64,000 bases of DNA from Brachionus manjavacas (taxonomy: Eukaryota; Rotifera; Eurotatoria; Ploima; Brachionidae), in NCBI GenBank assembly GCA_019054805.1, contig JAHQIY010000011.1:1245001-1309000 (forward strand). Reading direction: 5' to 3'. Position 1 is the stretch's first letter. Each line of letters starts with the position of its first letter. Shown in pieces: positions 1 to 64,000 of the stretch. Position numbers and translations under genes: made by a program. The notes under the pieces were generated by a model, which saw only the letters and a list, made by a program, of their open reading frames with translations, was not told the DNA's origin and ran no database searches.

Positions 1-39
1 TAAAAAAAAATAAAAAAATAATTAATAATTAAATTTTAT

Positions 40-1439
40 TTAATTCAAATCAACAATGCCCAAAAAACTGTTATAAAAAGATCCCAAATACAATTTGTTA
101 TTATAAATTGCACCAGCGGTAGTGCATTCAATTTTAATTCCTTTGGGATCATGCCACGATCTAATCGCCACCCCATCCATGCCATACTCGGCCATCAGAC
201 CATATTTTGGAAGAGTTTTAAACAAATATTTAAAATTTAAAAACTAAAATTTAAAAAGTTGAATAAATTTAATTAAAATTTTTGATTACTTTGAACATCA
301 TGTTTCTGAGATTGGGCCACTCAGCCAAATAATCCAAAATGCTTGGTCTAACACTTGCAAAGGGCACTAGGAGAGTATTGTTTTCAGTGAGACGAATCGT
401 GTCTCCAAAGCCCGGAATAACAGCAAATAACTCTACACTTCCCTTTTTATCACCAACTAGATGAAACTTGATGATTTTTGCCATCGAATTTTCGTTGATC
501 AACAGAAAGTCTTTCTGCGGACTCAGCTGTAAACCATTTGGAAAGTACAAACCATCTAATAGCAAATTCAATTCATTAGTTTTTTGGTTGTAAGAGAACA
601 GACGCCCTCTCGGGTTAGCTTCAATGTGTTCCTCGATAGCTGAGTCAACATGTCTCAGAAAAGAAGAATCAATAAAATAGATCAAGTCACCATCTAAATC
701 TAGATCGTTGACAAGCTTCATGGGCTTATCACCAAAGCGAACATCATCTGCCTTTACAATGCTTGTTAATTTTTCTTGGATTTAAAATGTTTAGTCATTT
801 ATTTTTTATTTAAAAATAAAAGTAAAATTTTTTAATACTTGTCTTCAAGTCGATTCTAAAGATTCCATAATATGCATCAGCAATGTACAAATTTTCGCCT
901 GTTTTGTCCAATCTTAGACCTAGTGGTCTACCACAATTTTTCATCGGAATCTCTTTAACACTTTCTTAACAAGAACTTGAATAATTGAAAAAAATTTTGC
1001 CACTAAGCCTTACTACAATTTTGATATCCAAGTGAACCCATTTGAGCAATTAGGTGTATACTGGAAGTATTTTTTGAGTCAACTTTTACAACCTGTCCAT
1101 TTACAAGTCCTGTATAAAAAAATCCATCTTTATCAAATTCAATTGTTTCAGGTCCAACCAAAACTCCCTCCTGAACTCGTTCAGCTTTTGCTAGCTTTTC
1201 GTTCGGCTTTAAGCCGCCCTCAAGTGGAACCAAGGCTGGTAATCTGCAAAAATTTTAAATGAAAAACAAAAAATTAAATAAAACTACTGAATGGCTGAAG
1301 ATTGAAGGCTTTCAGACAAATTGTTGCAAAAAAGGGGGAATCTTGAAACAAAAAGGGCTCCTAAAGCCACAAATAATCCGATTAGTATCCACTTTTTTTG
1401 ATCAGAGTTTTTTCTAGGACTTTCTTTGACTTTTTTCAT
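40..1439 (-). CDS. APMAP: APMAP-like / strictosidine synthase-like membrane protein, tandem copy A
   Basis: Five exons can be joined in frame with GT/AG introns: 1439-1288, 1243-1014, 964-839, 774-290 and 243-40, total 1197 nt, giving 398 aa. Human APMAP is 416 aa. The N-terminus is short and basic, followed by a membrane anchor at residues 17-34 (WILIGLFVALGALFVSRF), so a type II membrane protein is likely. The rest reads as the six-bladed propeller of the family: GPETIEFDKDGFFYTGLVNG, CGRPLGLRLD, LYIADAYYGIFRIDL, VNDLDLDGDLIYFIDSS, PNGLQLSP and the closing KLYLGSF blade. APMAP proteins have reported arylesterase activity; the substrate here is unknown. The start is the only ATG that puts the anchor in frame. 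It lies head-to-tail behind a paralogue at 2826-4358. It has an intron after DLKT that the paralogue lacks. No frameshifts were seen, so it is probably functional. Confidence 0.88.
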
Positions 1440-2825
1440 TTTTTTGTTTAATTTTATTTTAAAATTTTACGCATGAAACTTTTAATAATTTATCATAGCT
1501 TTTTATTGCTTGTGTATGAATCCAAGCATTATTTAATATTAGTTAAAATATTTTGCAATAAATTTAACATTCTTGTCAAATTATAAATCTTTTTTTGGTA
1601 TTCTAATTAAACTTTATTAGCAATTTAATTTTTTTATTTGAAATCAAATGATCCAGCTTGATCATCTAGGCATCAAACTTAATTTTCTCATCCAGAACTT
1701 GAAACTAAGATTGCCATGATTATAATGAGACTTTGCATTAGTAAGCATGTGGGACATTTATCAGGCATTTATAGACTGTAAACTAGTTAACTAAAGGGAC
1801 TTGGTAGAAAAAAACAAAAAAAAAATAATTTTAGTTATCTTTGAGTAATCTTTTGTTGTTAATAAGAAACTGCAATTTCAAATTCTTCAGTGCTTGGGTC
1901 TTGTCAAAAATGTGATGATCTAAACGATACTTTTTTGTTAGCCCTCTAATTCGGTAGTCCTACTAAAACACTGATCGTCTAATTTTAAAAATTTCCTGAT
2001 ATGACGCTGAATTTTTTATTTTCATTTTTGCTATATTTTGTCTTTATTTTATCATCCACCTAACATGTTCTTACGAACTTAAATTACAGGACGAATACTA
2101 AACAAATTTTTGGGAATCTCGTGAAATTCTCTATAAGAATAATGGGGGGTAAGCTGTGAGTCAGTGGTGTAAAATTGGGGGTCAGTAGGGGATCATAAAA
2201 AATTCAATTCAAATTAAAAAAAAATCTTGGAAAATTTTAACTTAATTTTCAAAAAGTACAAAAAATTTCAAAATAAATGACATGTAAAATTTTTTTAAAA
2301 TATACTTGCTTTTTAAAAAAAAAGGTCAGGAATTTTTGTGCCTTTTAAAAAAAAAAAACCAAAATAAAAAAGACAATTTATGTAATTAAAAAATTAAAAG
2401 GCTATATTCTGTTCTTTGATAGAATATCACTTTAACTTAAATTTAAATTTATTTTTCTTCACTTTTTTGATGAAATAGATAAAAATATTTATCATAAATA
2501 ATTTTTTTGATCGTTAATTTGGTGATCATCATCATTTAAATGATTAGCTTTTTAACAAGACTAGAATACTTTATTAAAATATTTGAGTTTTTTCCTTAAT
2601 ATTTAATTTTAAATTAAATAAATATTCAATTATTATTCATTTTAAAATCGTTTAATAAGTTTTTGAAATGCTCTTCTTAAAAAATTTAAATTATACAGAA
2701 AAAAGCTTAAAATTAATTTTTCGAATTATAACATAAATTTGAAATATGAATTTCTATTTAATAAATGTAATAAAATTAATAAATAAAAGAATAAAAAATT
2801 TTTTTTCAATTTTATTGTAAAAATT
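1440..2825. other. intergenic spacer between the two APMAP-like genes
   Basis: AT-rich DNA with homopolymer runs. The only coding-like trace is a 42-codon minus-strand frame at 1831-1959, listed separately. No RNA gene or transposon end was recognised. Confidence 0.5.
1831..1959 (-). pseudogene. short coding-like fragment, unidentified
   Basis: An open minus-strand frame of 42 codons with no start codon, containing GLTKKYRLDHHIFDKTQALK and ending at TAA. Its amino-acid composition is less AT-biased and more protein-like than neighbouring frames, which suggests an exon remnant. I do not recognise the family. It could be a chance open frame. Confidence 0.2.
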
Positions 2826-4358
2826 TTAATAATTCACCACAGCTATCTTAGAACCTTTGTACGAACCCAAGTACAATTTTTTATCATGAAGAACAGCATT
2901 TGTAATAGAGTCGACATTTTTTCCGTTTTTGTCATGCCATGATTTTAGCACGTTTCCTTTAAGATCATACTCACCCACAAGTCCATACTTGGGCCAAATG
3001 TTCATAATTACGGAATGATTTACAAACTTAAACAAAAAAATGAAAAAATTTAACTTATAATCTAAAATCTAAATTCTTTTAAAAAAGAATCCTATAAAAG
3101 TTTTCAATTTTTTGAGTATTTAAAAAAGACTTAAATTACATATCCGATTATTGTTCTCAAGACAGGAAATTTTCCAAAGTAACCAGACAAAGAACCTTGT
3201 TTAGGAAACACAACTACAAACGGGACCAACAGAGTGTTTAAATCAGTCAAACGGATGGCATCGCTTAGACCGGGAAGTTCTGCAAATACTTCGAATTTGC
3301 CTTTGTACGGACCTTTTAGATGATATCTAAAAAAGAAATTAATTTTTTATCAATTTTTACATTAAATTAATAATATACTGTAAAATTCTAGCTTTAGAAA
3401 ATTCGTTAATTAAGAGGGCGTCTTTGTTTGGAGTTAATTGAATCCCGTTCGGGTAATAAAGGTGATCTAACACAAGATCAAGCTGATCATTTTTTTCATT
3501 GTAGCGAAAAACTCTTCCATTTGGATAAGAAAAAATGATATCTTCCATGGCTTTGTTTAAAGTGTGCTTATCAGTGCTGTCGACAAAATAAATGTCATGG
3601 CCATCTATGTCCAAATCTTCGGTACATTTGAGCGGCTTGTTGCCAAACCGAGTATCATTCGAACTCAAGACTATTTTTTTGGTCTTTTTATCAACATTTA
3701 TTTTTACCAAGCCATAAAATGAATCCGCCACATACAAAAATTTTGTATTCGGTTTCATCCTTAGTCCAAAGGGACGACCACATGCAGGATCTGCTACACT
3801 CCATTTGCTTTCATCGTCTAATTAAAATAAATATTTGACAAAAAAAAAACATAAATTTTTATTTACTGCATATTCTGTCATCAATTTCTTCACCAGTTCT
3901 GATAATTTTTTCCACATGACCATCCGGGTCCACTCGAACAATAAGTCCGTTTCTGAGACCAGTATAAAGTGAGCCATTTGAATCAAACGCAATTGCTTCT
4001 GGACCTTTTAGTTGAACATCAATGAATTCTGCTTTTTCCAACAAATTATTTTCTTGCCAGCTATGCTCAGTTGGATGACCATATCTGAAAAATTTTTTAC
4101 TCATTTTTTTGTTTGCTTAAATTTCAATTACTTGAAAAAAATGGTATTAATTGGATATATGGAAAAGTATGAGTATGAAATTAGGATTAGAATAATAAAC
4201 AAGGCAATTATAAAGTAATATCGGACAAGAAACATTTGAATACGCATCAATAGGTTCAGTCTTTCTTGGCGCCTTAGTTCAATTTTTGGCACAGATGCGG
4301 GTTCCATACCATTCGAGGTGTTTTCAATGGTAATTTTTCTTATTCGTACAGATTCCAT
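2826..4358 (-). CDS. APMAP: APMAP-like / strictosidine synthase-like membrane protein, tandem copy B
   Basis: Five exons join in frame: 4358-4132, 4084-3867, 3817-3379, 3326-3140 and 3026-2826, total 1272 nt, 423 aa. A basic cytoplasmic tail of about 46 residues leads into a membrane anchor near residues 47-65 (YYFIIALFIILILISYSYF). Propeller motifs follow in the same order as copy A: GPEAIAFDSNGSLYTGLRNG, CGRPFGLRM, FLYVADSFYGLVKINV, DLDIDGHDIYFVDST, YPNGIQLTPNKDALLINE and a C-terminal KLYLGSYKGSK. Compared with copy A it has a longer cytoplasmic tail, an extra intron after ARILQ and no intron at the DLKT position. The two genes are 1.4 kb apart in the same orientation, so they arose by tandem duplication. 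Divergence is high, so the duplication is old. No disabling change was seen. Confidence 0.87.
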
Positions 4359-4510
4359 TTTGTTTTTATTTAGGATTATTTTTTGACTAATTTAATTCAC
4401 AGCTTATTTAAAACTATTTTTAAATTAATCTGGCTAAATAAAAATTTAGATTTTTGTTTTAAAAATAGAAATAGTTTTGCTTAAAATTTTATTTAGAAAT
4501 TAAATAAATT

Positions 4511-4753
4511 TTAAATAATTTTTTTTTTCGTAAACATTTTCTTTGAACTTGACCCTTTGAAAATGGAATCCAATTTTGAACCCATTAACTTTTCGATCTT
4601 GCTGTCGATGTGACTCATTAAAATGTGATCTAATTTTGAAGAGATTTTTTCTTCCATGTATATTTTTCTTCACTGATACCTCAAGTCACGTAATATTTGT
4701 TCACGCAATGATTCGGTGATCTCATCTTTGATACTTCTTCCAACATTGAACAT
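4511..4753 (-). pseudogene. unidentified coding-like frame with one in-frame stop
   Basis: An 80-codon minus-strand frame starting at ATG 4753, interrupted by TGA at 4670-4672. The N-terminal part reads SIKDEITESLREQILRDLR. The part after the stop reads SKLDHILMSHIDSKIEKLMG, amphipathic and helix-like. A short intron around the stop or a decayed gene would both fit. No family recognised. Confidence 0.25.
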
Positions 4754-4914
4754 TGTGGTTGAAGATTATCTTTTTATCAATGTCTTAATATTTAGTTTAA
4801 TATATAGCGTAGAATTTTGTCGGATTTGGCAAGTTGTTTGTGGACTTATTCTTTTCGTTGATCTCTGATGTTGATTCCTCAATTCTTTGTCTCTAGTTAT
4901 GATCAGACTTTTGA

Positions 4915-5181
4915 CTTGTCAATGATAAATTTTTATTTAATTGTACCAATTGTCACCAAACAGCAGTAGATCCTAATCTTTCATTTACAAAAAGAGACAT
5001 ATTATCGGCATCTTTTATGCAAGAAGTGTCTAATGCCAAAATCAATTCAATTTGTTTCCGTGATGGAAACAAATCGAGCTTTACTTGTAACAAATGTAAA
5101 CAATTTACATGTGGTTTTTCTGTTGGAGAGAAGTTTTTTAAATCGATCTGGAAAAAATTGTTAAGAACAAGCTACGAATAA
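4915..5181 (+). pseudogene. cysteine-rich protein tail, unidentified
   Basis: An open frame of 88 codons ending in TAA, with no obvious start; it may be a last exon or a transposase tail. Cysteines are paired: FNCTNCHQ at the start, then ICFRDG, FTCNKCKQFTC and a basic end (FFKSIWKKLLRTSYE). Two CxxC pairs plus further Cys suggest a small zinc-binding fold, loosely like the Cys-rich tails of piggyBac-type transposases, but I cannot match it. Composition is clearly protein-like against an AT-rich background. Nothing upstream in this frame looks coding. Confidence 0.35.
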
Positions 5182-6229
5182 GAATTTAAAAAAAATGTTT
5201 TCCTGTATTTGTATCTAATTTATCATATTAATAATTTTTAATTTTAACTTAAAAATATATATAGTTATTTTTAAATCAAAATAAAAATTAATAAGAGACG
5301 TTTATTTTTATATTCAGTATATTTTACAAATAGATGTTTTCAAAAAAGCAAATTTTTTAAAGGGGTTTTTAGGACAATTCTAGTACTTAACATCGGTGTT
5401 TGAGTGTTAAGATTTAAAAAAAGAAGCTGCATTAATCAACTTATTTTTGAAACTGAAAACTAATATTATTAATGATTTTATTCCTAATTTATTTTTTTTT
5501 ATTAAATTTCATTTATGGTAGCGTATTCCCTCGTCCTATTCTCTCTTTGTTATGAATTAAATCATCACGGATTAAGGGCCGCATTAAACTCCGAAATCCT
5601 TAATTTAATGCATCATCAAGACTTGGGTTTAAGACAAAAATTAAAATAAATCGAAATAGTAAAAAATTAATATCTTATTTTCTTAATTCTTGATGCTGCA
5701 TCAAATGCATAATATAAAAAATCCTTTTTTGAAAAATTCTATTTTCTTTTCAGTTTTTCTTCGAAATTTATATTTATTTGACTAAACTTCAGCCTTATAA
5801 AATGACACAGGTCTACGAAACCGGTCGTTATCCCATTTGAAATAAAAAAAAATAACAATTTTATAAAAATTTTTTTTTTTTACTAATCACAGTGTTAGAT
5901 TATTTATTTGGTTAGAAAAAAAATCAAAAAATTCTCAAAGACTTTATTTCTGATAAGTATAAAATAAAATATGGATGGCATAATGAAATTTGGAACAATG
6001 GATAAGAAAAAAAAATCAAAATCGAAATAACCTTTTGGAATAACTGATGCAAACTTTTTAGCACCCACTTATTCTCCAATTTTATGAATTATTGGTGCAT
6101 TTAAGACCAAGACTGCATTCAGGGCTAGAAATTTTCAGAACGAGTTTTAGCCCTGGTAAAAAAAATATTTTGATTTTAAAATTTTATTTCTGATCTAAGT
6201 TCCTAAATTCACAATGCCTAAATATCACT
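5182..6229. other. intergenic AT-rich spacer
   Basis: No gene or RNA recognised. A weak inverted similarity of about 15 bp exists between 5610-5624 and 5690-5710 (GCATCATCAAGA-type arms), too short to call an element. Confidence 0.4.
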
Positions 6230-7483
6230 TCATGAATAACTGAACAATTTTTTGACGGATGAAATTTTTTCCGAATACTTTCTTTTGAATAAAGGGCCAA
6301 CTAGAAGATAAATTAAAAAATTAATTGAATAATTTAGTAAAAACAACACTTCAAAAAAATTCAACAGCGACTTTAAAAAATAGGTTCTGTCCAGTTCATC
6401 TAATGGAAAAAACATGAATTTAGTTGACTTAAAGACAGACTTGTTCATGTGCAGGTAGAGCATTAGCCAGCAAATAAAATACGGAAAATGTAGCATTATG
6501 TACCATTTGGACAATACCACCAGCATGTAAGTTGTCTTGACGGAGTTAACAGAGTATTTTTTTTTCTTCGGATGCATTAACACCGGAGCCGAGTGTCTGT
6601 ACTCTCTTAAATTAGTCTCAGATCTAGAAATGGAGTATTCCTGGCTTGCTCGGTCCACCACATTCAACTCATCTACTTTTCTGTAGTTCAAACACTCTTT
6701 TATTCTAAAATACAACACCACTGTTATGCCCGATATTAACATGCATGGAATTAGTATGGTCAAAATGGCAAACACAATGTCCATGGTCAATTGAAACTCC
6801 ATGTTATTTTTTTTTATGGAACATTGCAGCTCTTGATTTGCTTCATGCTCGACCAAATCGTTCACAAACAAAGTGCTTAGATTCATGCTCATTGAGACAA
6901 TGAATAACCACTTGACCAGAGTTCGATTAAAGTAAACAGAGAACCATTTTTTTCTCGCCAGTGGAAAATGAAGAACAAATAGTCTTTGAATGGTCATTAG
7001 GAGCAGAGTGTAGACGGACACGGTTCGGAAAACATTCCGAAAATAGGGCACTACTCGGCAGAAAAATTTAATTTTGTCAACAAAATTAAATTTTGACGAG
7101 TACATGCCGGTCAGGTTTATCCAAGACCGGAATGTAAAATCAATGTAATGGAAAATGATGACAAAAAGATCACTAAGGGACAAGATGAGCAAATAGGTTC
7201 GCAAGGATTTGCTCGAATTTTTGTTGAATGATTTGCTGGAGAAGATAAAAATTGACATTGTGTTGCCGTAAAGACCGATTAGGGCAATCAGGGTCATTAA
7301 AATTACATTCGACCATTTGGAGAATATGTAAAATTGTCCGATTGCTAAACTAGGTGCGTTGGTAAAATTGGAAAATATAGAGTAGTCTGGTTTTTGGTTG
7401 GGACTGGACGTGGTGGAATGAAAACTTGTCACACGAGGCTTAAGAAAACCGCCGTACATGTAGCTCATTTTAATAGCTGACAA
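6230..7483 (-). CDS. class A (rhodopsin-like) GPCR, probably peptide receptor type, intronless
   Basis: A single 417-codon frame with seven hydrophobic segments. TM1 near residues 58-82 carries GN at 73-74. TM2 carries SLSDLF with Asp105, the sodium-site position. Cys142 before TM3 and Cys221 in loop 2 (ELQCSIKK) supply the usual disulfide. The end of TM3 reads IQRLFVLHFP (Q166-R167-L168) instead of DRY. TM5 contains LIPCMLISG, and TM6 has LHFPYFICW with Pro334. TM7 ends SINFLIY (N388-F389-x-x-Y392) instead of NPxxY. Two Asn-linked glycosylation motifs (NFT 39-41, NLT 123-125) lie on the outside. Loop 3 of about 60 residues is basic and Ser-rich. The overall look is that of lophotrochozoan FMRFamide- or thyrotropin-releasing-hormone-like receptors; the ligand cannot be named. 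ATG 7483 is the first start, but Met6 or Met9 are possible. Confidence 0.85.
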   Translation of the reverse strand: MSAIKMSYMYGGFLKPRVTSFHSTTSSPNQKPDYSIFSNFTNAPSLAIGQFYIFSKWSNVILMTLIALIGLYGNTMSIFIFSSKSFNKNSSKSLRTYLLILSLSDLFVIIFHYIDFTFRSWINLTGMYSSKFNFVDKIKFFCRVVPYFRNVFRTVSVYTLLLMTIQRLFVLHFPLARKKWFSVYFNRTLVKWLFIVSMSMNLSTLFVNDLVEHEANQELQCSIKKNNMEFQLTMDIVFAILTILIPCMLISGITVVLYFRIKECLNYRKVDELNVVDRASQEYSISRSETNLREYRHSAPVLMHPKKKKYSVNSVKTTYMLVVLSKWYIMLHFPYFICWLMLYLHMNKSVFKSTKFMFFPLDELDRTYFLKSLLNFFEVLFLLNYSINFLIYLLVGPLFKRKYSEKISSVKKLFSYS

Positions 7484-9228
7484 AAAAAAAGAAAAGAATT
7501 ATAGAGAATATTTTTTGAATTAAAAAAATTTTATCTAAAATAATTAATTATTTTTGATCCTTATTAAATAAATTAATTTTTGTTAATTAAATATTTTAAT
7601 GTAATTTAAAAGCTTTAAGTTATTAGTCTGACTATTATTAAGTTTATGTGATTCGGAAAATCGTTTTTTTTATTCAATAATCAAATTTTAATTTAACTAA
7701 TGAAAGTGGATGCTTTGGAAGATTAGCTTCCGTTTAGAATAATTATAAAATGTCTTTGTTATTTATTTTTTCATCAGTTTATGCTTGATTTAAGGCTCTG
7801 TTAAATCAATAATATCAGATAGTAGTTATTTGAATGATTTTCAGCTGAATATTGGGTTTTATATGGTTTAGAAAGCGAAATTTTATACAGCATTTATATT
7901 TCATTTATTTATTCAAAAAATTGGATGGAATTTTTAATAAAAATGCAAAATTTAATTATAAAAGTAACAAGTTATTTTATTATGTTATTTTCTATTTTTT
8001 GTTGCAGTAAAATCAATTCTCTGAAGAATGAGCAGGTTGGATAAAAGTTTTTGTATTTGGTGCACGGCAAAAATAAAAAATTTAAAAAAATATTCCAAAT
8101 TTTTTATTAATAAAAATTTTTATTTATTTTATTTTATTAATTGTGTATCTAATTCAACACAATAATTACCTAAAATAAAGAGTTAAATTTTTTCAAAATT
8201 GTACTGTTCATTCGCAATAGACTGAATTTAATTTTTTAACTGACCTTAAGATTTTTTTCAAGAAATTCTTTAATACCACAATGATCAACTTCAGGTGCTA
8301 GACTGTGAAATAGAGCTTGTTCTTCAGATTAAAAATATGAAGCAACTTGTGTTTCACCTACAAGGAAAATATGCAAAAACTCTACAAATTAATAAATTTT
8401 AAAATTTCTAAGCAGCATGTTAATTTTTAAATAACCCTAATTTTCGATTTTATCAATAATTTTTACGTAAGGATTTTATTTTCACAAATAACATGTAAAA
8501 AATTTATTTGACAAAATTGATTAATAACAAAATTTCAGTTTTAACTTAATTCTTTAGAAAAAAATTAGTTATTTAGTATTTCAGCCTGGCTTCAGCTTTT
8601 ATCCGTAAAATAATTATTGAATAGCTATTTAAAGACAGATTATTAGCTTGATTATTGAATAAAATACCGTTTAATGAATTGACGTAAAAATTCAGATATT
8701 CAGAAATTTGTTCAGAAATTTAGATAAAAAGAACTTAAATCGTCTTTTACACCGCTTTAGCAGACTTTCTCAGTAGGAGAAACAAAACTTGTTTTATCTA
8801 CAGATAAAGTAGGTTCTAAATAAGGTGCTATAACAAAAAAATTGAATCAGTGTTTGATTAAAATTAACTTATGAAACAATCAGAATTATCAGAATAAATC
8901 ATAAAATTTAAAAGAAACTTTGTCACGACTCATAGAAGTTAGAAGCTATACTAGATTCTTACAAAGCAATTCACTGTTTTAGACAAAAACAATTTTTTCC
9001 CCGAAATATTAAATTAGAAAGTATTAAGACAATTTTAATTTATTTATTTTGAAAAAAATCGTAATCGTTTATAATAAAAGTTTAAATTAATGAGAAAAAT
9101 TTACTACTTCTAATAGTTAGAATAACTTGAGTATCTGTCCAAAAATTTAAAGTCTTTTTTTTCATTTTCTACAATTCTAATTTTACTGATCAAACTTGCT
9201 CTTGCTGATTTCACTATTAATTTTTATT
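7484..9228. other. intergenic AT-rich spacer
   Basis: Apart from one decayed minus-strand coding trace at 8236-8364, listed separately, nothing was recognised. No RNA gene, inverted-repeat element or promoter motif could be supported. Confidence 0.4.
8236..8364 (-). pseudogene. decayed coding fragment, unidentified
   Basis: A 43-codon minus-strand frame with one in-frame TAA. After the stop it reads SEEQALFHSLAPEVDHCGIK and ends KEFLEKNLKVS. The mixture of Pro, His, Cys and acidic residues is unlike translated AT-rich spacer, so it probably descends from a gene or transposon. No family recognised. Confidence 0.3.
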
Positions 9229-9544
9229 AATAGGAATAGAGCATGTTGAATTGGCCGCCCTGACTTCCATTTCTGCGCCAAGAGGCAATAGGAGAGCGAG
9301 ATTGGGACGAAAATTGGTGAAGAACTGTAATCAACGACATAACTTTGTCTGCAACCGAGTTGTCAATGACTGGAACGATCTTAACGACTCCATCATCACC
9401 GCAAAAGTACCAACGACTTCAAAAGCAAGCTTGACAAAACAGCAACTTAATTACGACAAGTGGCGTTTTGCATCATCCTGCATGCAAATCGCGACTTGTA
9501 ACCTACCCCTTACTACTACTAAAAACCAAAATTTGAAAAGCTAG
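9229..9544 (+). pseudogene. non-LTR retrotransposon ORF2, C-terminal fragment
   Basis: The frame reads EHVELAAL, then RGNRRARLGRKLVKN, then CNRVVNDWNDLNDSIITA, and stops at TAG 9542-9544. The N-R-V-V-N-x-W-N-x-L signature followed by a short tail is the usual C-terminus of jockey/CR1-like reverse transcriptase polyproteins. The reverse transcriptase itself is missing, so this is a 5'-truncated copy. It abuts, end to end, a fragment of a different LINE family on the opposite strand (9541-10920). Confidence 0.7.
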
Positions 9545-9762
9545 TTTAGGAAAAAAAGAAGAAATTGTTCGATAAATCTTGATTCAAAACTTTTTCTATA
9601 TTCTTCCACCAGTCTGACGACAAAATGGAACCTGACATATCTCTCACTCAACTCAAAAAATCGATTTGAGACTGTTCTTAGTTTAAGTTTATTAAAAGCC
9701 TCATGGTGCATAATATTGGAGAGGGTATCATTATTCAGCTTCAAAATAGATCAATTTTGAAT

Positions 9763-10483
9763 GGCATTATGATTTTCTGTAAATTAATTTTTCAAAAATC
9801 AATTAATTTAAAAAAAAAAACGTCAATAAATAAGTCGTCAATTAAAAAAACAAAAGTCCATTAATTTTTATTTTATCAATTAAAATTTTATTTATCAATA
9901 AAAAAAAAGTTTAATCAGATTAAAAAAAAACAGCATTTATTAGAGAAAAATTTAACAAAAAATTAATTGAGCATTAAAGCACTTGGTCTATTATTTTTTT
10001 ATTTATTTGTGGTTTATTTTTTTTGGTCATCCGACAGGTCTTGTTTTTCCTAAAGGAACGTATATAGCTTGGTCTGGAAAATCCTCAAACTCAATTATAT
10101 CTGGAACTAGATTCATTTTAGATTTTTTTTAGATTTTTGAGTGTTGAAAAAAAAGGTTTTAATATAATTCAAAATGAGATTAAAAGTTCCATGTAAATTT
10201 TATTTACATTAATATTATTTTTATTGATTCCATAATATAATTAATTGACAATAATTTATTAAATTGACATAAGAATATTCTATTGACAAATCTTCAATTT
10301 TATGTATTTCTTTTATTTAAAATTGACTCTTGTTTAATTAATTGATTTTTGAACTATTTTATTGATTTTTGTTTTTTTAATGGACATTCAAATTATCAAT
10401 TGATTTTTATTTATTTTAATTGACGTTTTGAATAAAATATTAATTGATTTTTGTAAAATTAATTGACAGAAAAACATAGAGCC
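9763..10483. mobile_element. MULE-like DNA transposon, 721 bp, nested in a LINE
   Basis: Bounded by the direct repeat ATTTTGAAT (9754-9762 and 10484-10492). The ends are inverted repeats of about 45 bp: GGCATTATGATTTTCTGTAA at the left and, read on the other strand, GGCTCTATGTTTTTCTGTCA at the right, both continuing into AAAAATCAATTAA. A 9-bp duplication and long G-starting inverted repeats fit Mutator-like elements. Many degenerate copies of TCAATTAA/TTGAC line the subterminal regions. Only a 29-codon frame (10027-10116) remains inside, so the element cannot move itself. Confidence 0.75.
10027..10116 (-). CDS. 29-aa residual ORF inside the 721-bp MULE
   Basis: ATG at 10116 opens a 29-codon frame with strongly non-random composition: MNLVPDIIEFEDFPDQAIYV followed by PLGKTRPVG and TGA, with PKK coded directly after the stop. 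Basic GRPKK-like ends are common at the C-terminus of MULE and other DNA transposase proteins. The ORF at 20402-21589 also ends in such an AT-hook-like tail. It is most likely the surviving tail of the deleted transposase gene. The stop may be a mutated Arg codon. Confidence 0.35.
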   Translation of the reverse strand: MNLVPDIIEFEDFPDQAIYVPLGKTRPVG

Positions 10484-10967
10484 ATTTTGAATAACTTGTA
10501 TTTTTTTGATGTTAGTTTCTGAGAATGAATTTTCATAAAGAAAATAATCATTGTTCCTATCAAATAATTGTAAAGATTACCTAATGTTTTTGGTTTTAAA
10601 CCCCATTTTTTATTTGAGAGATTAATTATACTTAGTCTTGAACTACAGCGCTCTTTTAATTCATCTATCATTCGACCAAAAGTAAGTCTTGAGTCCAATT
10701 TAACGCCTAAGAATTTGACAATTTCCTCATTATTTAAATTGCTACCATTTATTTTAAGGTCAAGATCGATTTTAACTTTACTTTTTTCTCAAAGATCATG
10801 TAACATGACTTTTCAACAAATATTTTCATTTTCCATTTGAAAAGCTATTTTTTACTTATAAATCATTTCAACATTTTCAACATTTCCTATCTAAATGAAA
10901 ATAAAAAAAGTAGCCAATATATGCAAAAAGAAGAGAATATTGTCAATAAATGTTTAAAGGGTATTAT

Positions 10968-11290
10968 TTAAATTTTATTTATTTGTTTTCTGCACTGGAA
11001 GAGCCCGTAAAGCCGAATGGTTTGCGTGTTAGTCATGCAAGTAGAGGATCGATGGTTCAAAACCCGCTGAGAGTGAAAAAATCTTCAAAAAATCTCTGCA
11101 ATACGGGGCGAATGTTTAAACCTCTTTCATCATAAAAATAAGGGGACCAGTTTCGACTGGGTAATAATTGCGGTGTAGATAATCAACTCGTTGCAGTAGC
11201 CTTTGTGCCAGGTCGGACTCTTTGCTCAAAAAGGTTCTTGAAAAGGAGACGAGCGCCTCCCCATCATCAACTAGGATTAAAAATGGACAA
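10968..11290. repeat. SINE-like segment with tRNA-like core and LINE-type tail
   Basis: On the plus strand 11008-11070 contains GCCGAATGGTTTGCGTG and GGTTCAAAACC, resembling tRNA A and B boxes about 35 bp apart. At the left edge, read on the minus strand, the sequence ends GTGCAGAAAACAAATAAATA, nearly the same as the 3' end of the LINE at 62600-62850 (GGTACAGAAAACAAATAAAT). Sharing a tail with a partner LINE is typical of SINEs, but the tRNA-like part lies in the opposite orientation to that tail, which is odd. The inner part is less AT-rich than its surroundings. It is not a functional tRNA gene, because no closed acceptor stem was found. Confidence 0.4.
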
Positions 11291-11299
11291 TTATTAATT

Positions 11300-11705
11300 T
11301 TTGTACTGAGCTGGACCTCCTTTAAAATGAATTATAAAAAAATCAAATAAAAGCTAAATAAATGAGCTAAAATAAGATGAAAAGAAAGCTAAAAAAAAAT
11401 TTATTGAAATAGGTTGTTACACGTGACACATGTTTACGTATTTGAAAAAAAGAGGAAATAGTAAGGTAGCAATTACACAATGGAGTTGGGTATTCAATAT
11501 ATCTCGATTCGAAACCTTCTTGGTATTCCTCCACCAGTCTTACAACCGATGGAATAGAATGACTCAGTCCTGTCTCAACATATCTCTCACTCAACTCAAA
11601 AAGCCGATTCGAGACTGTTAGTAATTTAAGTTTATTAAAACCCTCATGATGCACCATGTTGGAGGGAATATCATATTTTAACTTAAGGATAGACCTGACT
11701 GATGT
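11300..11705 (-). pseudogene. non-LTR retrotransposon 3' end (second copy of the family)
   Basis: The minus-strand frame reads SILKLKYDIPSNMVHHEGFN, TVSNRLFELSERYVETGLSH and EYPTPLCNCYLTISSFF, close to the C-terminus of the LINE at the window's right edge. The 3' untranslated end contains GGAGGTCCAGCTCAGTAC, matching the family's terminal hairpin (GGAGCTTTAGCTCGGTAC at 62650-62670). The 5' part is missing, as expected from incomplete reverse transcription. Confidence 0.75.
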
Positions 11706-11826
11706 ATTTTATCTGAAAAAATCTGAATAAAATTTCGGCTAAAAATGTTCATTTATTCAATTTATGATAAAAAAATTTTTTTTAAAAAAAAGTACATCAA
11801 TATTTTTCAAAAATCTGCTGAATTAA

Positions 11827-11919
11827 ATGTGTCAATGAAATAAAATATCTTGGAGTAATTCTTAATGACAAAAAAGTAACTAAGACCAAATTGATACAAG
11901 AAAACCCAAGTTACCCTTT
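11827..11919 (+). pseudogene. reverse transcriptase fragment
   Basis: A short frame reads VNEIKYLGVILNDKKVTKTK. IKYLGVILD is the conserved motif at the start of the thumb of non-LTR reverse transcriptases. No flanking part of the element is recognisable, and the adjoining DNA at 11940-12130 has repeated TATCGATTTTA-type motifs. Confidence 0.5.
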
Positions 11920-13054
11920 TTGCAAGAATTTTTCAAGAAGTTAGCGATTTTGCCTTATCGATTTTAACACCTAAAAATTGGTTAAATCTCACGATAAGGT
12001 ATCGATATTAATTATCGCTAATAATTCGATTTTTATTATTATTATTTTAACAATGTTTAAAATCGCTTATTTATCGATTTTAATTATTATTATTTTAGCA
12101 ATATTTAATAAATCGATAATTAATTGAAAGTATAAAGAAATTTAATTTTTTATAAAATGAAATATTTGGATTTTTATGAATAAAATTTATTAGTAATGGA
12201 ATTTACAGAATAAAATATTTTAGAAAAAAACAATATTAGACAAAAATTTAATATATAAATTTAACAGAAAAAAAAGGTTTTAATTTCCTAAAGACCTTAA
12301 CTAAATACTTATATTTCTTACAAAAAATTCTTTTTTTAAATTAACAAAAAAATTTAATTTTAAATAGCACAATCTAATTAGTTTTTCATTAAGGATATTT
12401 TTTCATTCAAGTTCATTTTTCCTTTTTCTCTTGTACACAAGTCACGCAACGCTGTTTTAAAATCAGTTTCAGGCAGTGTTATTCCTTTGGTTATCATAAA
12501 TTCTTAAAAATTAAAATTTTAATATCAAAAAACAAAAAAAAAATTGGTGTTCAAATTTAAACCTCTTGCTGCTTTCATTACGTCAGAATATTTTTCTCGC
12601 ATATCCTCACCTTTGCTTTTTGCCCATATAGTCATGTCTGGTATCAGGGATGTTATAATTTGTTTAAAAATGGCTTTTTTCGTAGAGGCACTAAATGCAG
12701 TATTTTGTTTGAAAAGCTGGGCTTTTGATACTCTAAAATTCGGATAATTTGAGCTCAAACTAACTTCACCACCAACTTCTTCACATTCTAATCTTAATTC
12801 CTCCTTTTGAGTCTTTGTTGCTAAAAATTTAACAACCATGAGTGATAAGGAAACATTTTTTTCAATGAAATCTCGATCTTAAATTCTAATAATCAATATT
12901 TTTTTAAATTAATTAATTAATATACCTTCAAGAACCTTAGCCATATTTAGCTTATCTTTTAGCATTTGATTTTCTTTTTTCAATTCTAAGTTTTCATGCT
13001 CCAATGTCTCAATCAGGCCATTTCGATCTTCTAATTGCTTAATTAACTATGAGC

Positions 13055-13809
13055 CAGAGTTGTTTTTAAGTCACAAGTCTTAAGTCAAGTCAAGTCAATG
13101 ACTTAAAAATTTTTTTTTTTTCTTAAGTCGAGTCAATGACTTCAAAATTTTTAAGTTTAAAAAATCGTTAAAAAAAAAGCGGCAAGTCAAAGTTACGGTC
13201 AACATTGTGGCGGGCGGTCATTTAGCCGTTCAGCTTGGCGGCCAGAATTTGGGACTGCGGCGCTGAAAAAAAAGATGCCAAAATATCATAAAAAATTAAA
13301 AAGTTAAGAAAATTAAATATGTTTATTAATTAAAAAAAAAACCATAATTTTATTAAAAAAAAAAAACCAACGGCCAACAATCATCCACTACCAATAATAC
13401 TCAATTTTAATGAAATAAATAATTAAAAGTATTTCCAATCTAACTCAAGTCAATGACTTAAAAAAAAAAAAAAATTTTTTTAAGTCATTGACTTGACTTA
13501 AAAAAAAAAAAAAAATTTTAAGTCATGACTTTGACTTAAAAAAAAAAAAAAAATTTTAAGTAATGACTTTGACTTAAAAAAAAAAAAAAATTTAAGTCAA
13601 GTCATGACTTTGACTTTAAAAAAAAAAAAAAATTTAAGTCATGACTTTGACTTAAAAAAAAAAAAATTTAAGTCATGACTTTGACTTAAAAAAAAAAAAA
13701 ATTTAAGTCATGACTTTGACTTAAAAAAAAAAAAAATTTAAGTCAAGTCATAACTTTGACTTAAATTTTTGTGACTTAGACTTAAAACTGTGACTTAAAA
13801 ACAAGTCTG
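13055..13809. mobile_element. hAT-type MITE, 755 bp, inserted in the KWLD/BEN gene
   Basis: Flanked by the 8-bp direct repeat CTATGAGC (13047-13054 and 13810-13817). The ends are inverted repeats: CAGAGTTGTTTTTAAGTCAC on the left and CAGACTTGTTTTTAAGTCAC from the right. An 8-bp duplication with CAGRGTTG ends is diagnostic of hAT elements. No coding sequence. It contains a GC-rich core (about 13180-13265) and a long array of AAGTCATGACTTTGACTT repeats (13440-13760). Other remnants with the same AAGTCAAGTC motif occur at 17681-17823, near 19590-19841, 25926 and 29533. Confidence 0.85.
13440..13760. repeat. minisatellite of AAGTCATGACTTTGACTT plus A/T spacer
   Basis: About eight to nine tandem units of 34-40 bp, each made of AAGTCATGACTTTGACTT and a run of A followed by T. 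The units are amplified copies of the hAT subterminal motif, and each is partly self-complementary (AAGTCATGACTT). Unequal poly-A lengths suggest replication slippage. It is not a CRISPR array: there are no unique spacers. Confidence 0.8.
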
Positions 13810-16212
13810 CTATGAGCATTTCTCATTTGAAGAATTATTTGAATTTGTTGAACTATCTGAGCAAGAATTATCTTCATTTTCACTTAGTTGTAGTTTTTTA
13901 GCATGAATTGTTGATTTATTTCCTACTACTTTCTCGCCTTGAATTTTTTTTTTCGTTCTATTATTGTACTCCATGTTTTTTAGCAAAGATTCACATTTTG
14001 ATTTTTCGCCAATAAATTAACTCTACACTATGTTTTTCTTTGTTCCATTTTGCATTATAAATGCAATTAATTTCCAAATCTTCATTTTTACCAATAATAA
14101 TATTTGACTTGTAAATAATTTCGTACTTATTATCATCTAACCATTTAACTATATTGCATGATGGAGATTTTTTTGTGCAAATGCTCATTTTAGTAAATTA
14201 TCTAATCTAAGCTTTTTGAATTTGAGCTTTTTATTAATTTAAATTTTATATATAGCTAAAAAAAATAAATTTGAACAAAAATATCAATAACAGGTTTTAA
14301 ATTCGAACTTTTCTAAGTTAAATTTAAACTTATAGTATTTTTTAGCCAGAAATTAAAGGTCAATTGACTTGACTTAATATTTGATATGGAATACATATCT
14401 GAAAAAAAATAAGCAAAAAAATTCATCATTTTAAATTGCTAAAAGGGTTTTAAACCTCTAAATTTTCTCAAAATTTTCCATTAATTTCTTACATAGTCTG
14501 TTACATTAAAATCATCTCTTAGATCAAAATAATTTTGCTCAAGATTAACTCTAATTTTACAATTTAAAATGTTCCTATTTAAATTTCTTCCATAAACCCA
14601 TTCATGGTTAAATCGCTTGCTCCAGGAAAAAATATCTTCTTTTACGTTTTTATTATGTAAACACATTTGATAATTAAATAACTTCAATATTTTTAAAGAG
14701 TTAATTATCTGAACTCCTGTATGATTTTTTGCTTTTATAAAATTGGACACTAGCCTATTCATGTCCTCAAATGCGAAACAATTTAACTCATTTATAGAAC
14801 CATTGTTTTTAATATCACTAGTTAAATGAATAAGCTCATGAACTCCGGAAAGCATTGTATCCAACCCATAGTTGAATTCCATATCACGAACATAATCTTT
14901 TAATAAACAATAAATATCGTCCAAATATTCTGAATTTAGATTTGGCTGAAGTAAATTCTAAACTGCTACGACTAAATCAATCATATGTTTTAATTGTCCC
15001 AAAGACATAATCCATCTAAATAGGGCTAGTGAATAATAAATAATAAAAGAGAAAAATTCAGTGGCTTTCCATTTTACAATTTCTTGTAAAGATCTAGGAG
15101 ATCTTGGTATAAAACTAGGAATTTTAATTTTTACTAAAGACTGGTCAACATTTTTTAAATATTTTCTCAAAGAAGAAGACCTTTTGGAATATTTTTCATC
15201 AAACCAATACTTAATTAAACTTTTTACTACTCCCTCTAAAATTGAATGCATATAATCAATTACTGTAGATTCAATCGGAAAATAAAACTTTAGATCAGAT
15301 AATAAACATGGATCCTTTATACCTTTTATTACATTATTATCTTTAATTGCTTTTTCAACATCAAAAACATACTTATCATGGATTATCAGAATTATCACTT
15401 TTTGGTCTGCCATAGTGATAATTCTGGTAAGGATAAACTCTTAAATTAGCATTTTTTGTTGACTTAATATTCTGACCATTGTACTGTATTTAAAATTGCT
15501 GCTCGAGCAGGTTTATCAAAAACACCATAAGTTAAAAAAATCTAAATAATTTTCCAAAATTTTAAGCTGATTAATAATAGGTTTTAGAAAGAAGTGAAAA
15601 TTCGGCTTATATTTTGACACCCATAAACCAGCAACAATTACATTTGCTAACTTAAATCTTTCATTCTTTTTTATTTGGTTGATTGAAAGATAAATAGGCC
15701 ATATGCTTGTTTTAGACGACTTGAAAATTGACATGCCATCTGTGCTTATTGTAAGCGTAATAGACTTAGCAAAATTTTGTTGAATTTTTTTATGTATTTC
15801 ACTTTAAGAGTTAACTGAAAAATCGAGAGAATCAATACTTTTTTCAATTATTGACTTAATTTAAGAGGCAATACAAATGTGGAAATATTGACAAACATCA
15901 TTTTTGCATATGATACAGCTTTCGAGCTCCTTATTTTCACAAATTACTAATCTTTCACAGCTTTTGCAGAAGAAGAATTGCTTGGAATAAAGTTGTTTCA
16001 AAATAGTTGACTAGCGAATCGAAGCTTTTTGGTACCTGAAAATCTAAAAAAAATCTACTCATTCGTATGAATGCATTCAATATTTCTTTTGTAGGCTTCT
16101 GTCCAATAAAAATACTTAACACCGAGAATTAAAAATAAATGGTCCTATCGTAATTTTTTGTTATTAAATTATGATAAATTTGAATAGACTCATTGTATTC
16201 GGTAGTTGCACT

Positions 16213-17515
16213 GGCGTGTAATAACATGCATCCACAAATTTAATAAAAATATCCACAAATTTATTTTTTCGAATAAAACAAATAAAAAAGTAACAAACAT
16301 AAAAAAAATTGTCAAATATAATTAAATAAAAATTGATATTTGTATTTTAACACTTATTTTAATATCTGATAATAAAATCAATAAATTCCGCACATTAATA
16401 ATAAATAAATAATACATTTTGAAAATACTCTTAATTTTTTTGTGATTACTAATTAACTAATTAATTAACTTAAAAAATAATACATTTTGAGAATACCCTT
16501 AATTTTTTTGTGACAACTAATTAACAAATTAATTAACTACACCGTAATGATGATAAAACTTTGTAGTTGACTATTTATAAACTTTAAACTTCTGGTATTT
16601 TACCAAATTTAAATTCTAATTTTATCTAAAAAAAATGGAAAACGATCCAAAAACTGTTTCAAATGAGAGTGTCTTGATGAACCCTGACGACGACACCTTG
16701 GTCGATGCGGAAAACGTGGTCGTGTTAAAGCAAAGTGATACGAAAAAAAGAGGAGCAAACATCGAATACGAATTCTTTTGCAGCTACGACAATTATAATG
16801 AATTTGTTGAGAAAATTGTTAGGGGTGAAGTAAAAGGAAAATACCTGCAATTTAAACATCAAAACGGTGAAAAATATCGTTTTTATTGTAGGTATCTTTC
16901 TAAGGGATGTAGGGCATCTCTTTATTTGCAATCAACTGAAGGTTCGTCTGGTCATTGTTTCGTTACAATTGATGACCATTCAAATCATCCAGAGCAAGAA
17001 AGTGAAAAAATTGAAGATAGGTTAATGTTAAGGATTAAAGAGTTAGAACAACTTGGTGTCAAAGCTGAAGGTATTATCAAGCAATTGATAAGAGACGGTA
17101 CAATTAGACGAAGGGGTTATAGTTGAAAACGATGAAACTTTTGACGACACATCAAGACCAAATAAAAGAGCTAAGACTGTAGAAGTTGAAGCTAACAGTG
17201 AGAATGCCAATGTTAATTGCAAAAAATGCAACGAGCCGATGAAAAAACGTAGGTACTATTATTGCATTAACAAATGTACTCAAGATTAATTTTTTTTCTT
17301 TTTTAAATAATTATCAATAATAATTATCATTTGTGTTAATTAATAAAAATTAGTTTTTTTTTTATTATTATTTTTCTTTTTTTCTTATATTTGTTATGAA
17401 ATAAATAAAATAATTAATATTCAATAACTTATATCTTTTTTTATTGTTTTTATTCATCGTTTATTATATTTGTGGTAGTTTTTATTAAATTTGTGGATAA
17501 AAATTATTTAACGTC
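16213..17515. mobile_element. MULE-like element, 1.3 kb, carrying a FLYWCH gene
   Basis: Flanked by the 9-bp direct repeat AGTTGCACT (16204-16212 and 17516-17524). The termini are imperfect inverted repeats of about 55 bp: GGCGTGTAATAACATGCATC against GACGTTAAATAATTTTTATC, both followed by CACAAATTTAATAAAAA and a second CCACAAAT. Removing the element and one repeat rejoins the exon of the surrounding transposase in frame, which confirms the boundaries. It codes on the plus strand for a FLYWCH protein only. No DDE transposase is present, so it is a non-autonomous derivative. Confidence 0.85.
16635..17289 (+). pseudogene. FLYWCH zinc-finger protein with C-terminal zinc ribbon
   Basis: ATG 16635 opens 163 codons. 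An acidic N-terminal stretch of about 40 residues is followed by a FLYWCH domain: GKYLQFKHQNGEKYRFYCRY, KGCRASLYLQSTEGSSG and a DDHSNHPEQ end give Cys76, Cys84, and His120/His123 as zinc ligands. A helix follows (KIEDRLMLRIKELEQLGVKA). The frame closes at 17124-17126, but the next frame carries on at once (EGVIVENDETFDDTSRPNKR) to a Cys4 ribbon CKKCNEPMKKRRYYYCINKC and TAA 17287-17289. A one-base frameshift near 17112 is the simplest reading. FLYWCH domains commonly head MULE transposases and bind DNA; here the catalytic part is absent. The gene is enclosed by the element's inverted repeats. Confidence 0.7.
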
Positions 17516-17680
17516 AGTTGCACTCACATCATTTATGTCCCCTAAAAATTTAAAAATTATTCCAATTTTATATTCATTTTACATTTATAATTCTCTATTC
17601 AAAATTTTAATTAATTCAATTAATTGAAATTTTTTCTCAAGTGATTATAAAAAGGAAAAAAATATTCTTCACCTATTGAA

Positions 17681-17823
17681 CAGAGTTGTTTACTTGAACT
17701 TGACTTTTATTTTAATGAATTGGACTTTTTTTTTATAAAAATTTCAAGTCCGGACTTGGACTAGAGACTTGTGACTTTTAAAATTTAAATTTTTTTTTGA
17801 ATTTTTTTTCAAAAACAACTCTG
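17681..17823. mobile_element. small hAT-type MITE
   Basis: Begins CAGAGTTGTTTACTTGAACT and ends, read inverted, CAGAGTTGTTTTTGAAAAAA, 143 bp overall, with AAGTC-rich interior. The ends match the 755-bp MITE at 13055. No 8-bp duplication could be found, so one flank may have changed. It lies in intron 1 of the decayed transposase gene. Confidence 0.55.
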
Positions 17824-18726
17824 GTCTTCTAATACTTTCAAAAATCTGTTCACCTTTACAGTTTTTTCACAAGAGTTAGAAGAAAATGAAATTTAAAGTC
17901 TTTTAAAAAGTCAAGTCACTAAATTGATTTTTATAAATTTTGAAGTCAAGTCTTTTGACTTAACTAAATTTTTTTAAAAAATATCTTGAATTGACTGTAA
18001 CTTTATTAATTTAAAAAAAATCTTTTTTTCTTTATTATAAATACTACTTAACACGGGACTGAAACGTAAATTTCCAATCTAAACTGTTAACCCTAACTAA
18101 TATTTAAATAAATAAAAATAAAAAATTATTACCGATTGGAGGAGTAATATTTGTACATTTTGGTGTTGAAAAAACTTTTTGATAATCAGACTCATTCAAT
18201 TCGATTAGAATTTTCTCTTGAATGGAAGTTGTGATGCACTTGTCAAATTGTTTGTTTGGCATTTTCGAATTTTTTCTTCTTCATTGGCAATCAAATTTCG
18301 AAGCTTTTTTAAATTGTGTCGTCGCTTTGTAGAAAAAGGGATATCAGCTGTTTGGTTACGTTGCCACAAACGATAACTTTTTCCGGCTGAGATGTCAGTC
18401 ATTTAGATTCTTTTCTAAATTTTCAAATTAAAATAAATCAGAATTTTTAAAAAAAAAAAAATTTGTAGGAAAAATAAGCACACATTTAAAAAATTTTTCA
18501 ACGTCTTTTTTAAATGTCTAGAATCAAATGTATAATATTTACAAATGATGTCATTTATTTTGCCTTATGTTTAACTTTAATTCACTAATTTTTTTTATGT
18601 TTATATCCAAGTCCAAGTATTTTTGAGAGGATTTTTATTTTTTTTCAATGAGCTTTAGATTGTTTCATGGTTACTGTATAAAATTTGATTTTTCTTCATG
18701 TTTATTAAGTTAGATGAATTAATGCA

Positions 18727-19205
18727 TACCCTCGTTCGATTATGCTGTACTACAAGCAAAGACACGCTTTTAGACCATGAACAAAAGTACTTCTCGCCCG
18801 TGCAAAAGCATTTTTTATTTTGAACGCTTGGTCGAAAAGCGTAATCATGCTTTTAGATCGACATCAAACACTGAAATTTTTTATTTAATTCGTTATCAAG
18901 ACCCGACTCTAGAACAAAAAAATAAATTTTTCAATTATGAATTTGGTGTTGCATTAAAAATTAAGAAAAAAAATATTGTAATAATAGATATTTTTTTAAT
19001 ATTTTATTGTTGTTTAAAGTTAGAGTTCTCAAAACGCAAAAATTAACAAACACTTCAGTGTTTAATGCCGATCTAAATGCATGATTACGCTTTTGACTAT
19101 GCGTTTAAAAATAAAAATTTTTTTGCACGGACGAGATGTTCGGTGAATGGCCAAAATCCGTTTCTTAGCTTGAGATGAAGCATTATCGAACGAGAAAATA
19201 CGGTA
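18727..19205. mobile_element. foldback MITE with long terminal inverted repeats
   Basis: About 170 bp at the left (TACCCTCGTTCGATTATGC, then CGCCCGTGCAAAAGCATTTT, AAAAGCGTAATCATGC, TTTAGATCGACATCAAACAC) reappears inverted at the right (TCTCGTTCGATAATGC, CGTCCGTGCAAAAAAATTTT, AAAAGCGTAATCATGC, TTTAGATCGGCATTAAACAC). The two arms flank about 140 bp of unique AT-rich DNA. No gene: the 89-codon frame across the left arm is made of repeat sequence. Target-site duplication is uncertain. The superfamily is not recognisable. Confidence 0.75.
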
Positions 19206-20378
19206 TTTAAATTTAAATTATTGGATTACATGGTACAAAGTGTAACACCCTAGTCTTAAACTGCTTATTCATTAAGAATATAAATATTCATCTTTCTATT
19301 TTAAAAAAGTCAGTTAAAAATTGTATTGAATACTATTTTTAATTTGATTTTCCCTTCCGCTCCTACTAATGCTCCTTCAGATTCCTTTTAACGATACATC
19401 TCTTAATTATCGCAAATTTTTCGGACAAAACGATTTAAAAGTTTAATTTAAATCTCACATTGTATATTTTTCTAATAATTTTTTATTTTTCTGAAGAAAA
19501 AGTGGCTCAGAAATGATTAGAAATTAAAAAAATTATATTTAAATATTATTAATTTCTTGCGCAAGAGTCTAAAAAAGACATGTGGCTTACTTGACTTAAA
19601 AATTTTGAAGTCAAGTCGTTTGATCTTACTTATTTTTTTTAAAGTCATTTAAAGTCAAGACTTTGAAATAAAAATGGCCAATTAGCCATCTTTAATTCAA
19701 AATTTTTATTTGAATTTTTAACCGTTCCATATAGTTATAAAGTGGGCTCATTTTCAGTCTTTGAAATGATCTCTATTTTTTATTATTTTCAAATCATGTC
19801 TAGTGAATTGACTTTGAATTTAAGATATTTTTACAACTCTGATAAATAAAATACCGACTAAATAATACCAACTGGTGTATTTGAGGCTAGGCATAAAAAA
19901 AATGAATAAAAACTCTGACGGATTGTTTTTTTCGATACCAGTCCCCGCTTGTGAAAAGGAGGGATGAGTTTGATGAGATGTAATAAGAATTCATTAATTG
20001 ACATTATTTTCAAATTTATCTGTTTTTCATTGTTAAACTATTAAAACTTGTCGGCATTATTTCACAGAGTTAGGTAATACCTAATGAAGTATATTATTCA
20101 ATGAACTTTATATGTTGAAATAAATAAAAACAACTGAAAGCTTATATTTCTCGCAGTAGAAAATTATTTTTTTTTTATAGAAAAAATATTTTAGTAGTAG
20201 AAAATATGAATTTATTAAAAATATGTTTTTTCTTTAGGAAAAATATTTTTGATTATAGAAAAAATAATTTTCCTAATAGAAAAAAAAAATAATCTTTTTT
20301 CTCACCTTTATCTTTATCGATTAAGAAAACTAATCGATAAAGGTGAGAAACCATGTAATCCAATAATTTAAATTTAAA
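19206..20378. repeat. pair of exact 28-bp inverted repeats
   Basis: TTTAAATTTAAATTATTGGA plus TTACATGG at 19206-19233 recurs, exactly inverted, at 20351-20378. The left copy abuts the foldback MITE; the right copy lies inside the next MULE. The DNA between (19234-20138) is AT-rich without a gene, and includes a decayed AAGTCAAGTC-type hAT remnant ending CAACTCTG at 19834-19841. Confidence 0.6.
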
Positions 20379-21694
20379 ACTTTAATAAAATAATTATTCA
20401 AGATTCAGAGTCTGACTCATCATCAACTTCAATTATTCAACGATCAGCTGCCAACAATATAGACGACACGGACAACGAAAGCGAGGACATTGTTCCACCA
20501 AAAAAAACCCGGAGCGAAGCGAAAGTGTATGATTATTACAAAAAATATATACTAGTTTGAAAGAGAGTCTTGATGAAATTGAAAACGAACTTATCGATGA
20601 TGTAAAGTGGAATGCAAAAGAGAAATATATGACCGATGTTGGCGAAAAACGTTTCTTCAAATGTTCAAAATGTGACAATCATTTATATATTTTAGTTCAT
20701 CGAACAAGTATCGAAGTAACAATTTATAAACAAGACAAACCACATGAACACAACAATGAAAATGATCGATTGATTCCAACAAAGACCAAAGACAAAGTTA
20801 TTTCAATGTATTTCAATGAAAACAAAAAAGCAAAAGAAATAAGTAGATGGCTTAGAAAAAATCTTCATGATGGGTTTGTAGAAATGAGCGAGCTTCAAAT
20901 CAATAACCTTATTCACAGAATATTAAAAAAAGAAAAAATACGAGTTGATCCTGGTCAAAGCATTGATGCATTAAAAACATGGGCTGAAAGTGTCAGTATT
21001 ATGCCCGAAGTTGATGATGAAACGTTCGTTGTTTCAAAATTTGTGATTTAACCAGATAGTAAAATTACCTCAAAGTAGACGAACAGTTTATATGGTCACA
21101 GCGTCAAAGAATGAACAACAAGTAACTAAATAAATGTGTAAAGCGTATTTTCAAAAATCAACTTGGAACAATTACAATGAATATAAAAATTGGAGTGATT
21201 CAATGCATGTTATTGATTTAAACAATGAGATTTGGGAATTAAGCACTTGCAGTTGTCAATATTGGAAAAAAAATTTCATTTGCAAGCATGTGATTGGTAT
21301 TGGCTATCAATTAGAATTACTAGAATTTCAAACTCTAGATCTTAACATTGAGAAAAATTCTAAAAGAGGCCGTCGAAAAAAGGCTCTACCGGCTCTAGAG
21401 AGAATTTCGACTAGTCATTTAAATGTGCAAATTTTCAGATCAATACAAGCCAATATCGAACCTTCAATTCAAACTCAATCAGCGACAACATCAAATCAAA
21501 TATTGAGCGTTGACGGAAATAATCAATTATTAGAAAATCAAAACGGTCAAACCGCGAAACGTAAAAGAGGAAGACCGAGAAAAAATTAATATTTTTTTTT
21601 CGATTTTCTTAAGTATTCTTTTTATATTTAAAAATAATTTTTCTATAAAAAAAAATATTTTTTCTAATTTTTTCTACTACAAAAAATATAAGCC
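20139..21694. mobile_element. MULE-like element, 1.56 kb, with internally deleted transposase gene
   Basis: Flanked by the 9-bp direct repeat ACAACTGAA (20130-20138 and 21695-21703). Ends are inverted: AGCTTATATTTCTCGCAGTA and GGCTTATATTTTTTGTAGTA, with several further TATAGAAAAA-type repeats inside each end. A hairpin formed by CTCACCTTTATC / GATAAAGGTGAG lies at 20303-20349. The coding region (20402-21589) keeps the head and the SWIM tail of a MULE transposase but not the catalytic core. Confidence 0.82.
20402..21589 (+). pseudogene. MULE transposase with zinc-finger head and SWIM tail, catalytic core deleted
   Basis: An acidic head (RSAANNIDDTDNESEDIVPP) is followed by a frameshift near 20545. 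Then comes a WRKY/FLYWCH-like zinc module: FFKCSKCDNHLYILVHRTSI ending DKPHEHNN (C-x2-C ... H-x-H). A helical region (KDKVISMYFNENKKAKEIS) leads to MPEVDDETFVVSKFVI, the point at which the MULE DDE domain normally starts. It stops at 21049, and the frame resumes at VTASKNEQQVTK, after a stop codon, with FQKSTWNNYNEYKNWSDS and a SWIM zinc finger CSCQYWKKNFICKHVIGIG (CxC...CxH). The C-terminus ends KRKRGRPRKN, an AT-hook-like tail. The expected catalytic domain between 21049 and about 21100 is missing, so the protein could bind DNA but not transpose. TAA at 21587-21589. Confidence 0.75.
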
Positions 21695-21844
21695 ACAACT
21701 GAATTCCAATTATACCCTAATTAAAGAAGACTAATTATTTTTACTGTGATCCGAAGATTTTTTAGGAAGTGTACTATAAGTTTTCAAAAAATTATAATTA
21801 AAAAATCTATTTTTATGAACAATAAAGAAAAATAAAAAAAATCA

Positions 21845-22795
21845 ACGATAAAGAAATCCAAAGTTTTAAAGAGCGTTTGACTACAAAAAATGGTAGTAAA
21901 GTCTGTGGTGTTTTTTTTGACACCTTTAAGTTTTTGATAAGCTAACGATAAGTACTCGAATTACTCAGCACTCTTTGCTGACGATCTTGGGGCTTTATTT
22001 TTTTTCAAAAAAACAGGACGAGTAACTCACATAATTAATAGTTATTTAGGCAGGTTAATGGTATGGCTCTCAAGTTGGAGATTAAAAATGAACGCATCAA
22101 AATGTATGTATACTATTTTTTCGGGTAGTGGACGAGGTGGTTTAAGTTTAAAGCTTCGCTTATTTGGCGAAGAAATACCATATAACCCAAAACCAGTCTT
22201 TATAGGTTTAACTTTTGTCGATTTTTTATGTTTTAATGCACATTTTCTTAACCTAAGAACTAGAGCACTCAAGAGACTCAATATCATTAAGATTTTCTTA
22301 CACCGGTCATGGCATTTTAGCAAAAAAAACACTTAATAACATTTACTCAGCCTTGATAGGATCACTTTTTGACTATTCCTTTTTTACGGTTGCTAGTGTT
22401 TCAATTACTGGTACCAAATCAGTCCAAACAGTTCAAAACAGAGCAATTAGATGTATATACAGACTCAAGAGGGATAGCCCAACTAAGGAACTTTTCATAG
22501 TGAGTAGAATACTATCAATAAAAGATAGGTTTTTACAAATGGGTTCACGTTATATCACCAAATGTTTTAAATATAAAAATAAGTTAACCATGTTACTTGT
22601 CGAGGAATATTTTAGTGCGTGGTCAGCAATCACTGCTAAAATGCATGTTACATCAACTCCTTTGGGAGCTTTCTATTCAGTTATTCGGATTTCGTATGCC
22701 TGTATAGTCCTAATTCGACTCTACTTTACTCTTGTTTTTTTTTTAAATACGCTCTTTCCAAAGGTTGAAAAATCTTTGGTTCTTGTGTAAAATCA
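21845..22795 (+). pseudogene. non-LTR retrotransposon reverse transcriptase, internally deleted
   Basis: The frame reads SKVCGVFFDTFK (motif A, D-x-x-K-A-F-D type), then jumps by deletion to YSNYSALFADDLGALFFFKK (FADD motif C). It continues LMVWLSSWRLKMNASKCMYT, LIGSLFDYSFFTVASVSITG, VQTVQNRAIRCIYRLKRDSP and LSIKDRFLQMGSRYITKCF. A one-base frameshift lies near 22326. The order matches jockey/CR1-like polymerases, related to but distinct from the family at the window's right edge. The palm between motifs A and C is gone, so it is inactive. The 3' tail after 22795 is T-rich. Confidence 0.72.
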
Positions 22796-25700
22796 AACGG
22801 AAAAATTTGATTTATCCTGAGTAATTTATTACTAGTTTGACTGTTTTTTTTTTCTTTTTTTCGTTTATTGTAAAACAATAATTTTATTTAATTTTTATTT
22901 ATTTTATCTTTTTATTTTTTTTTTTTATAAATCATCAATAGATATTATTGTTTACTAATATGTTTATCTGTATCGAGCTAACTCTCATTCAGATTAAAAA
23001 TAAAAAAATTTAAAGGAAAATTAGATAAAATAAAATATAGAAGAAATTAAAAAAAAATAGGGTGAAATAAGCTATTCTTTTTTACGGAAAATTTTATCAC
23101 CCGAATTGCAAAAAAATTTTGGTCAATTTTTTTATTCCTTTTGCTTTTTATTCAATAAATTTAATCAAGCTAAACTAAATAGGAAAGCTTTTTTCTTTCT
23201 TTTTTTCTTTTAACAACAAAAACGCACTTTGCCCTCGAATATAATTTACTCTTTCTACCCAGGTGTTTTATTTATTTCTTTCTTTACCTTTGTTCTCCTT
23301 AGGTTTTTGAGGCCACTAAAATAATAAAAAAACGTGTTGATAATTACTCTTCTAATTGTTCTCTTCTAAGCTTCTTAGTCGATTTGATGGTGGATTTTCT
23401 CTCAAAATTAAAAAAAGAAAAAAGAATTGAATATAAAAGAGCACAAAATGAATAATAATTATTGAAATAAAAAAAAATTAAATATTTTATTCAATTTTTT
23501 AGAAAACACTAAAACTTAATCTGAGGGTCCCCCTCAAATTATTTAATATATATAAATAGATAAGTACTTCCAAATAAACAGTATCAGCTTATTTCTATCT
23601 GTTCTACTAATTTTACGCTTGAAAAATCATGGAAAGACGATAAGTTTAAACTTTTAAAAGTATTTTCCTTTTTTACTTTTTGTACTTTATCATAATCTAA
23701 ATTTATTTGGCCCTGTTCATTTTTCTAGTTTCTATACTTAAAGGTAATTTTAACATTTTATTAAAACTTAAACGGAGTCCGGGGCGGATACCTGGTTTAG
23801 GGATTCGGGTATGCTAGTGGTAAAAAAAAGTTAAATTAAAATTTAAAATCGATAATTAAAATATTGATTAATTAAAACCTTTTTTTATTTCCATTTAGTA
23901 CAAAAAGTACAAGGAGTACAGAAAGTACAAAAAGGATTTTGACTTTTTAATATTCCCATTGTCTATACCTCTGAAAAATTAAATTGAATAAATGAATGCC
24001 GCACTTTTTTAACTAAAATTAAATTTTTTAAATTCCTTTTTTAAATCGATCAGATCAATAATTGAATCCTGGTCCTATTGATGCTATTTTATTTGTGGTT
24101 TCGGAACATGGAAAGAAAATTACTTTAATCTTTGAGATTCTTTGACTTTAATTTTAATTTTAAATTAAAATTTTTGATATAATTATGTGATCACAAACAT
24201 TGACAATTATACTAAAATTTAAAAATTTACGCTTAATTTTGTTAATTATGAATTGAAAAGAAAAATTTTTATTTTTTCAAAACTTCCTAGTATCATTTAT
24301 ATAATTATGTTCAATCTAATAAATTAAAAAAAAACTGTCTTTTTAAAAAAAACTGTCTTTTTTTTTTCTTTTACAAAATAAATTTTTGTCAGTAAATTAC
24401 GAAAAAAAACACTATTTATTAAATTAAAAATTTAGTATAAAATAAGTTGTTTTTTATTTATTATATACAAAAAAGTGAGATTTTTACTTGAACCCTTAAT
24501 TAAAAGCAGCTAAAAAAATATTTTAATTTTTTTTTAAAAGCCACCACTGAACCTGTAATCCTGTCAAAGCAATTAACAAGTTTTGTGAATGGATGTTGTC
24601 AAGTATATCAACTCATAAGAATTCTGGATAAAATATATTATTTTATTTTTTTATTTTTTTTTTTATTTTTGGCTGTTAAAATTATTTTAAATGCTTTTAA
24701 TTAAATGTGAAATTAAGAAAAATTATGATTAATAAATTGATGAAAATTTTTTAAATTTCGAATAAATTCCTCAAAAATTCACTTTCAAATTCCTGTCCTC
24801 CGTTTTTAACTTCAGATTTCATTGAACAGATTTCTAATTCATTAAACTATTTTTCTTGCTTGCCAAATTGCCTCCTACATACATCCCAGCTCAAAACTTA
24901 AATACCTTAAAAGAAATATTTTACAAAATTCCTCAACCAAAAAGCCATTAAAAATTGCTGAAATTCAATTATTTTTAAGTTATTTTTAATTTTTACTCAA
25001 AGAAAGAATTTACTCATTAATGTTCGAGGCCGGTCCAGTAAAAGTCAGTCCATCAAAGGCTTTAGATTAAGTAATCAGTGAAAGCTTACACTTTAGGTAA
25101 TCGCCTTTTTAATTTGCATAAGAAACCTGAAATTTTTCGGTCATAATTATACAATTTCAAATATATACATAGAGCTTATTAAAAATTTAAAATTGAGTGG
25201 TATCCACTTTTATTAAATTATAAAAATCAAAATTTATAGTTTAATTTTAAAATAATAAAAGCGAAATTTTCTTGTTTCATACAGAAAAATTAGTCTTTAG
25301 AGTCATGTATTTTTTCTATCTAAGGACTCGTACTCACTCAAGTGCTTAGTAAATTTCAGTAGAGAAAATAATTTAAAATTATGTAATACGCATAATTAAA
25401 GTGATAGTTAAGATTTGAAATTTAATTTATTTTCTGAATCGACTTCAAGATTTCAATGACCTTAAGCTTTTAATTAAAAAAGTCTTTTTTAAATATTTTA
25501 TCTTATTTTAAAGTGTTTATCGAAAAGGTTTTCTTCTGTTTGAATTTCTCTACAAAAATATCTCAAAAGTTGTTTAATGGTGAACTTAAAAAGTTGAGGA
25601 ATTAGATAAAAATTAAGAAAAGTTTAGGTAAAAGTAAGACATAAAATGTTAAAAAAGTTCATAAAAATTAGCTTGAAAATAATGAATCTTTTAGAATAAT

Positions 25701-28700
25701 TTTTGTAGAATGGAAAAAATAAGATATTTTCTTTTTACAATTTCTTTTCAGGCAGAATATTGAAGTAATTATAATTAAAATAAGTGTAGATTTAATTTTT
25801 TTAATTAAAATTAGTCAAATTTAGATTGAAAATTATTCTAAAAATTTTAAGATAAAATTTTTTTTGCTTGCTGTCCGAGAAAATTTTTAAAGTCTTATTA
25901 TTTATTTATGGTTAAAAGTCTATCTCAGAGTTGTTTAAAAGTCCTGACTTTTTTTATTTTTTTCCTTTTTTAAAGGTCCGAGCCAAAGACTTTTTTATTT
26001 TTTTATTTTAAAAAAAAGTCCGGACTTTAAAATTTTGAATACTGAAAAGAATTTTCAAGACTTAAATGCTTTCATACTTAAATGGACTTTTCTTTCAAAA
26101 AAAATTTCAAAAAGTCTGTAATTTATCTATTAAAGATTTTTCTTATCAATTTTGGTCAATTAAATTTCATTTAAACGGCGATTAAAAATTAAGTAACTTT
26201 TAAAAGAAAATTTTTTTTTATTCTAAGTGAAAAACATTTTTTCTATAAATTAAAATTGAGATTTTTTGTTCAAAACAGAAAATAAATTTAATTTTATAAA
26301 GGCTTCCAACTTTTAAATTTTGGTTTTATACTTAAAATTTTTTACAGAAATAAAGATTCAAAACTAAGACTACGCCATTTTTTTAATTATTCAAAATTAT
26401 CTATAATCATAAAATATATGTAATCTATTCGGATGAGAAATGCTTGAAAAATACTTAATCTTATTTTTCGAGAATAAACTGACTTAAGCTAGGATAACCC
26501 AAAATTAAAAAATTAGTTTTTAATAAAATAATGTGATTAAATGTGATCAAGTATTTTCAATAATTTGTTTTTAAAGAGTCTGCTTTAATGTATTATTTTG
26601 ATTATTCAATTGATCTTGGCGATGAGCGCCAAGCGGAATATTTTGATCTCTTTTTTAGCTGTCGTTCTTTTAATCTTTTCTTAGAATTAAAGTTAAGAAA
26701 AATTAAAAGTTTGAGTTTAAAATAAAAATTTTAATAATTTAAAAAAGATTTTTCAATATATATTTTAAGTCTTTAAATTTATTTTTTTTTTTAGGATCAT
26801 TTTTTTTTATTAAATATTTAATTCCTTACTTAATTTTCAAATCTCTGTAAAAATTGAATTTATACAGAATTATTCTTAATAATCGTTTGTGGACAAAAAT
26901 AATCTGTTTAACACAAAGAATTGTCTTCGCGTTTAAATTTATAATAAAAATGCAAAAAATATCTTCATTTTAAGAGCATGATAATTAAATTTTTTTCATA
27001 AACTTTAATTTTCAAGATGAATTGTCAATTTTGACCATTTAATAAATTATAAAATTTATGTTAAAAATTTACAATATTAAATATTTTTCATATATATTAT
27101 TTTTACAGAATTCGTGAACAGCTGTGAGAGCTGTTCAATGATGACATAAAAGATTCTAAATTTCAGAATTTTATCTTAAGTTTTTTAAAAGTCTTAAATT
27201 AAAAATGACTGGAATAAATTACTCAGAGAAAATTAAATCAATTCTTAGATTTTTTTATCATTGACTAAATCTCACAATATGAAGTTTTTGCTTATAATAG
27301 ATACATTTGTTGAATTTAAAGTATCAAATTTCTTTTTAATTAGTCTAAAACATTCAAGTTTTTTAGGGTTTTTGGCTCTTTTTTTGAGATTTTCTTACAA
27401 GGATTATTCACTCAATTTAAGTAAGAAGCAGCAAAAGGATTTTTCAAATTAAAAAAATAACACCTCAAAGTGTCATGCTTATTGTGAGAAAGAAATTTAA
27501 AAATCTTTCAAAATTTTTTTATTAATTTCACTCAAAACTCTAAAAAATTTTAAAATTCAATTTTAAATGAAGAATATAATTTTCGAAAAATTAATTTACT
27601 TTTATTTGAATCTCTATTTTAGTATCAAATTTAAAATGTCAATTTTGATAATAATTTTAGCAAAACAAAAAATTTCAGGTAAGATATCACATTTAAATTT
27701 TATTAAATGAACAAGAAAATAGAAAACACAGATTTAAGTTAATCAGATAATTGTTTGTTTAAATAAAGCAAATATTTTTTTTGTTTATAGTGAATAGAAA
27801 ATTATAAAAAATTATTATTGAGTCACTGTTTTATGTATAAGATGAATATCTGTTTTGCTGCTAGCAGTATCATAATGTTGACAAGCGATAGCATGAAGAA
27901 AGATAATGCATTGAATAGTTTTAATAAATAAGATGATAAGAGCTCCAAAGTGATATTTAAAAAAATTTTTTTTTTTAATTTCATAGACTTAGATTAAAAT
28001 TTGGAGTTCGTTCGATCATCAAAAATAACTTTTAATTAAAAAAGGAATTTATTAAAAAAGTTTAATGGCTTTGATTTATTGAACCATTGTTAAAATTTTC
28101 TGATTAGGGTTCGCAAGAATAAATATGACATTTTGTATTTTTTTATTTAGTTTTTTTTCCCCAGGCTTACTCTGAACTCTCATTCAGCTATAGATTATTG
28201 AAAAAAAAGATGAAAAATTAAATGGGAAAAAATAAGTAAGTAAATTTTTTTTAAACATGCATCATTATCTATTAAATTTTCTAAATAGAAAATTGAAATG
28301 TTTTTTTTAGAAAAAAATTTTCCAAAAATTATAAATTTCAAATTTTGATATAATTGCTTTTGATGTAATTATTTATTTTTATTTTTAGGATCGTTAGTAA
28401 TGTTTGTCAAAATGAAAAATTATTAATGAAAAATCAAAAATTATTTTTAAAAAGGGTTTTGAGCAATTATTTAAATATAAAGTGTAAAAAAAAAGTTAAG
28501 TGACTTGTTCTTTATTCCTTTATGTGAATAGAAATAAATTGAAGAAAATTAATTGGAATGTCAATTGATAAAGAGATACTAAAACGATAGATTAAAGTTT
28601 AGACACAAATTACATAAAATTTAAAAAAATAATTAAAAAAAGAATTTGAGAGTAGCTTTTTAGCCTTATGATTAAAATTTAGGGGAACATACAACGTCTA

Positions 28701-30008
28701 CTTCCGTATTAATTTTTTTCTTTAGAGTGACTTTACCAAGCCTGAAAATGAATCTCTTTAGACTCAAAAAAGTCTTGACAGTTCTTTTGAAAAATATGAC
28801 CAGCCGAAAATGAGTCTTGCTGATTTTAATAATTTTTATCTTAGTCTGGAAAGTATAATAATCGGAAATTTTACCAAATGGAGAACAAAAAATTTTTCAT
28901 AAAAATTAACTTGAATGACAGATAGACTTATTTTTTTTTATAAACTAAATATTCATAATTTCAAACTATGAATTTTTTTTTATAAAAATTAATGCATTCC
29001 ACTTGGTTTTCTTTTTTCTTTTTAAATTTTGATCATAAACTTTGAATAACTTAAAGGCATCAGTAAGTTTTATCAAGATTAAAATTGATAGAAAGATATT
29101 TTTCCTAAAACCAGCTTAGGTGTTGGGTAAGATGTTCAACATGGCCTAACTTCTAAGGAATAATTAAAACTCTATTCAGATATCTAAAAAAGAAGAACCC
29201 TAAGTATTTTGTTATTGATTCTATGTTGGCTTGTGGCGTTTACCATAATTATTAAATATCATTTAATTTAATTATAAAAGTGAATTAAAAATAGGTATGT
29301 TTGCTAACCTTTCACCGAACAAAAATGTTTACCATTGTTAAATGCTTAATGAAAACTAATTATTGAGCTGCTAAAAAAAATACAAATTTTCAAAATACTT
29401 ATTTATATTTTTTCGATTTCGAAGTCTCGAGTTTTTCAATTTTTTTAAAAAAAATTTAGTTCAAGTCAAGTTAAAATATTTTTTAATTAAATATTTCAAT
29501 ATAAAATCTCTTAATGACTTTTAAACAACTCTGGTTTTAGTCTATGTAAAATATTCTAGAAGCCATTTTTGTAAGTGATATTCTCATTGATCTTACAATT
29601 CTATCACTTGTTAAGTATATTTCTAAATTAAATTTTTTTTTTAAGATAGAATTGTCAAATATTTGTTCAACTTTGATTTGTAAATCTAGATTCAACTTGT
29701 AAAATGAAAAAAAAAACGATGCTATTAATGGATTATTCCTATTTTTTTGAAATCCTAAGATTATGGAAGCAAAAAGAACAAAAAATTTCCTTTTTTGTGT
29801 TTCCATTTTTTAAGACTTGTAAAAAAAATTCATGATTTTCATTATTTTAAATCAAAGCCTTGACTTAAACTTGTAAGTTTTTTTTAAATCCTAAATTAAA
29901 TTTTTTCAGCTCTGAGCAGTTAAGGCTTTAATAAGAAAACTGAATATAAAGCATGACATGTCACTGGAAAATGGCCCATATTTACTAAAATTAAGTGTTT
30001 AACACAAA
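22796..30008. other. 7-kb gene-poor AT-rich region
   Basis: No gene could be supported. Traces seen: a minus-strand copy of the LINE 3' end at about 22962-23010 (inverted TCTGTATCGAGCTAACTCTC); a GC-richer patch at 23765-23820 of unknown nature; a weak inverted pair of GTACTTTTTGTACT-type motifs near 23670 and 23905; hAT-like ends CAGAGTTGTTTAAAAGTC at 25926 and CAACTCTG at 29526-29533, each without a partner. Short open frames at 27261-27452 and 29537-29806 look like translated AT-rich DNA. Confidence 0.45.
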
Positions 30009-30057
30009 AAAGTATATTTCTTAATTACTTAACTAAAGTAATTAAGAAATATACTTT
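30009..30057. repeat. perfect hairpin, 22-bp arms
   Basis: AAAGTATATTTCTTAATTAC plus TT pairs exactly with its inverted copy at 30036-30057 across a 5-nt loop. This is far more than chance pairing even in AT-rich DNA. No associated gene. Confidence 0.75.
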
Positions 30058-30114
30058 AATTATTTAAATACAAAAGATATACATGGTCGTATTTTTCAAA
30101 AGAACTGAAAACTA

Positions 30115-30168
30115 GAATTTAATGATTCCAGTTAAAATTATCACAACCAAACTGGAATCATTAAATTC
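30115..30168. repeat. perfect hairpin, 19-bp arms, loop shared with a nearby element
   Basis: GAATTTAATGATTCCAGTT at 30115-30133 is exactly inverted at 30150-30168. The loop region carries AAATTATCACAACCAAACTG, which recurs at 31084-31103 inside the inverted-repeat element at 31045-31438. A third, direct GAATTTAATGAT follows at 30185. Confidence 0.75.
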
Positions 30169-30748
30169 TTCTTAAATAAATAAAGAATTTAATGATACAT
30201 TTCTTTTTGTCATAAAAAATATTATTGCTTAAAAATCATGTTATTTTTAAGTCAAAATTAAATGAATTTTTTGCGTTTCCAGGTAGTTATTCTGGCGGTA
30301 CTTAGTTCAAGTCAAAGTCACTAAATTTTAAGACCGGGCCTGGACTTGTGAAACATGGATATATACTTTTTTTAGTTAAAAAAATGGTTAAAACCTGAGT
30401 TATTCAATTGATTAAAAGTGCAAAATAAGCTTAATTTATTTAATAAAAATTTAAAAAAAATAAATTTGAAAATTTCATTTTCTTAAATAATTTTACTTTA
30501 TGTAAGATTTATTTAGTAATTTTATTTGTCTATTTTTACACTTTTTCTATTAAATCTTTTCTTTTTTATTATTTTTTAAATCAGCGAAAAAGTGTTTTTA
30601 AAAGAAAATTATAAGTGGTTTGAAATAATCATTTAACTTCTTAAATGAGAGTCATTATCTTATTTTTGGTATTTTTTGTTTTGTGAAATTTAGTACAAAA
30701 TGACAAAAAGAACAGAAAAAAATGTAAAAAAATTGAATAACTTTTTTT

Positions 30749-30990
30749 CTAGAGGTTTAAGCTTAGTTCTGTAAATGCAGCATAGCGCAACATTCAAAGT
30801 TGCATCAAATATCAAGATCTGCTAAATTTGCAGAATTGAACAGAAATTAAATTTCAATATAATCGAGCGAAATTTTTTTTTGCAGAAATTTTTCAGTAAG
30901 TTTTTGCACACCATTAGCAGACTTTTACAGTTGATGCAACTTTGAATGCTGCATCATTCAGCATTCACAGAACTAATTTCAAACTCTTAG
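30749..30990. mobile_element. foldback MITE-like element
   Basis: An imperfect palindrome of 242 bp. The left arm CTAGAGGTTTAAGCTTAGTT, CAACATTCAAAGTTGCATCA, AGATCTGCTAA pairs with the right arm CTAAGAGTTTGAAATTAGTT, CAGCATTCAAAGTTGCATCA, AGTCTGCTAA (read inverted). No coding sequence and no certain target duplication. Confidence 0.65.
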
Positions 30991-31044
30991 AAAAAATTTA
31001 AAAAAAATTTACAAATTTTTTAAAATAATTTCATGGATGTTGTG

Positions 31045-31438
31045 TTTTGACAACAAAAAATCAGCTTTCTACACCCAAAAAAAAAATTATCACAACCAAA
31101 CTGTAAAAAAAAATTTGGGTGTTTTGCTCTTTTTCAGAAGAACTTTATTTTTGCGATTATTTTATTTTAAATTTTAAAATATTTGAACTATTAGGAAAAA
31201 AGCATTTCAAAAGTGAACAATTATGCCGAAAATTCTTCCATTCGAATTAATTTCTAAGTTTTCTAATTTCGATGATAATTCCTATGCTGTTTTTCAGCAC
31301 CCAATTTCTTACCCAAAATCAGAACTGGTAGCTTGTACAATTTGTAAACGAACAGTTACTCACAAAATGCGAGTCAAATATGGTTTTGTGTTTTTAAAAA
31401 TTTTTTGGGTGTAGAAAACAGATTTTTTGTTGTCAAAA
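31045..31438. mobile_element. non-autonomous DNA transposon with about 38-bp inverted repeats
   Basis: TTTTGACAACAAAAAATCAG plus CTTTCTACACCCAAAAAA at the left matches, inverted, TTTTGACAACAAAAAATCTG plus TTTTCTACACCCAAAAAA at the right, 394 bp apart. Inside on the plus strand is the start of a gene (ATG 31223, MPKILPFELISKFSNFDDNS, ending VACTICKRTVTHKMRVKYG and running into the repeat). The CTIC pair looks like the first half of a BED-type zinc finger. It is probably a deletion derivative that kept the N-terminus of its transposase. Target duplication not identified. Confidence 0.65.
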
Positions 31439-33223
31439 GGTTTTTACCTAATTTCATATAATTATAATTTAAAAAGAAGAATTTTTGAATAAATATTTTT
31501 TCTCAAAAACAAATTAAAAGGGATTAAATATTTTAAAAAAGAACCAAATCTAAAAAAATCTTAGAATATTTTTAAATAATAAAAAATTTAAAAAAGTTTA
31601 AAGCTAACGAAAGCCTGACTGATCTTTAAAAAAAATTAATAGGATTTAGTTTCAGTGTATAGGACTTATTGAAAATTTCAATTTCTTCTATATTTTTGAT
31701 TTATATATGTATTCATTCCAGATATTTAATCCGTACCAAAATTATTTTCTCGTTAAAAGTTCGTATAGAAGTAATCTCAGTTATTTTCACTGAATTTAAA
31801 TAAAATATAAACAGAAAGATAATCAATAGTCCAATATTTTGAATTTGTTTTTAATTGAACTCCAAATTTAATTTCCGTTTTTTTATTAGCATAAAAAAAC
31901 AAATATGCATCAAATATTAATTTTCTCATTAGTAATTTAGAATTAATTCTAGTTCACATTTTTTTGAGTTTAATAGAAAAAATGTACACTTATGTTGAAG
32001 ATTAAGTTGGAATTTAATGTTTTAATTAGCTACCTAAAGATAAAAGATAAAATAGAACATAATTGTTGAGAAATTTGGATTATAATTGAAAAAATTTTAA
32101 CACTATTTTGAACACAGATGCCAAATTTAAATATTTATTTTGTATTAAATTAAAATTGTTGCGTAAAAATTGAAAACAAAAATATTGAGTATAAAAATGT
32201 GCAATTGAAAAAAACTTTAGTCAAAATAAATAAATTTGGAAGATAATTTTAGTATAGTGTAATAAGATAAATTAATTTCTAAAACAAAGTTTCTAATATT
32301 CAATTAATTAATCTCTGATCGATTCTAGGATTTTCAGATTCATTTATAAAAAAAATAAACAAAAGCCAAAACCTAATTTCATAGATATGCACATAGAGGC
32401 TTTGAGTGCAAAAATATTAAATTAATTTTGGAAACCTAGAGATATAATTTACAGAGATAATTTATTGATAAAATAAAGAGTTAGTTCTTAAAAGATCAAA
32501 AGCTTAAATTAAATTAGCAATAAATTTTGAAAATAATTTACACTTCATTATTTTTTCTTTAGATTTGTATTGTACCTTGGAGAAGTTTACTAATTATAAA
32601 GCTAATTTATTCAAGAAGAAAAAAACGCCTTGAAATTTTAATTGCTTTTGCTTGACGTCATTAAGTAAAGTAAGGGAAAAAACAATTTTTCTATCAAACA
32701 CTTGCTTATCGTAAAATTTAATAGAATTCAAATAATTAATTTTTAATTTGGTAAATCTTTCAAAGCCTCTTATTGTCACTCAAGTAGATATAGGAGGATA
32801 CTGTGTATGCTAAACACAAAAATGGAATCTAAAGTAATCAATTAAAGCAGGTAATTTTTTCTAATTATTTCCACTCTCAAAAAAGGGTTTCAAAGAAATT
32901 CTAATGTATCTTTTTTTTCTTTTTATTAAAGATATTTTTTATTTTATTTTGAGTCAAATAACTAGAGATAAATTCGACACTAGAAGATCCAATTTTAACA
33001 TTAAATGAAACCGGATTGTTTTTTTATGGTTTTTTATTGTAAAATTCTATATTATCATGAATATTAGATTAATAAATTAATATAAATAGTTTAAAAATTA
33101 GACATATTGAAGTTGTTGATCAATTCATAATATCATTTAAAAAATTTAAAATAAATTTAAAATTAATTTTTTTTCATAAGTATTTGTATCTAGCATTCAA
33201 ATTTAAATTTAAAAACTAAATTC
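31439..33223. other. intergenic AT-rich spacer before the tandem array
   Basis: Nothing firm. A 61-codon minus-strand frame at 32594-32779 (MTIRGFERFTKLKINYLNSI, FYDKQVFDRKIVFSLTLLND) looks mildly protein-like but has no recognisable family. The left breakpoint of the 7.5-kb repeat lies in A/T-only sequence at 33224. Confidence 0.4.
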
Positions 33224-33964
33224 ATATATTAAATTAAAAAAAGTAAGTAATTGAAAAAATCGAATTTTCCAGGCAATATTTTGGAAAAAAAATCAAAATT
33301 AACTCTACAAAAACTGTGTTTTTAAATTTGAATTTAAAAACTGATTTTTAAAATGTGCTTAAAAATCATTTTATATTTTAAATCTTTAAAATATGTAAAG
33401 GAAGTCGCATTAAAATTATTTAAATTAATTCAAAGATTAATTTTGATATCTAAAGATAAACTCTATGATTTGCAATGATATTTTGAATTGATCATTAACT
33501 TCAATATGCCAAAAATTACTAAATCTATAAAAAAGGAAAAAAAAATAGTGAAGAACAGTTATGTTTGACAAGTGTCAATAATTTCTCGGCTCTTTATGTT
33601 AATATTTTTTAAATGCTGTTTAATTTTTATTAAAATTAACTTTTTATAAATAAAAAAATTCGATAAATTTTGTTGGGTTCTTATCTTATTTGACTTCAAA
33701 GTGGAAAAAAATAATGAAAATTGTTCGATGGGGATGTAAAATAAAATTGCAAAATTTTATTAAATATTTTAATGAATATTAGTATTAAATTGTTTGCCTT
33801 TGATCTTAAAAAGATTAAAAAGCTAATTATTCTTTCTAAATTTGGTTCATTTATGAGATTTAATTATATTAATGAATCAAACATCTAGAATCTTTTATAA
33901 GTTGTTATTATTATCTTTTAATATTTACTTATTTCTTTAAAAGTCAATATTTTTTTTTGATATT

Positions 33965-35130
33965 TCAGATCACGTATCCCAATAAAGCCTTATAAAATTT
34001 AAGCTTAAGTTTTTTATGTATCGATATAAACCAAGGAGGAATAAAGACACCCGATTTAGAAGAGTCAAATGATACTGCTTCAATTCTAAAATTTGAATCC
34101 TGTACAAAAAATGTATTATTATTAAAAAATAGCTTCGATTTGATCATTGGCATTGCTCATTTTTTATGTTGATTTTCAAATAATTTTTAATTAATTTTCG
34201 AAAATTAAGAAGAGCAACCTTTTGCAATTAAATTAAAAATTGTTTTGACCAAAAAATGTAAAAAGTTAAGTTCGGAATAAAGATGGATCTAAAGGTTTCA
34301 AAGAAAAACTTTAGCTCGTTAAAATTTTCAAAATCTTGTTCTATACAAAATACACAAAATATTAAAAAGGGTGATTAAATTTTTTTGTATTTTTTTTATG
34401 GTATTTTAATAAAATAAAATTAATTAGAATAATTTATATCGTTTATTATAAATAAAATACTATTATTATTGACTTTGTCAGGTATTTTACTAGATTTGAA
34501 AATTAAAAATAAAAAACACATCTTTTACAAAAATGTATTAGAGATGTATTAATAATTAGTTTAAAGTGATTTTTTGATAATATGGATAAAAATATTTGAA
34601 TTTTTTTGACTTTTGAAACTACTTAACAACTTGGTTTGCTTCTAATTTACTTTTTAGGTTTTTCCCTCATAAATGCCTTTACCTCATTTCACAAATTAGA
34701 AAATTTGACCAGATTCATTAATTACATGTTATGCTATTTTTACATAAAATTTAGTAAAATCATTTTTTATTAAAGAAAAAAAGTACATATCTATTTATTA
34801 ACATATTTATTTGAAAATTTAATGACAACACATTAAAGTAAGGACATTTAAATTTTGCCAAGAAACCCATATAATCCATTTGGATTTATGAAGTGTTTCC
34901 TGTCTGCCAATTTCAATCTTTTCTTCACAAAAACAACTTAAGTTTTTCTAATTGTTAAAATTAATGCTGTATCTTTTTTAAAAATTTTGATGAAGATGGT
35001 AAATCATTGACAAAAATGAGAAAAAGTAGTGGACTTTAAACAGATTCTTGCAGAGCTCTATAAAGTTTTATTTTTACCTTTATGAATTCGATTCAATAAT
35101 AAAAATAAAATATAAATCATCAATAAAGAT
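33965..35130 (-). pseudogene. old non-LTR reverse transcriptase remnant inside each 7.5-kb unit
   Basis: On the minus strand at about 34980-35070 the frame reads RALQESV, stop, then SPLLFLIFVNDLPSSSKFLK, clearly the PQGSVLGPLLFLIFINDLP motif of non-LTR reverse transcriptases. Upstream and downstream frames are shredded by stops. A 62-codon frame at 33965-34153 (SSKSGVFIPPWFISIHK) may belong to the same relic. Equivalent relics lie at 42498-42588 and 50020-50110 in copies 2 and 3, with the same mutations, so decay preceded the triplication. Confidence 0.55.
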
Positions 35131-38100
35131 CTCATAAGAATAATCCTAAAAAGCCTTGTAAAATATTTTTTTAATTTATTCATGCTAAATGGTATGAAAA
35201 GATTTTATCGGTGAACATTAAATGGATTAGTTTTGAATTCTTTTGTTGTTAAGTTTGGTTAAAAGCAATTTAATCTGATATCTGTGACGCCCAAATTGAC
35301 AGCTTTATCTATTATTTATTTGAATATCTGCATCGATTTCCATCAGATTTTAACTAAAATAAATATCTAAAAAGTTATTAGTTATTAAATTTTGATAATG
35401 GAAAAGATTTATATGTCAAAGATCAACTAAGACTTTTAGAAAATTTAAAAGCTAAAAAAAATTTACCTAGTCATTTTTTAATTCTTGTTTTTTTAATAAT
35501 TGTGATAATTTTTATATTAGTATAAACTGAATTTTTTTTTAAATAATTTATTTTTTATGGTATTTTATTTTAAATAAAAACAAATAAATGATCGATTTTG
35601 CTGCATAGTTCAAGAAATCTGACCTTTTGTACTCTTCCACTTTGACACCGTTCTCCAGAGCTGAACTGTGCTGGTTTGAAGATAGACGATTAAATAGTGT
35701 TAAATGGAATTCGGTCTAGCTGTGAAGATAAGATCGCGCTAAGATGCTAAACAAGTTTGGACGAAACCTAAAGTAACAAAGATAAGATAAACGATAAAAA
35801 AATTAACAAATAAAAGATAAAATTTTGGCTTTTATATCTGTCAAAATTAAATTTCGACCTGGTCCAAAAAAAATATTTCGAGCTAATTGTTGGCCTCGAA
35901 ATTATCATGTATTTTATTTTAAATAAATGTTCAATACTTGGCCGAAACATGTGTCAGAACCTTTCTAGATCACGTTCCAAATCATCAAATACATTTAAGC
36001 ATTAACCTAGTAATTAATTAGATAACAGGCCATACAATTCCAAATGTAAACTTAAGATTATATTAAGTTTTATTTTATATCTCTTAAAACAGTCTTGAAC
36101 ACCTTTGGACAAGCTCAATAGCTCTAAAAATATACCAAGGTAAATAACCAACATTTTTTTCTGATTGTATTTATTCAATGTTTTTAATCTATAGTTCCAT
36201 TAGCAGTTTTTGAGACAATATTTGTTGGAGTATATTATTTATGTTACTAATGTCCGTATTTTGTTATAAGTGTATGAATTTTAGTTTTTGAAAAATATAA
36301 CTCTTTAAATACTGAAAGGTATCAAGTTTAGAATTAAATCAACATCAGGTAAACCAACAAAATCAAAAATATTGCCATCTACAAGCAACAAAGGTGACTC
36401 AAGATTTTTTATAAATTGTAAACTAAGATTTAATGTAGAAGCAAAAGCAGTGCTTAATCTGCTACAAATGAATAAATTTAGGAGGCTTTTTCAATTTTCA
36501 TATTTGTTAATTTTTAAAAATGACAATTTTATTATTCTTAATTTAAATTTGGAACATATCAGTGCGTAATTTAATTTTTAATAGTTGAATAAGTTTTAAA
36601 TTTAATTTTCAAATTTTTATGAAGAAAAAATTGATCAAATCGATTTAAAAATGAAAAGAAGAAAATATTAATTTTAGAAAAGTGTCCCAAAATGAATAAA
36701 GGGTGGTAGGGTCAGTTCCAAAAAAAAGAGCTAAATTTAAAGTCCTAAATTTTCTCGTGCTTATATATTTTCATAAAAATAAAAAATTTATGCTCTTTAA
36801 GATCATGTGTGATTAATTAGCACTTTAAAAGTGCATGAGAGAAATTTTTTAATAGTTTAGAATACGCTTTTAATTGAATTTTTAAATTATGTTAAAAATA
36901 TAAATATAAATTTTTTGACTTTTGGAGCTAAAATGCGATATATTGTGACGATTTTTTTTAATAACATTTCTTCAAAAAAATTTTTAAATTTTAAACGATC
37001 GATTTTTAAATAGGTTTTAGAAAAAACACCTATTCAAAAGGATCGAAAGCTTATTAAATGCTCCATCTACTCGAAATTCTGTTCTAGTAAAAACATGGTA
37101 GAAAAAAGGCTAATGAAAGTCTATATGAGTTTAATTTTTTTGAATTGTTTATTTTGGATTTTTAATGGCTTTGGGTAATAAAATTTTATCATAATCGATC
37201 AAAATTTAACACAATCTATACTAAAAACTTTATTGAAAAAAACTATAATTGGATAAATGTATGATTCTTAAACAAATAAATAAAGGTAAACTAATTTTTT
37301 ATCTCCAAAAAAATCCTAACATTCAAGTTCAATGCTGATATTTCGTTATAGTTTTCTTTATCTTTTAATTAATACATTTAAAATTCAAATTTTAAAAAAT
37401 CATCAAAAAATTTTTTGAATTAAACCTACATTTAATTTACTCAAAAGTTTTTTGCTTAATGTTTTTTTTAATTTTTGTTAATATACAGAATAATTATGAT
37501 TAATTTTATTATTGAGTTTTTTTTAAGTTAAAGGTTAATCAACAGGTCCAGGTTTTTAAACCCATAAATCTTTTATTTTTTCAAAATTCAATTCGAATTT
37601 AATACAATTTTTAATAATTAAGTATAATTGTTTTAAAAAATGTTTTAATGTCTTAAGATTTCATCATTTTTTAAGAAATTTTTTTATGTAAAAAATTTTT
37701 TTGAGTCACCTTTCATTTAATTACTAAGCAATTAAATTAACAATTGATCTGCCATCTATGTAATGTCTTTTGAAATGATTGATTTTTCGAGTATTTTAGA
37801 AAACTTTTTTTTTATTTTCAGGGTAAATCAACAGTCTTTAAGAATCCATAAACTCTTCTTAACTCAAAAGCATTAAAAAATATGTTCAAATTGTTTTATT
37901 AAAAAAATAAGAAAATAAATTGGTTTGAATGATCATCAAAAATGTATCAATGAAATTGTTAAATTAAAAATTTTTAAATTATCGTACAAAATCAGCGAAA
38001 ATTGAGAGCTGAAATGAAGAAAACTTTTAAACGAAAAAAAATATTCAAAATTTTATTTTTCATTTAGAGATTATTTTTGGTTGTCAAAAACAAAGCTAAA

Positions 38101-38583
38101 TTGCTAAGCCACTGTAAACTTGAGTTAAATTAAAACTGCAACTTTACAAATTAACTGTTGAATGCACACGGATGCATTCGTTTGTGCGGACAAAGTTGTA
38201 GAAGACAAATTTTTAGACGCGGCATCGACCCGTTTGGCCAGCTTTGATACCGTGGGCATAATTTATGCTAAAAAACCATGAGTCCATCTCGAATAGAGAT
38301 AGGGATCTAGAATAAAGCTGAACGCGCATAAATTAGCATAATTCTATGCTTTGATCGCTTCTCTACTTAACATTTTAATAGTTAATAATAATAATTATTA
38401 AAAGAGAAAAAAAGAGAAATTTTTTAGAAGAGTAGTTTGTAATAAAAATTATTTATTTGTTTTTTTCCTCTCTAGATTAAATGATTTAATATTGAGGACT
38501 AGTCAGAGTAGAAGATAACGAGCCCTTGGGCAACAATGTTCCATAATACTTGAACGAATAGTCCTTACTTTTGTCCACTTTAA

Positions 38584-38998
38584 ATGAATCAATCAAACGA
38601 ATCGCAATCAATTAATAACAATTACTTGACTTGTCCAAATTCTAACCATAATTTGCCAAGCATAGCTATAATGTCTAATCCAAACTCGGATGAACAGCCG
38701 CATATTGTGCTACCGGCTACCTCGGCTCCGTCTACACAGCTGAATGACGCAAACAAAGCGTTTGACGATGTTGTCTTTGACATACTCAAAGTTGGCCCGG
38801 ACGAAATTGCTGTAAGCTAACGACACAAATTTATTTGACTGTCTTCTAAATTGTCTTTTACAGGGACAATTGACGCTGATAGATTTGCCTCTATTCAAGG
38901 CTATTGAGCCCGACGAGCTCATATCGTGCAAGTGGATGTCAAGAGAAAAGCTAATCAAGGCCCCCAATATTGTCCAATTTACCAGAAGGTTTAATCAA
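38584..38998 (+). pseudogene. duplicated RalGPS exons 1 and 2, copy 1 (no gene body)
   Basis: Exon 1 (38584-38811) codes for [20 protein letters not shown] to [17 protein letters not shown] and ends at a GTAAGC donor. Exon 2 (38864-38998) codes for [20 protein letters not shown] to FTRRFNQ and ends at GTAAGA. The protein sequence is identical in all three copies, so nothing is broken in the exons themselves. What is missing is a downstream exon 3 before the next unit begins. It could still act as an alternative first exon pair splicing about 18 kb ahead to 57029. Called pseudogene only because it has no body of its own. Confidence 0.6.
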
Positions 38999-39054
38999 GT
39001 AAGATTTTTTTCCTTTTTTGGTCACGTGATCTCGAAGTTGGTTTTTTCGTATTT

Positions 39055-39600
39055 TTTGTCTAAATTTTGGTCGGGGTTTTTGAGAAATAAAAATCATTTA
39101 AATTTTTATCCAAAAAGTAAAAGTTTAATAGAAATTATAACATTGATTTTATTAAAAAAAATTTTTTTATTCTTTTTCTGTCAATTTATCAGTTTTTTTA
39201 TATTGAGTGCAAAGTTTTGGTCGGGGTTTTTGAGAAATAAAAAATCATTTGAATTTTTTTTATCCAAAAAAGTAAAAGTTTTTTAGAAATTATAACATTG
39301 ATTTTATTAAAAAAAATTTTTTTTATTCTTTTTCTGTCAATTTATCAGTTTTTCGTTTTTTTGGCTAAATTTTGGTCGGGGTTTTTGAGAAATAAAAAAT
39401 CATTTGAATTTTTTATCCAAAAAAGTAAAAGTTTTTAGAAATTATAACATTGATTTTATTAAAAAAAATTTTTTTATTCTTTTTCTGTCAATTTATCAGT
39501 TTTTTTATATTGAGTGCAAAGTTTTGGTCGGGGTTTTTGAGAAATAAAAAATCATTTGAATTTTTTTTATCCAAAAAAGTAAAAGTTTTAAAAAAATTAA
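39055..39600. repeat. four-fold 150-bp repeat in RalGPS intron 2
   Basis: GGTCGGGGTTTTTGAGAAAT recurs at 39069, 39219, 39374 and 39526, spacings 150, 155 and 152 bp. Odd and even units differ in their lead-in (TTTTTTGGCTAAATTTT or TATTGAGTGCAAAGTTTT), so the array is a duplicated dimer of about 305 bp. It starts 60 bp after exon 2. The same array is present in copies 2 (about 46570-47115) and 3 (about 54090-54635). Confidence 0.85.
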
Positions 39601-40735
39601 AATATCGATTTAATTAGAAAAGATTTTAAAGAATTAAATGAAAAAAAAAATTTTCCATCTATTAATTAATCTAGGTTAAAATAATTATTCTAATAATCAA
39701 GGATTTTCTCACATAAATCATTTCCATTGACCGATGAAAACAATCGATTAAAAATAAATAAACACTTTTGATAAATAATATTGTTTTGAATTTTTATAAC
39801 GAAAAAATAAGAATCGAAATTAAAAAACACAACTCATGTGGTCATTTTTTTAGGTTCGTGACACTATTATCAAATATTTTGGTCAAAATAGGCCAAGGAC
39901 CTTTAGAGAAAAATTTTTTTGGTGTTTAGTCAAACTTAAATAGCATTTCTTTTGAAAAATTAATTATTAACAAACAATTTTATGATAAGCCCTAATTGTT
40001 CAAACCAAAAATTATTTTAATATTCGTCTTAAAGGTTAAAATGGAAAATAATCAAAATTTCCAATTTTAAGATATTTTCTAAAGATCCAGGCGAGTTCAA
40101 GCCAAAAATATATAAAATATAAAAATCGGACCTTTTTAAAATATATAAGCTAGAATCTTTAATCAGTAATTTACTATAAATGGACATTGCTTTTTCAATT
40201 TTCTAGATTTATTAAATTATTATTTTTAATAAGTCAAAATAAAGATAGCAATTAAAAAAATGTCAATTTGATCATTGTTATCGGGACCTCCAAAAGAATA
40301 AAAACATCCTGTACCTTTTTAAGTTCCCAAAACAAATTTCAGATATTGTTTCGTTTCAAAAGATATTTTTATTTAAAGCTTAAAAAAATGGTTTCTCGAA
40401 ACTTAAGAGCTTTTGATTCTTCTGATTAATAATAAAGAAAATAAAAAAAAAGTAAAAATTAAATTAAATTAGCTAATTTTTATTTGGTCTTAGATAAAAT
40501 TTCTTTGTCATTTTCAATAAATATTCATGCAAAAAATAAATTATTTTAGTTTTTACCAGAGAGATTTTTAGGCCCACCAAGCAAAATAGGTTGTAATATA
40601 AAAAATATTGAAACTCAAACTAATTATGGTTTTAGGTAATGACTTATTTTAAAGAAGGTTTGCTAAATTACAAATAAATTAGATCAAACTTTCACAATTT
40701 TTTTTATGATTAGAAAATTTTTTTTTTTAAATTAA

Positions 40736-43700
40736 ATATATTAAATTAAAAAAAGTAAGTAATTGAAAAAATCGAATTTTCCAGGCAATATTTTGGAAAA
40801 AAATCAAAATTAACTCTACAAAAACTGTGTTTTTAAATTTGAATTTAAAAACTGATTTTTAAAATGTGCTTAAAAATCATTTTATATTTTAAATCTTTAA
40901 AATATGTAAAGGAAGTCGCATTAAAATTATTTAAATTAATTCAAAGATTAATTTTGATATCTAAAGATAAACTCTATGATTTGCAATGATATTTTGAATT
41001 GATCATTAACTTCAATATGCCAAAAATTACTAAATCTATAAAAAAGGAAAAAAAAATAGTGAAGAACAGTTATGTTTGACAAGTGTCAATAATTTCTCGG
41101 CTCTTTATGTTAATATTTTTTAAATGCTGTTTAATTTTTATTAAAATTAACTTTTTATAAATAAAAAAAAATTCGATAAATTTTGTTGGGTTCTTATCTT
41201 ATTTGACTTCAAAGTGGAAAAAAATAATGAAAATTGTTCGATGGGGATGTAAAATAAAATTGCAAAATTTTATTAAATATTTTAATGAATATTAGTATTA
41301 AATTGTTTGCCTTTGATCTTAAAAAAGATTAAAAAGCTAATTATTCTTTCTAAATTTGGTTCATTTATGAGATTTAATTATATTAATGAATCAAACATCT
41401 AGAATCTTTTATAAGTTGTTATTATTATCTTTTAATATTTACTTATTTCTTTAAAAGTCAATATTTTTTTTTTTGATATTTCAGATCACGTATCCCAATA
41501 AAGCCTTATAAAATTTAAGCTTAAGTTTTTTTATGTATCGATATAAACCAAGGAGGAATAAAGACACCCGATTTAGAAGAGTCAAATGATACTGCTTCAA
41601 TTCTAAAATTTGAATCCTGTACAAAAAATGTATTATTATTAAAAAATAGCTTCGATTTGATCATTGGCATTGCTCATTTTTTATGTTGATTTTCAAATAA
41701 TTTTTAATTAATTTTCGAAAATTAAGAAGAGCAACCTTTTGCAATTAAATTAAAAATTGTTTTGACCAAAAAATGTAAAAAGTTAAGTTCGGAATAAAGA
41801 TGGATCTAAAGGTTTCAAAGAAAAACTTTAGCTCGTTAAAATTTTCAAAATCTTGTTCTATACAAAATACACAAAATATTAAAAAGGGTGATTAAATTTT
41901 TTTGTATTTTTTTTATGGTATTTTAATAAAATAAAATTAATTAGAATAATTTATATCGTTTATTATAAATAAAATACTATTATTATTGACTTTGTCAGGT
42001 ATTTTACTAGATTTGAAAATTAAAAATAAAAAACACATCTTTTACAAAAATGTATTAGAGATGTATTAATAATTAGTTTAAAGTGATTTTTTGATAATAT
42101 GGATAAAAATATTTGAATTTTTTTTTGACTTTTGAAACTACTTAACAACTTGGTTTGCTTCTAATTTACTTTTTAGGTTTTTCCCTCATAAATGCCTTTA
42201 CCTCATTTCACAAATTAGAAAATTTGACCAGATTCATTAATTACATGTTATGCTATTTTTACATAAAATTTAGTAAAATCATTTTTTATTAAAGAAAAAA
42301 GTACATATCTATTTATTAACATATTTATTTGAAAATTTAATGACAACACATTAAAGTAAGGACATTTAAATTTTGCCAAGAAACCCATATAATCCATTTG
42401 GATTTATGAAGTGTTTCCTGTCTGCCAATTTCAATCTTTTCTTCACAAAAACAACTTAAGTTTTTCTAATTGTTAAAATTAATGCTGTATCTTTTTTAAA
42501 AATTTTGATGAAGATGGTAAATCATTGACAAAAATGAGAAAAAGTAGTGGACTTTAAACAGATTCTTGCAGAGCTCTATAAAGTTTTATTTTTACCTTTA
42601 TGAATTCGATTCAATAATAAAAATAAAATATAAATCATCAATAAAGATCTCATAAGAATAATCCTAAAAAGCCTTGTAAAATATTTTTTTAATTTATTCA
42701 TGCTAAATGGTATGAAAAGATTTTATCGGTGAACATTAAATGGATTAGTTTTGAATTCTTTTGTTGTTAAGTTTGGTTAAAAGCAATTTAATCTGATATC
42801 TGTGACGCCCAAATTGACAGCTTTATCTATTATTTATTTGAATATCTGCATCGATTTCCATCAGATTTTAACTAAAATAAATATCTAAAAAGTTATTAGT
42901 TATTAAATTTTGATAATGGAAAAGATTTATATGTCAAAGATCAACTAAGACTTTTAGAAAATTTAAAAGCTAAAAAAATTTACCTAGTCATTTTTTAATT
43001 CTTGTTTTTTAATAATTGTGATAATTTTTATATTAGTATAAACTGAATTTTTTAAATAATTTATTTTTTATGGTATTTTATTTTAAATAAAAACAAATAA
43101 ATGATCGATTTTGCTGCATAGTTCAAGAAATCTGACCTTTTGTACTCTTCCACTTTGACACCGTTCTCCAGAGCTGAACTGTGCTGGTTTGAAGATAGAC
43201 GATTAAATAGTGTTAAATGGAATTCGGTCTAGCTGTGAAGATAAGATCGCGCTAAGATGCTAAACAAGTTTGGACGAAACCTAAAGTAACAAAGATAAGA
43301 TAAACGATAAAAAAATTAACAAATAAAAGATAAAATTTTGGCTTTTATATCTGTCAAAATTAAATTTCGACCTGGTCCAAAAAAAATATTTCGAGCTAAT
43401 TGTTGGCCTCGAAATTATCATGTATTTTATTTTAAATAAATGTTCAATACTTGGCCGAAACATGTGTCAGAACCTTTCTAGATCACGTTCCAAATCATCA
43501 AATACATTTAAGCATTAACCTAGTAATTAATTAGATAACAGGCCATACAATTCCAAATGTAAACTTAAGATTATATTAAGTTTTATTTTATATCTCTTAA
43601 AACAGTCTTGAACACCTTTGGACAAGCTCAATAGCTCTAAAAATATACCAAGGTAAATAACCAACATTTTTTTTCTGATTGTATTTATTCAATGTTTTTA

Positions 43701-46700
43701 ATCTATAGTTCCATTAGCAGTTTTTGAGACAATATTTGTTGGAGTATATTATTTATGTTACTAATGTCCGTATTTTGTTATAAGTGTATGAATTTTAGTT
43801 TTTTTGAAAAATATAACTCTTTAAATACTGAAAGGTATCAAGTTTAGAATTAAATCAACATCAGGTAAACCAACAAAATCAAAAATATTGCCATCTACAA
43901 GCAACAAAGGTGACTCAAGATTTTTTATAAATTGTAAACTAAGATTTAATGTAGAAGCAAAAGCAGTGCTTAATCTGCTACAAATGAATAAATTTAGGAG
44001 GCTTTTTCAATTTTCATATTTGTTAATTTTTAAAAATGACAATTTTATTATTCTTAATTTAAATTTGGAACATATCAGTGCGTAATTTAATTTTTAATAG
44101 TTGAATAAGTTTTAAATTTAATTTTCAAATTTTTATGAAGAAAAAATTGATCAAATCGATTTAAAAATGAAAAGAAGAAAATATTAATTTTAGAAAAGTG
44201 TCCCAAAATGAATAAAGGGTGGTAGGGTCAGTTCCAAAAAAAGAGCTAAATTTAAAGTCCTAAATTTTCTCGTGCTTATATATTTTCATAAAAATAAAAA
44301 ATTTATGCTCTTTAAGATCATGTGTGATTAATTAGCACTTTAAAAGTGCATGAGAGAAATTTTTTAATAGTTTAGAATACGCTTTTAATTGAATTTTTAA
44401 ATTATGTTAAAAATATAAATATAAATTTTTTGACTTTTGGAGCTAAAATGCGATATATTGTGACGATTTTTTTTTTAATAACATTTCTTCAAAAAAATTT
44501 TTAAATTTTAAACGATCGATTTTTAAATAGGTTTTAGAAAAAACACCTATTCAAAAGGATCGAAAGCTTATTAAATGCTCCATCTACTCGAAATTCTGTT
44601 CTAGTAAAAACATGGTAGAAAAAAGGCTAATGAAAGTCTATATGAGTTTAATTTTTTTGAATTGTTTATTTTGGATTTTTAATGGCTTTGGGTAATAAAA
44701 TTTTATCATAATCGATCAAAATTTAACACAATCTATACTAAAAACTTTATTGAAAAAAACTATAATTGGATAAATGTATGATTCTTAAACAAATAAATAA
44801 AGGTAAACTAATTTTTTATCTCCAAAAAAAATCCTAACATTCAAGTTCAATGCTGATATTTCGTTATAGTTTTCTTTATCTTTTAATTAATACATTTAAA
44901 ATTCAAATTTTAAAAAATCATCAAAAAATTTTTTGAATTAAACCTACATTTAATTTACTCAAAAGTTTTTTGCTTAATGTTTTTTTTAATTTTTGTTAAT
45001 ATACAGAATAATTATGATTAATTTTATTATTGAGTTTTTTTAAGTTAAAGGTTAATCAACAGGTCCAGGTTTTTAAACCCATAAATCTTTTATTTTTTCA
45101 AAATTCAATTCGAATTTAATACAATTTTTAATAATTAAGTATAATTGTTTTAAAAAATGTTTTAATGTCTTAAGATTTCATCATTTTTTAAGAAATTTTT
45201 TTATGTAAAAAATTTTTTTGAGTCACCTTTCATTTAATTACTAAGCAATTAAATTAACAATTGATCTGCCATCTATGTAATGTCTTTTGAAATGATTGAT
45301 TTTTCGAGTATTTTAGAAAACTTTTTTTTTATTTTCAGGGTAAATCAACAGTCTTTAAGAATCCATAAACTCTTCTTAACTCAAAAGCATTAAAAAATAT
45401 GTTCAAATTGTTTTATTAAAAAAATAAGAAAATAAATTGGTTTGAATGATCATCAAAAATGTATCAATGAAATTGTTAAATTAAAAATTTTTAAATTATC
45501 GTACAAAATCAGCGAAAATTGAGAGCTGAAATGAAGAAAACTTTTAAACGAAAAAAAATATTCAAAATTTTATTTTTCATTTAGAGATTATTTTTGGTTG
45601 TCAAAAACAAAGCTAAATTGCTAAGCCACTGTAAACTTGAGTTAAATTAAAACTGCAACTTTACAAATTAACTGTTGAATGCACACGGATGCATTCGTTT
45701 GTGCGGACAAAGTTGTAGAAGACAAATTTTTAGACGCGGCATCGACCCGTTTGGCCAGCTTTGATACCGTGGGCATAATTTATGCTAAAAAACCATGAGT
45801 CCATCTCGAATAGAGATAGGGATCTAGAATAAAGCTGAACGCGCATAAATTAGCATAATTCTATGCTTTGATCGCTTCTCTACTTAACATTTTAATAGTT
45901 AATAATAATAATTATTAAAAGAGAAAAAAAGAGAAATTTTTTAGAAGAGTAGTTTGTAATAAAAATTATTTATTTGTTTTTTTCCTCTCTAGATTAAATG
46001 ATTTAATATTGAGGACTAGTCAGAGTAGAAGATAACGAGCCCTTGGGCAACAATGTTCCATAATACTTGAACGAATAGTCCTTACTTTTGTCCACTTTAA
46101 ATGAATCAATCAAACGAATCGCAATCAATTAATAACAATTACTTGACTTGTCCAAATTCTAACCATAATTTGCCAAGCATAGCTATAATGTCTAATCCAA
46201 ACTCGGATGAACAGCCGCATATTGTGCTACCGGCTACCTCGGCTCCGTCTACACAGCTGAATGACGCAAACAAAGCGTTTGACGATGTTGTCTTTGACAT
46301 ACTCAAAGTTGGCCCGGACGAAATTGCTGTAAGCTAACGACACAAATTTATTTGACTGTCTTCTAAATTGTCTTTTACAGGGACAATTGACGCTGATAGA
46401 TTTGCCTCTATTCAAGGCTATTGAGCCCGACGAGCTCATATCGTGCAAGTGGATGTCAAGAGAAAAGCTAATCAAGGCCCCCAATATTGTCCAATTTACC
46501 AGAAGGTTTAATCAAGTAAGATTTTTTTCCTTTTTTGGTCACGTGATCTCGAAGTTGGTTTTTTCGTATTTTTTGGCTAAATTTTGGTCGGGGTTTTTGA
46601 GAAATAAAAAATCATTTAAATTTTTTTATCCAAAAAAGTAAAAGTTTAATAGAAATTATAACATTGATTTTATTAAAAAAAATTTTTTTATTCTTTTTCT

Positions 46701-48257
46701 GTCAATTTATCAGTTTTTTTATATTGAGTGCAAAGTTTTGGTCGGGGTTTTTGAGAAATAAAAAATCATTTGAATTTTTTTTATCCAAAAAAGTAAAAGT
46801 TTTTTAGAAATTATAACATTGATTTTATTAAAAAAAAATTTTTTTTATTCTTTTTCTGTCAATTTATCAGTTTTTCGTTTTTTTTGGCTAAATTTTGGTC
46901 GGGGTTTTTGAGAAATAAAAAATCATTTGAATTTTTTATCCAAAAAAGTAAAAGTTTTTTAGAAATTATAACATTGATTTTATTAAAAAAAATTTTTTAT
47001 TCTTTTTCTGTCAATTTATCAGTTTTTTTATATTGAGTGCAAAGTTTTGGTCGGGGTTTTTGAGAAATAAAAAATCATTTGAATTTTTTTTATCCAAAAA
47101 AGTAAAAGTTTTAAAAAAATTAAAATATCGATTTAATTAGAAAAGATTTTAAAGAATTAAATGAAAAAAAAATTTTCCATCTATTAATTAATCTAGGTTA
47201 AAATAATTATTCTAATAATCAAGGATTTTCTCACATAAATCATTTCCATTGACCGATGAAAACAATCGATTAAAAATAAATAAACACTTTTGATAAATAA
47301 TATTGTTTTGAATTTTTATAACGAAAAAATAAGAATCGAAATTAAAAAACACAACTCATGTGGTCATTTTTTTAGGTTCGTGACACTATTATCAAATATT
47401 TTGGTCAAAATAGGCCAAGGACCTTTAGAGAAAAATTTTTTTGGTGTTTAGTCAAACTTAAATAGCATTTCTTTTGAAAAATTAATTATTAACAAACAAT
47501 TTTATGATAAGCCCTAATTGTTCAAACCAAAAATTATTTTAATATTCGTCTTAAAGGTTAAAATGGAAAATAATCAAAATTTCCAATTTTAAGATATTTT
47601 CTAAAGATCCAGGCGAGTTCAAGCCAAAAATATATAAAATATAAAAATCGGACCTTTTTAAAATATATAAGCTAGAATCTTTAATCAGTAATTTACTATA
47701 AATGGACATTGCTTTTTCAATTTTCTAGATTTATTAAATTATTATTTTTAATAAGTCAAAATAAAGATAGCAATTAAAAAAATGTCAATTTGATCATTGT
47801 TATCGGGACCTCCAAAAGAATAAAAACATCCTGTACCTTTTTAAGTTCCCAAAACAAATTTCAGATATTGTTTCGTTTCAAAAGATATTTTTATTTAAAG
47901 CTTAAAAAAATGGTTTCTCGAAACTTAAGAGCTTTTGATTCTTCTGATTAATAATAAAGAAAATAAAAAAAGTAAAAATTAAATTAAATTAGCTAATTTT
48001 TATTTGGTCTTAGATAAAATTTCTTTGTCATTTTCAATAAATATTCATGCAAAAAATAAATTATTTTAGTTTTTACCAGAGAGATTTTTAGGCCCACCAA
48101 GCAAAATAGGTTGTAATATAAAAAAAATATTGAAACTCAAACTAATTATGGTTTTAGGTAATGACTTATTTTAAAGAAGGTTTGCTAAATTACAAATAAA
48201 TTAGATCAAACTTTCACAATTTTTTTTATGATTAGAAAATTTTTTTTTTTAAATTAA
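40736..48257. repeat. 7.5-kb tandem unit, copy 2
   Basis: Middle unit, same content and orientation as copy 1. Its junctions with copies 1 and 3 are identical (run of T, then AAATTAAATATATTAAATT), so all junctions come from one original duplication event that was then amplified. Confidence 0.9.
46101..46515 (+). pseudogene. duplicated RalGPS exons 1 and 2, copy 2 (no gene body)
   Basis: Exon 1 46101-46328 and exon 2 46381-46515, identical in coding sequence to copies 1 and 3, with the same 52-bp intron and the same donor sites. An open question is whether it is transcribed from its own upstream region and spliced about 10.5 kb to exon 3. Confidence 0.6.
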
Positions 48258-51200
48258 ATATATTAAATTAAAAAAAGTAAGTAATTGAAAAAATCGAATT
48301 TTCCAGGCAATATTTTGGAAAAAAAATCAAAATTAACTCTACAAAAACTGTGTTTTTAAATTTGAATTTAAAAACTGATTTTTAAAATGTGCTTAAAAAT
48401 CATTTTATATTTTAAATCTTTAAAATATGTAAAGGAAGTCGCATTAAAATTATTTAAATTAATTCAAAGATTAATTTTGATATCTAAAGATAAACTCTAT
48501 GATTTGCAATGATATTTTGAATTGATCATTAACTTCAATATGCCAAAAATTACTAAATCTATAAAAAAGGAAAAAAAAATAGTGAAGAACAGTTATGTTT
48601 GACAAGTGTCAATAATTTCTCGGCTCTTTATGTTAATATTTTTTAAATGCTGTTTAATTTTTATTAAAATTAACTTTTTATAAATAAAAAAAAATTCGAT
48701 AAATTTTGTTGGGTTCTTATCTTATTTGACTTCAAAGTGGAAAAAAATAATGAAAATTGTTCGATGGGGATGTAAAATAAAATTGCAAAATTTTATTAAA
48801 TATTTTAATGAATATTAGTATTAAATTGTTTGCCTTTGATCTTAAAAAAAGATTAAAAAGCTAATTATTCTTTCTAAATTTGGTTCATTTATGAGATTTA
48901 ATTATATTAATGAATCAAACATCTAGAATCTTTTATAAGTTGTTATTATTATCTTTTAATATTTACTTATTTCTTTAAAAGTCAATATTTTTTTTTTTGA
49001 TATTTCAGATCACGTATCCCAATAAAGCCTTATAAAATTTAAGCTTAAGTTTTTTATGTATCGATATAAACCAAGGAGGAATAAAGACACCCGATTTAGA
49101 AGAGTCAAATGATACTGCTTCAATTCTAAAATTTGAATCCTGTACAAAAAATGTATTATTATTAAAAAATAGCTTCGATTTGATCATTGGCATTGCTCAT
49201 TTTTTATGTTGATTTTCAAATAATTTTTAATTAATTTTCGAAAATTAAGAAGAGCAACCTTTTGCAATTAAATTAAAAATTGTTTTGACCAAAAAATGTA
49301 AAAAGTTAAGTTCGGAATAAAGATGGATCTAAAGGTTTCAAAGAAAAACTTTAGCTCGTTAAAATTTTCAAAATCTTGTTCTATACAAAATACACAAAAT
49401 ATTAAAAAGGGTGATTAAATTTTTTTGTATTTTTTTTATGGTATTTTAATAAAATAAAATTAATTAGAATAATTTATATCGTTTATTATAAATAAAATAC
49501 TATTATTATTGACTTTGTCAGGTATTTTACTAGATTTGAAAATTAAAAATAAAAAACACATCTTTTACAAAAATGTATTAGAGATGTATTAATAATTAGT
49601 TTAAAGTGATTTTTTGATAATATGGATAAAAATATTTGAATTTTTTTGACTTTTGAAACTACTTAACAACTTGGTTTGCTTCTAATTTACTTTTTAGGTT
49701 TTTCCCTCATAAATGCCTTTACCTCATTTCACAAATTAGAAAATTTGACCAGATTCATTAATTACATGTTATGCTATTTTTACATAAAATTTAGTAAAAT
49801 CATTTTTTATTAAAGAAAAAAGTACATATCTATTTATTAACATATTTATTTGAAAATTTAATGACAACACATTAAAGTAAGGACATTTAAATTTTGCCAA
49901 GAAACCCATATAATCCATTTGGATTTATGAAGTGTTTCCTGTCTGCCAATTTCAATCTTTTCTTCACAAAAACAACTTAAGTTTTTCTAATTGTTAAAAT
50001 TAATGCTGTATCTTTTTTAAAAATTTTGATGAAGATGGTAAATCATTGACAAAAATGAGAAAAAGTAGTGGACTTTAAACAGATTCTTGCAGAGCTCTAT
50101 AAAGTTTTATTTTTACCTTTATGAATTCGATTCAATAATAAAAATAAAATATAAATCATCAATAAAGATCTCATAAGAATAATCCTAAAAAGCCTTGTAA
50201 AATATTTTTTTAATTTATTCATGCTAAATGGTATGAAAAGATTTTATCGGTGAACATTAAATGGATTAGTTTTGAATTCTTTTGTTGTTAAGTTTGGTTA
50301 AAAGCAATTTAATCTGATATCTGTGACGCCCAAATTGACAGCTTTATCTATTATTTATTTGAATATCTGCATCGATTTCCATCAGATTTTAACTAAAATA
50401 AATATCTAAAAAGTTATTAGTTATTAAATTTTGATAATGGAAAAGATTTATATGTCAAAGATCAACTAAGACTTTTAGAAAATTTAAAAGCTAAAAAAAT
50501 TTACCTAGTCATTTTTTAATTCTTGTTTTTTAATAATTGTGATAATTTTTATATTAGTATAAACTGAATTTTTTTAAATAATTTATTTTTTATGGTATTT
50601 TATTTTAAATAAAAACAAATAAATGATCGATTTTGCTGCATAGTTCAAGAAATCTGACCTTTTGTACTCTTCCACTTTGACACCGTTCTCCAGAGCTGAA
50701 CTGTGCTGGTTTGAAGATAGACGATTAAATAGTGTTAAATGGAATTCGGTCTAGCTGTGAAGATAAGATCGCGCTAAGATGCTAAACAAGTTTGGACGAA
50801 ACCTAAAGTAACAAAGATAAGATAAACGATAAAAAAATTAACAAATAAAAGATAAAATTTTGGCTTTTATATCTGTCAAAATTAAATTTCGACCTGGTCC
50901 AAAAAATATTTCGAGCTAATTGTTGGCCTCGAAATTATCATGTATTTTATTTTAAATAAATGTTCAATACTTGGCCGAAACATGTGTCAGAACCTTTCTA
51001 GATCACGTTCCAAATCATCAAATACATTTAAGCATTAACCTAGTAATTAATTAGATAACAGGCCATACAATTCCAAATGTAAACTTAAGATTATATTAAG
51101 TTTTATTTTATATCTCTTAAAACAGTCTTGAACACCTTTGGACAAGCTCAATAGCTCTAAAAATATACCAAGGTAAATAACCAACATTTTTTTCTGATTG

Positions 51201-54200
51201 TATTTATTCAATGTTTTTAATCTATAGTTCCATTAGCAGTTTTTGAGACAATATTTGTTGGAGTATATTATTTATGTTACTAATGTCCGTATTTTGTTAT
51301 AAGTGTATGAATTTTAGTTTTTTTGAAAAATATAACTCTTTAAATACTGAAAGGTATCAAGTTTAGAATTAAATCAACATCAGGTAAACCAACAAAATCA
51401 AAAATATTGCCATCTACAAGCAACAAAGGTGACTCAAGATTTTTTATAAATTGTAAACTAAGATTTAATGTAGAAGCAAAAGCAGTGCTTAATCTGCTAC
51501 AAATGAATAAATTTAGGAGGCTTTTTCAATTTTCATATTTGTTAATTTTTAAAAATGACAATTTTATTATTCTTAATTTAAATTTGGAACATATCAGTGC
51601 GTAATTTAATTTTTAATAGTTGAATAAGTTTTAAATTTAATTTTCAAATTTTTATGAAGAAAAAAATTGATCAAATCGATTTAAAAATGAAAAGAAGAAA
51701 ATATTAATTTTAGAAAAGTGTCCCAAAATGAATAAAGGGTGGTAGGGTCAGTTCCAAAAAAAAGAGCTAAATTTAAAGTCCTAAATTTTCTCGTGCTTAT
51801 ATATTTTCATAAAAATAAAAAATTTATGCTCTTTAAGATCATGTGTGATTAATTAGCACTTTAAAAGTGCATGAGAGAAATTTTTTAATAGTTTAGAATA
51901 CGCTTTTAATTGAATTTTTAAATTATGTTAAAAATATAAATATAAATTTTTTGACTTTTGGAGCTAAAATGCGATATATTGTGACGATTTTTTTTTTAAT
52001 AACATTTCTTCAAAAAAAATTTTTAAATTTTAAACGATCGATTTTTAAATAGGTTTTAGAAAAAACACCTATTCAAAAGGATCGAAAGCTTATTAAATGC
52101 TCCATCTACTCGAAATTCTGTTCTAGTAAAAACATGGTAGAAAAAAGGCTAATGAAAGTCTATATGAGTTTAATTTTTTTGAATTGTTTATTTTGGATTT
52201 TTAATGGCTTTGGGTAATAAAATTTTATCATAATCGATCAAAATTTAACACAATCTATACTAAAAACTTTATTGAAAAAAACTATAATTGGATAAATGTA
52301 TGATTCTTAAACAAATAAATAAAGGTAAACTAATTTTTTATCTCCAAAAAAAATCCTAACATTCAAGTTCAATGCTGATATTTCGTTATAGTTTTCTTTA
52401 TCTTTTAATTAATACATTTAAAATTCAAATTTTAAAAAATCATCAAAAAATTTTTTGAATTAAACCTACATTTAATTTACTCAAAAGTTTTTTGCTTAAT
52501 GTTTTTTTAATTTTTGTTAATATACAGAATAATTATGATTAATTTTATTATTGAGTTTTTTTAAGTTAAAGGTTAATCAACAGGTCCAGGTTTTTAAACC
52601 CATAAATCTTTTATTTTTTCAAAATTCAATTCGAATTTAATACAATTTTTAATAATTAAGTATAATTGTTTTAAAAAATGTTTTAATGTCTTAAGATTTC
52701 ATCATTTTTTAAGAAATTTTTTATGTAAAAAATTTTTTTGAGTCACCTTTCATTTAATTACTAAGCAATTAAATTAACAATTGATCTGCCATCTATGTAA
52801 TGTCTTTTGAAATGATTGATTTTTCGAGTATTTTAGAAAACTTTTTTATTTTCAGGGTAAATCAACAGTCTTTAAGAATCCATAAACTCTTCTTAACTCA
52901 AAAGCATTAAAAAATATGTTCAAATTGTTTTATTAAAAAAATAAGAAAATAAATTGGTTTGAATGATCATCAAAAATGTATCAATGAAATTGTTAAATTA
53001 AAAATTTTTAAATTATCGTACAAAATCAGCGAAAATTGAGAGCTGAAATGAAGAAAACTTTTAAACGAAAAAAAATATTCAAAATTTTATTTTTCATTTA
53101 GAGATTATTTTTGGTTGTCAAAAACAAAGCTAAATTGCTAAGCCACTGTAAACTTGAGTTAAATTAAAACTGCAACTTTACAAATTAACTGTTGAATGCA
53201 CACGGATGCATTCGTTTGTGCGGACAAAGTTGTAGAAGACAAATTTTTAGACGCGGCATCGACCCGTTTGGCCAGCTTTGATACCGTGGGCATAATTTAT
53301 GCTAAAAAACCATGAGTCCATCTCGAATAGAGATAGGGATCTAGAATAAAGCTGAACGCGCATAAATTAGCATAATTCTATGCTTTGATCGCTTCTCTAC
53401 TTAACATTTTAATAGTTAATAATAATAATTATTAAAAGAGAAAAAAAGAGAAATTTTTTAGAAGAGTAGTTTGTAATAAAAATTATTTATTTGTTTTTTT
53501 CCTCTCTAGATTAAATGATTTAATATTGAGGACTAGTCAGAGTAGAAGATAACGAGCCCTTGGGCAACAATGTTCCATAATACTTGAACGAATAGTCCTT
53601 ACTTTTGTCCACTTTAAATGAATCAATCAAACGAATCGCAATCAATTAATAACAATTACTTGACTTGTCCAAATTCTAACCATAATTTGCCAAGCATAGC
53701 TATAATGTCTAATCCAAACTCGGATGAACAGCCGCATATTGTGCTACCGGCTACCTCGGCTCCGTCTACACAGCTGAATGACGCAAACAAAGCGTTTGAC
53801 GATGTTGTCTTTGACATACTCAAAGTTGGCCCGGACGAAATTGCTGTAAGCTAACGACACAAATTTATTTGACTGTCTTCTAAATTGTCTTTTACAGGGA
53901 CAATTGACGCTGATAGATTTGCCTCTATTCAAGGCTATTGAGCCCGACGAGCTCATATCGTGCAAGTGGATGTCAAGAGAAAAGCTAATCAAGGCCCCCA
54001 ATATTGTCCAATTTACCAGAAGGTTTAATCAAGTAAGATTTTTTTCCTTTTTTTGGTCACGTGATCTCGAAGTTGGTTTTTTCGTATTTTTTGGCTAAAT
54101 TTTGGTCGGGGTTTTTGAGAAATAAAAAATCATTTAAATTTTTTTATCCAAAAAAGTAAAAGTTTAATAGAAATTATAACATTGATTTTATTAAAAAAAT

Positions 54201-55767
54201 TTTTTTATTCTTTTTCTGTCAATTTATCAGTTTTTTTATATTGAGTGCAAAGTTTTGGTCGGGGTTTTTGAGAAATAAAAAATCATTTGAATTTTTTTTA
54301 TCCAAAAAAGTAAAAGTTTTTTAGAAATTATAACATTGATTTTATTAAAAAAAAATTTTTTTTATTCTTTTTCTGTCAATTTATCAGTTTTTCGTTTTTT
54401 TTGGCTAAATTTTGGTCGGGGTTTTTGAGAAATAAAAAATCATTTGAATTTTTTTTATCCAAAAAAGTAAAAGTTTTTTAGAAATTATAACATTGATTTT
54501 ATTAAAAAAAATTTTTTTATTCTTTTTCTGTCAATTTATCAGTTTTTTTATATTGAGTGCAAAGTTTTGGTCGGGGTTTTTGAGAAATAAAAAATCATTT
54601 GAATTTTTTTTATCCAAAAAAGTAAAAGTTTTAAAAAAATTAAAATATCGATTTAATTAGAAAAGATTTTAAAGAATTAAATGAAAAAAAATTTTTCCAT
54701 CTATTAATTAATCTAGGTTAAAATAATTATTCTAATAATCAAGGATTTTCTCACATAAATCATTTCCATTGACCGATGAAAACAATCGATTAAAAATAAA
54801 TAAACACTTTTGATAAATAATATTGTTTTGAATTTTTATAACGAAAAAATAAGAATCGAAATTAAAAAACACAACTCATGTGGTCATTTTTTTAGGTTCG
54901 TGACACTATTATCAAATATTTTGGTCAAAATAGGCCAAGGACCTTTAGAGAAAAATTTTTTTGGTGTTTAGTCAAACTTAAATAGCATTTCTTTTGAAAA
55001 ATTAATTATTAACAAACAATTTTATGATAAGCCCTAATTGTTCAAACCAAAAATTATTTTAATATTCGTCTTAAAGGTTAAAATGGAAAATAATCAAAAT
55101 TTCCAATTTTAAGATATTTTCTAAAGATCCAGGCGAGTTCAAGCCAAAAATATATAAAATATAAAAATCGGACCTTTTTAAAATATATAAGCTAGAATCT
55201 TTAATCAGTAATTTACTATAAATGGACATTGCTTTTTCAATTTTCTAGATTTATTAAATTATTATTTTTAATAAGTCAAAATAAAGATAGCAATTAAAAA
55301 AATGTCAATTTGATCATTGTTATCGGGACCTCCAAAAGAATAAAAACATCCTGTACCTTTTAAGTTCCCAAAACAAATTTCAGATATTGTTTCGTTTCAA
55401 AAGATATTTTTATTTAAAGCTTAAAAAATGGTTTCTCGAAACTTAAGAGCTTTTGATTCTTCTGATTAATAATAAAGAAAATAAAAAAGTAAAAATTAAA
55501 TTAAATTAGCTAATTTTTATTTGGTCTTAGATAAAATTTCTTTGTCATTTTCAATAAATATTCATGCAAAAAATAAATTATTTTAGTTTTTACCAGAGAG
55601 ATTTTTAGGCCCACCAAGCAAAATAGGTTGTAATATAAAAAAAATATTGAAACTCAAACTAATTATGGTTTTAGGTAATGACTTATTTTAAAGAAGGTTT
55701 GCTAAATTACAAATAAATTAGATCAAACTTTCACAATTTTTTTTATGATTAGAAAATTTTTTTTAAA
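48258..55767. repeat. 7.5-kb tandem unit, copy 3
   Basis: Last unit. It leads out into unique DNA (AATGCTTACTGAAATATT) after 55767 and then to the single downstream exon of the RalGPS gene. It is therefore the copy whose exons are nearest to a complete gene. Confidence 0.9.
53490..53617 (+). promoter_or_regulatory. leader of RalGPS exon 1 with a possible splice or trans-splice acceptor
   Basis: TTTGTTTTTTTCCTCTCTAG at 53490-53509 is a strong pyrimidine-tract acceptor 108 bp before the ATG. It could receive a 5' UTR exon or a spliced leader (spliced-leader trans-splicing is known in rotifers). Identical sites sit at 38456-38475 and 45973-45992. No TATA-type promoter could be singled out in such AT-rich DNA. 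Confidence 0.35.
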
Positions 55768-58732
55768 AATGCTTACTGAAATATTTTGAAATTTAAATTA
55801 ATCATGAAAATTGATGAAAGTTTGGCACGAATTTTGGTATTAAAGATTAAAAAATACTATGACCTGTTTTAAATATAATTAAAGTAAATGCTGAAGTTTA
55901 TTTAATCTTAAAAAAGCTTATTAAATTAAAGGAATTTTTTAAAAGTAATAATTGAAAAAAAGCAAAAATAATAAAAAATATTTTTTTATCCTTTTTTAAT
56001 TTATTTGTATCTATCATTAAAAAAGACACATTTTGATGAAGAACATTTTTCTTCCTTTTCATTAGGTCTTTGCATTTTTGAATAAATATTAAAATATTGG
56101 TTCCAGTAATTTAAAGAGTAAAGCTTTAGTTAAAAAATTTCAAAAATAGAGATTTTAAATAGTTTTAAATATTAAATAATTTTTTTTTAAATATTAAATT
56201 ATTTTTTTTAAATCCCAGATCCTTTATCAAAAAAAAAATTATTTTTCTTTTCAATAAAAAAGAGCACATTCTGGTGACAGAAAGAAAAAAATAATTTTTT
56301 TTTTAAATATTAAATTATTTTTCTAAAACCCCAGATCCTTTATCAAAAAAAAAAATTAAAGAATGATTTTTAAAATAAGCTAAATATAAACAAAATTTTA
56401 AGATTAAGATTAAATAATTTAAATTTTTTTTTTAAATATTTAAATATTTAATTTTTTTGAAAAAAATAATTTTCTTTTTAAATATTAAAATAATTTTTCT
56501 AAAACCCCAGATTCTTTATCAAAAAAAAAATTAAAGAATGATTTTTAAAATAAGCTAAATATAAACAAAATTTTAAGATTAAGATTAAATAATTAAAATT
56601 TTTTTTTTTAAATATTTAAATATTTAATTTTTTTGAAAAAAATAATTTCCTTTTAAATATTAAAATAATTTTTCTAAAACCCCAGATCCTTTATCAAAAA
56701 AAAAAATTAAAGAATGATTTTTAAAATAAGCTAAATATAAACAAAATTTTAAGATTAAGATTAAATAATTAAAAATTTTTTTTTTAAATATTTAAATATT
56801 TAATTTTTTTGAAAAAAATAATTTTCTTTTTAAATATTAAAATTATTTTTCTAAAACCCCAGATCCTTTATCAAAAAAAATATAATTATTTTTCTTTTCC
56901 ATAAAAAAGACCACATTCTGGTGCCAAAAAGAAAAAAATAATTTTTTCAAATATTGAAATTGTCTTTTAAAACCCCAGAGAAATTTTTCTTAAAAAAAAA
57001 AATAATTTTTTTTCTTTTCCATAAAAAGACCACATTCTGGTGCCAAAAAGAAATTCTGAACTGCAAACGGATCGAAAAGCGGGCCAAAATGCTCACTCAC
57101 TTTGTCAAAATCTGCAAGCGGCTCAACGAGCTGCACTCGTTCAACTCGCTAATGGCGATAATAGTGGCGCTCAAGTCGGCGTCCATCTACCGGCTGAAAA
57201 AGACCTGGTCGCACATTTCCAAGCGCGACCAGGCCACGTTCGATCGGCTCGCCGACCTCATGTTCGACACCAGCGACAACAAGCGCAAGATGCGCGACAT
57301 GCACATGAACTGCAAGCTGCCGTGCATCCCCTTCCTGGGCCTCTTTCTCACCGACCTCATCCACATCGACATCGCCCATCCGCACAACTCGTTCGACAAC
57401 CCGCAGCGCCGCAACCAAATGAACAACATTTGCCGCCTCGTCAGCGAGTACCAGCAGTCCAACTACCAGGATCTGACCTCGCTCACATGCCTGTGCGAGC
57501 TGGACGCGGCCAACGCGGACGCCTGCCTCACGGCCAACTGCCAGTGCGGCCTGCATCACGGCAAGGCGTGCGCCGGCGGCCTCATCAACTCCGACGGCAC
57601 CATCTACATCAACGACATCACCTACGTCCAAAACTATCTCAACTCCTTTTTGTACATAGAAGAGCTGCAGAAGTTCAAGGAGGACGAGAACTACCGGGAC
57701 TCGCTGGACCTGGAGCCCGACGCCGCCACCGACTTGTCCTCGGCCAGCGCCGACAAAACCAGCCCGCTGTCCACCGCGTCGCCCTCCAAGCACCCGCTCG
57801 AGCCCAAACCGGTGATCAATGTAAATAAGCTCGTGAACCCGCTGGACGACAGCCTGCTCGCTCAGCAAAACGACACCCTGGTCCTTGACCTCAACGACTT
57901 GTCCAAAGAGGAGCAGAGAAAAATACTCAACAACGTGAAGCTGACCGAGCCGCCGACCAACCTGCTCAAAGAGCTGCTCAAGCAGCGGCACCAGTCGAGC
58001 GTGAGCTCCAAGCCGAGTCTGCGCCACAAGTTCAGCTGCTACTCGAGCTCGACGGCCGATCTGGACGCGGACGAGTGCGACGACGAGTCCTGCGAGCCCA
58101 GCTTCGACGAGTCGTCGTGCGCCCACGAGCTCACGCCGGTCAAGAGCAGTGAGCGCGCCGGCCGCAACTTGTCGTCGGCGCTGGGCCTCGACCAGGTCGA
58201 CGCCGCCGCCCTCCACTGCCCCGCCGCCCAAATAGTCCTCTTCGAGTCGCCCATCAAACGAAAGTGCATCATCAAGCACTTCCGCAAGCCCAAGTTTAGT
58301 CAATGGAAGTCGTACTGGCTGCAGCTGGTCGCCGGCAACTTGTTGATCTACTATCCGGCCAAGAGCAGCTTGATGTTCAGCAAGGAGGCGAGGCGGACCA
58401 GTGTGGTGGACGGCGACGCCGAACTACTCAAAAATCAGCTCCAAACCCGCAAGATGTTCTACCAGAAAAATCCGTGCAAAATGCACCCCATTGCCAACTG
58501 GATGGTGGTCGATTTGTGCCCCGACACCGCCACCGACACCAGCGACGACCACCACCACCACCACAACCAGGTGCTCAAGTACGACATTCAGCTCAACGAC
58601 TTGAACAACGGCAACATGTACAAGTACAGACTGGAGAGTGGCCATTTGGCTAAAGAGTGGCTCGAGCAGTTCAAAGTGGCCAGCACTTACCACGAAAGAC
58701 AAAAGCCTGATAATCTAATTCGCTTCGACTAG
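53618..58732 (+). CDS. RALGPS: RalGPS-type RasGEF with PH domain
   Basis: Three exons join in phase 0: 53618-53845, 53898-54032 and 57029-58732, 688 aa. RalGPS proteins activate the GTPase RalA through a CDC25-type domain and reach membranes through a C-terminal PH domain. Domains: a Ser/Asn-rich head (1-55); RasGEF from [11 protein letters not shown] (60-70) through [93 protein letters not shown] and [20 protein letters not shown] (to about 346); a long linker; PH at about 526-674 ([48 protein letters not shown]). An insert of about 45 residues with eight Cys ([20 protein letters not shown]) interrupts the RasGEF domain before its last helices. Exon 3 is GC-rich and unspliced, unlike exons 1-2. 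The start in exon 1 is the first ATG; the 5' end exists three times. Confidence 0.9.
56200..57028. repeat. tandem repeats before RalGPS exon 3, including copies of its splice edge
   Basis: CCCCAGAT-type markers occur at 56214, 56329, 56505, 56680, 56857 and 56973. The middle three steps are 175-177 bp and the outer two about 115 bp. The outer units end with GACCACATTCTGGTGCCAAA or close variants (56265 and 56910), the same sequence that begins the true exon 3 at 57029. The array is therefore built partly from the exon's own acceptor region. Confidence 0.8.
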
Positions 58733-58759
58733 CCACCAAGCTCAATTGTGCTCCCCCCT

Positions 58760-58808
<49 letters not shown>

Positions 58809-59205
58809 TCCCCTCTCAAATCGATTTTTTTTGTTTCCGCATCTGTGCGTGCGTGTGGTGAGTGTGTGCTCTTTGGCTCTTCTTTTCTTTCTCTCTCTCT
58901 CTCTCTCTATGTGTGAGTGTGTGTGTTTAAATTTTATTTTAAAAAAAATTTAAAAAAAATTATTTTTTATTTAATAGATTTGATATGGATGGTCTATTTT
59001 GAGAGTAAAATTGATTTTAATCTTAAAATGAGAATAAATATAAACTTTTTTTTTCTTTTTTTTTTATTTCGATTTGGTCTCTATTTATTAGTAGTTTTTG
59101 GTCAATTGTTTGTTTTGAATGCAACGTGTTTGAGGATCGCTGTGCATCTTCTCTAAAATTTTACTCCAAATCAATTCAATAAAATAGATTTAAATTTATT
59201 TGATA
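58733..59205 (+). other. 3' untranslated region and polyadenylation signals of the RalGPS gene
   Basis: After TAG 58730-58732 come CT-rich and GT-rich stretches, then AT-rich sequence with AATAAA at 59033-59038 and 59178-59183. Either could end the transcript. Confidence 0.45.
58763..58908. repeat. (CT)n microsatellites
   Basis: An uninterrupted CT tract at 58763-58805 (about 21 units) and a second at 58889-58908, separated by GT-rich sequence, both within the 3' UTR. Confidence 0.9.
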
Positions 59206-60342
59206 TTCATTTTATTGTTGTTGAAATACCAACACAAATTCCAGTTCCCAAAAATAAAAAGTAAAAAAAAATTGATCGAATTTATTACTTATTAAAGGAC
59301 TATGATGAAAATAAAAAAGGAAATTTTTTTTGATTTTTAAATTAATTGATAATTTTTTTTATTTAAAGATTCTTTTGAAAAATAATAAAAAAAAATTAAA
59401 TAATTTAATTAAATGTCTGTAAAAACACCATTTTTAGAAAGAAAAACTTTGAACTGTGATTAATTTAGGTTTTTTTTTTTCAATTTTTTTTTATCATTTA
59501 TATAATAGATAAAGAAATAACAATCAATTAATCATCTTTTTTTTTGAATCAGCTTTACTTAGACTGCCTCTTTATTTAAACTTATTGAGTTGAGCTGAAA
59601 GAAAGTCATGATTGTTCAAATACAAACGACAATTCTCTTTTGAAGCCTCGAAATTGAATTTTTCTGACGGAACTATACATTACCATATCCTCTTCGTCAT
59701 TATTTTAACAATTCGTTTCTTTGATTTGCACCATTTAAAATCAATTCATTTATTTATTTATTATTAGCACCCATTCATGGGAAGATATTTCAGGAATTAT
59801 TTTGAACTTTTTTGTTGTTAAAAAATTTGATTCCTGTAACGTGACCAATTTTCTATCAAATTGTCCCTGACTCTCATAAAATCTCTCAATGGTAGTCGAT
59901 CTCTAAATATCGCTTATTCTTTGATATAATTGTTCATTAATTTAATAATATAGCATTTATTATTGTTCAATCATATAATATTTTCCTTATAAGAACTTAT
60001 GTGTACTCATGTTTCAATTAATCATATGTTAAATTTTTGAATGGTTATTACTTCTCAAATTTTTACTACTAATAAAATAAAATAACTATTTATTTAATGA
60101 TCTGCTATTAAAAATAATATAATTGCTACTTTGAGAAAAAAAATTGCGTCATGAGAAAATATAAGCTATAAATTATTATATATATAAAAATGGATTAAGA
60201 CAATTTTAAAAACACTATATTTAAATATTAAAGTTATATATCGTAAGTATATGCATGAAGTTTTTACTTTTTTTCACACATTTGGCTTTTAAATATTAAG
60301 ATAATGCCAAAGTTTGATTTGAAAACATAAATTAAAAATCTA
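59206..60342. other. intergenic AT-rich spacer
   Basis: No gene, RNA or element recognised between the RalGPS 3' end and the left end of the Tigger-like element. Confidence 0.45.
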
Positions 60343-61066
60343 CAGTCAAATCTACAGTAAACGAATGAGTTGGGCGGAAAAAAACCTATTTGTTAAATAA
60401 AATTTCGTTGTATCAAAATTCCTATACAAAACGATGGGAAAAGATTATTTTAAAAACCAAATTAAAATAAAACAAAAAGCCATGTTTTTAAGTTTTTATT
60501 TAAAAAAATCATCAATTTATGTTTGTATTTTATTTGTTTGGCTTATAAAATTTTCCATTTTATATAAGTTTTCAATCATTGAATTTCAATCATAATTGTC
60601 GATAAACAGCAAAATCTTTCGATTTTCAGCTATTAATCGATGTTCCATTTGGTTAACCATTCTTTGAAAATTCGGTTATTCATCCACGCGTTTTTATTGT
60701 TTCGGTGATAAACAGGTAAATTATTTTTCGATATATCTTTGAAGCATCTAGGATTCTCTGAATTAGAAATCACCAATTGCTTCAATTTATCAGAACCGTC
60801 CATATTACAGCAAAATAGTAAAGTAATGCTTTCTTTTGAAACTTTGTTGATGTCACATTTGATCTGTTTGTAATGCATTGTTCGTTCTGGTAAAGCTCTA
60901 TAAAATAGCGCAGTTTCATCGGCATTGTATATGTCTTTTATGTCATAATCTTGAATCAAATCTGGCAAAACGTTTTCGACCAAATTTTCAACAATTTCTT
61001 TATCATCCAAACCCGCTTCACCATTTGATATTTTCAATGAGAGATTGTTACGATCTTTTAGATTTG

Positions 61067-62140
61067 GCAACATCGCTTTTTTTCACTATTTTTTCACTAT
61101 TTTACAACTCCTCCCATACATAATTTTTTGCGGTACTTTATTAGATTAAGACGTGAAATAATTATAAATGCAGCGTTAAAAAAATTAATTTTAATACTAA
61201 TTAGTTGCTTTTTTTCACTATTGCAATAATTGCAATTTTATATTAATCTTATTACGCTTAACTTGCAATACAAATTTAATTAATACTACAACTCAGATTA
61301 AGACCTATATTCTAAAAATTAAATACTCAATTAAATGATGGATGAATATATGAATTTGAAATTGAATACTCACTTACAAGTATACTATTTGAAATTTAAA
61401 AAAAAACTTAAAATGGAATTTAAAACCATAAAAATTATCAACACCAACCACGAAAAACCAATGTTGTTTGTTGACGATTATCTTTATTATAAAAATCAAG
61501 TAAAGCCAAATGGGAATTTTTATTGGCGCTGCAAAGAATATTTTTCATCATGCAACTGTCAGGCTTCAAATACCACTCCTGGTCTTAACACTGAAACAGT
61601 TAGTTTGAGCAAAAAAGGCCATACAAATATGATTCGTCTTTGCAAGAGTATCCTTATTTACTTGAAAACCTAAAACAATTTCTCAATTTAAAATATTTAT
61701 CAAGCTTATGGTGTTAATTTAACAGAACATTGGGATTTTAGTTACGTCAAAAATATTCCAGTTCAAACGAATGGTTATGATTGTGGAGTATTTGTGTGTA
61801 AATTTGGTGAGATTTTATCTAAAGGCTCAAATAATTTTTTGTTTTTGGCAAAAGACATGAATTTTAATCGCCGTAATATTTTACTTTCAATTTTAAAAAA
61901 TTTTGTTCATTAGACTTTATTTACTAATTTTTTGGTTTTTTTATTTTTTTGCATAATTTGCATTTGTATAGCTTAATTAACGCCTTCTTTTTTTTTAATT
62001 TTATTATAATACAAAAATAATAAATTTACTGGTCAATTATAATTAGTCGCTTTTTTTCAGTGTTTTTTTTTAACTTTAGCCGCTTTTTTCACTTACTTGC
62101 CAATTATTGAACAATGATAGTGAAAAAAAGCGATGATACG
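61067..62140. mobile_element. MULE-like element, 1.07 kb, carrying FLYWCH and Ulp1 parts
   Basis: Flanked by the 9-bp direct repeat TTAGATTTG (61058-61066 and 62141-62149). Ends are inverted: GCAACATCGCTTTTTTTCAC and CGTATCATCGCTTTTTTTCA. The motif CGCTTTTTTTCACTA is repeated near both ends (61210, 62047, 62082). Removing the element and one repeat rejoins the Tigger transposase at its NLK position. It has no transposase core. Confidence 0.82.
61335..61913 (+). pseudogene. FLYWCH zinc finger joined to an Ulp1/C48 protease tail
   Basis: ATG 61335 (or ATG 61411, before FLYWCH) opens a frame with a FLYWCH-like domain: DDYLYYKNQVKPNGNFYWRC, then FSSCNCQASN and KKGHTN (Trp, Cys and His in FLYWCH spacing). 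It stops at 61671-61673. An overlapping frame codes YPYLLENLKQFLNLKYLS and a third (61692-61913) codes YGVNLTEHWDFSYVKNIPV, QTNGYDCGVFVCKFGEILSK and a C-terminal KNFVH. QTNGYDCGVF holds the catalytic Gln and Cys of SUMO proteases of the Ulp1/C48 family. The upstream half with the catalytic His and Asp is missing. Ulp1-like genes are known passengers of some MULEs. The simplest view is a long internal deletion that joined the first and last parts of a larger MULE gene set, followed by two frameshifts. Not expected to be an active protease. Confidence 0.7.
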
Positions 62141-62599
62141 TTAGATTTGATAAACAACCTGGACTGGCTTTGAAATCAGTGTGTCCGAGCATACTGGCAA
62201 ATTTATTGCTTTTAACTGAATTTCGATACCGCTGATTATTACGTTATTGTAACGTTTCATTTCGTAAAACCAATCAAGAAACGGTTTGTCAACGTCAGGA
62301 TAATCTGGAAGTTTTATTTTTTTTCGATCCGGTCTTATCAAATTGCTTTCATAAGCCTCTAATATTTTGTCTTTTTGGCCAAGTATTGTTGAAATTGTGG
62401 ACGGATAAACATCATATTCATATGCGAGATTCTTCGTTTTTTTGCTATTTTTGTGTGATTTAATAATATTATATTTTGTTTCAAAAGTTAAGACTTTTCG
62501 TTTTTTCCTGAATCGATTTCTTTGTTTTCATTTTAATTAGATACAGCAATTTTACAAATACAAAAACAAAAAAGCATTTATATTTTTTCTTTTCTTAAT

Positions 62600-62849
62600 C
62601 AGTCAATAAAAATTAATAGTATTTATTTTTATTTATTTATTTGTTTTCTGTACCGAGCTAAAGCTCCTTCAGAATAAATAAAAAATAAAATAAAAAAATA
62701 AAATAAAAATAAAATTAAAGTAAATAAAATTAGATAAAAAAAAAAAGAATCAAGAGATAAAGAAAATAGAGTAAATACGCTAAAAAAAATTAAAGTTGAA
62801 AAGACATAAATTGGAAAAGATTGTTTCATGTGGCACATGTTTAAATAGT
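62600..62849 (-). repeat. 3' end of the right-edge LINE: hairpin and AAAT tail
   Basis: After the ORF stop the minus strand carries TTCTGAAGGAGCTTTAGCTC, a GAGCT/AGCTC stem-loop, then GGTACAGAAAACAAATAAAT and further AAATA units. The same hairpin and tail mark the LINE ends at 11300, 10970-11010 and 22962-23010, so this is the family's 3' recognition end for reverse transcription. Confidence 0.7.
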
Positions 62850-64000
62850 TCAAGTTTTAGGAAAAAAAGAAGAAATAGTAAGGTAGCAATTACACAATGG
62901 AGTTGGGTATTCAATATATCTCGATTCGAAACCTTCTTTGTATTCCATCACCAGTCTTACAACCAATGGAATAGAATGACTCAGTCCTGTCCCAACATAT
63001 TTCTCGCTCAACTCAAAAAGACGATTCGAGACTGTTAGTAATTTTAGTTTATTAAAAGCTTCATGTTGCACGATGTTGGAGGGAGTATCATATTTTAACT
63101 TAAGGATAAATCTGAATGCTGTATTCTGAATTACATGTAGTTTTTTGATATCATTTTCTGAAAATGAATTCAAGCAAGGAAAAGAATAGTCTAAAATAGA
63201 TCCGACTAAAGATTTATATAAATTTCCTAGTGTGTTTTGAGTGAGACCCCATTTTTTGTTTGACAATATATTAATAATATTTAGCCTTTTGTTGCAGCGT
63301 TCTTTAATTTCGTCTACTAGTATATTAAAGTTTAACTTAGAATCAAATTTAATACCAAGAAGTTTGATTTCTTTTTGGCTCACTATTCTGTTTACATAGA
63401 TTTTTAAGTTAAGATAATCACCCTCTTTTTTGTACCTAGAAAAGACTACTGAACACGACTTTTCAACTGATATCTTCATTTTCCATTTAATAAGCCATTG
63501 TTCTAGTTCGTTGGTGTATTTATTAATCTTATTTTCTAGGTTCCCCTTTTTGTTATAAATGAAGAATGTAACTAGATCATCTGCGAAAAGCAGAGAGTAT
63601 TCATTATTTGTTTTGTTTCTTTTGGGGATGTCATTGATATATATACTAAATAAAAGAGGAATAATTACTGAGCCTTGAGGAACACTTGCAGTTATTTGAT
63701 ATTCATCACTCAAATGGTCATTCACATTTACCTTATATGTCCTACTATCTAAAAAGGATCTAATCCAGTTTGTCAAGTAATGAGGTGGATTCATTTTAAT
63801 CAATTTAAAAAGTAGACCTTCATGCCAAACCCTATCAAAGGCTTTAGAAATATCAAAAAACAGACCACAAACTCTTTTTTTTCTATTAAGTGATTCCACG
63901 ATTTTTTGAATTAAAAAGAAAAGATTATCTGATGTTCGCCGGTGTTTCCTAAATCCACATTGCTCCTGGATAAGGAGTGAATTTTGTTCCAAATAATTGT
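62850..64000 (-). CDS. non-LTR retrotransposon reverse transcriptase, 5' end beyond the window
   Basis: The frame is open from the window's right edge to TAA 62850-62852, at least 382 codons. Reverse transcriptase motifs are intact: GFRKHRRTSDNLF, VCGLFFDISKAFDRVWH (motif A with the first catalytic Asp), SVPQGSVIIPLLFSIYIND (motif B), EYSLLFADDLVTFF (FADD, motif C), EIKLLGIKFDSKLNF (thumb) and a C-terminal domain with SNKKWGLTQNTLGNLYKSLV and CLNSFSENDIKKLHVIQN. It copies element RNA into DNA at the nick site. The family looks like jockey/CR1-type. Any endonuclease and ORF1 lie outside the window. No stop or frameshift within the visible part, so this is the youngest LINE copy here. Truncated relatives lie at 9541-10920 and 11300-11705. 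Confidence 0.88.
   Translation of the reverse strand, partial: NYLEQNSLLIQEQCGFRKHRRTSDNLFFLIQKIVESLNRKKRVCGLFFDISKAFDRVWHEGLLFKLIKMNPPHYLTNWIRSFLDSRTYKVNVNDHLSDEYQITASVPQGSVIIPLLFSIYINDIPKRNKTNNEYSLLFADDLVTFFIYNKKGNLENKINKYTNELEQWLIKWKMKISVEKSCSVVFSRYKKEGDYLNLKIYVNRIVSQKEIKLLGIKFDSKLNFNILVDEIKERCNKRLNIINILSNKKWGLTQNTLGNLYKSLVGSILDYSFPCLNSFSENDIKKLHVIQNTAFRFILKLKYDTPSNIVQHEAFNKLKLLTVSNRLFELSEKYVGTGLSHSIPLVVRLVMEYKEGFESRYIEYPTPLCNCYLTISSFFPKT

Follow-up and report, generated by a model that had tools for sequence, protein, structure and literature searches.

The window (the whole 64,000-nucleotide stretch that was analyzed) contains a RalGPS gene whose 5′ part lies in three head-to-tail units, A, B, and C, directly repeated upstream of a single exon 3 (Table 1). 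The units are 7511, 7522, and 7515 bases long, respectively, and each comprises 5.36 kb of upstream DNA together with RalGPS exons 1 and 2. A preliminary description of this DNA had claimed a 7.5-kb tandem unit tripled in front of one gene body, with exons 1 and 2 in triplicate and identical in coding sequence. Both claims hold for the assembled sequence: three direct units are present, exon 3 was found once, and the 52-nt intron and the two exons that flank it were each found letter for letter in all three units.

When joined, exons 1, 2, and 3 are in frame and form an open reading frame of 688 aa. The RasGEF domain (Pfam score 177.4 bits) is closest to that of RalGPS1, with PDB 3qxl as the best structure match (E = 1.1e-73) and 2ije as the next (E = 1.8e-32). 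The C-terminal PH domain is of the RalGPS type, matching PDB 2dtc (RALGPS1A; E = 4e-8) over residues 526–568 only; its Pfam PH score of 17.9 bits is under the cut-off of 25.1. The lead of 3qxl over the next structure supports the earlier naming of the predicted product as RalGPS, a putative Ral GEF with a PH domain. A second RalGPS gene was considered and rejected, as the two other exon 3 matches were weak (32% identity each; one with E = 2.1e-10 and two internal stops, the other with E = 9.7e-4). Our literature search found no paper on RalGPS in rotifers.

Table 1. Features of the RalGPS locus (positions in the window)
Feature	Position	Strand	Remarks
Unit A	33217..40727	+	Unit proper from 33224; 33217-33222 same letters in flank and junction
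Unit B	40728..48249	+	
Unit C	48250..55764	+	Closest of the three to the gene body
Dispersed element	33100..33517	.	Inverted ends of ~35 bp; extent inferred from match ends
A/B junction	40698..40757	+	T run followed by filler TAAATTAA and ATATATT; all 60 bases shared with B/C junction
B/C junction	48220..48279	+	60 bases identical to A/B junction
Putative acceptor-like site, TTTTTTTCCTCTCTAG	38460..38475	+	108 nt upstream of start codon; also ending 45992, 53509
Exon 1, coding part, copy A	38584..38811	+	76 codons, phase 0
Exon 2, copy A	38864..38998	+	Start of RasGEF domain; 45 codons, phase 0-0
Exon 1, copy B	46101..46328	+	
Exon 2, copy B	46381..46515	+	
Exon 1, copy C	53618..53845	+	
Exon 2, copy C	53898..54032	+	
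Exon 3, single, shared	57029..58732	+	Remaining RasGEF domain and PH domain; includes stop codon
155-bp tandem repeat, 3.7 copies	39065..39627	+	Just 3′ of exon 2; also 46582-47150, 54100-54670
Tandem repeats of 176 and 120 bp, intron 2	56284..57053	+	Extend into exon 3
Decoy copy of exon 3 5′ end	56910..56935	+	Behind a copied acceptor; reads into stop

A worn second decoy of the exon 3 5′ end starts at 56263, and it also reads into a stop. The 155-, 176-, and 120-bp tandem repeats at the locus were counted in favor of a real array. Two patches richer in GC, near 35617 and 38167, were considered as an upstream non-coding exon; a single donor-like site, 33242, was found by our own pattern between 33223 and 38476. 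In 33000–59000, the search for structured RNA against Rfam gave no match with E ≤ 1.

The acceptor-like site of copy A is the only one found by pattern in 37000–39100, and the 108 bases 3′ of it recur in all three units. It had previously been described as a leader acceptor. Rotifers in general are named among the lineages that trans-splice (PMC12460157). The bdelloid spliced leader had no match in the genome at up to two mismatches, and in B. plicatilis ESTs no conserved trans-spliced leader was found (PMC1925144). On the genome search and the EST study, a role as spliced-leader acceptor is unsupported for this site. A leader different from the bdelloid one could still be used.

The three units are nearly identical to each other. 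Megablast pairs gave unit-to-unit identities of 99.35% and 99.57%, and the three-way alignment comprised 40 difference blocks, nearly all of them in homopolymer length; among 54 runs of at least 7 bases, length varied between units in 27. After homopolymer compression, B equaled C, and A was off by one base, at position 39060. This confirms the homopolymer differences and the substitution noted earlier, the latter being the sole one. The window is free of N, and all three units lie on one contig. The rotifer is Brachionus manjavacas or a very near relative, with a single exact match for each of two published sgRNA targets. When the assembly (114.17 Mb) was searched with 33300–34300, 35000–39000, and 55200–55764, the near-identical matches among the best candidates scored fell in the array only. 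Chance cannot account for a 7.5-kb match of this kind. The pair of alternatives posed at the outset, a very recent event or an assembly product, is also borne out.

Both internal junctions carry the same small filler, resembling what end joining leaves. The filler is A/T-only and too short to serve as proof of a repair pathway. It is found again 6 bases inside the unit; by our own estimate from the observed density, chance would place the same 8-mer no more than 10 bases from one or other breakpoint about 6% of the time. The motif TAAATT and the T run are common to flank and junction. Since 33223 is the last left-flank base that differs from the unit, the unit proper begins at 33224, in agreement with the array start assigned previously. 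The left breakpoint, 33223, falls within the dispersed element, and the right breakpoint was crossed by none of the 35 matches located elsewhere in the assembly (34 within query positions 1–363 and one at 742–786). Between the 120-base surroundings of the two breakpoints, no exact match is longer than 11 bases, and the A/T stretch of that length lies away from the join, which leaves an origin through recombination between flanking repeats unsupported. Because this stretch lies off the join, a junction invented through overlap of the flanks is also poorly explained. A breakpoint at the exact center of a palindromic element, suggested by one relative (L004) and not by another (L006), was dropped.

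The array is probably a real, very recent duplication. It could have formed by end joining in one event, whereby a run of T within intron 2 of RalGPS was joined to a site in the dispersed inverted-end element, 5.4 kb before the start codon, duplicating 7.5 kb. The identical junctions suggest that two copies then became three by unequal exchange. The locus would still encode one RalGPS protein. The balance between real and artefactual tips to real because the junction and its filler are common to both unit boundaries, and the substitution at 39060, separating A from B and C, is further support. Counted against a real array is a divergence that, bar one base, is limited to homopolymers, as read errors yield. 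The short, A/T-only filler with its estimated odds of recurrence, the rarity of such duplications in wild-type worms (PMC8654963), and a control of one 200-kb stretch were counted on the same side. As a control, one 200-kb stretch on contig C1 was scanned for near-identical direct pairs. The only near-identical tandem pair there whose unit exceeded 123 bp was one of 172 bp, with its copies 359 bases apart; the longest of the remaining direct pairs, 533 bp (94%) and 256 bp (98%), were separated by 5.6 and 8.2 kb.

The array is known from assembled sequence, and assembly error remains the alternative. A false duplication, in which one 7.5-kb stretch was written three times through under-collapsed, error-rich long reads or a chimeric read, is unlikely but has to be taken seriously. 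Homotype false duplications, as outlined in PMC9516828, arise from read sequence errors and consist of near-identical copies with read-type errors, and the RalGPS units, too, differ almost only by homopolymer length. In addition, single-copy coding sequence in the control stretch looks cleaner than the array, so the array may be worse polished; there, 56 runs of at least 7 bases lay inside coding-like ORFs of at least 250 aa (a count biased to intact ORFs), and of 6 candidate frameshift overlaps, 3 held a run of at least 6 bases. Counted on the other side are the gaps or discordant reads that separated the copies in that source; the RalGPS array shows no gap in the assembly, has the same filler junction twice away from flank homology, and holds one substitution. 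We regard the array as most likely a real triplication.

A real junction in a non-germline state is rather improbable. Here the array would belong to one haplotype, to part of a clonal culture, or to a merged extrachromosomal circle, and the copy number would not be three. Near identity makes the assembled copy number fragile, and a circle would also give identical head-to-tail junctions; against this, units A and C join unique flanks within one contig, and no sign in the assembled sequence points to a circle. This reading overlaps partly with the preferred one. The copy number in the animal, three in the assembly, could be two or more than three.

If the triplication is real, its copies are placed differently with respect to exon 3. 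From start codon to exon 3 we measured 3.4, 10.9, and 18.4 kb for copies C, B, and A, which replaces the promoter distances of 4.7, 12.2, and 19.7 kb given before; from exon 2 donor to exon 3 acceptor, the distances are 3.0, 10.5, and 18.0 kb. Copy C alone reaches exon 3 without passing the splice acceptors of another unit, while transcripts from A or B would first meet the acceptors of the next unit. In computed joins, exon 2 of A or B spliced to the putative 5′UTR acceptor of the next unit leads to a stop two codons on, and spliced to its exon-2 acceptor it is followed in frame by a second copy of the 45-aa exon. A normal protein from A or B requires the skipping of all intervening acceptors. 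Because splicing into the next unit gives a stop or a repeated exon, copy C, with its 3-kb intron to exon 3, would be expected to supply most of the normal mRNA. Thus, of the three equivalent promoters proposed initially, the promoters themselves are possible, but their equivalence fails, since only C reaches exon 3 past no other acceptors. For the complete reading, a real and very recent tandem triplication formed by end joining with copy C as the main mRNA source, we estimate a probability of roughly 0.6.

A nascent 5′-cassette locus, with three live promoters, one RalGPS body, in-frame exon-2 multimers of 733 or 778 aa as new isoforms, and a copy number possibly still changing in the animal clone, is quite doubtful. 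Also improbable is a working cassette array, which interprets the same real array in functional terms: each unit has its own promoter, exon 2 is spliced to exon 3, and the gain is in dosage or timing. Every unit does hold the upstream DNA with exons 1 and 2, and in similar layouts several copies can be transcribed and joined to a shared exon by splicing (PMC3527215, PMC4835542), but cassettes with identical exons do not in themselves diversify isoforms, downstream acceptors give A and B transcripts a stop or a repeated exon, and so recent an event can be explained without selection.

If real, the triplication would let one ask directly whether 5′ copies of identical sequence act as extra promoters or are silenced by inter-splicing. 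The animal can be grown as clones. It can also be edited (PMC10395877). If false, the array would be a clean example of an assembly that suggests extra promoters.

The preferred reading can be compared with known systems. In C. elegans, helq-1 mutants are described as carrying tandem duplications that span about 100 bp to 10 kb and whose junctions bear the marks of end joining; in wild-type worms such duplications are rare (PMC8654963). The RalGPS duplication is in this size range and has end-joining marks at its junctions, but it has three copies, unlike those outlined for helq-1. In the assembly, the locus is of a kind already known, a 5′ partial tandem duplication with a shared gene body, as in Arabis alpina PEP1, where upstream DNA and 5′ exon(s) are also in tandem before single downstream exons (PMC3527215). 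In the account given there, PEP1 has two copies of one exon, highly diverged upstream sequences, and RNA that was shown, whereas the RalGPS array has three copies of two exons, virtually identical units, and is described from DNA. Chelicerate sDscam genes, which have been likened to vertebrate clustered protocadherins, similarly place tandem 5′ cassettes of two or four exons before constant exons, and exons of different cassettes can join by splicing, altering repeat number (PMC4835542). As that source presents them, sDscam and protocadherin cassettes differ in sequence and thereby give isoform diversity; differing coding sequence marks a cassette isoform cluster, while the RalGPS coding parts are very recent and the same in all three units. 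If real, the RalGPS array would represent a first step toward cassette loci such as sDscam and the clustered protocadherins, before any divergence.

Each of the three head-to-tail units was found to contain exon 1 (228 nt coding) and exon 2 (135 nt) of the gene, separated by a 52-nt intron, with both exons letter-identical in 3/3 units, in agreement with the preliminary description, which had proposed a triplication with identical coding sequence. When these exons are joined to exon 3 at 57029, a 688-aa protein is obtained. The proposed identity of the gene as RalGPS was supported: the top match of the product among solved structures was RalGPS1 (3qxl, E 1.1e-73), compared with E 1.8e-32 for the runner-up (2ije), and residues 526–568 matched the RALGPS1A entry 2dtc (E 4e-8). 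In Pfam, the RasGEF domain scored 177.4 bits over residues 74–249, while PH was under its cut-off. Residues 1–121, including the first ~48 of the RasGEF domain, come from exons 1–2; thus, exon 3 by itself encodes less than the whole domain. The assembly search found no other close match to exon 3. About 30 bases past the stop codon lies a CT microsatellite of 21 units.

Coordinates of the array and of other features in the window
Feature	Position	Strand or orientation	Basis
Unit A	33217–40727	direct	self-comparison
Unit B	40728–48249	direct	self-comparison
Unit C	48250–55764	direct	self-comparison
Decoys' setting, in and beside 120/176-bp repeat array	56263–57053		
CT microsatellite	58763–58805		
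DDE_1 and CENP-B_N ORFs	60633–61082 and 62141–62527	−	
SWIM zinc finger ORF	21134–21589	+	
ORF preceding the SWIM ORF	20533–21051		
Reverse-transcriptase-like fragment	21941–22790	+	by eye
Reverse-transcriptase-like fragment	10459–11708	−	by eye
Strictosidine-synthase-like ORF	3357–3821	−	
ORFs of similar look to the preceding	269–1254	−	
Rhodopsin-family receptor, 422 aa, open stop to stop	6230–7498	−	

A three-way alignment of the units yielded 40 difference blocks, the first of which is the array's left edge. Following homopolymer compression, B and C are the same 4408 letters, and A carries one letter more, owing to a GG to GT substitution at 39060. The earlier claim that the copies differ mainly in homopolymer length, plus this substitution, therefore held. 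Length varied among the units at 40 of the 4408 common runs, a count that takes in the substitution (1) and the outer end of unit C (1). The variable share rose with run length, from 10/53 at 6 to 12/31 at 7 and 8/15 at 8, and the longest runs were mostly variable (4/5 at 9; 3/3 at ≥10). The odd copy was A in 17 cases, C in 13 and B in 6, with all three unlike in 4. Three unit stretches (33300–34300, 35000–39000 and 55200–55764) were searched against the assembly (114,169,980 bases, 61 contigs), and among the best candidates, which were scored, near-identical matches fell only within the array. The window corresponds to C11:1245001–1309000 of this assembly, in which two sgRNA targets published for Brachionus manjavacas mlh3 and vasa (PMC10395877) had a single perfect match apiece (≤1 mismatch allowed); this points to B. 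manjavacas or a very close relative.

We read the array as a tandem duplication truly present in the DNA that was sequenced, with a probability of about 0.7; that there are exactly three copies is less certain than the duplication itself. A false duplication, with copies written out from read errors, is less likely, even though divergence confined to homopolymers is a hallmark of read error. The join does not coincide with a homology between the flanks and is present twice in the same form, the array has no gap, and one substitution sets A apart from B and C. The coding-like ORFs of a 200-kb control stretch of contig C1 held 56 runs of ≥7 vs 6 candidate frameshift overlaps (3/6 with a run of ≥6), and given so few candidates the array appears worse polished than unique sequence, in a comparison biased towards intact ORFs; bad polishing is expected of true and false copies alike. 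In favour of a real array, none of the near-identical tandem pairs in the same control had a unit of kilobase size, so pairs of that kind are not abundant in this part of the assembly. The control does hold arrays of short units (123, 39 and ~61 bp) and two identical 172-bp copies spaced 359 bases apart. The array L021-L022 on this contig (C1:3068095–3074214) comprises ~50 copies of a 123-bp unit, ~95–98% alike; 123 is divisible by 3.

If the duplication is real, its breakpoints suggest how it may have arisen. The A/B and B/C junctions have the same 60 bases, in which TAAATTAA stands between the right-end T run and the unit start ATATATT. Unlike the junctions, the left flank has TAAATTC ahead of ATATATT. 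The left breakpoint falls inside a dispersed element (33100–33517; apparently ~410 bp, with 35-bp inverted ends) with at least 92 genomic matches at E ≤1e-3, the array's own included (best 40 of 402 candidates scored). AATTC near that point is also present in its relative L004 and, less clearly, in L007, which suggests that the flank is ancestral and that the junction bases TAAATTAA look like filler; the remaining aligned relatives have no alignment there. Long palindromes occur at 2/4 inspected element locations (L004 and L006). The filler 8-mer also occurs within the unit, 6 bases in (33230), and outside it, 30 bases past the right breakpoint (55794). The chance of finding it within 10 bases of either breakpoint was estimated at ~6% from the local 8-mer density (50 per 32 kb, both strands), and its location is weakly consistent with end joining and a short templated insertion. 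Since both junctions are alike, one joining event would have formed two copies, and exchange between them the third.

Elsewhere in the window, we take the DDE_1 and CENP-B_N ORFs to be a pogo/Tigger-like transposon, and the SWIM ORF, judged by eye, is probably a transposase remnant; the ORF preceding it had no Pfam match.

The exon 2 donor lies 3.0 kb (C), 10.5 kb (B) or 18.0 kb (A) from exon 3. Every unit has one acceptor-like site, TTTTTTTCCTCTCTAG, 108 nt upstream of the start codon, which had been described as a leader acceptor. This label gained no support: the bdelloid leader sequence used as query had 0 matches at ≤2 mismatches. According to PMC1925144, B. plicatilis ESTs have no conserved trans-spliced leader while bdelloids have one, with a minor transcript subset being possible. 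By contrast, rotifers in general are listed among trans-splicing lineages in PMC12460157. Most simply, the acceptor, if used, would be an ordinary one, with a non-coding exon further upstream.

In computed joins of A or B exon 2 to the TTTTTTTCCTCTCTAG acceptor, the frame ends after 123 residues, while joins to the following exon 2 stay open, giving 733 aa with one repeat and 778 aa with two. Intron 2 also holds decoy copies of the exon 3 start, near-perfect at 56910 and worn at 56263, in which the acceptor is copied too; five copies of AAACCCCAGA share their setting. Splicing to these decoys was computed to reach stops after 136 (56910) and 125 (56263) residues. Because of these stops and the repeated exon 2, normal mRNA likely comes mainly from copy C, and copies A and B probably either lie idle, yield wasted transcripts or supply rare isoforms.

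Our literature search found no paper on RalGPS together with rotifers. The nearest layout found is that of Arabis alpina PEP1, where two tandem 5' copies are spliced to a single shared body, as shown by RNA (PMC3527215). In chelicerate sDscam, multi-exon tandem 5' cassettes can splice across one another, as stated in PMC4835542. The present array extends this set to a rotifer, in which three units of two exons each share identical coding sequence.
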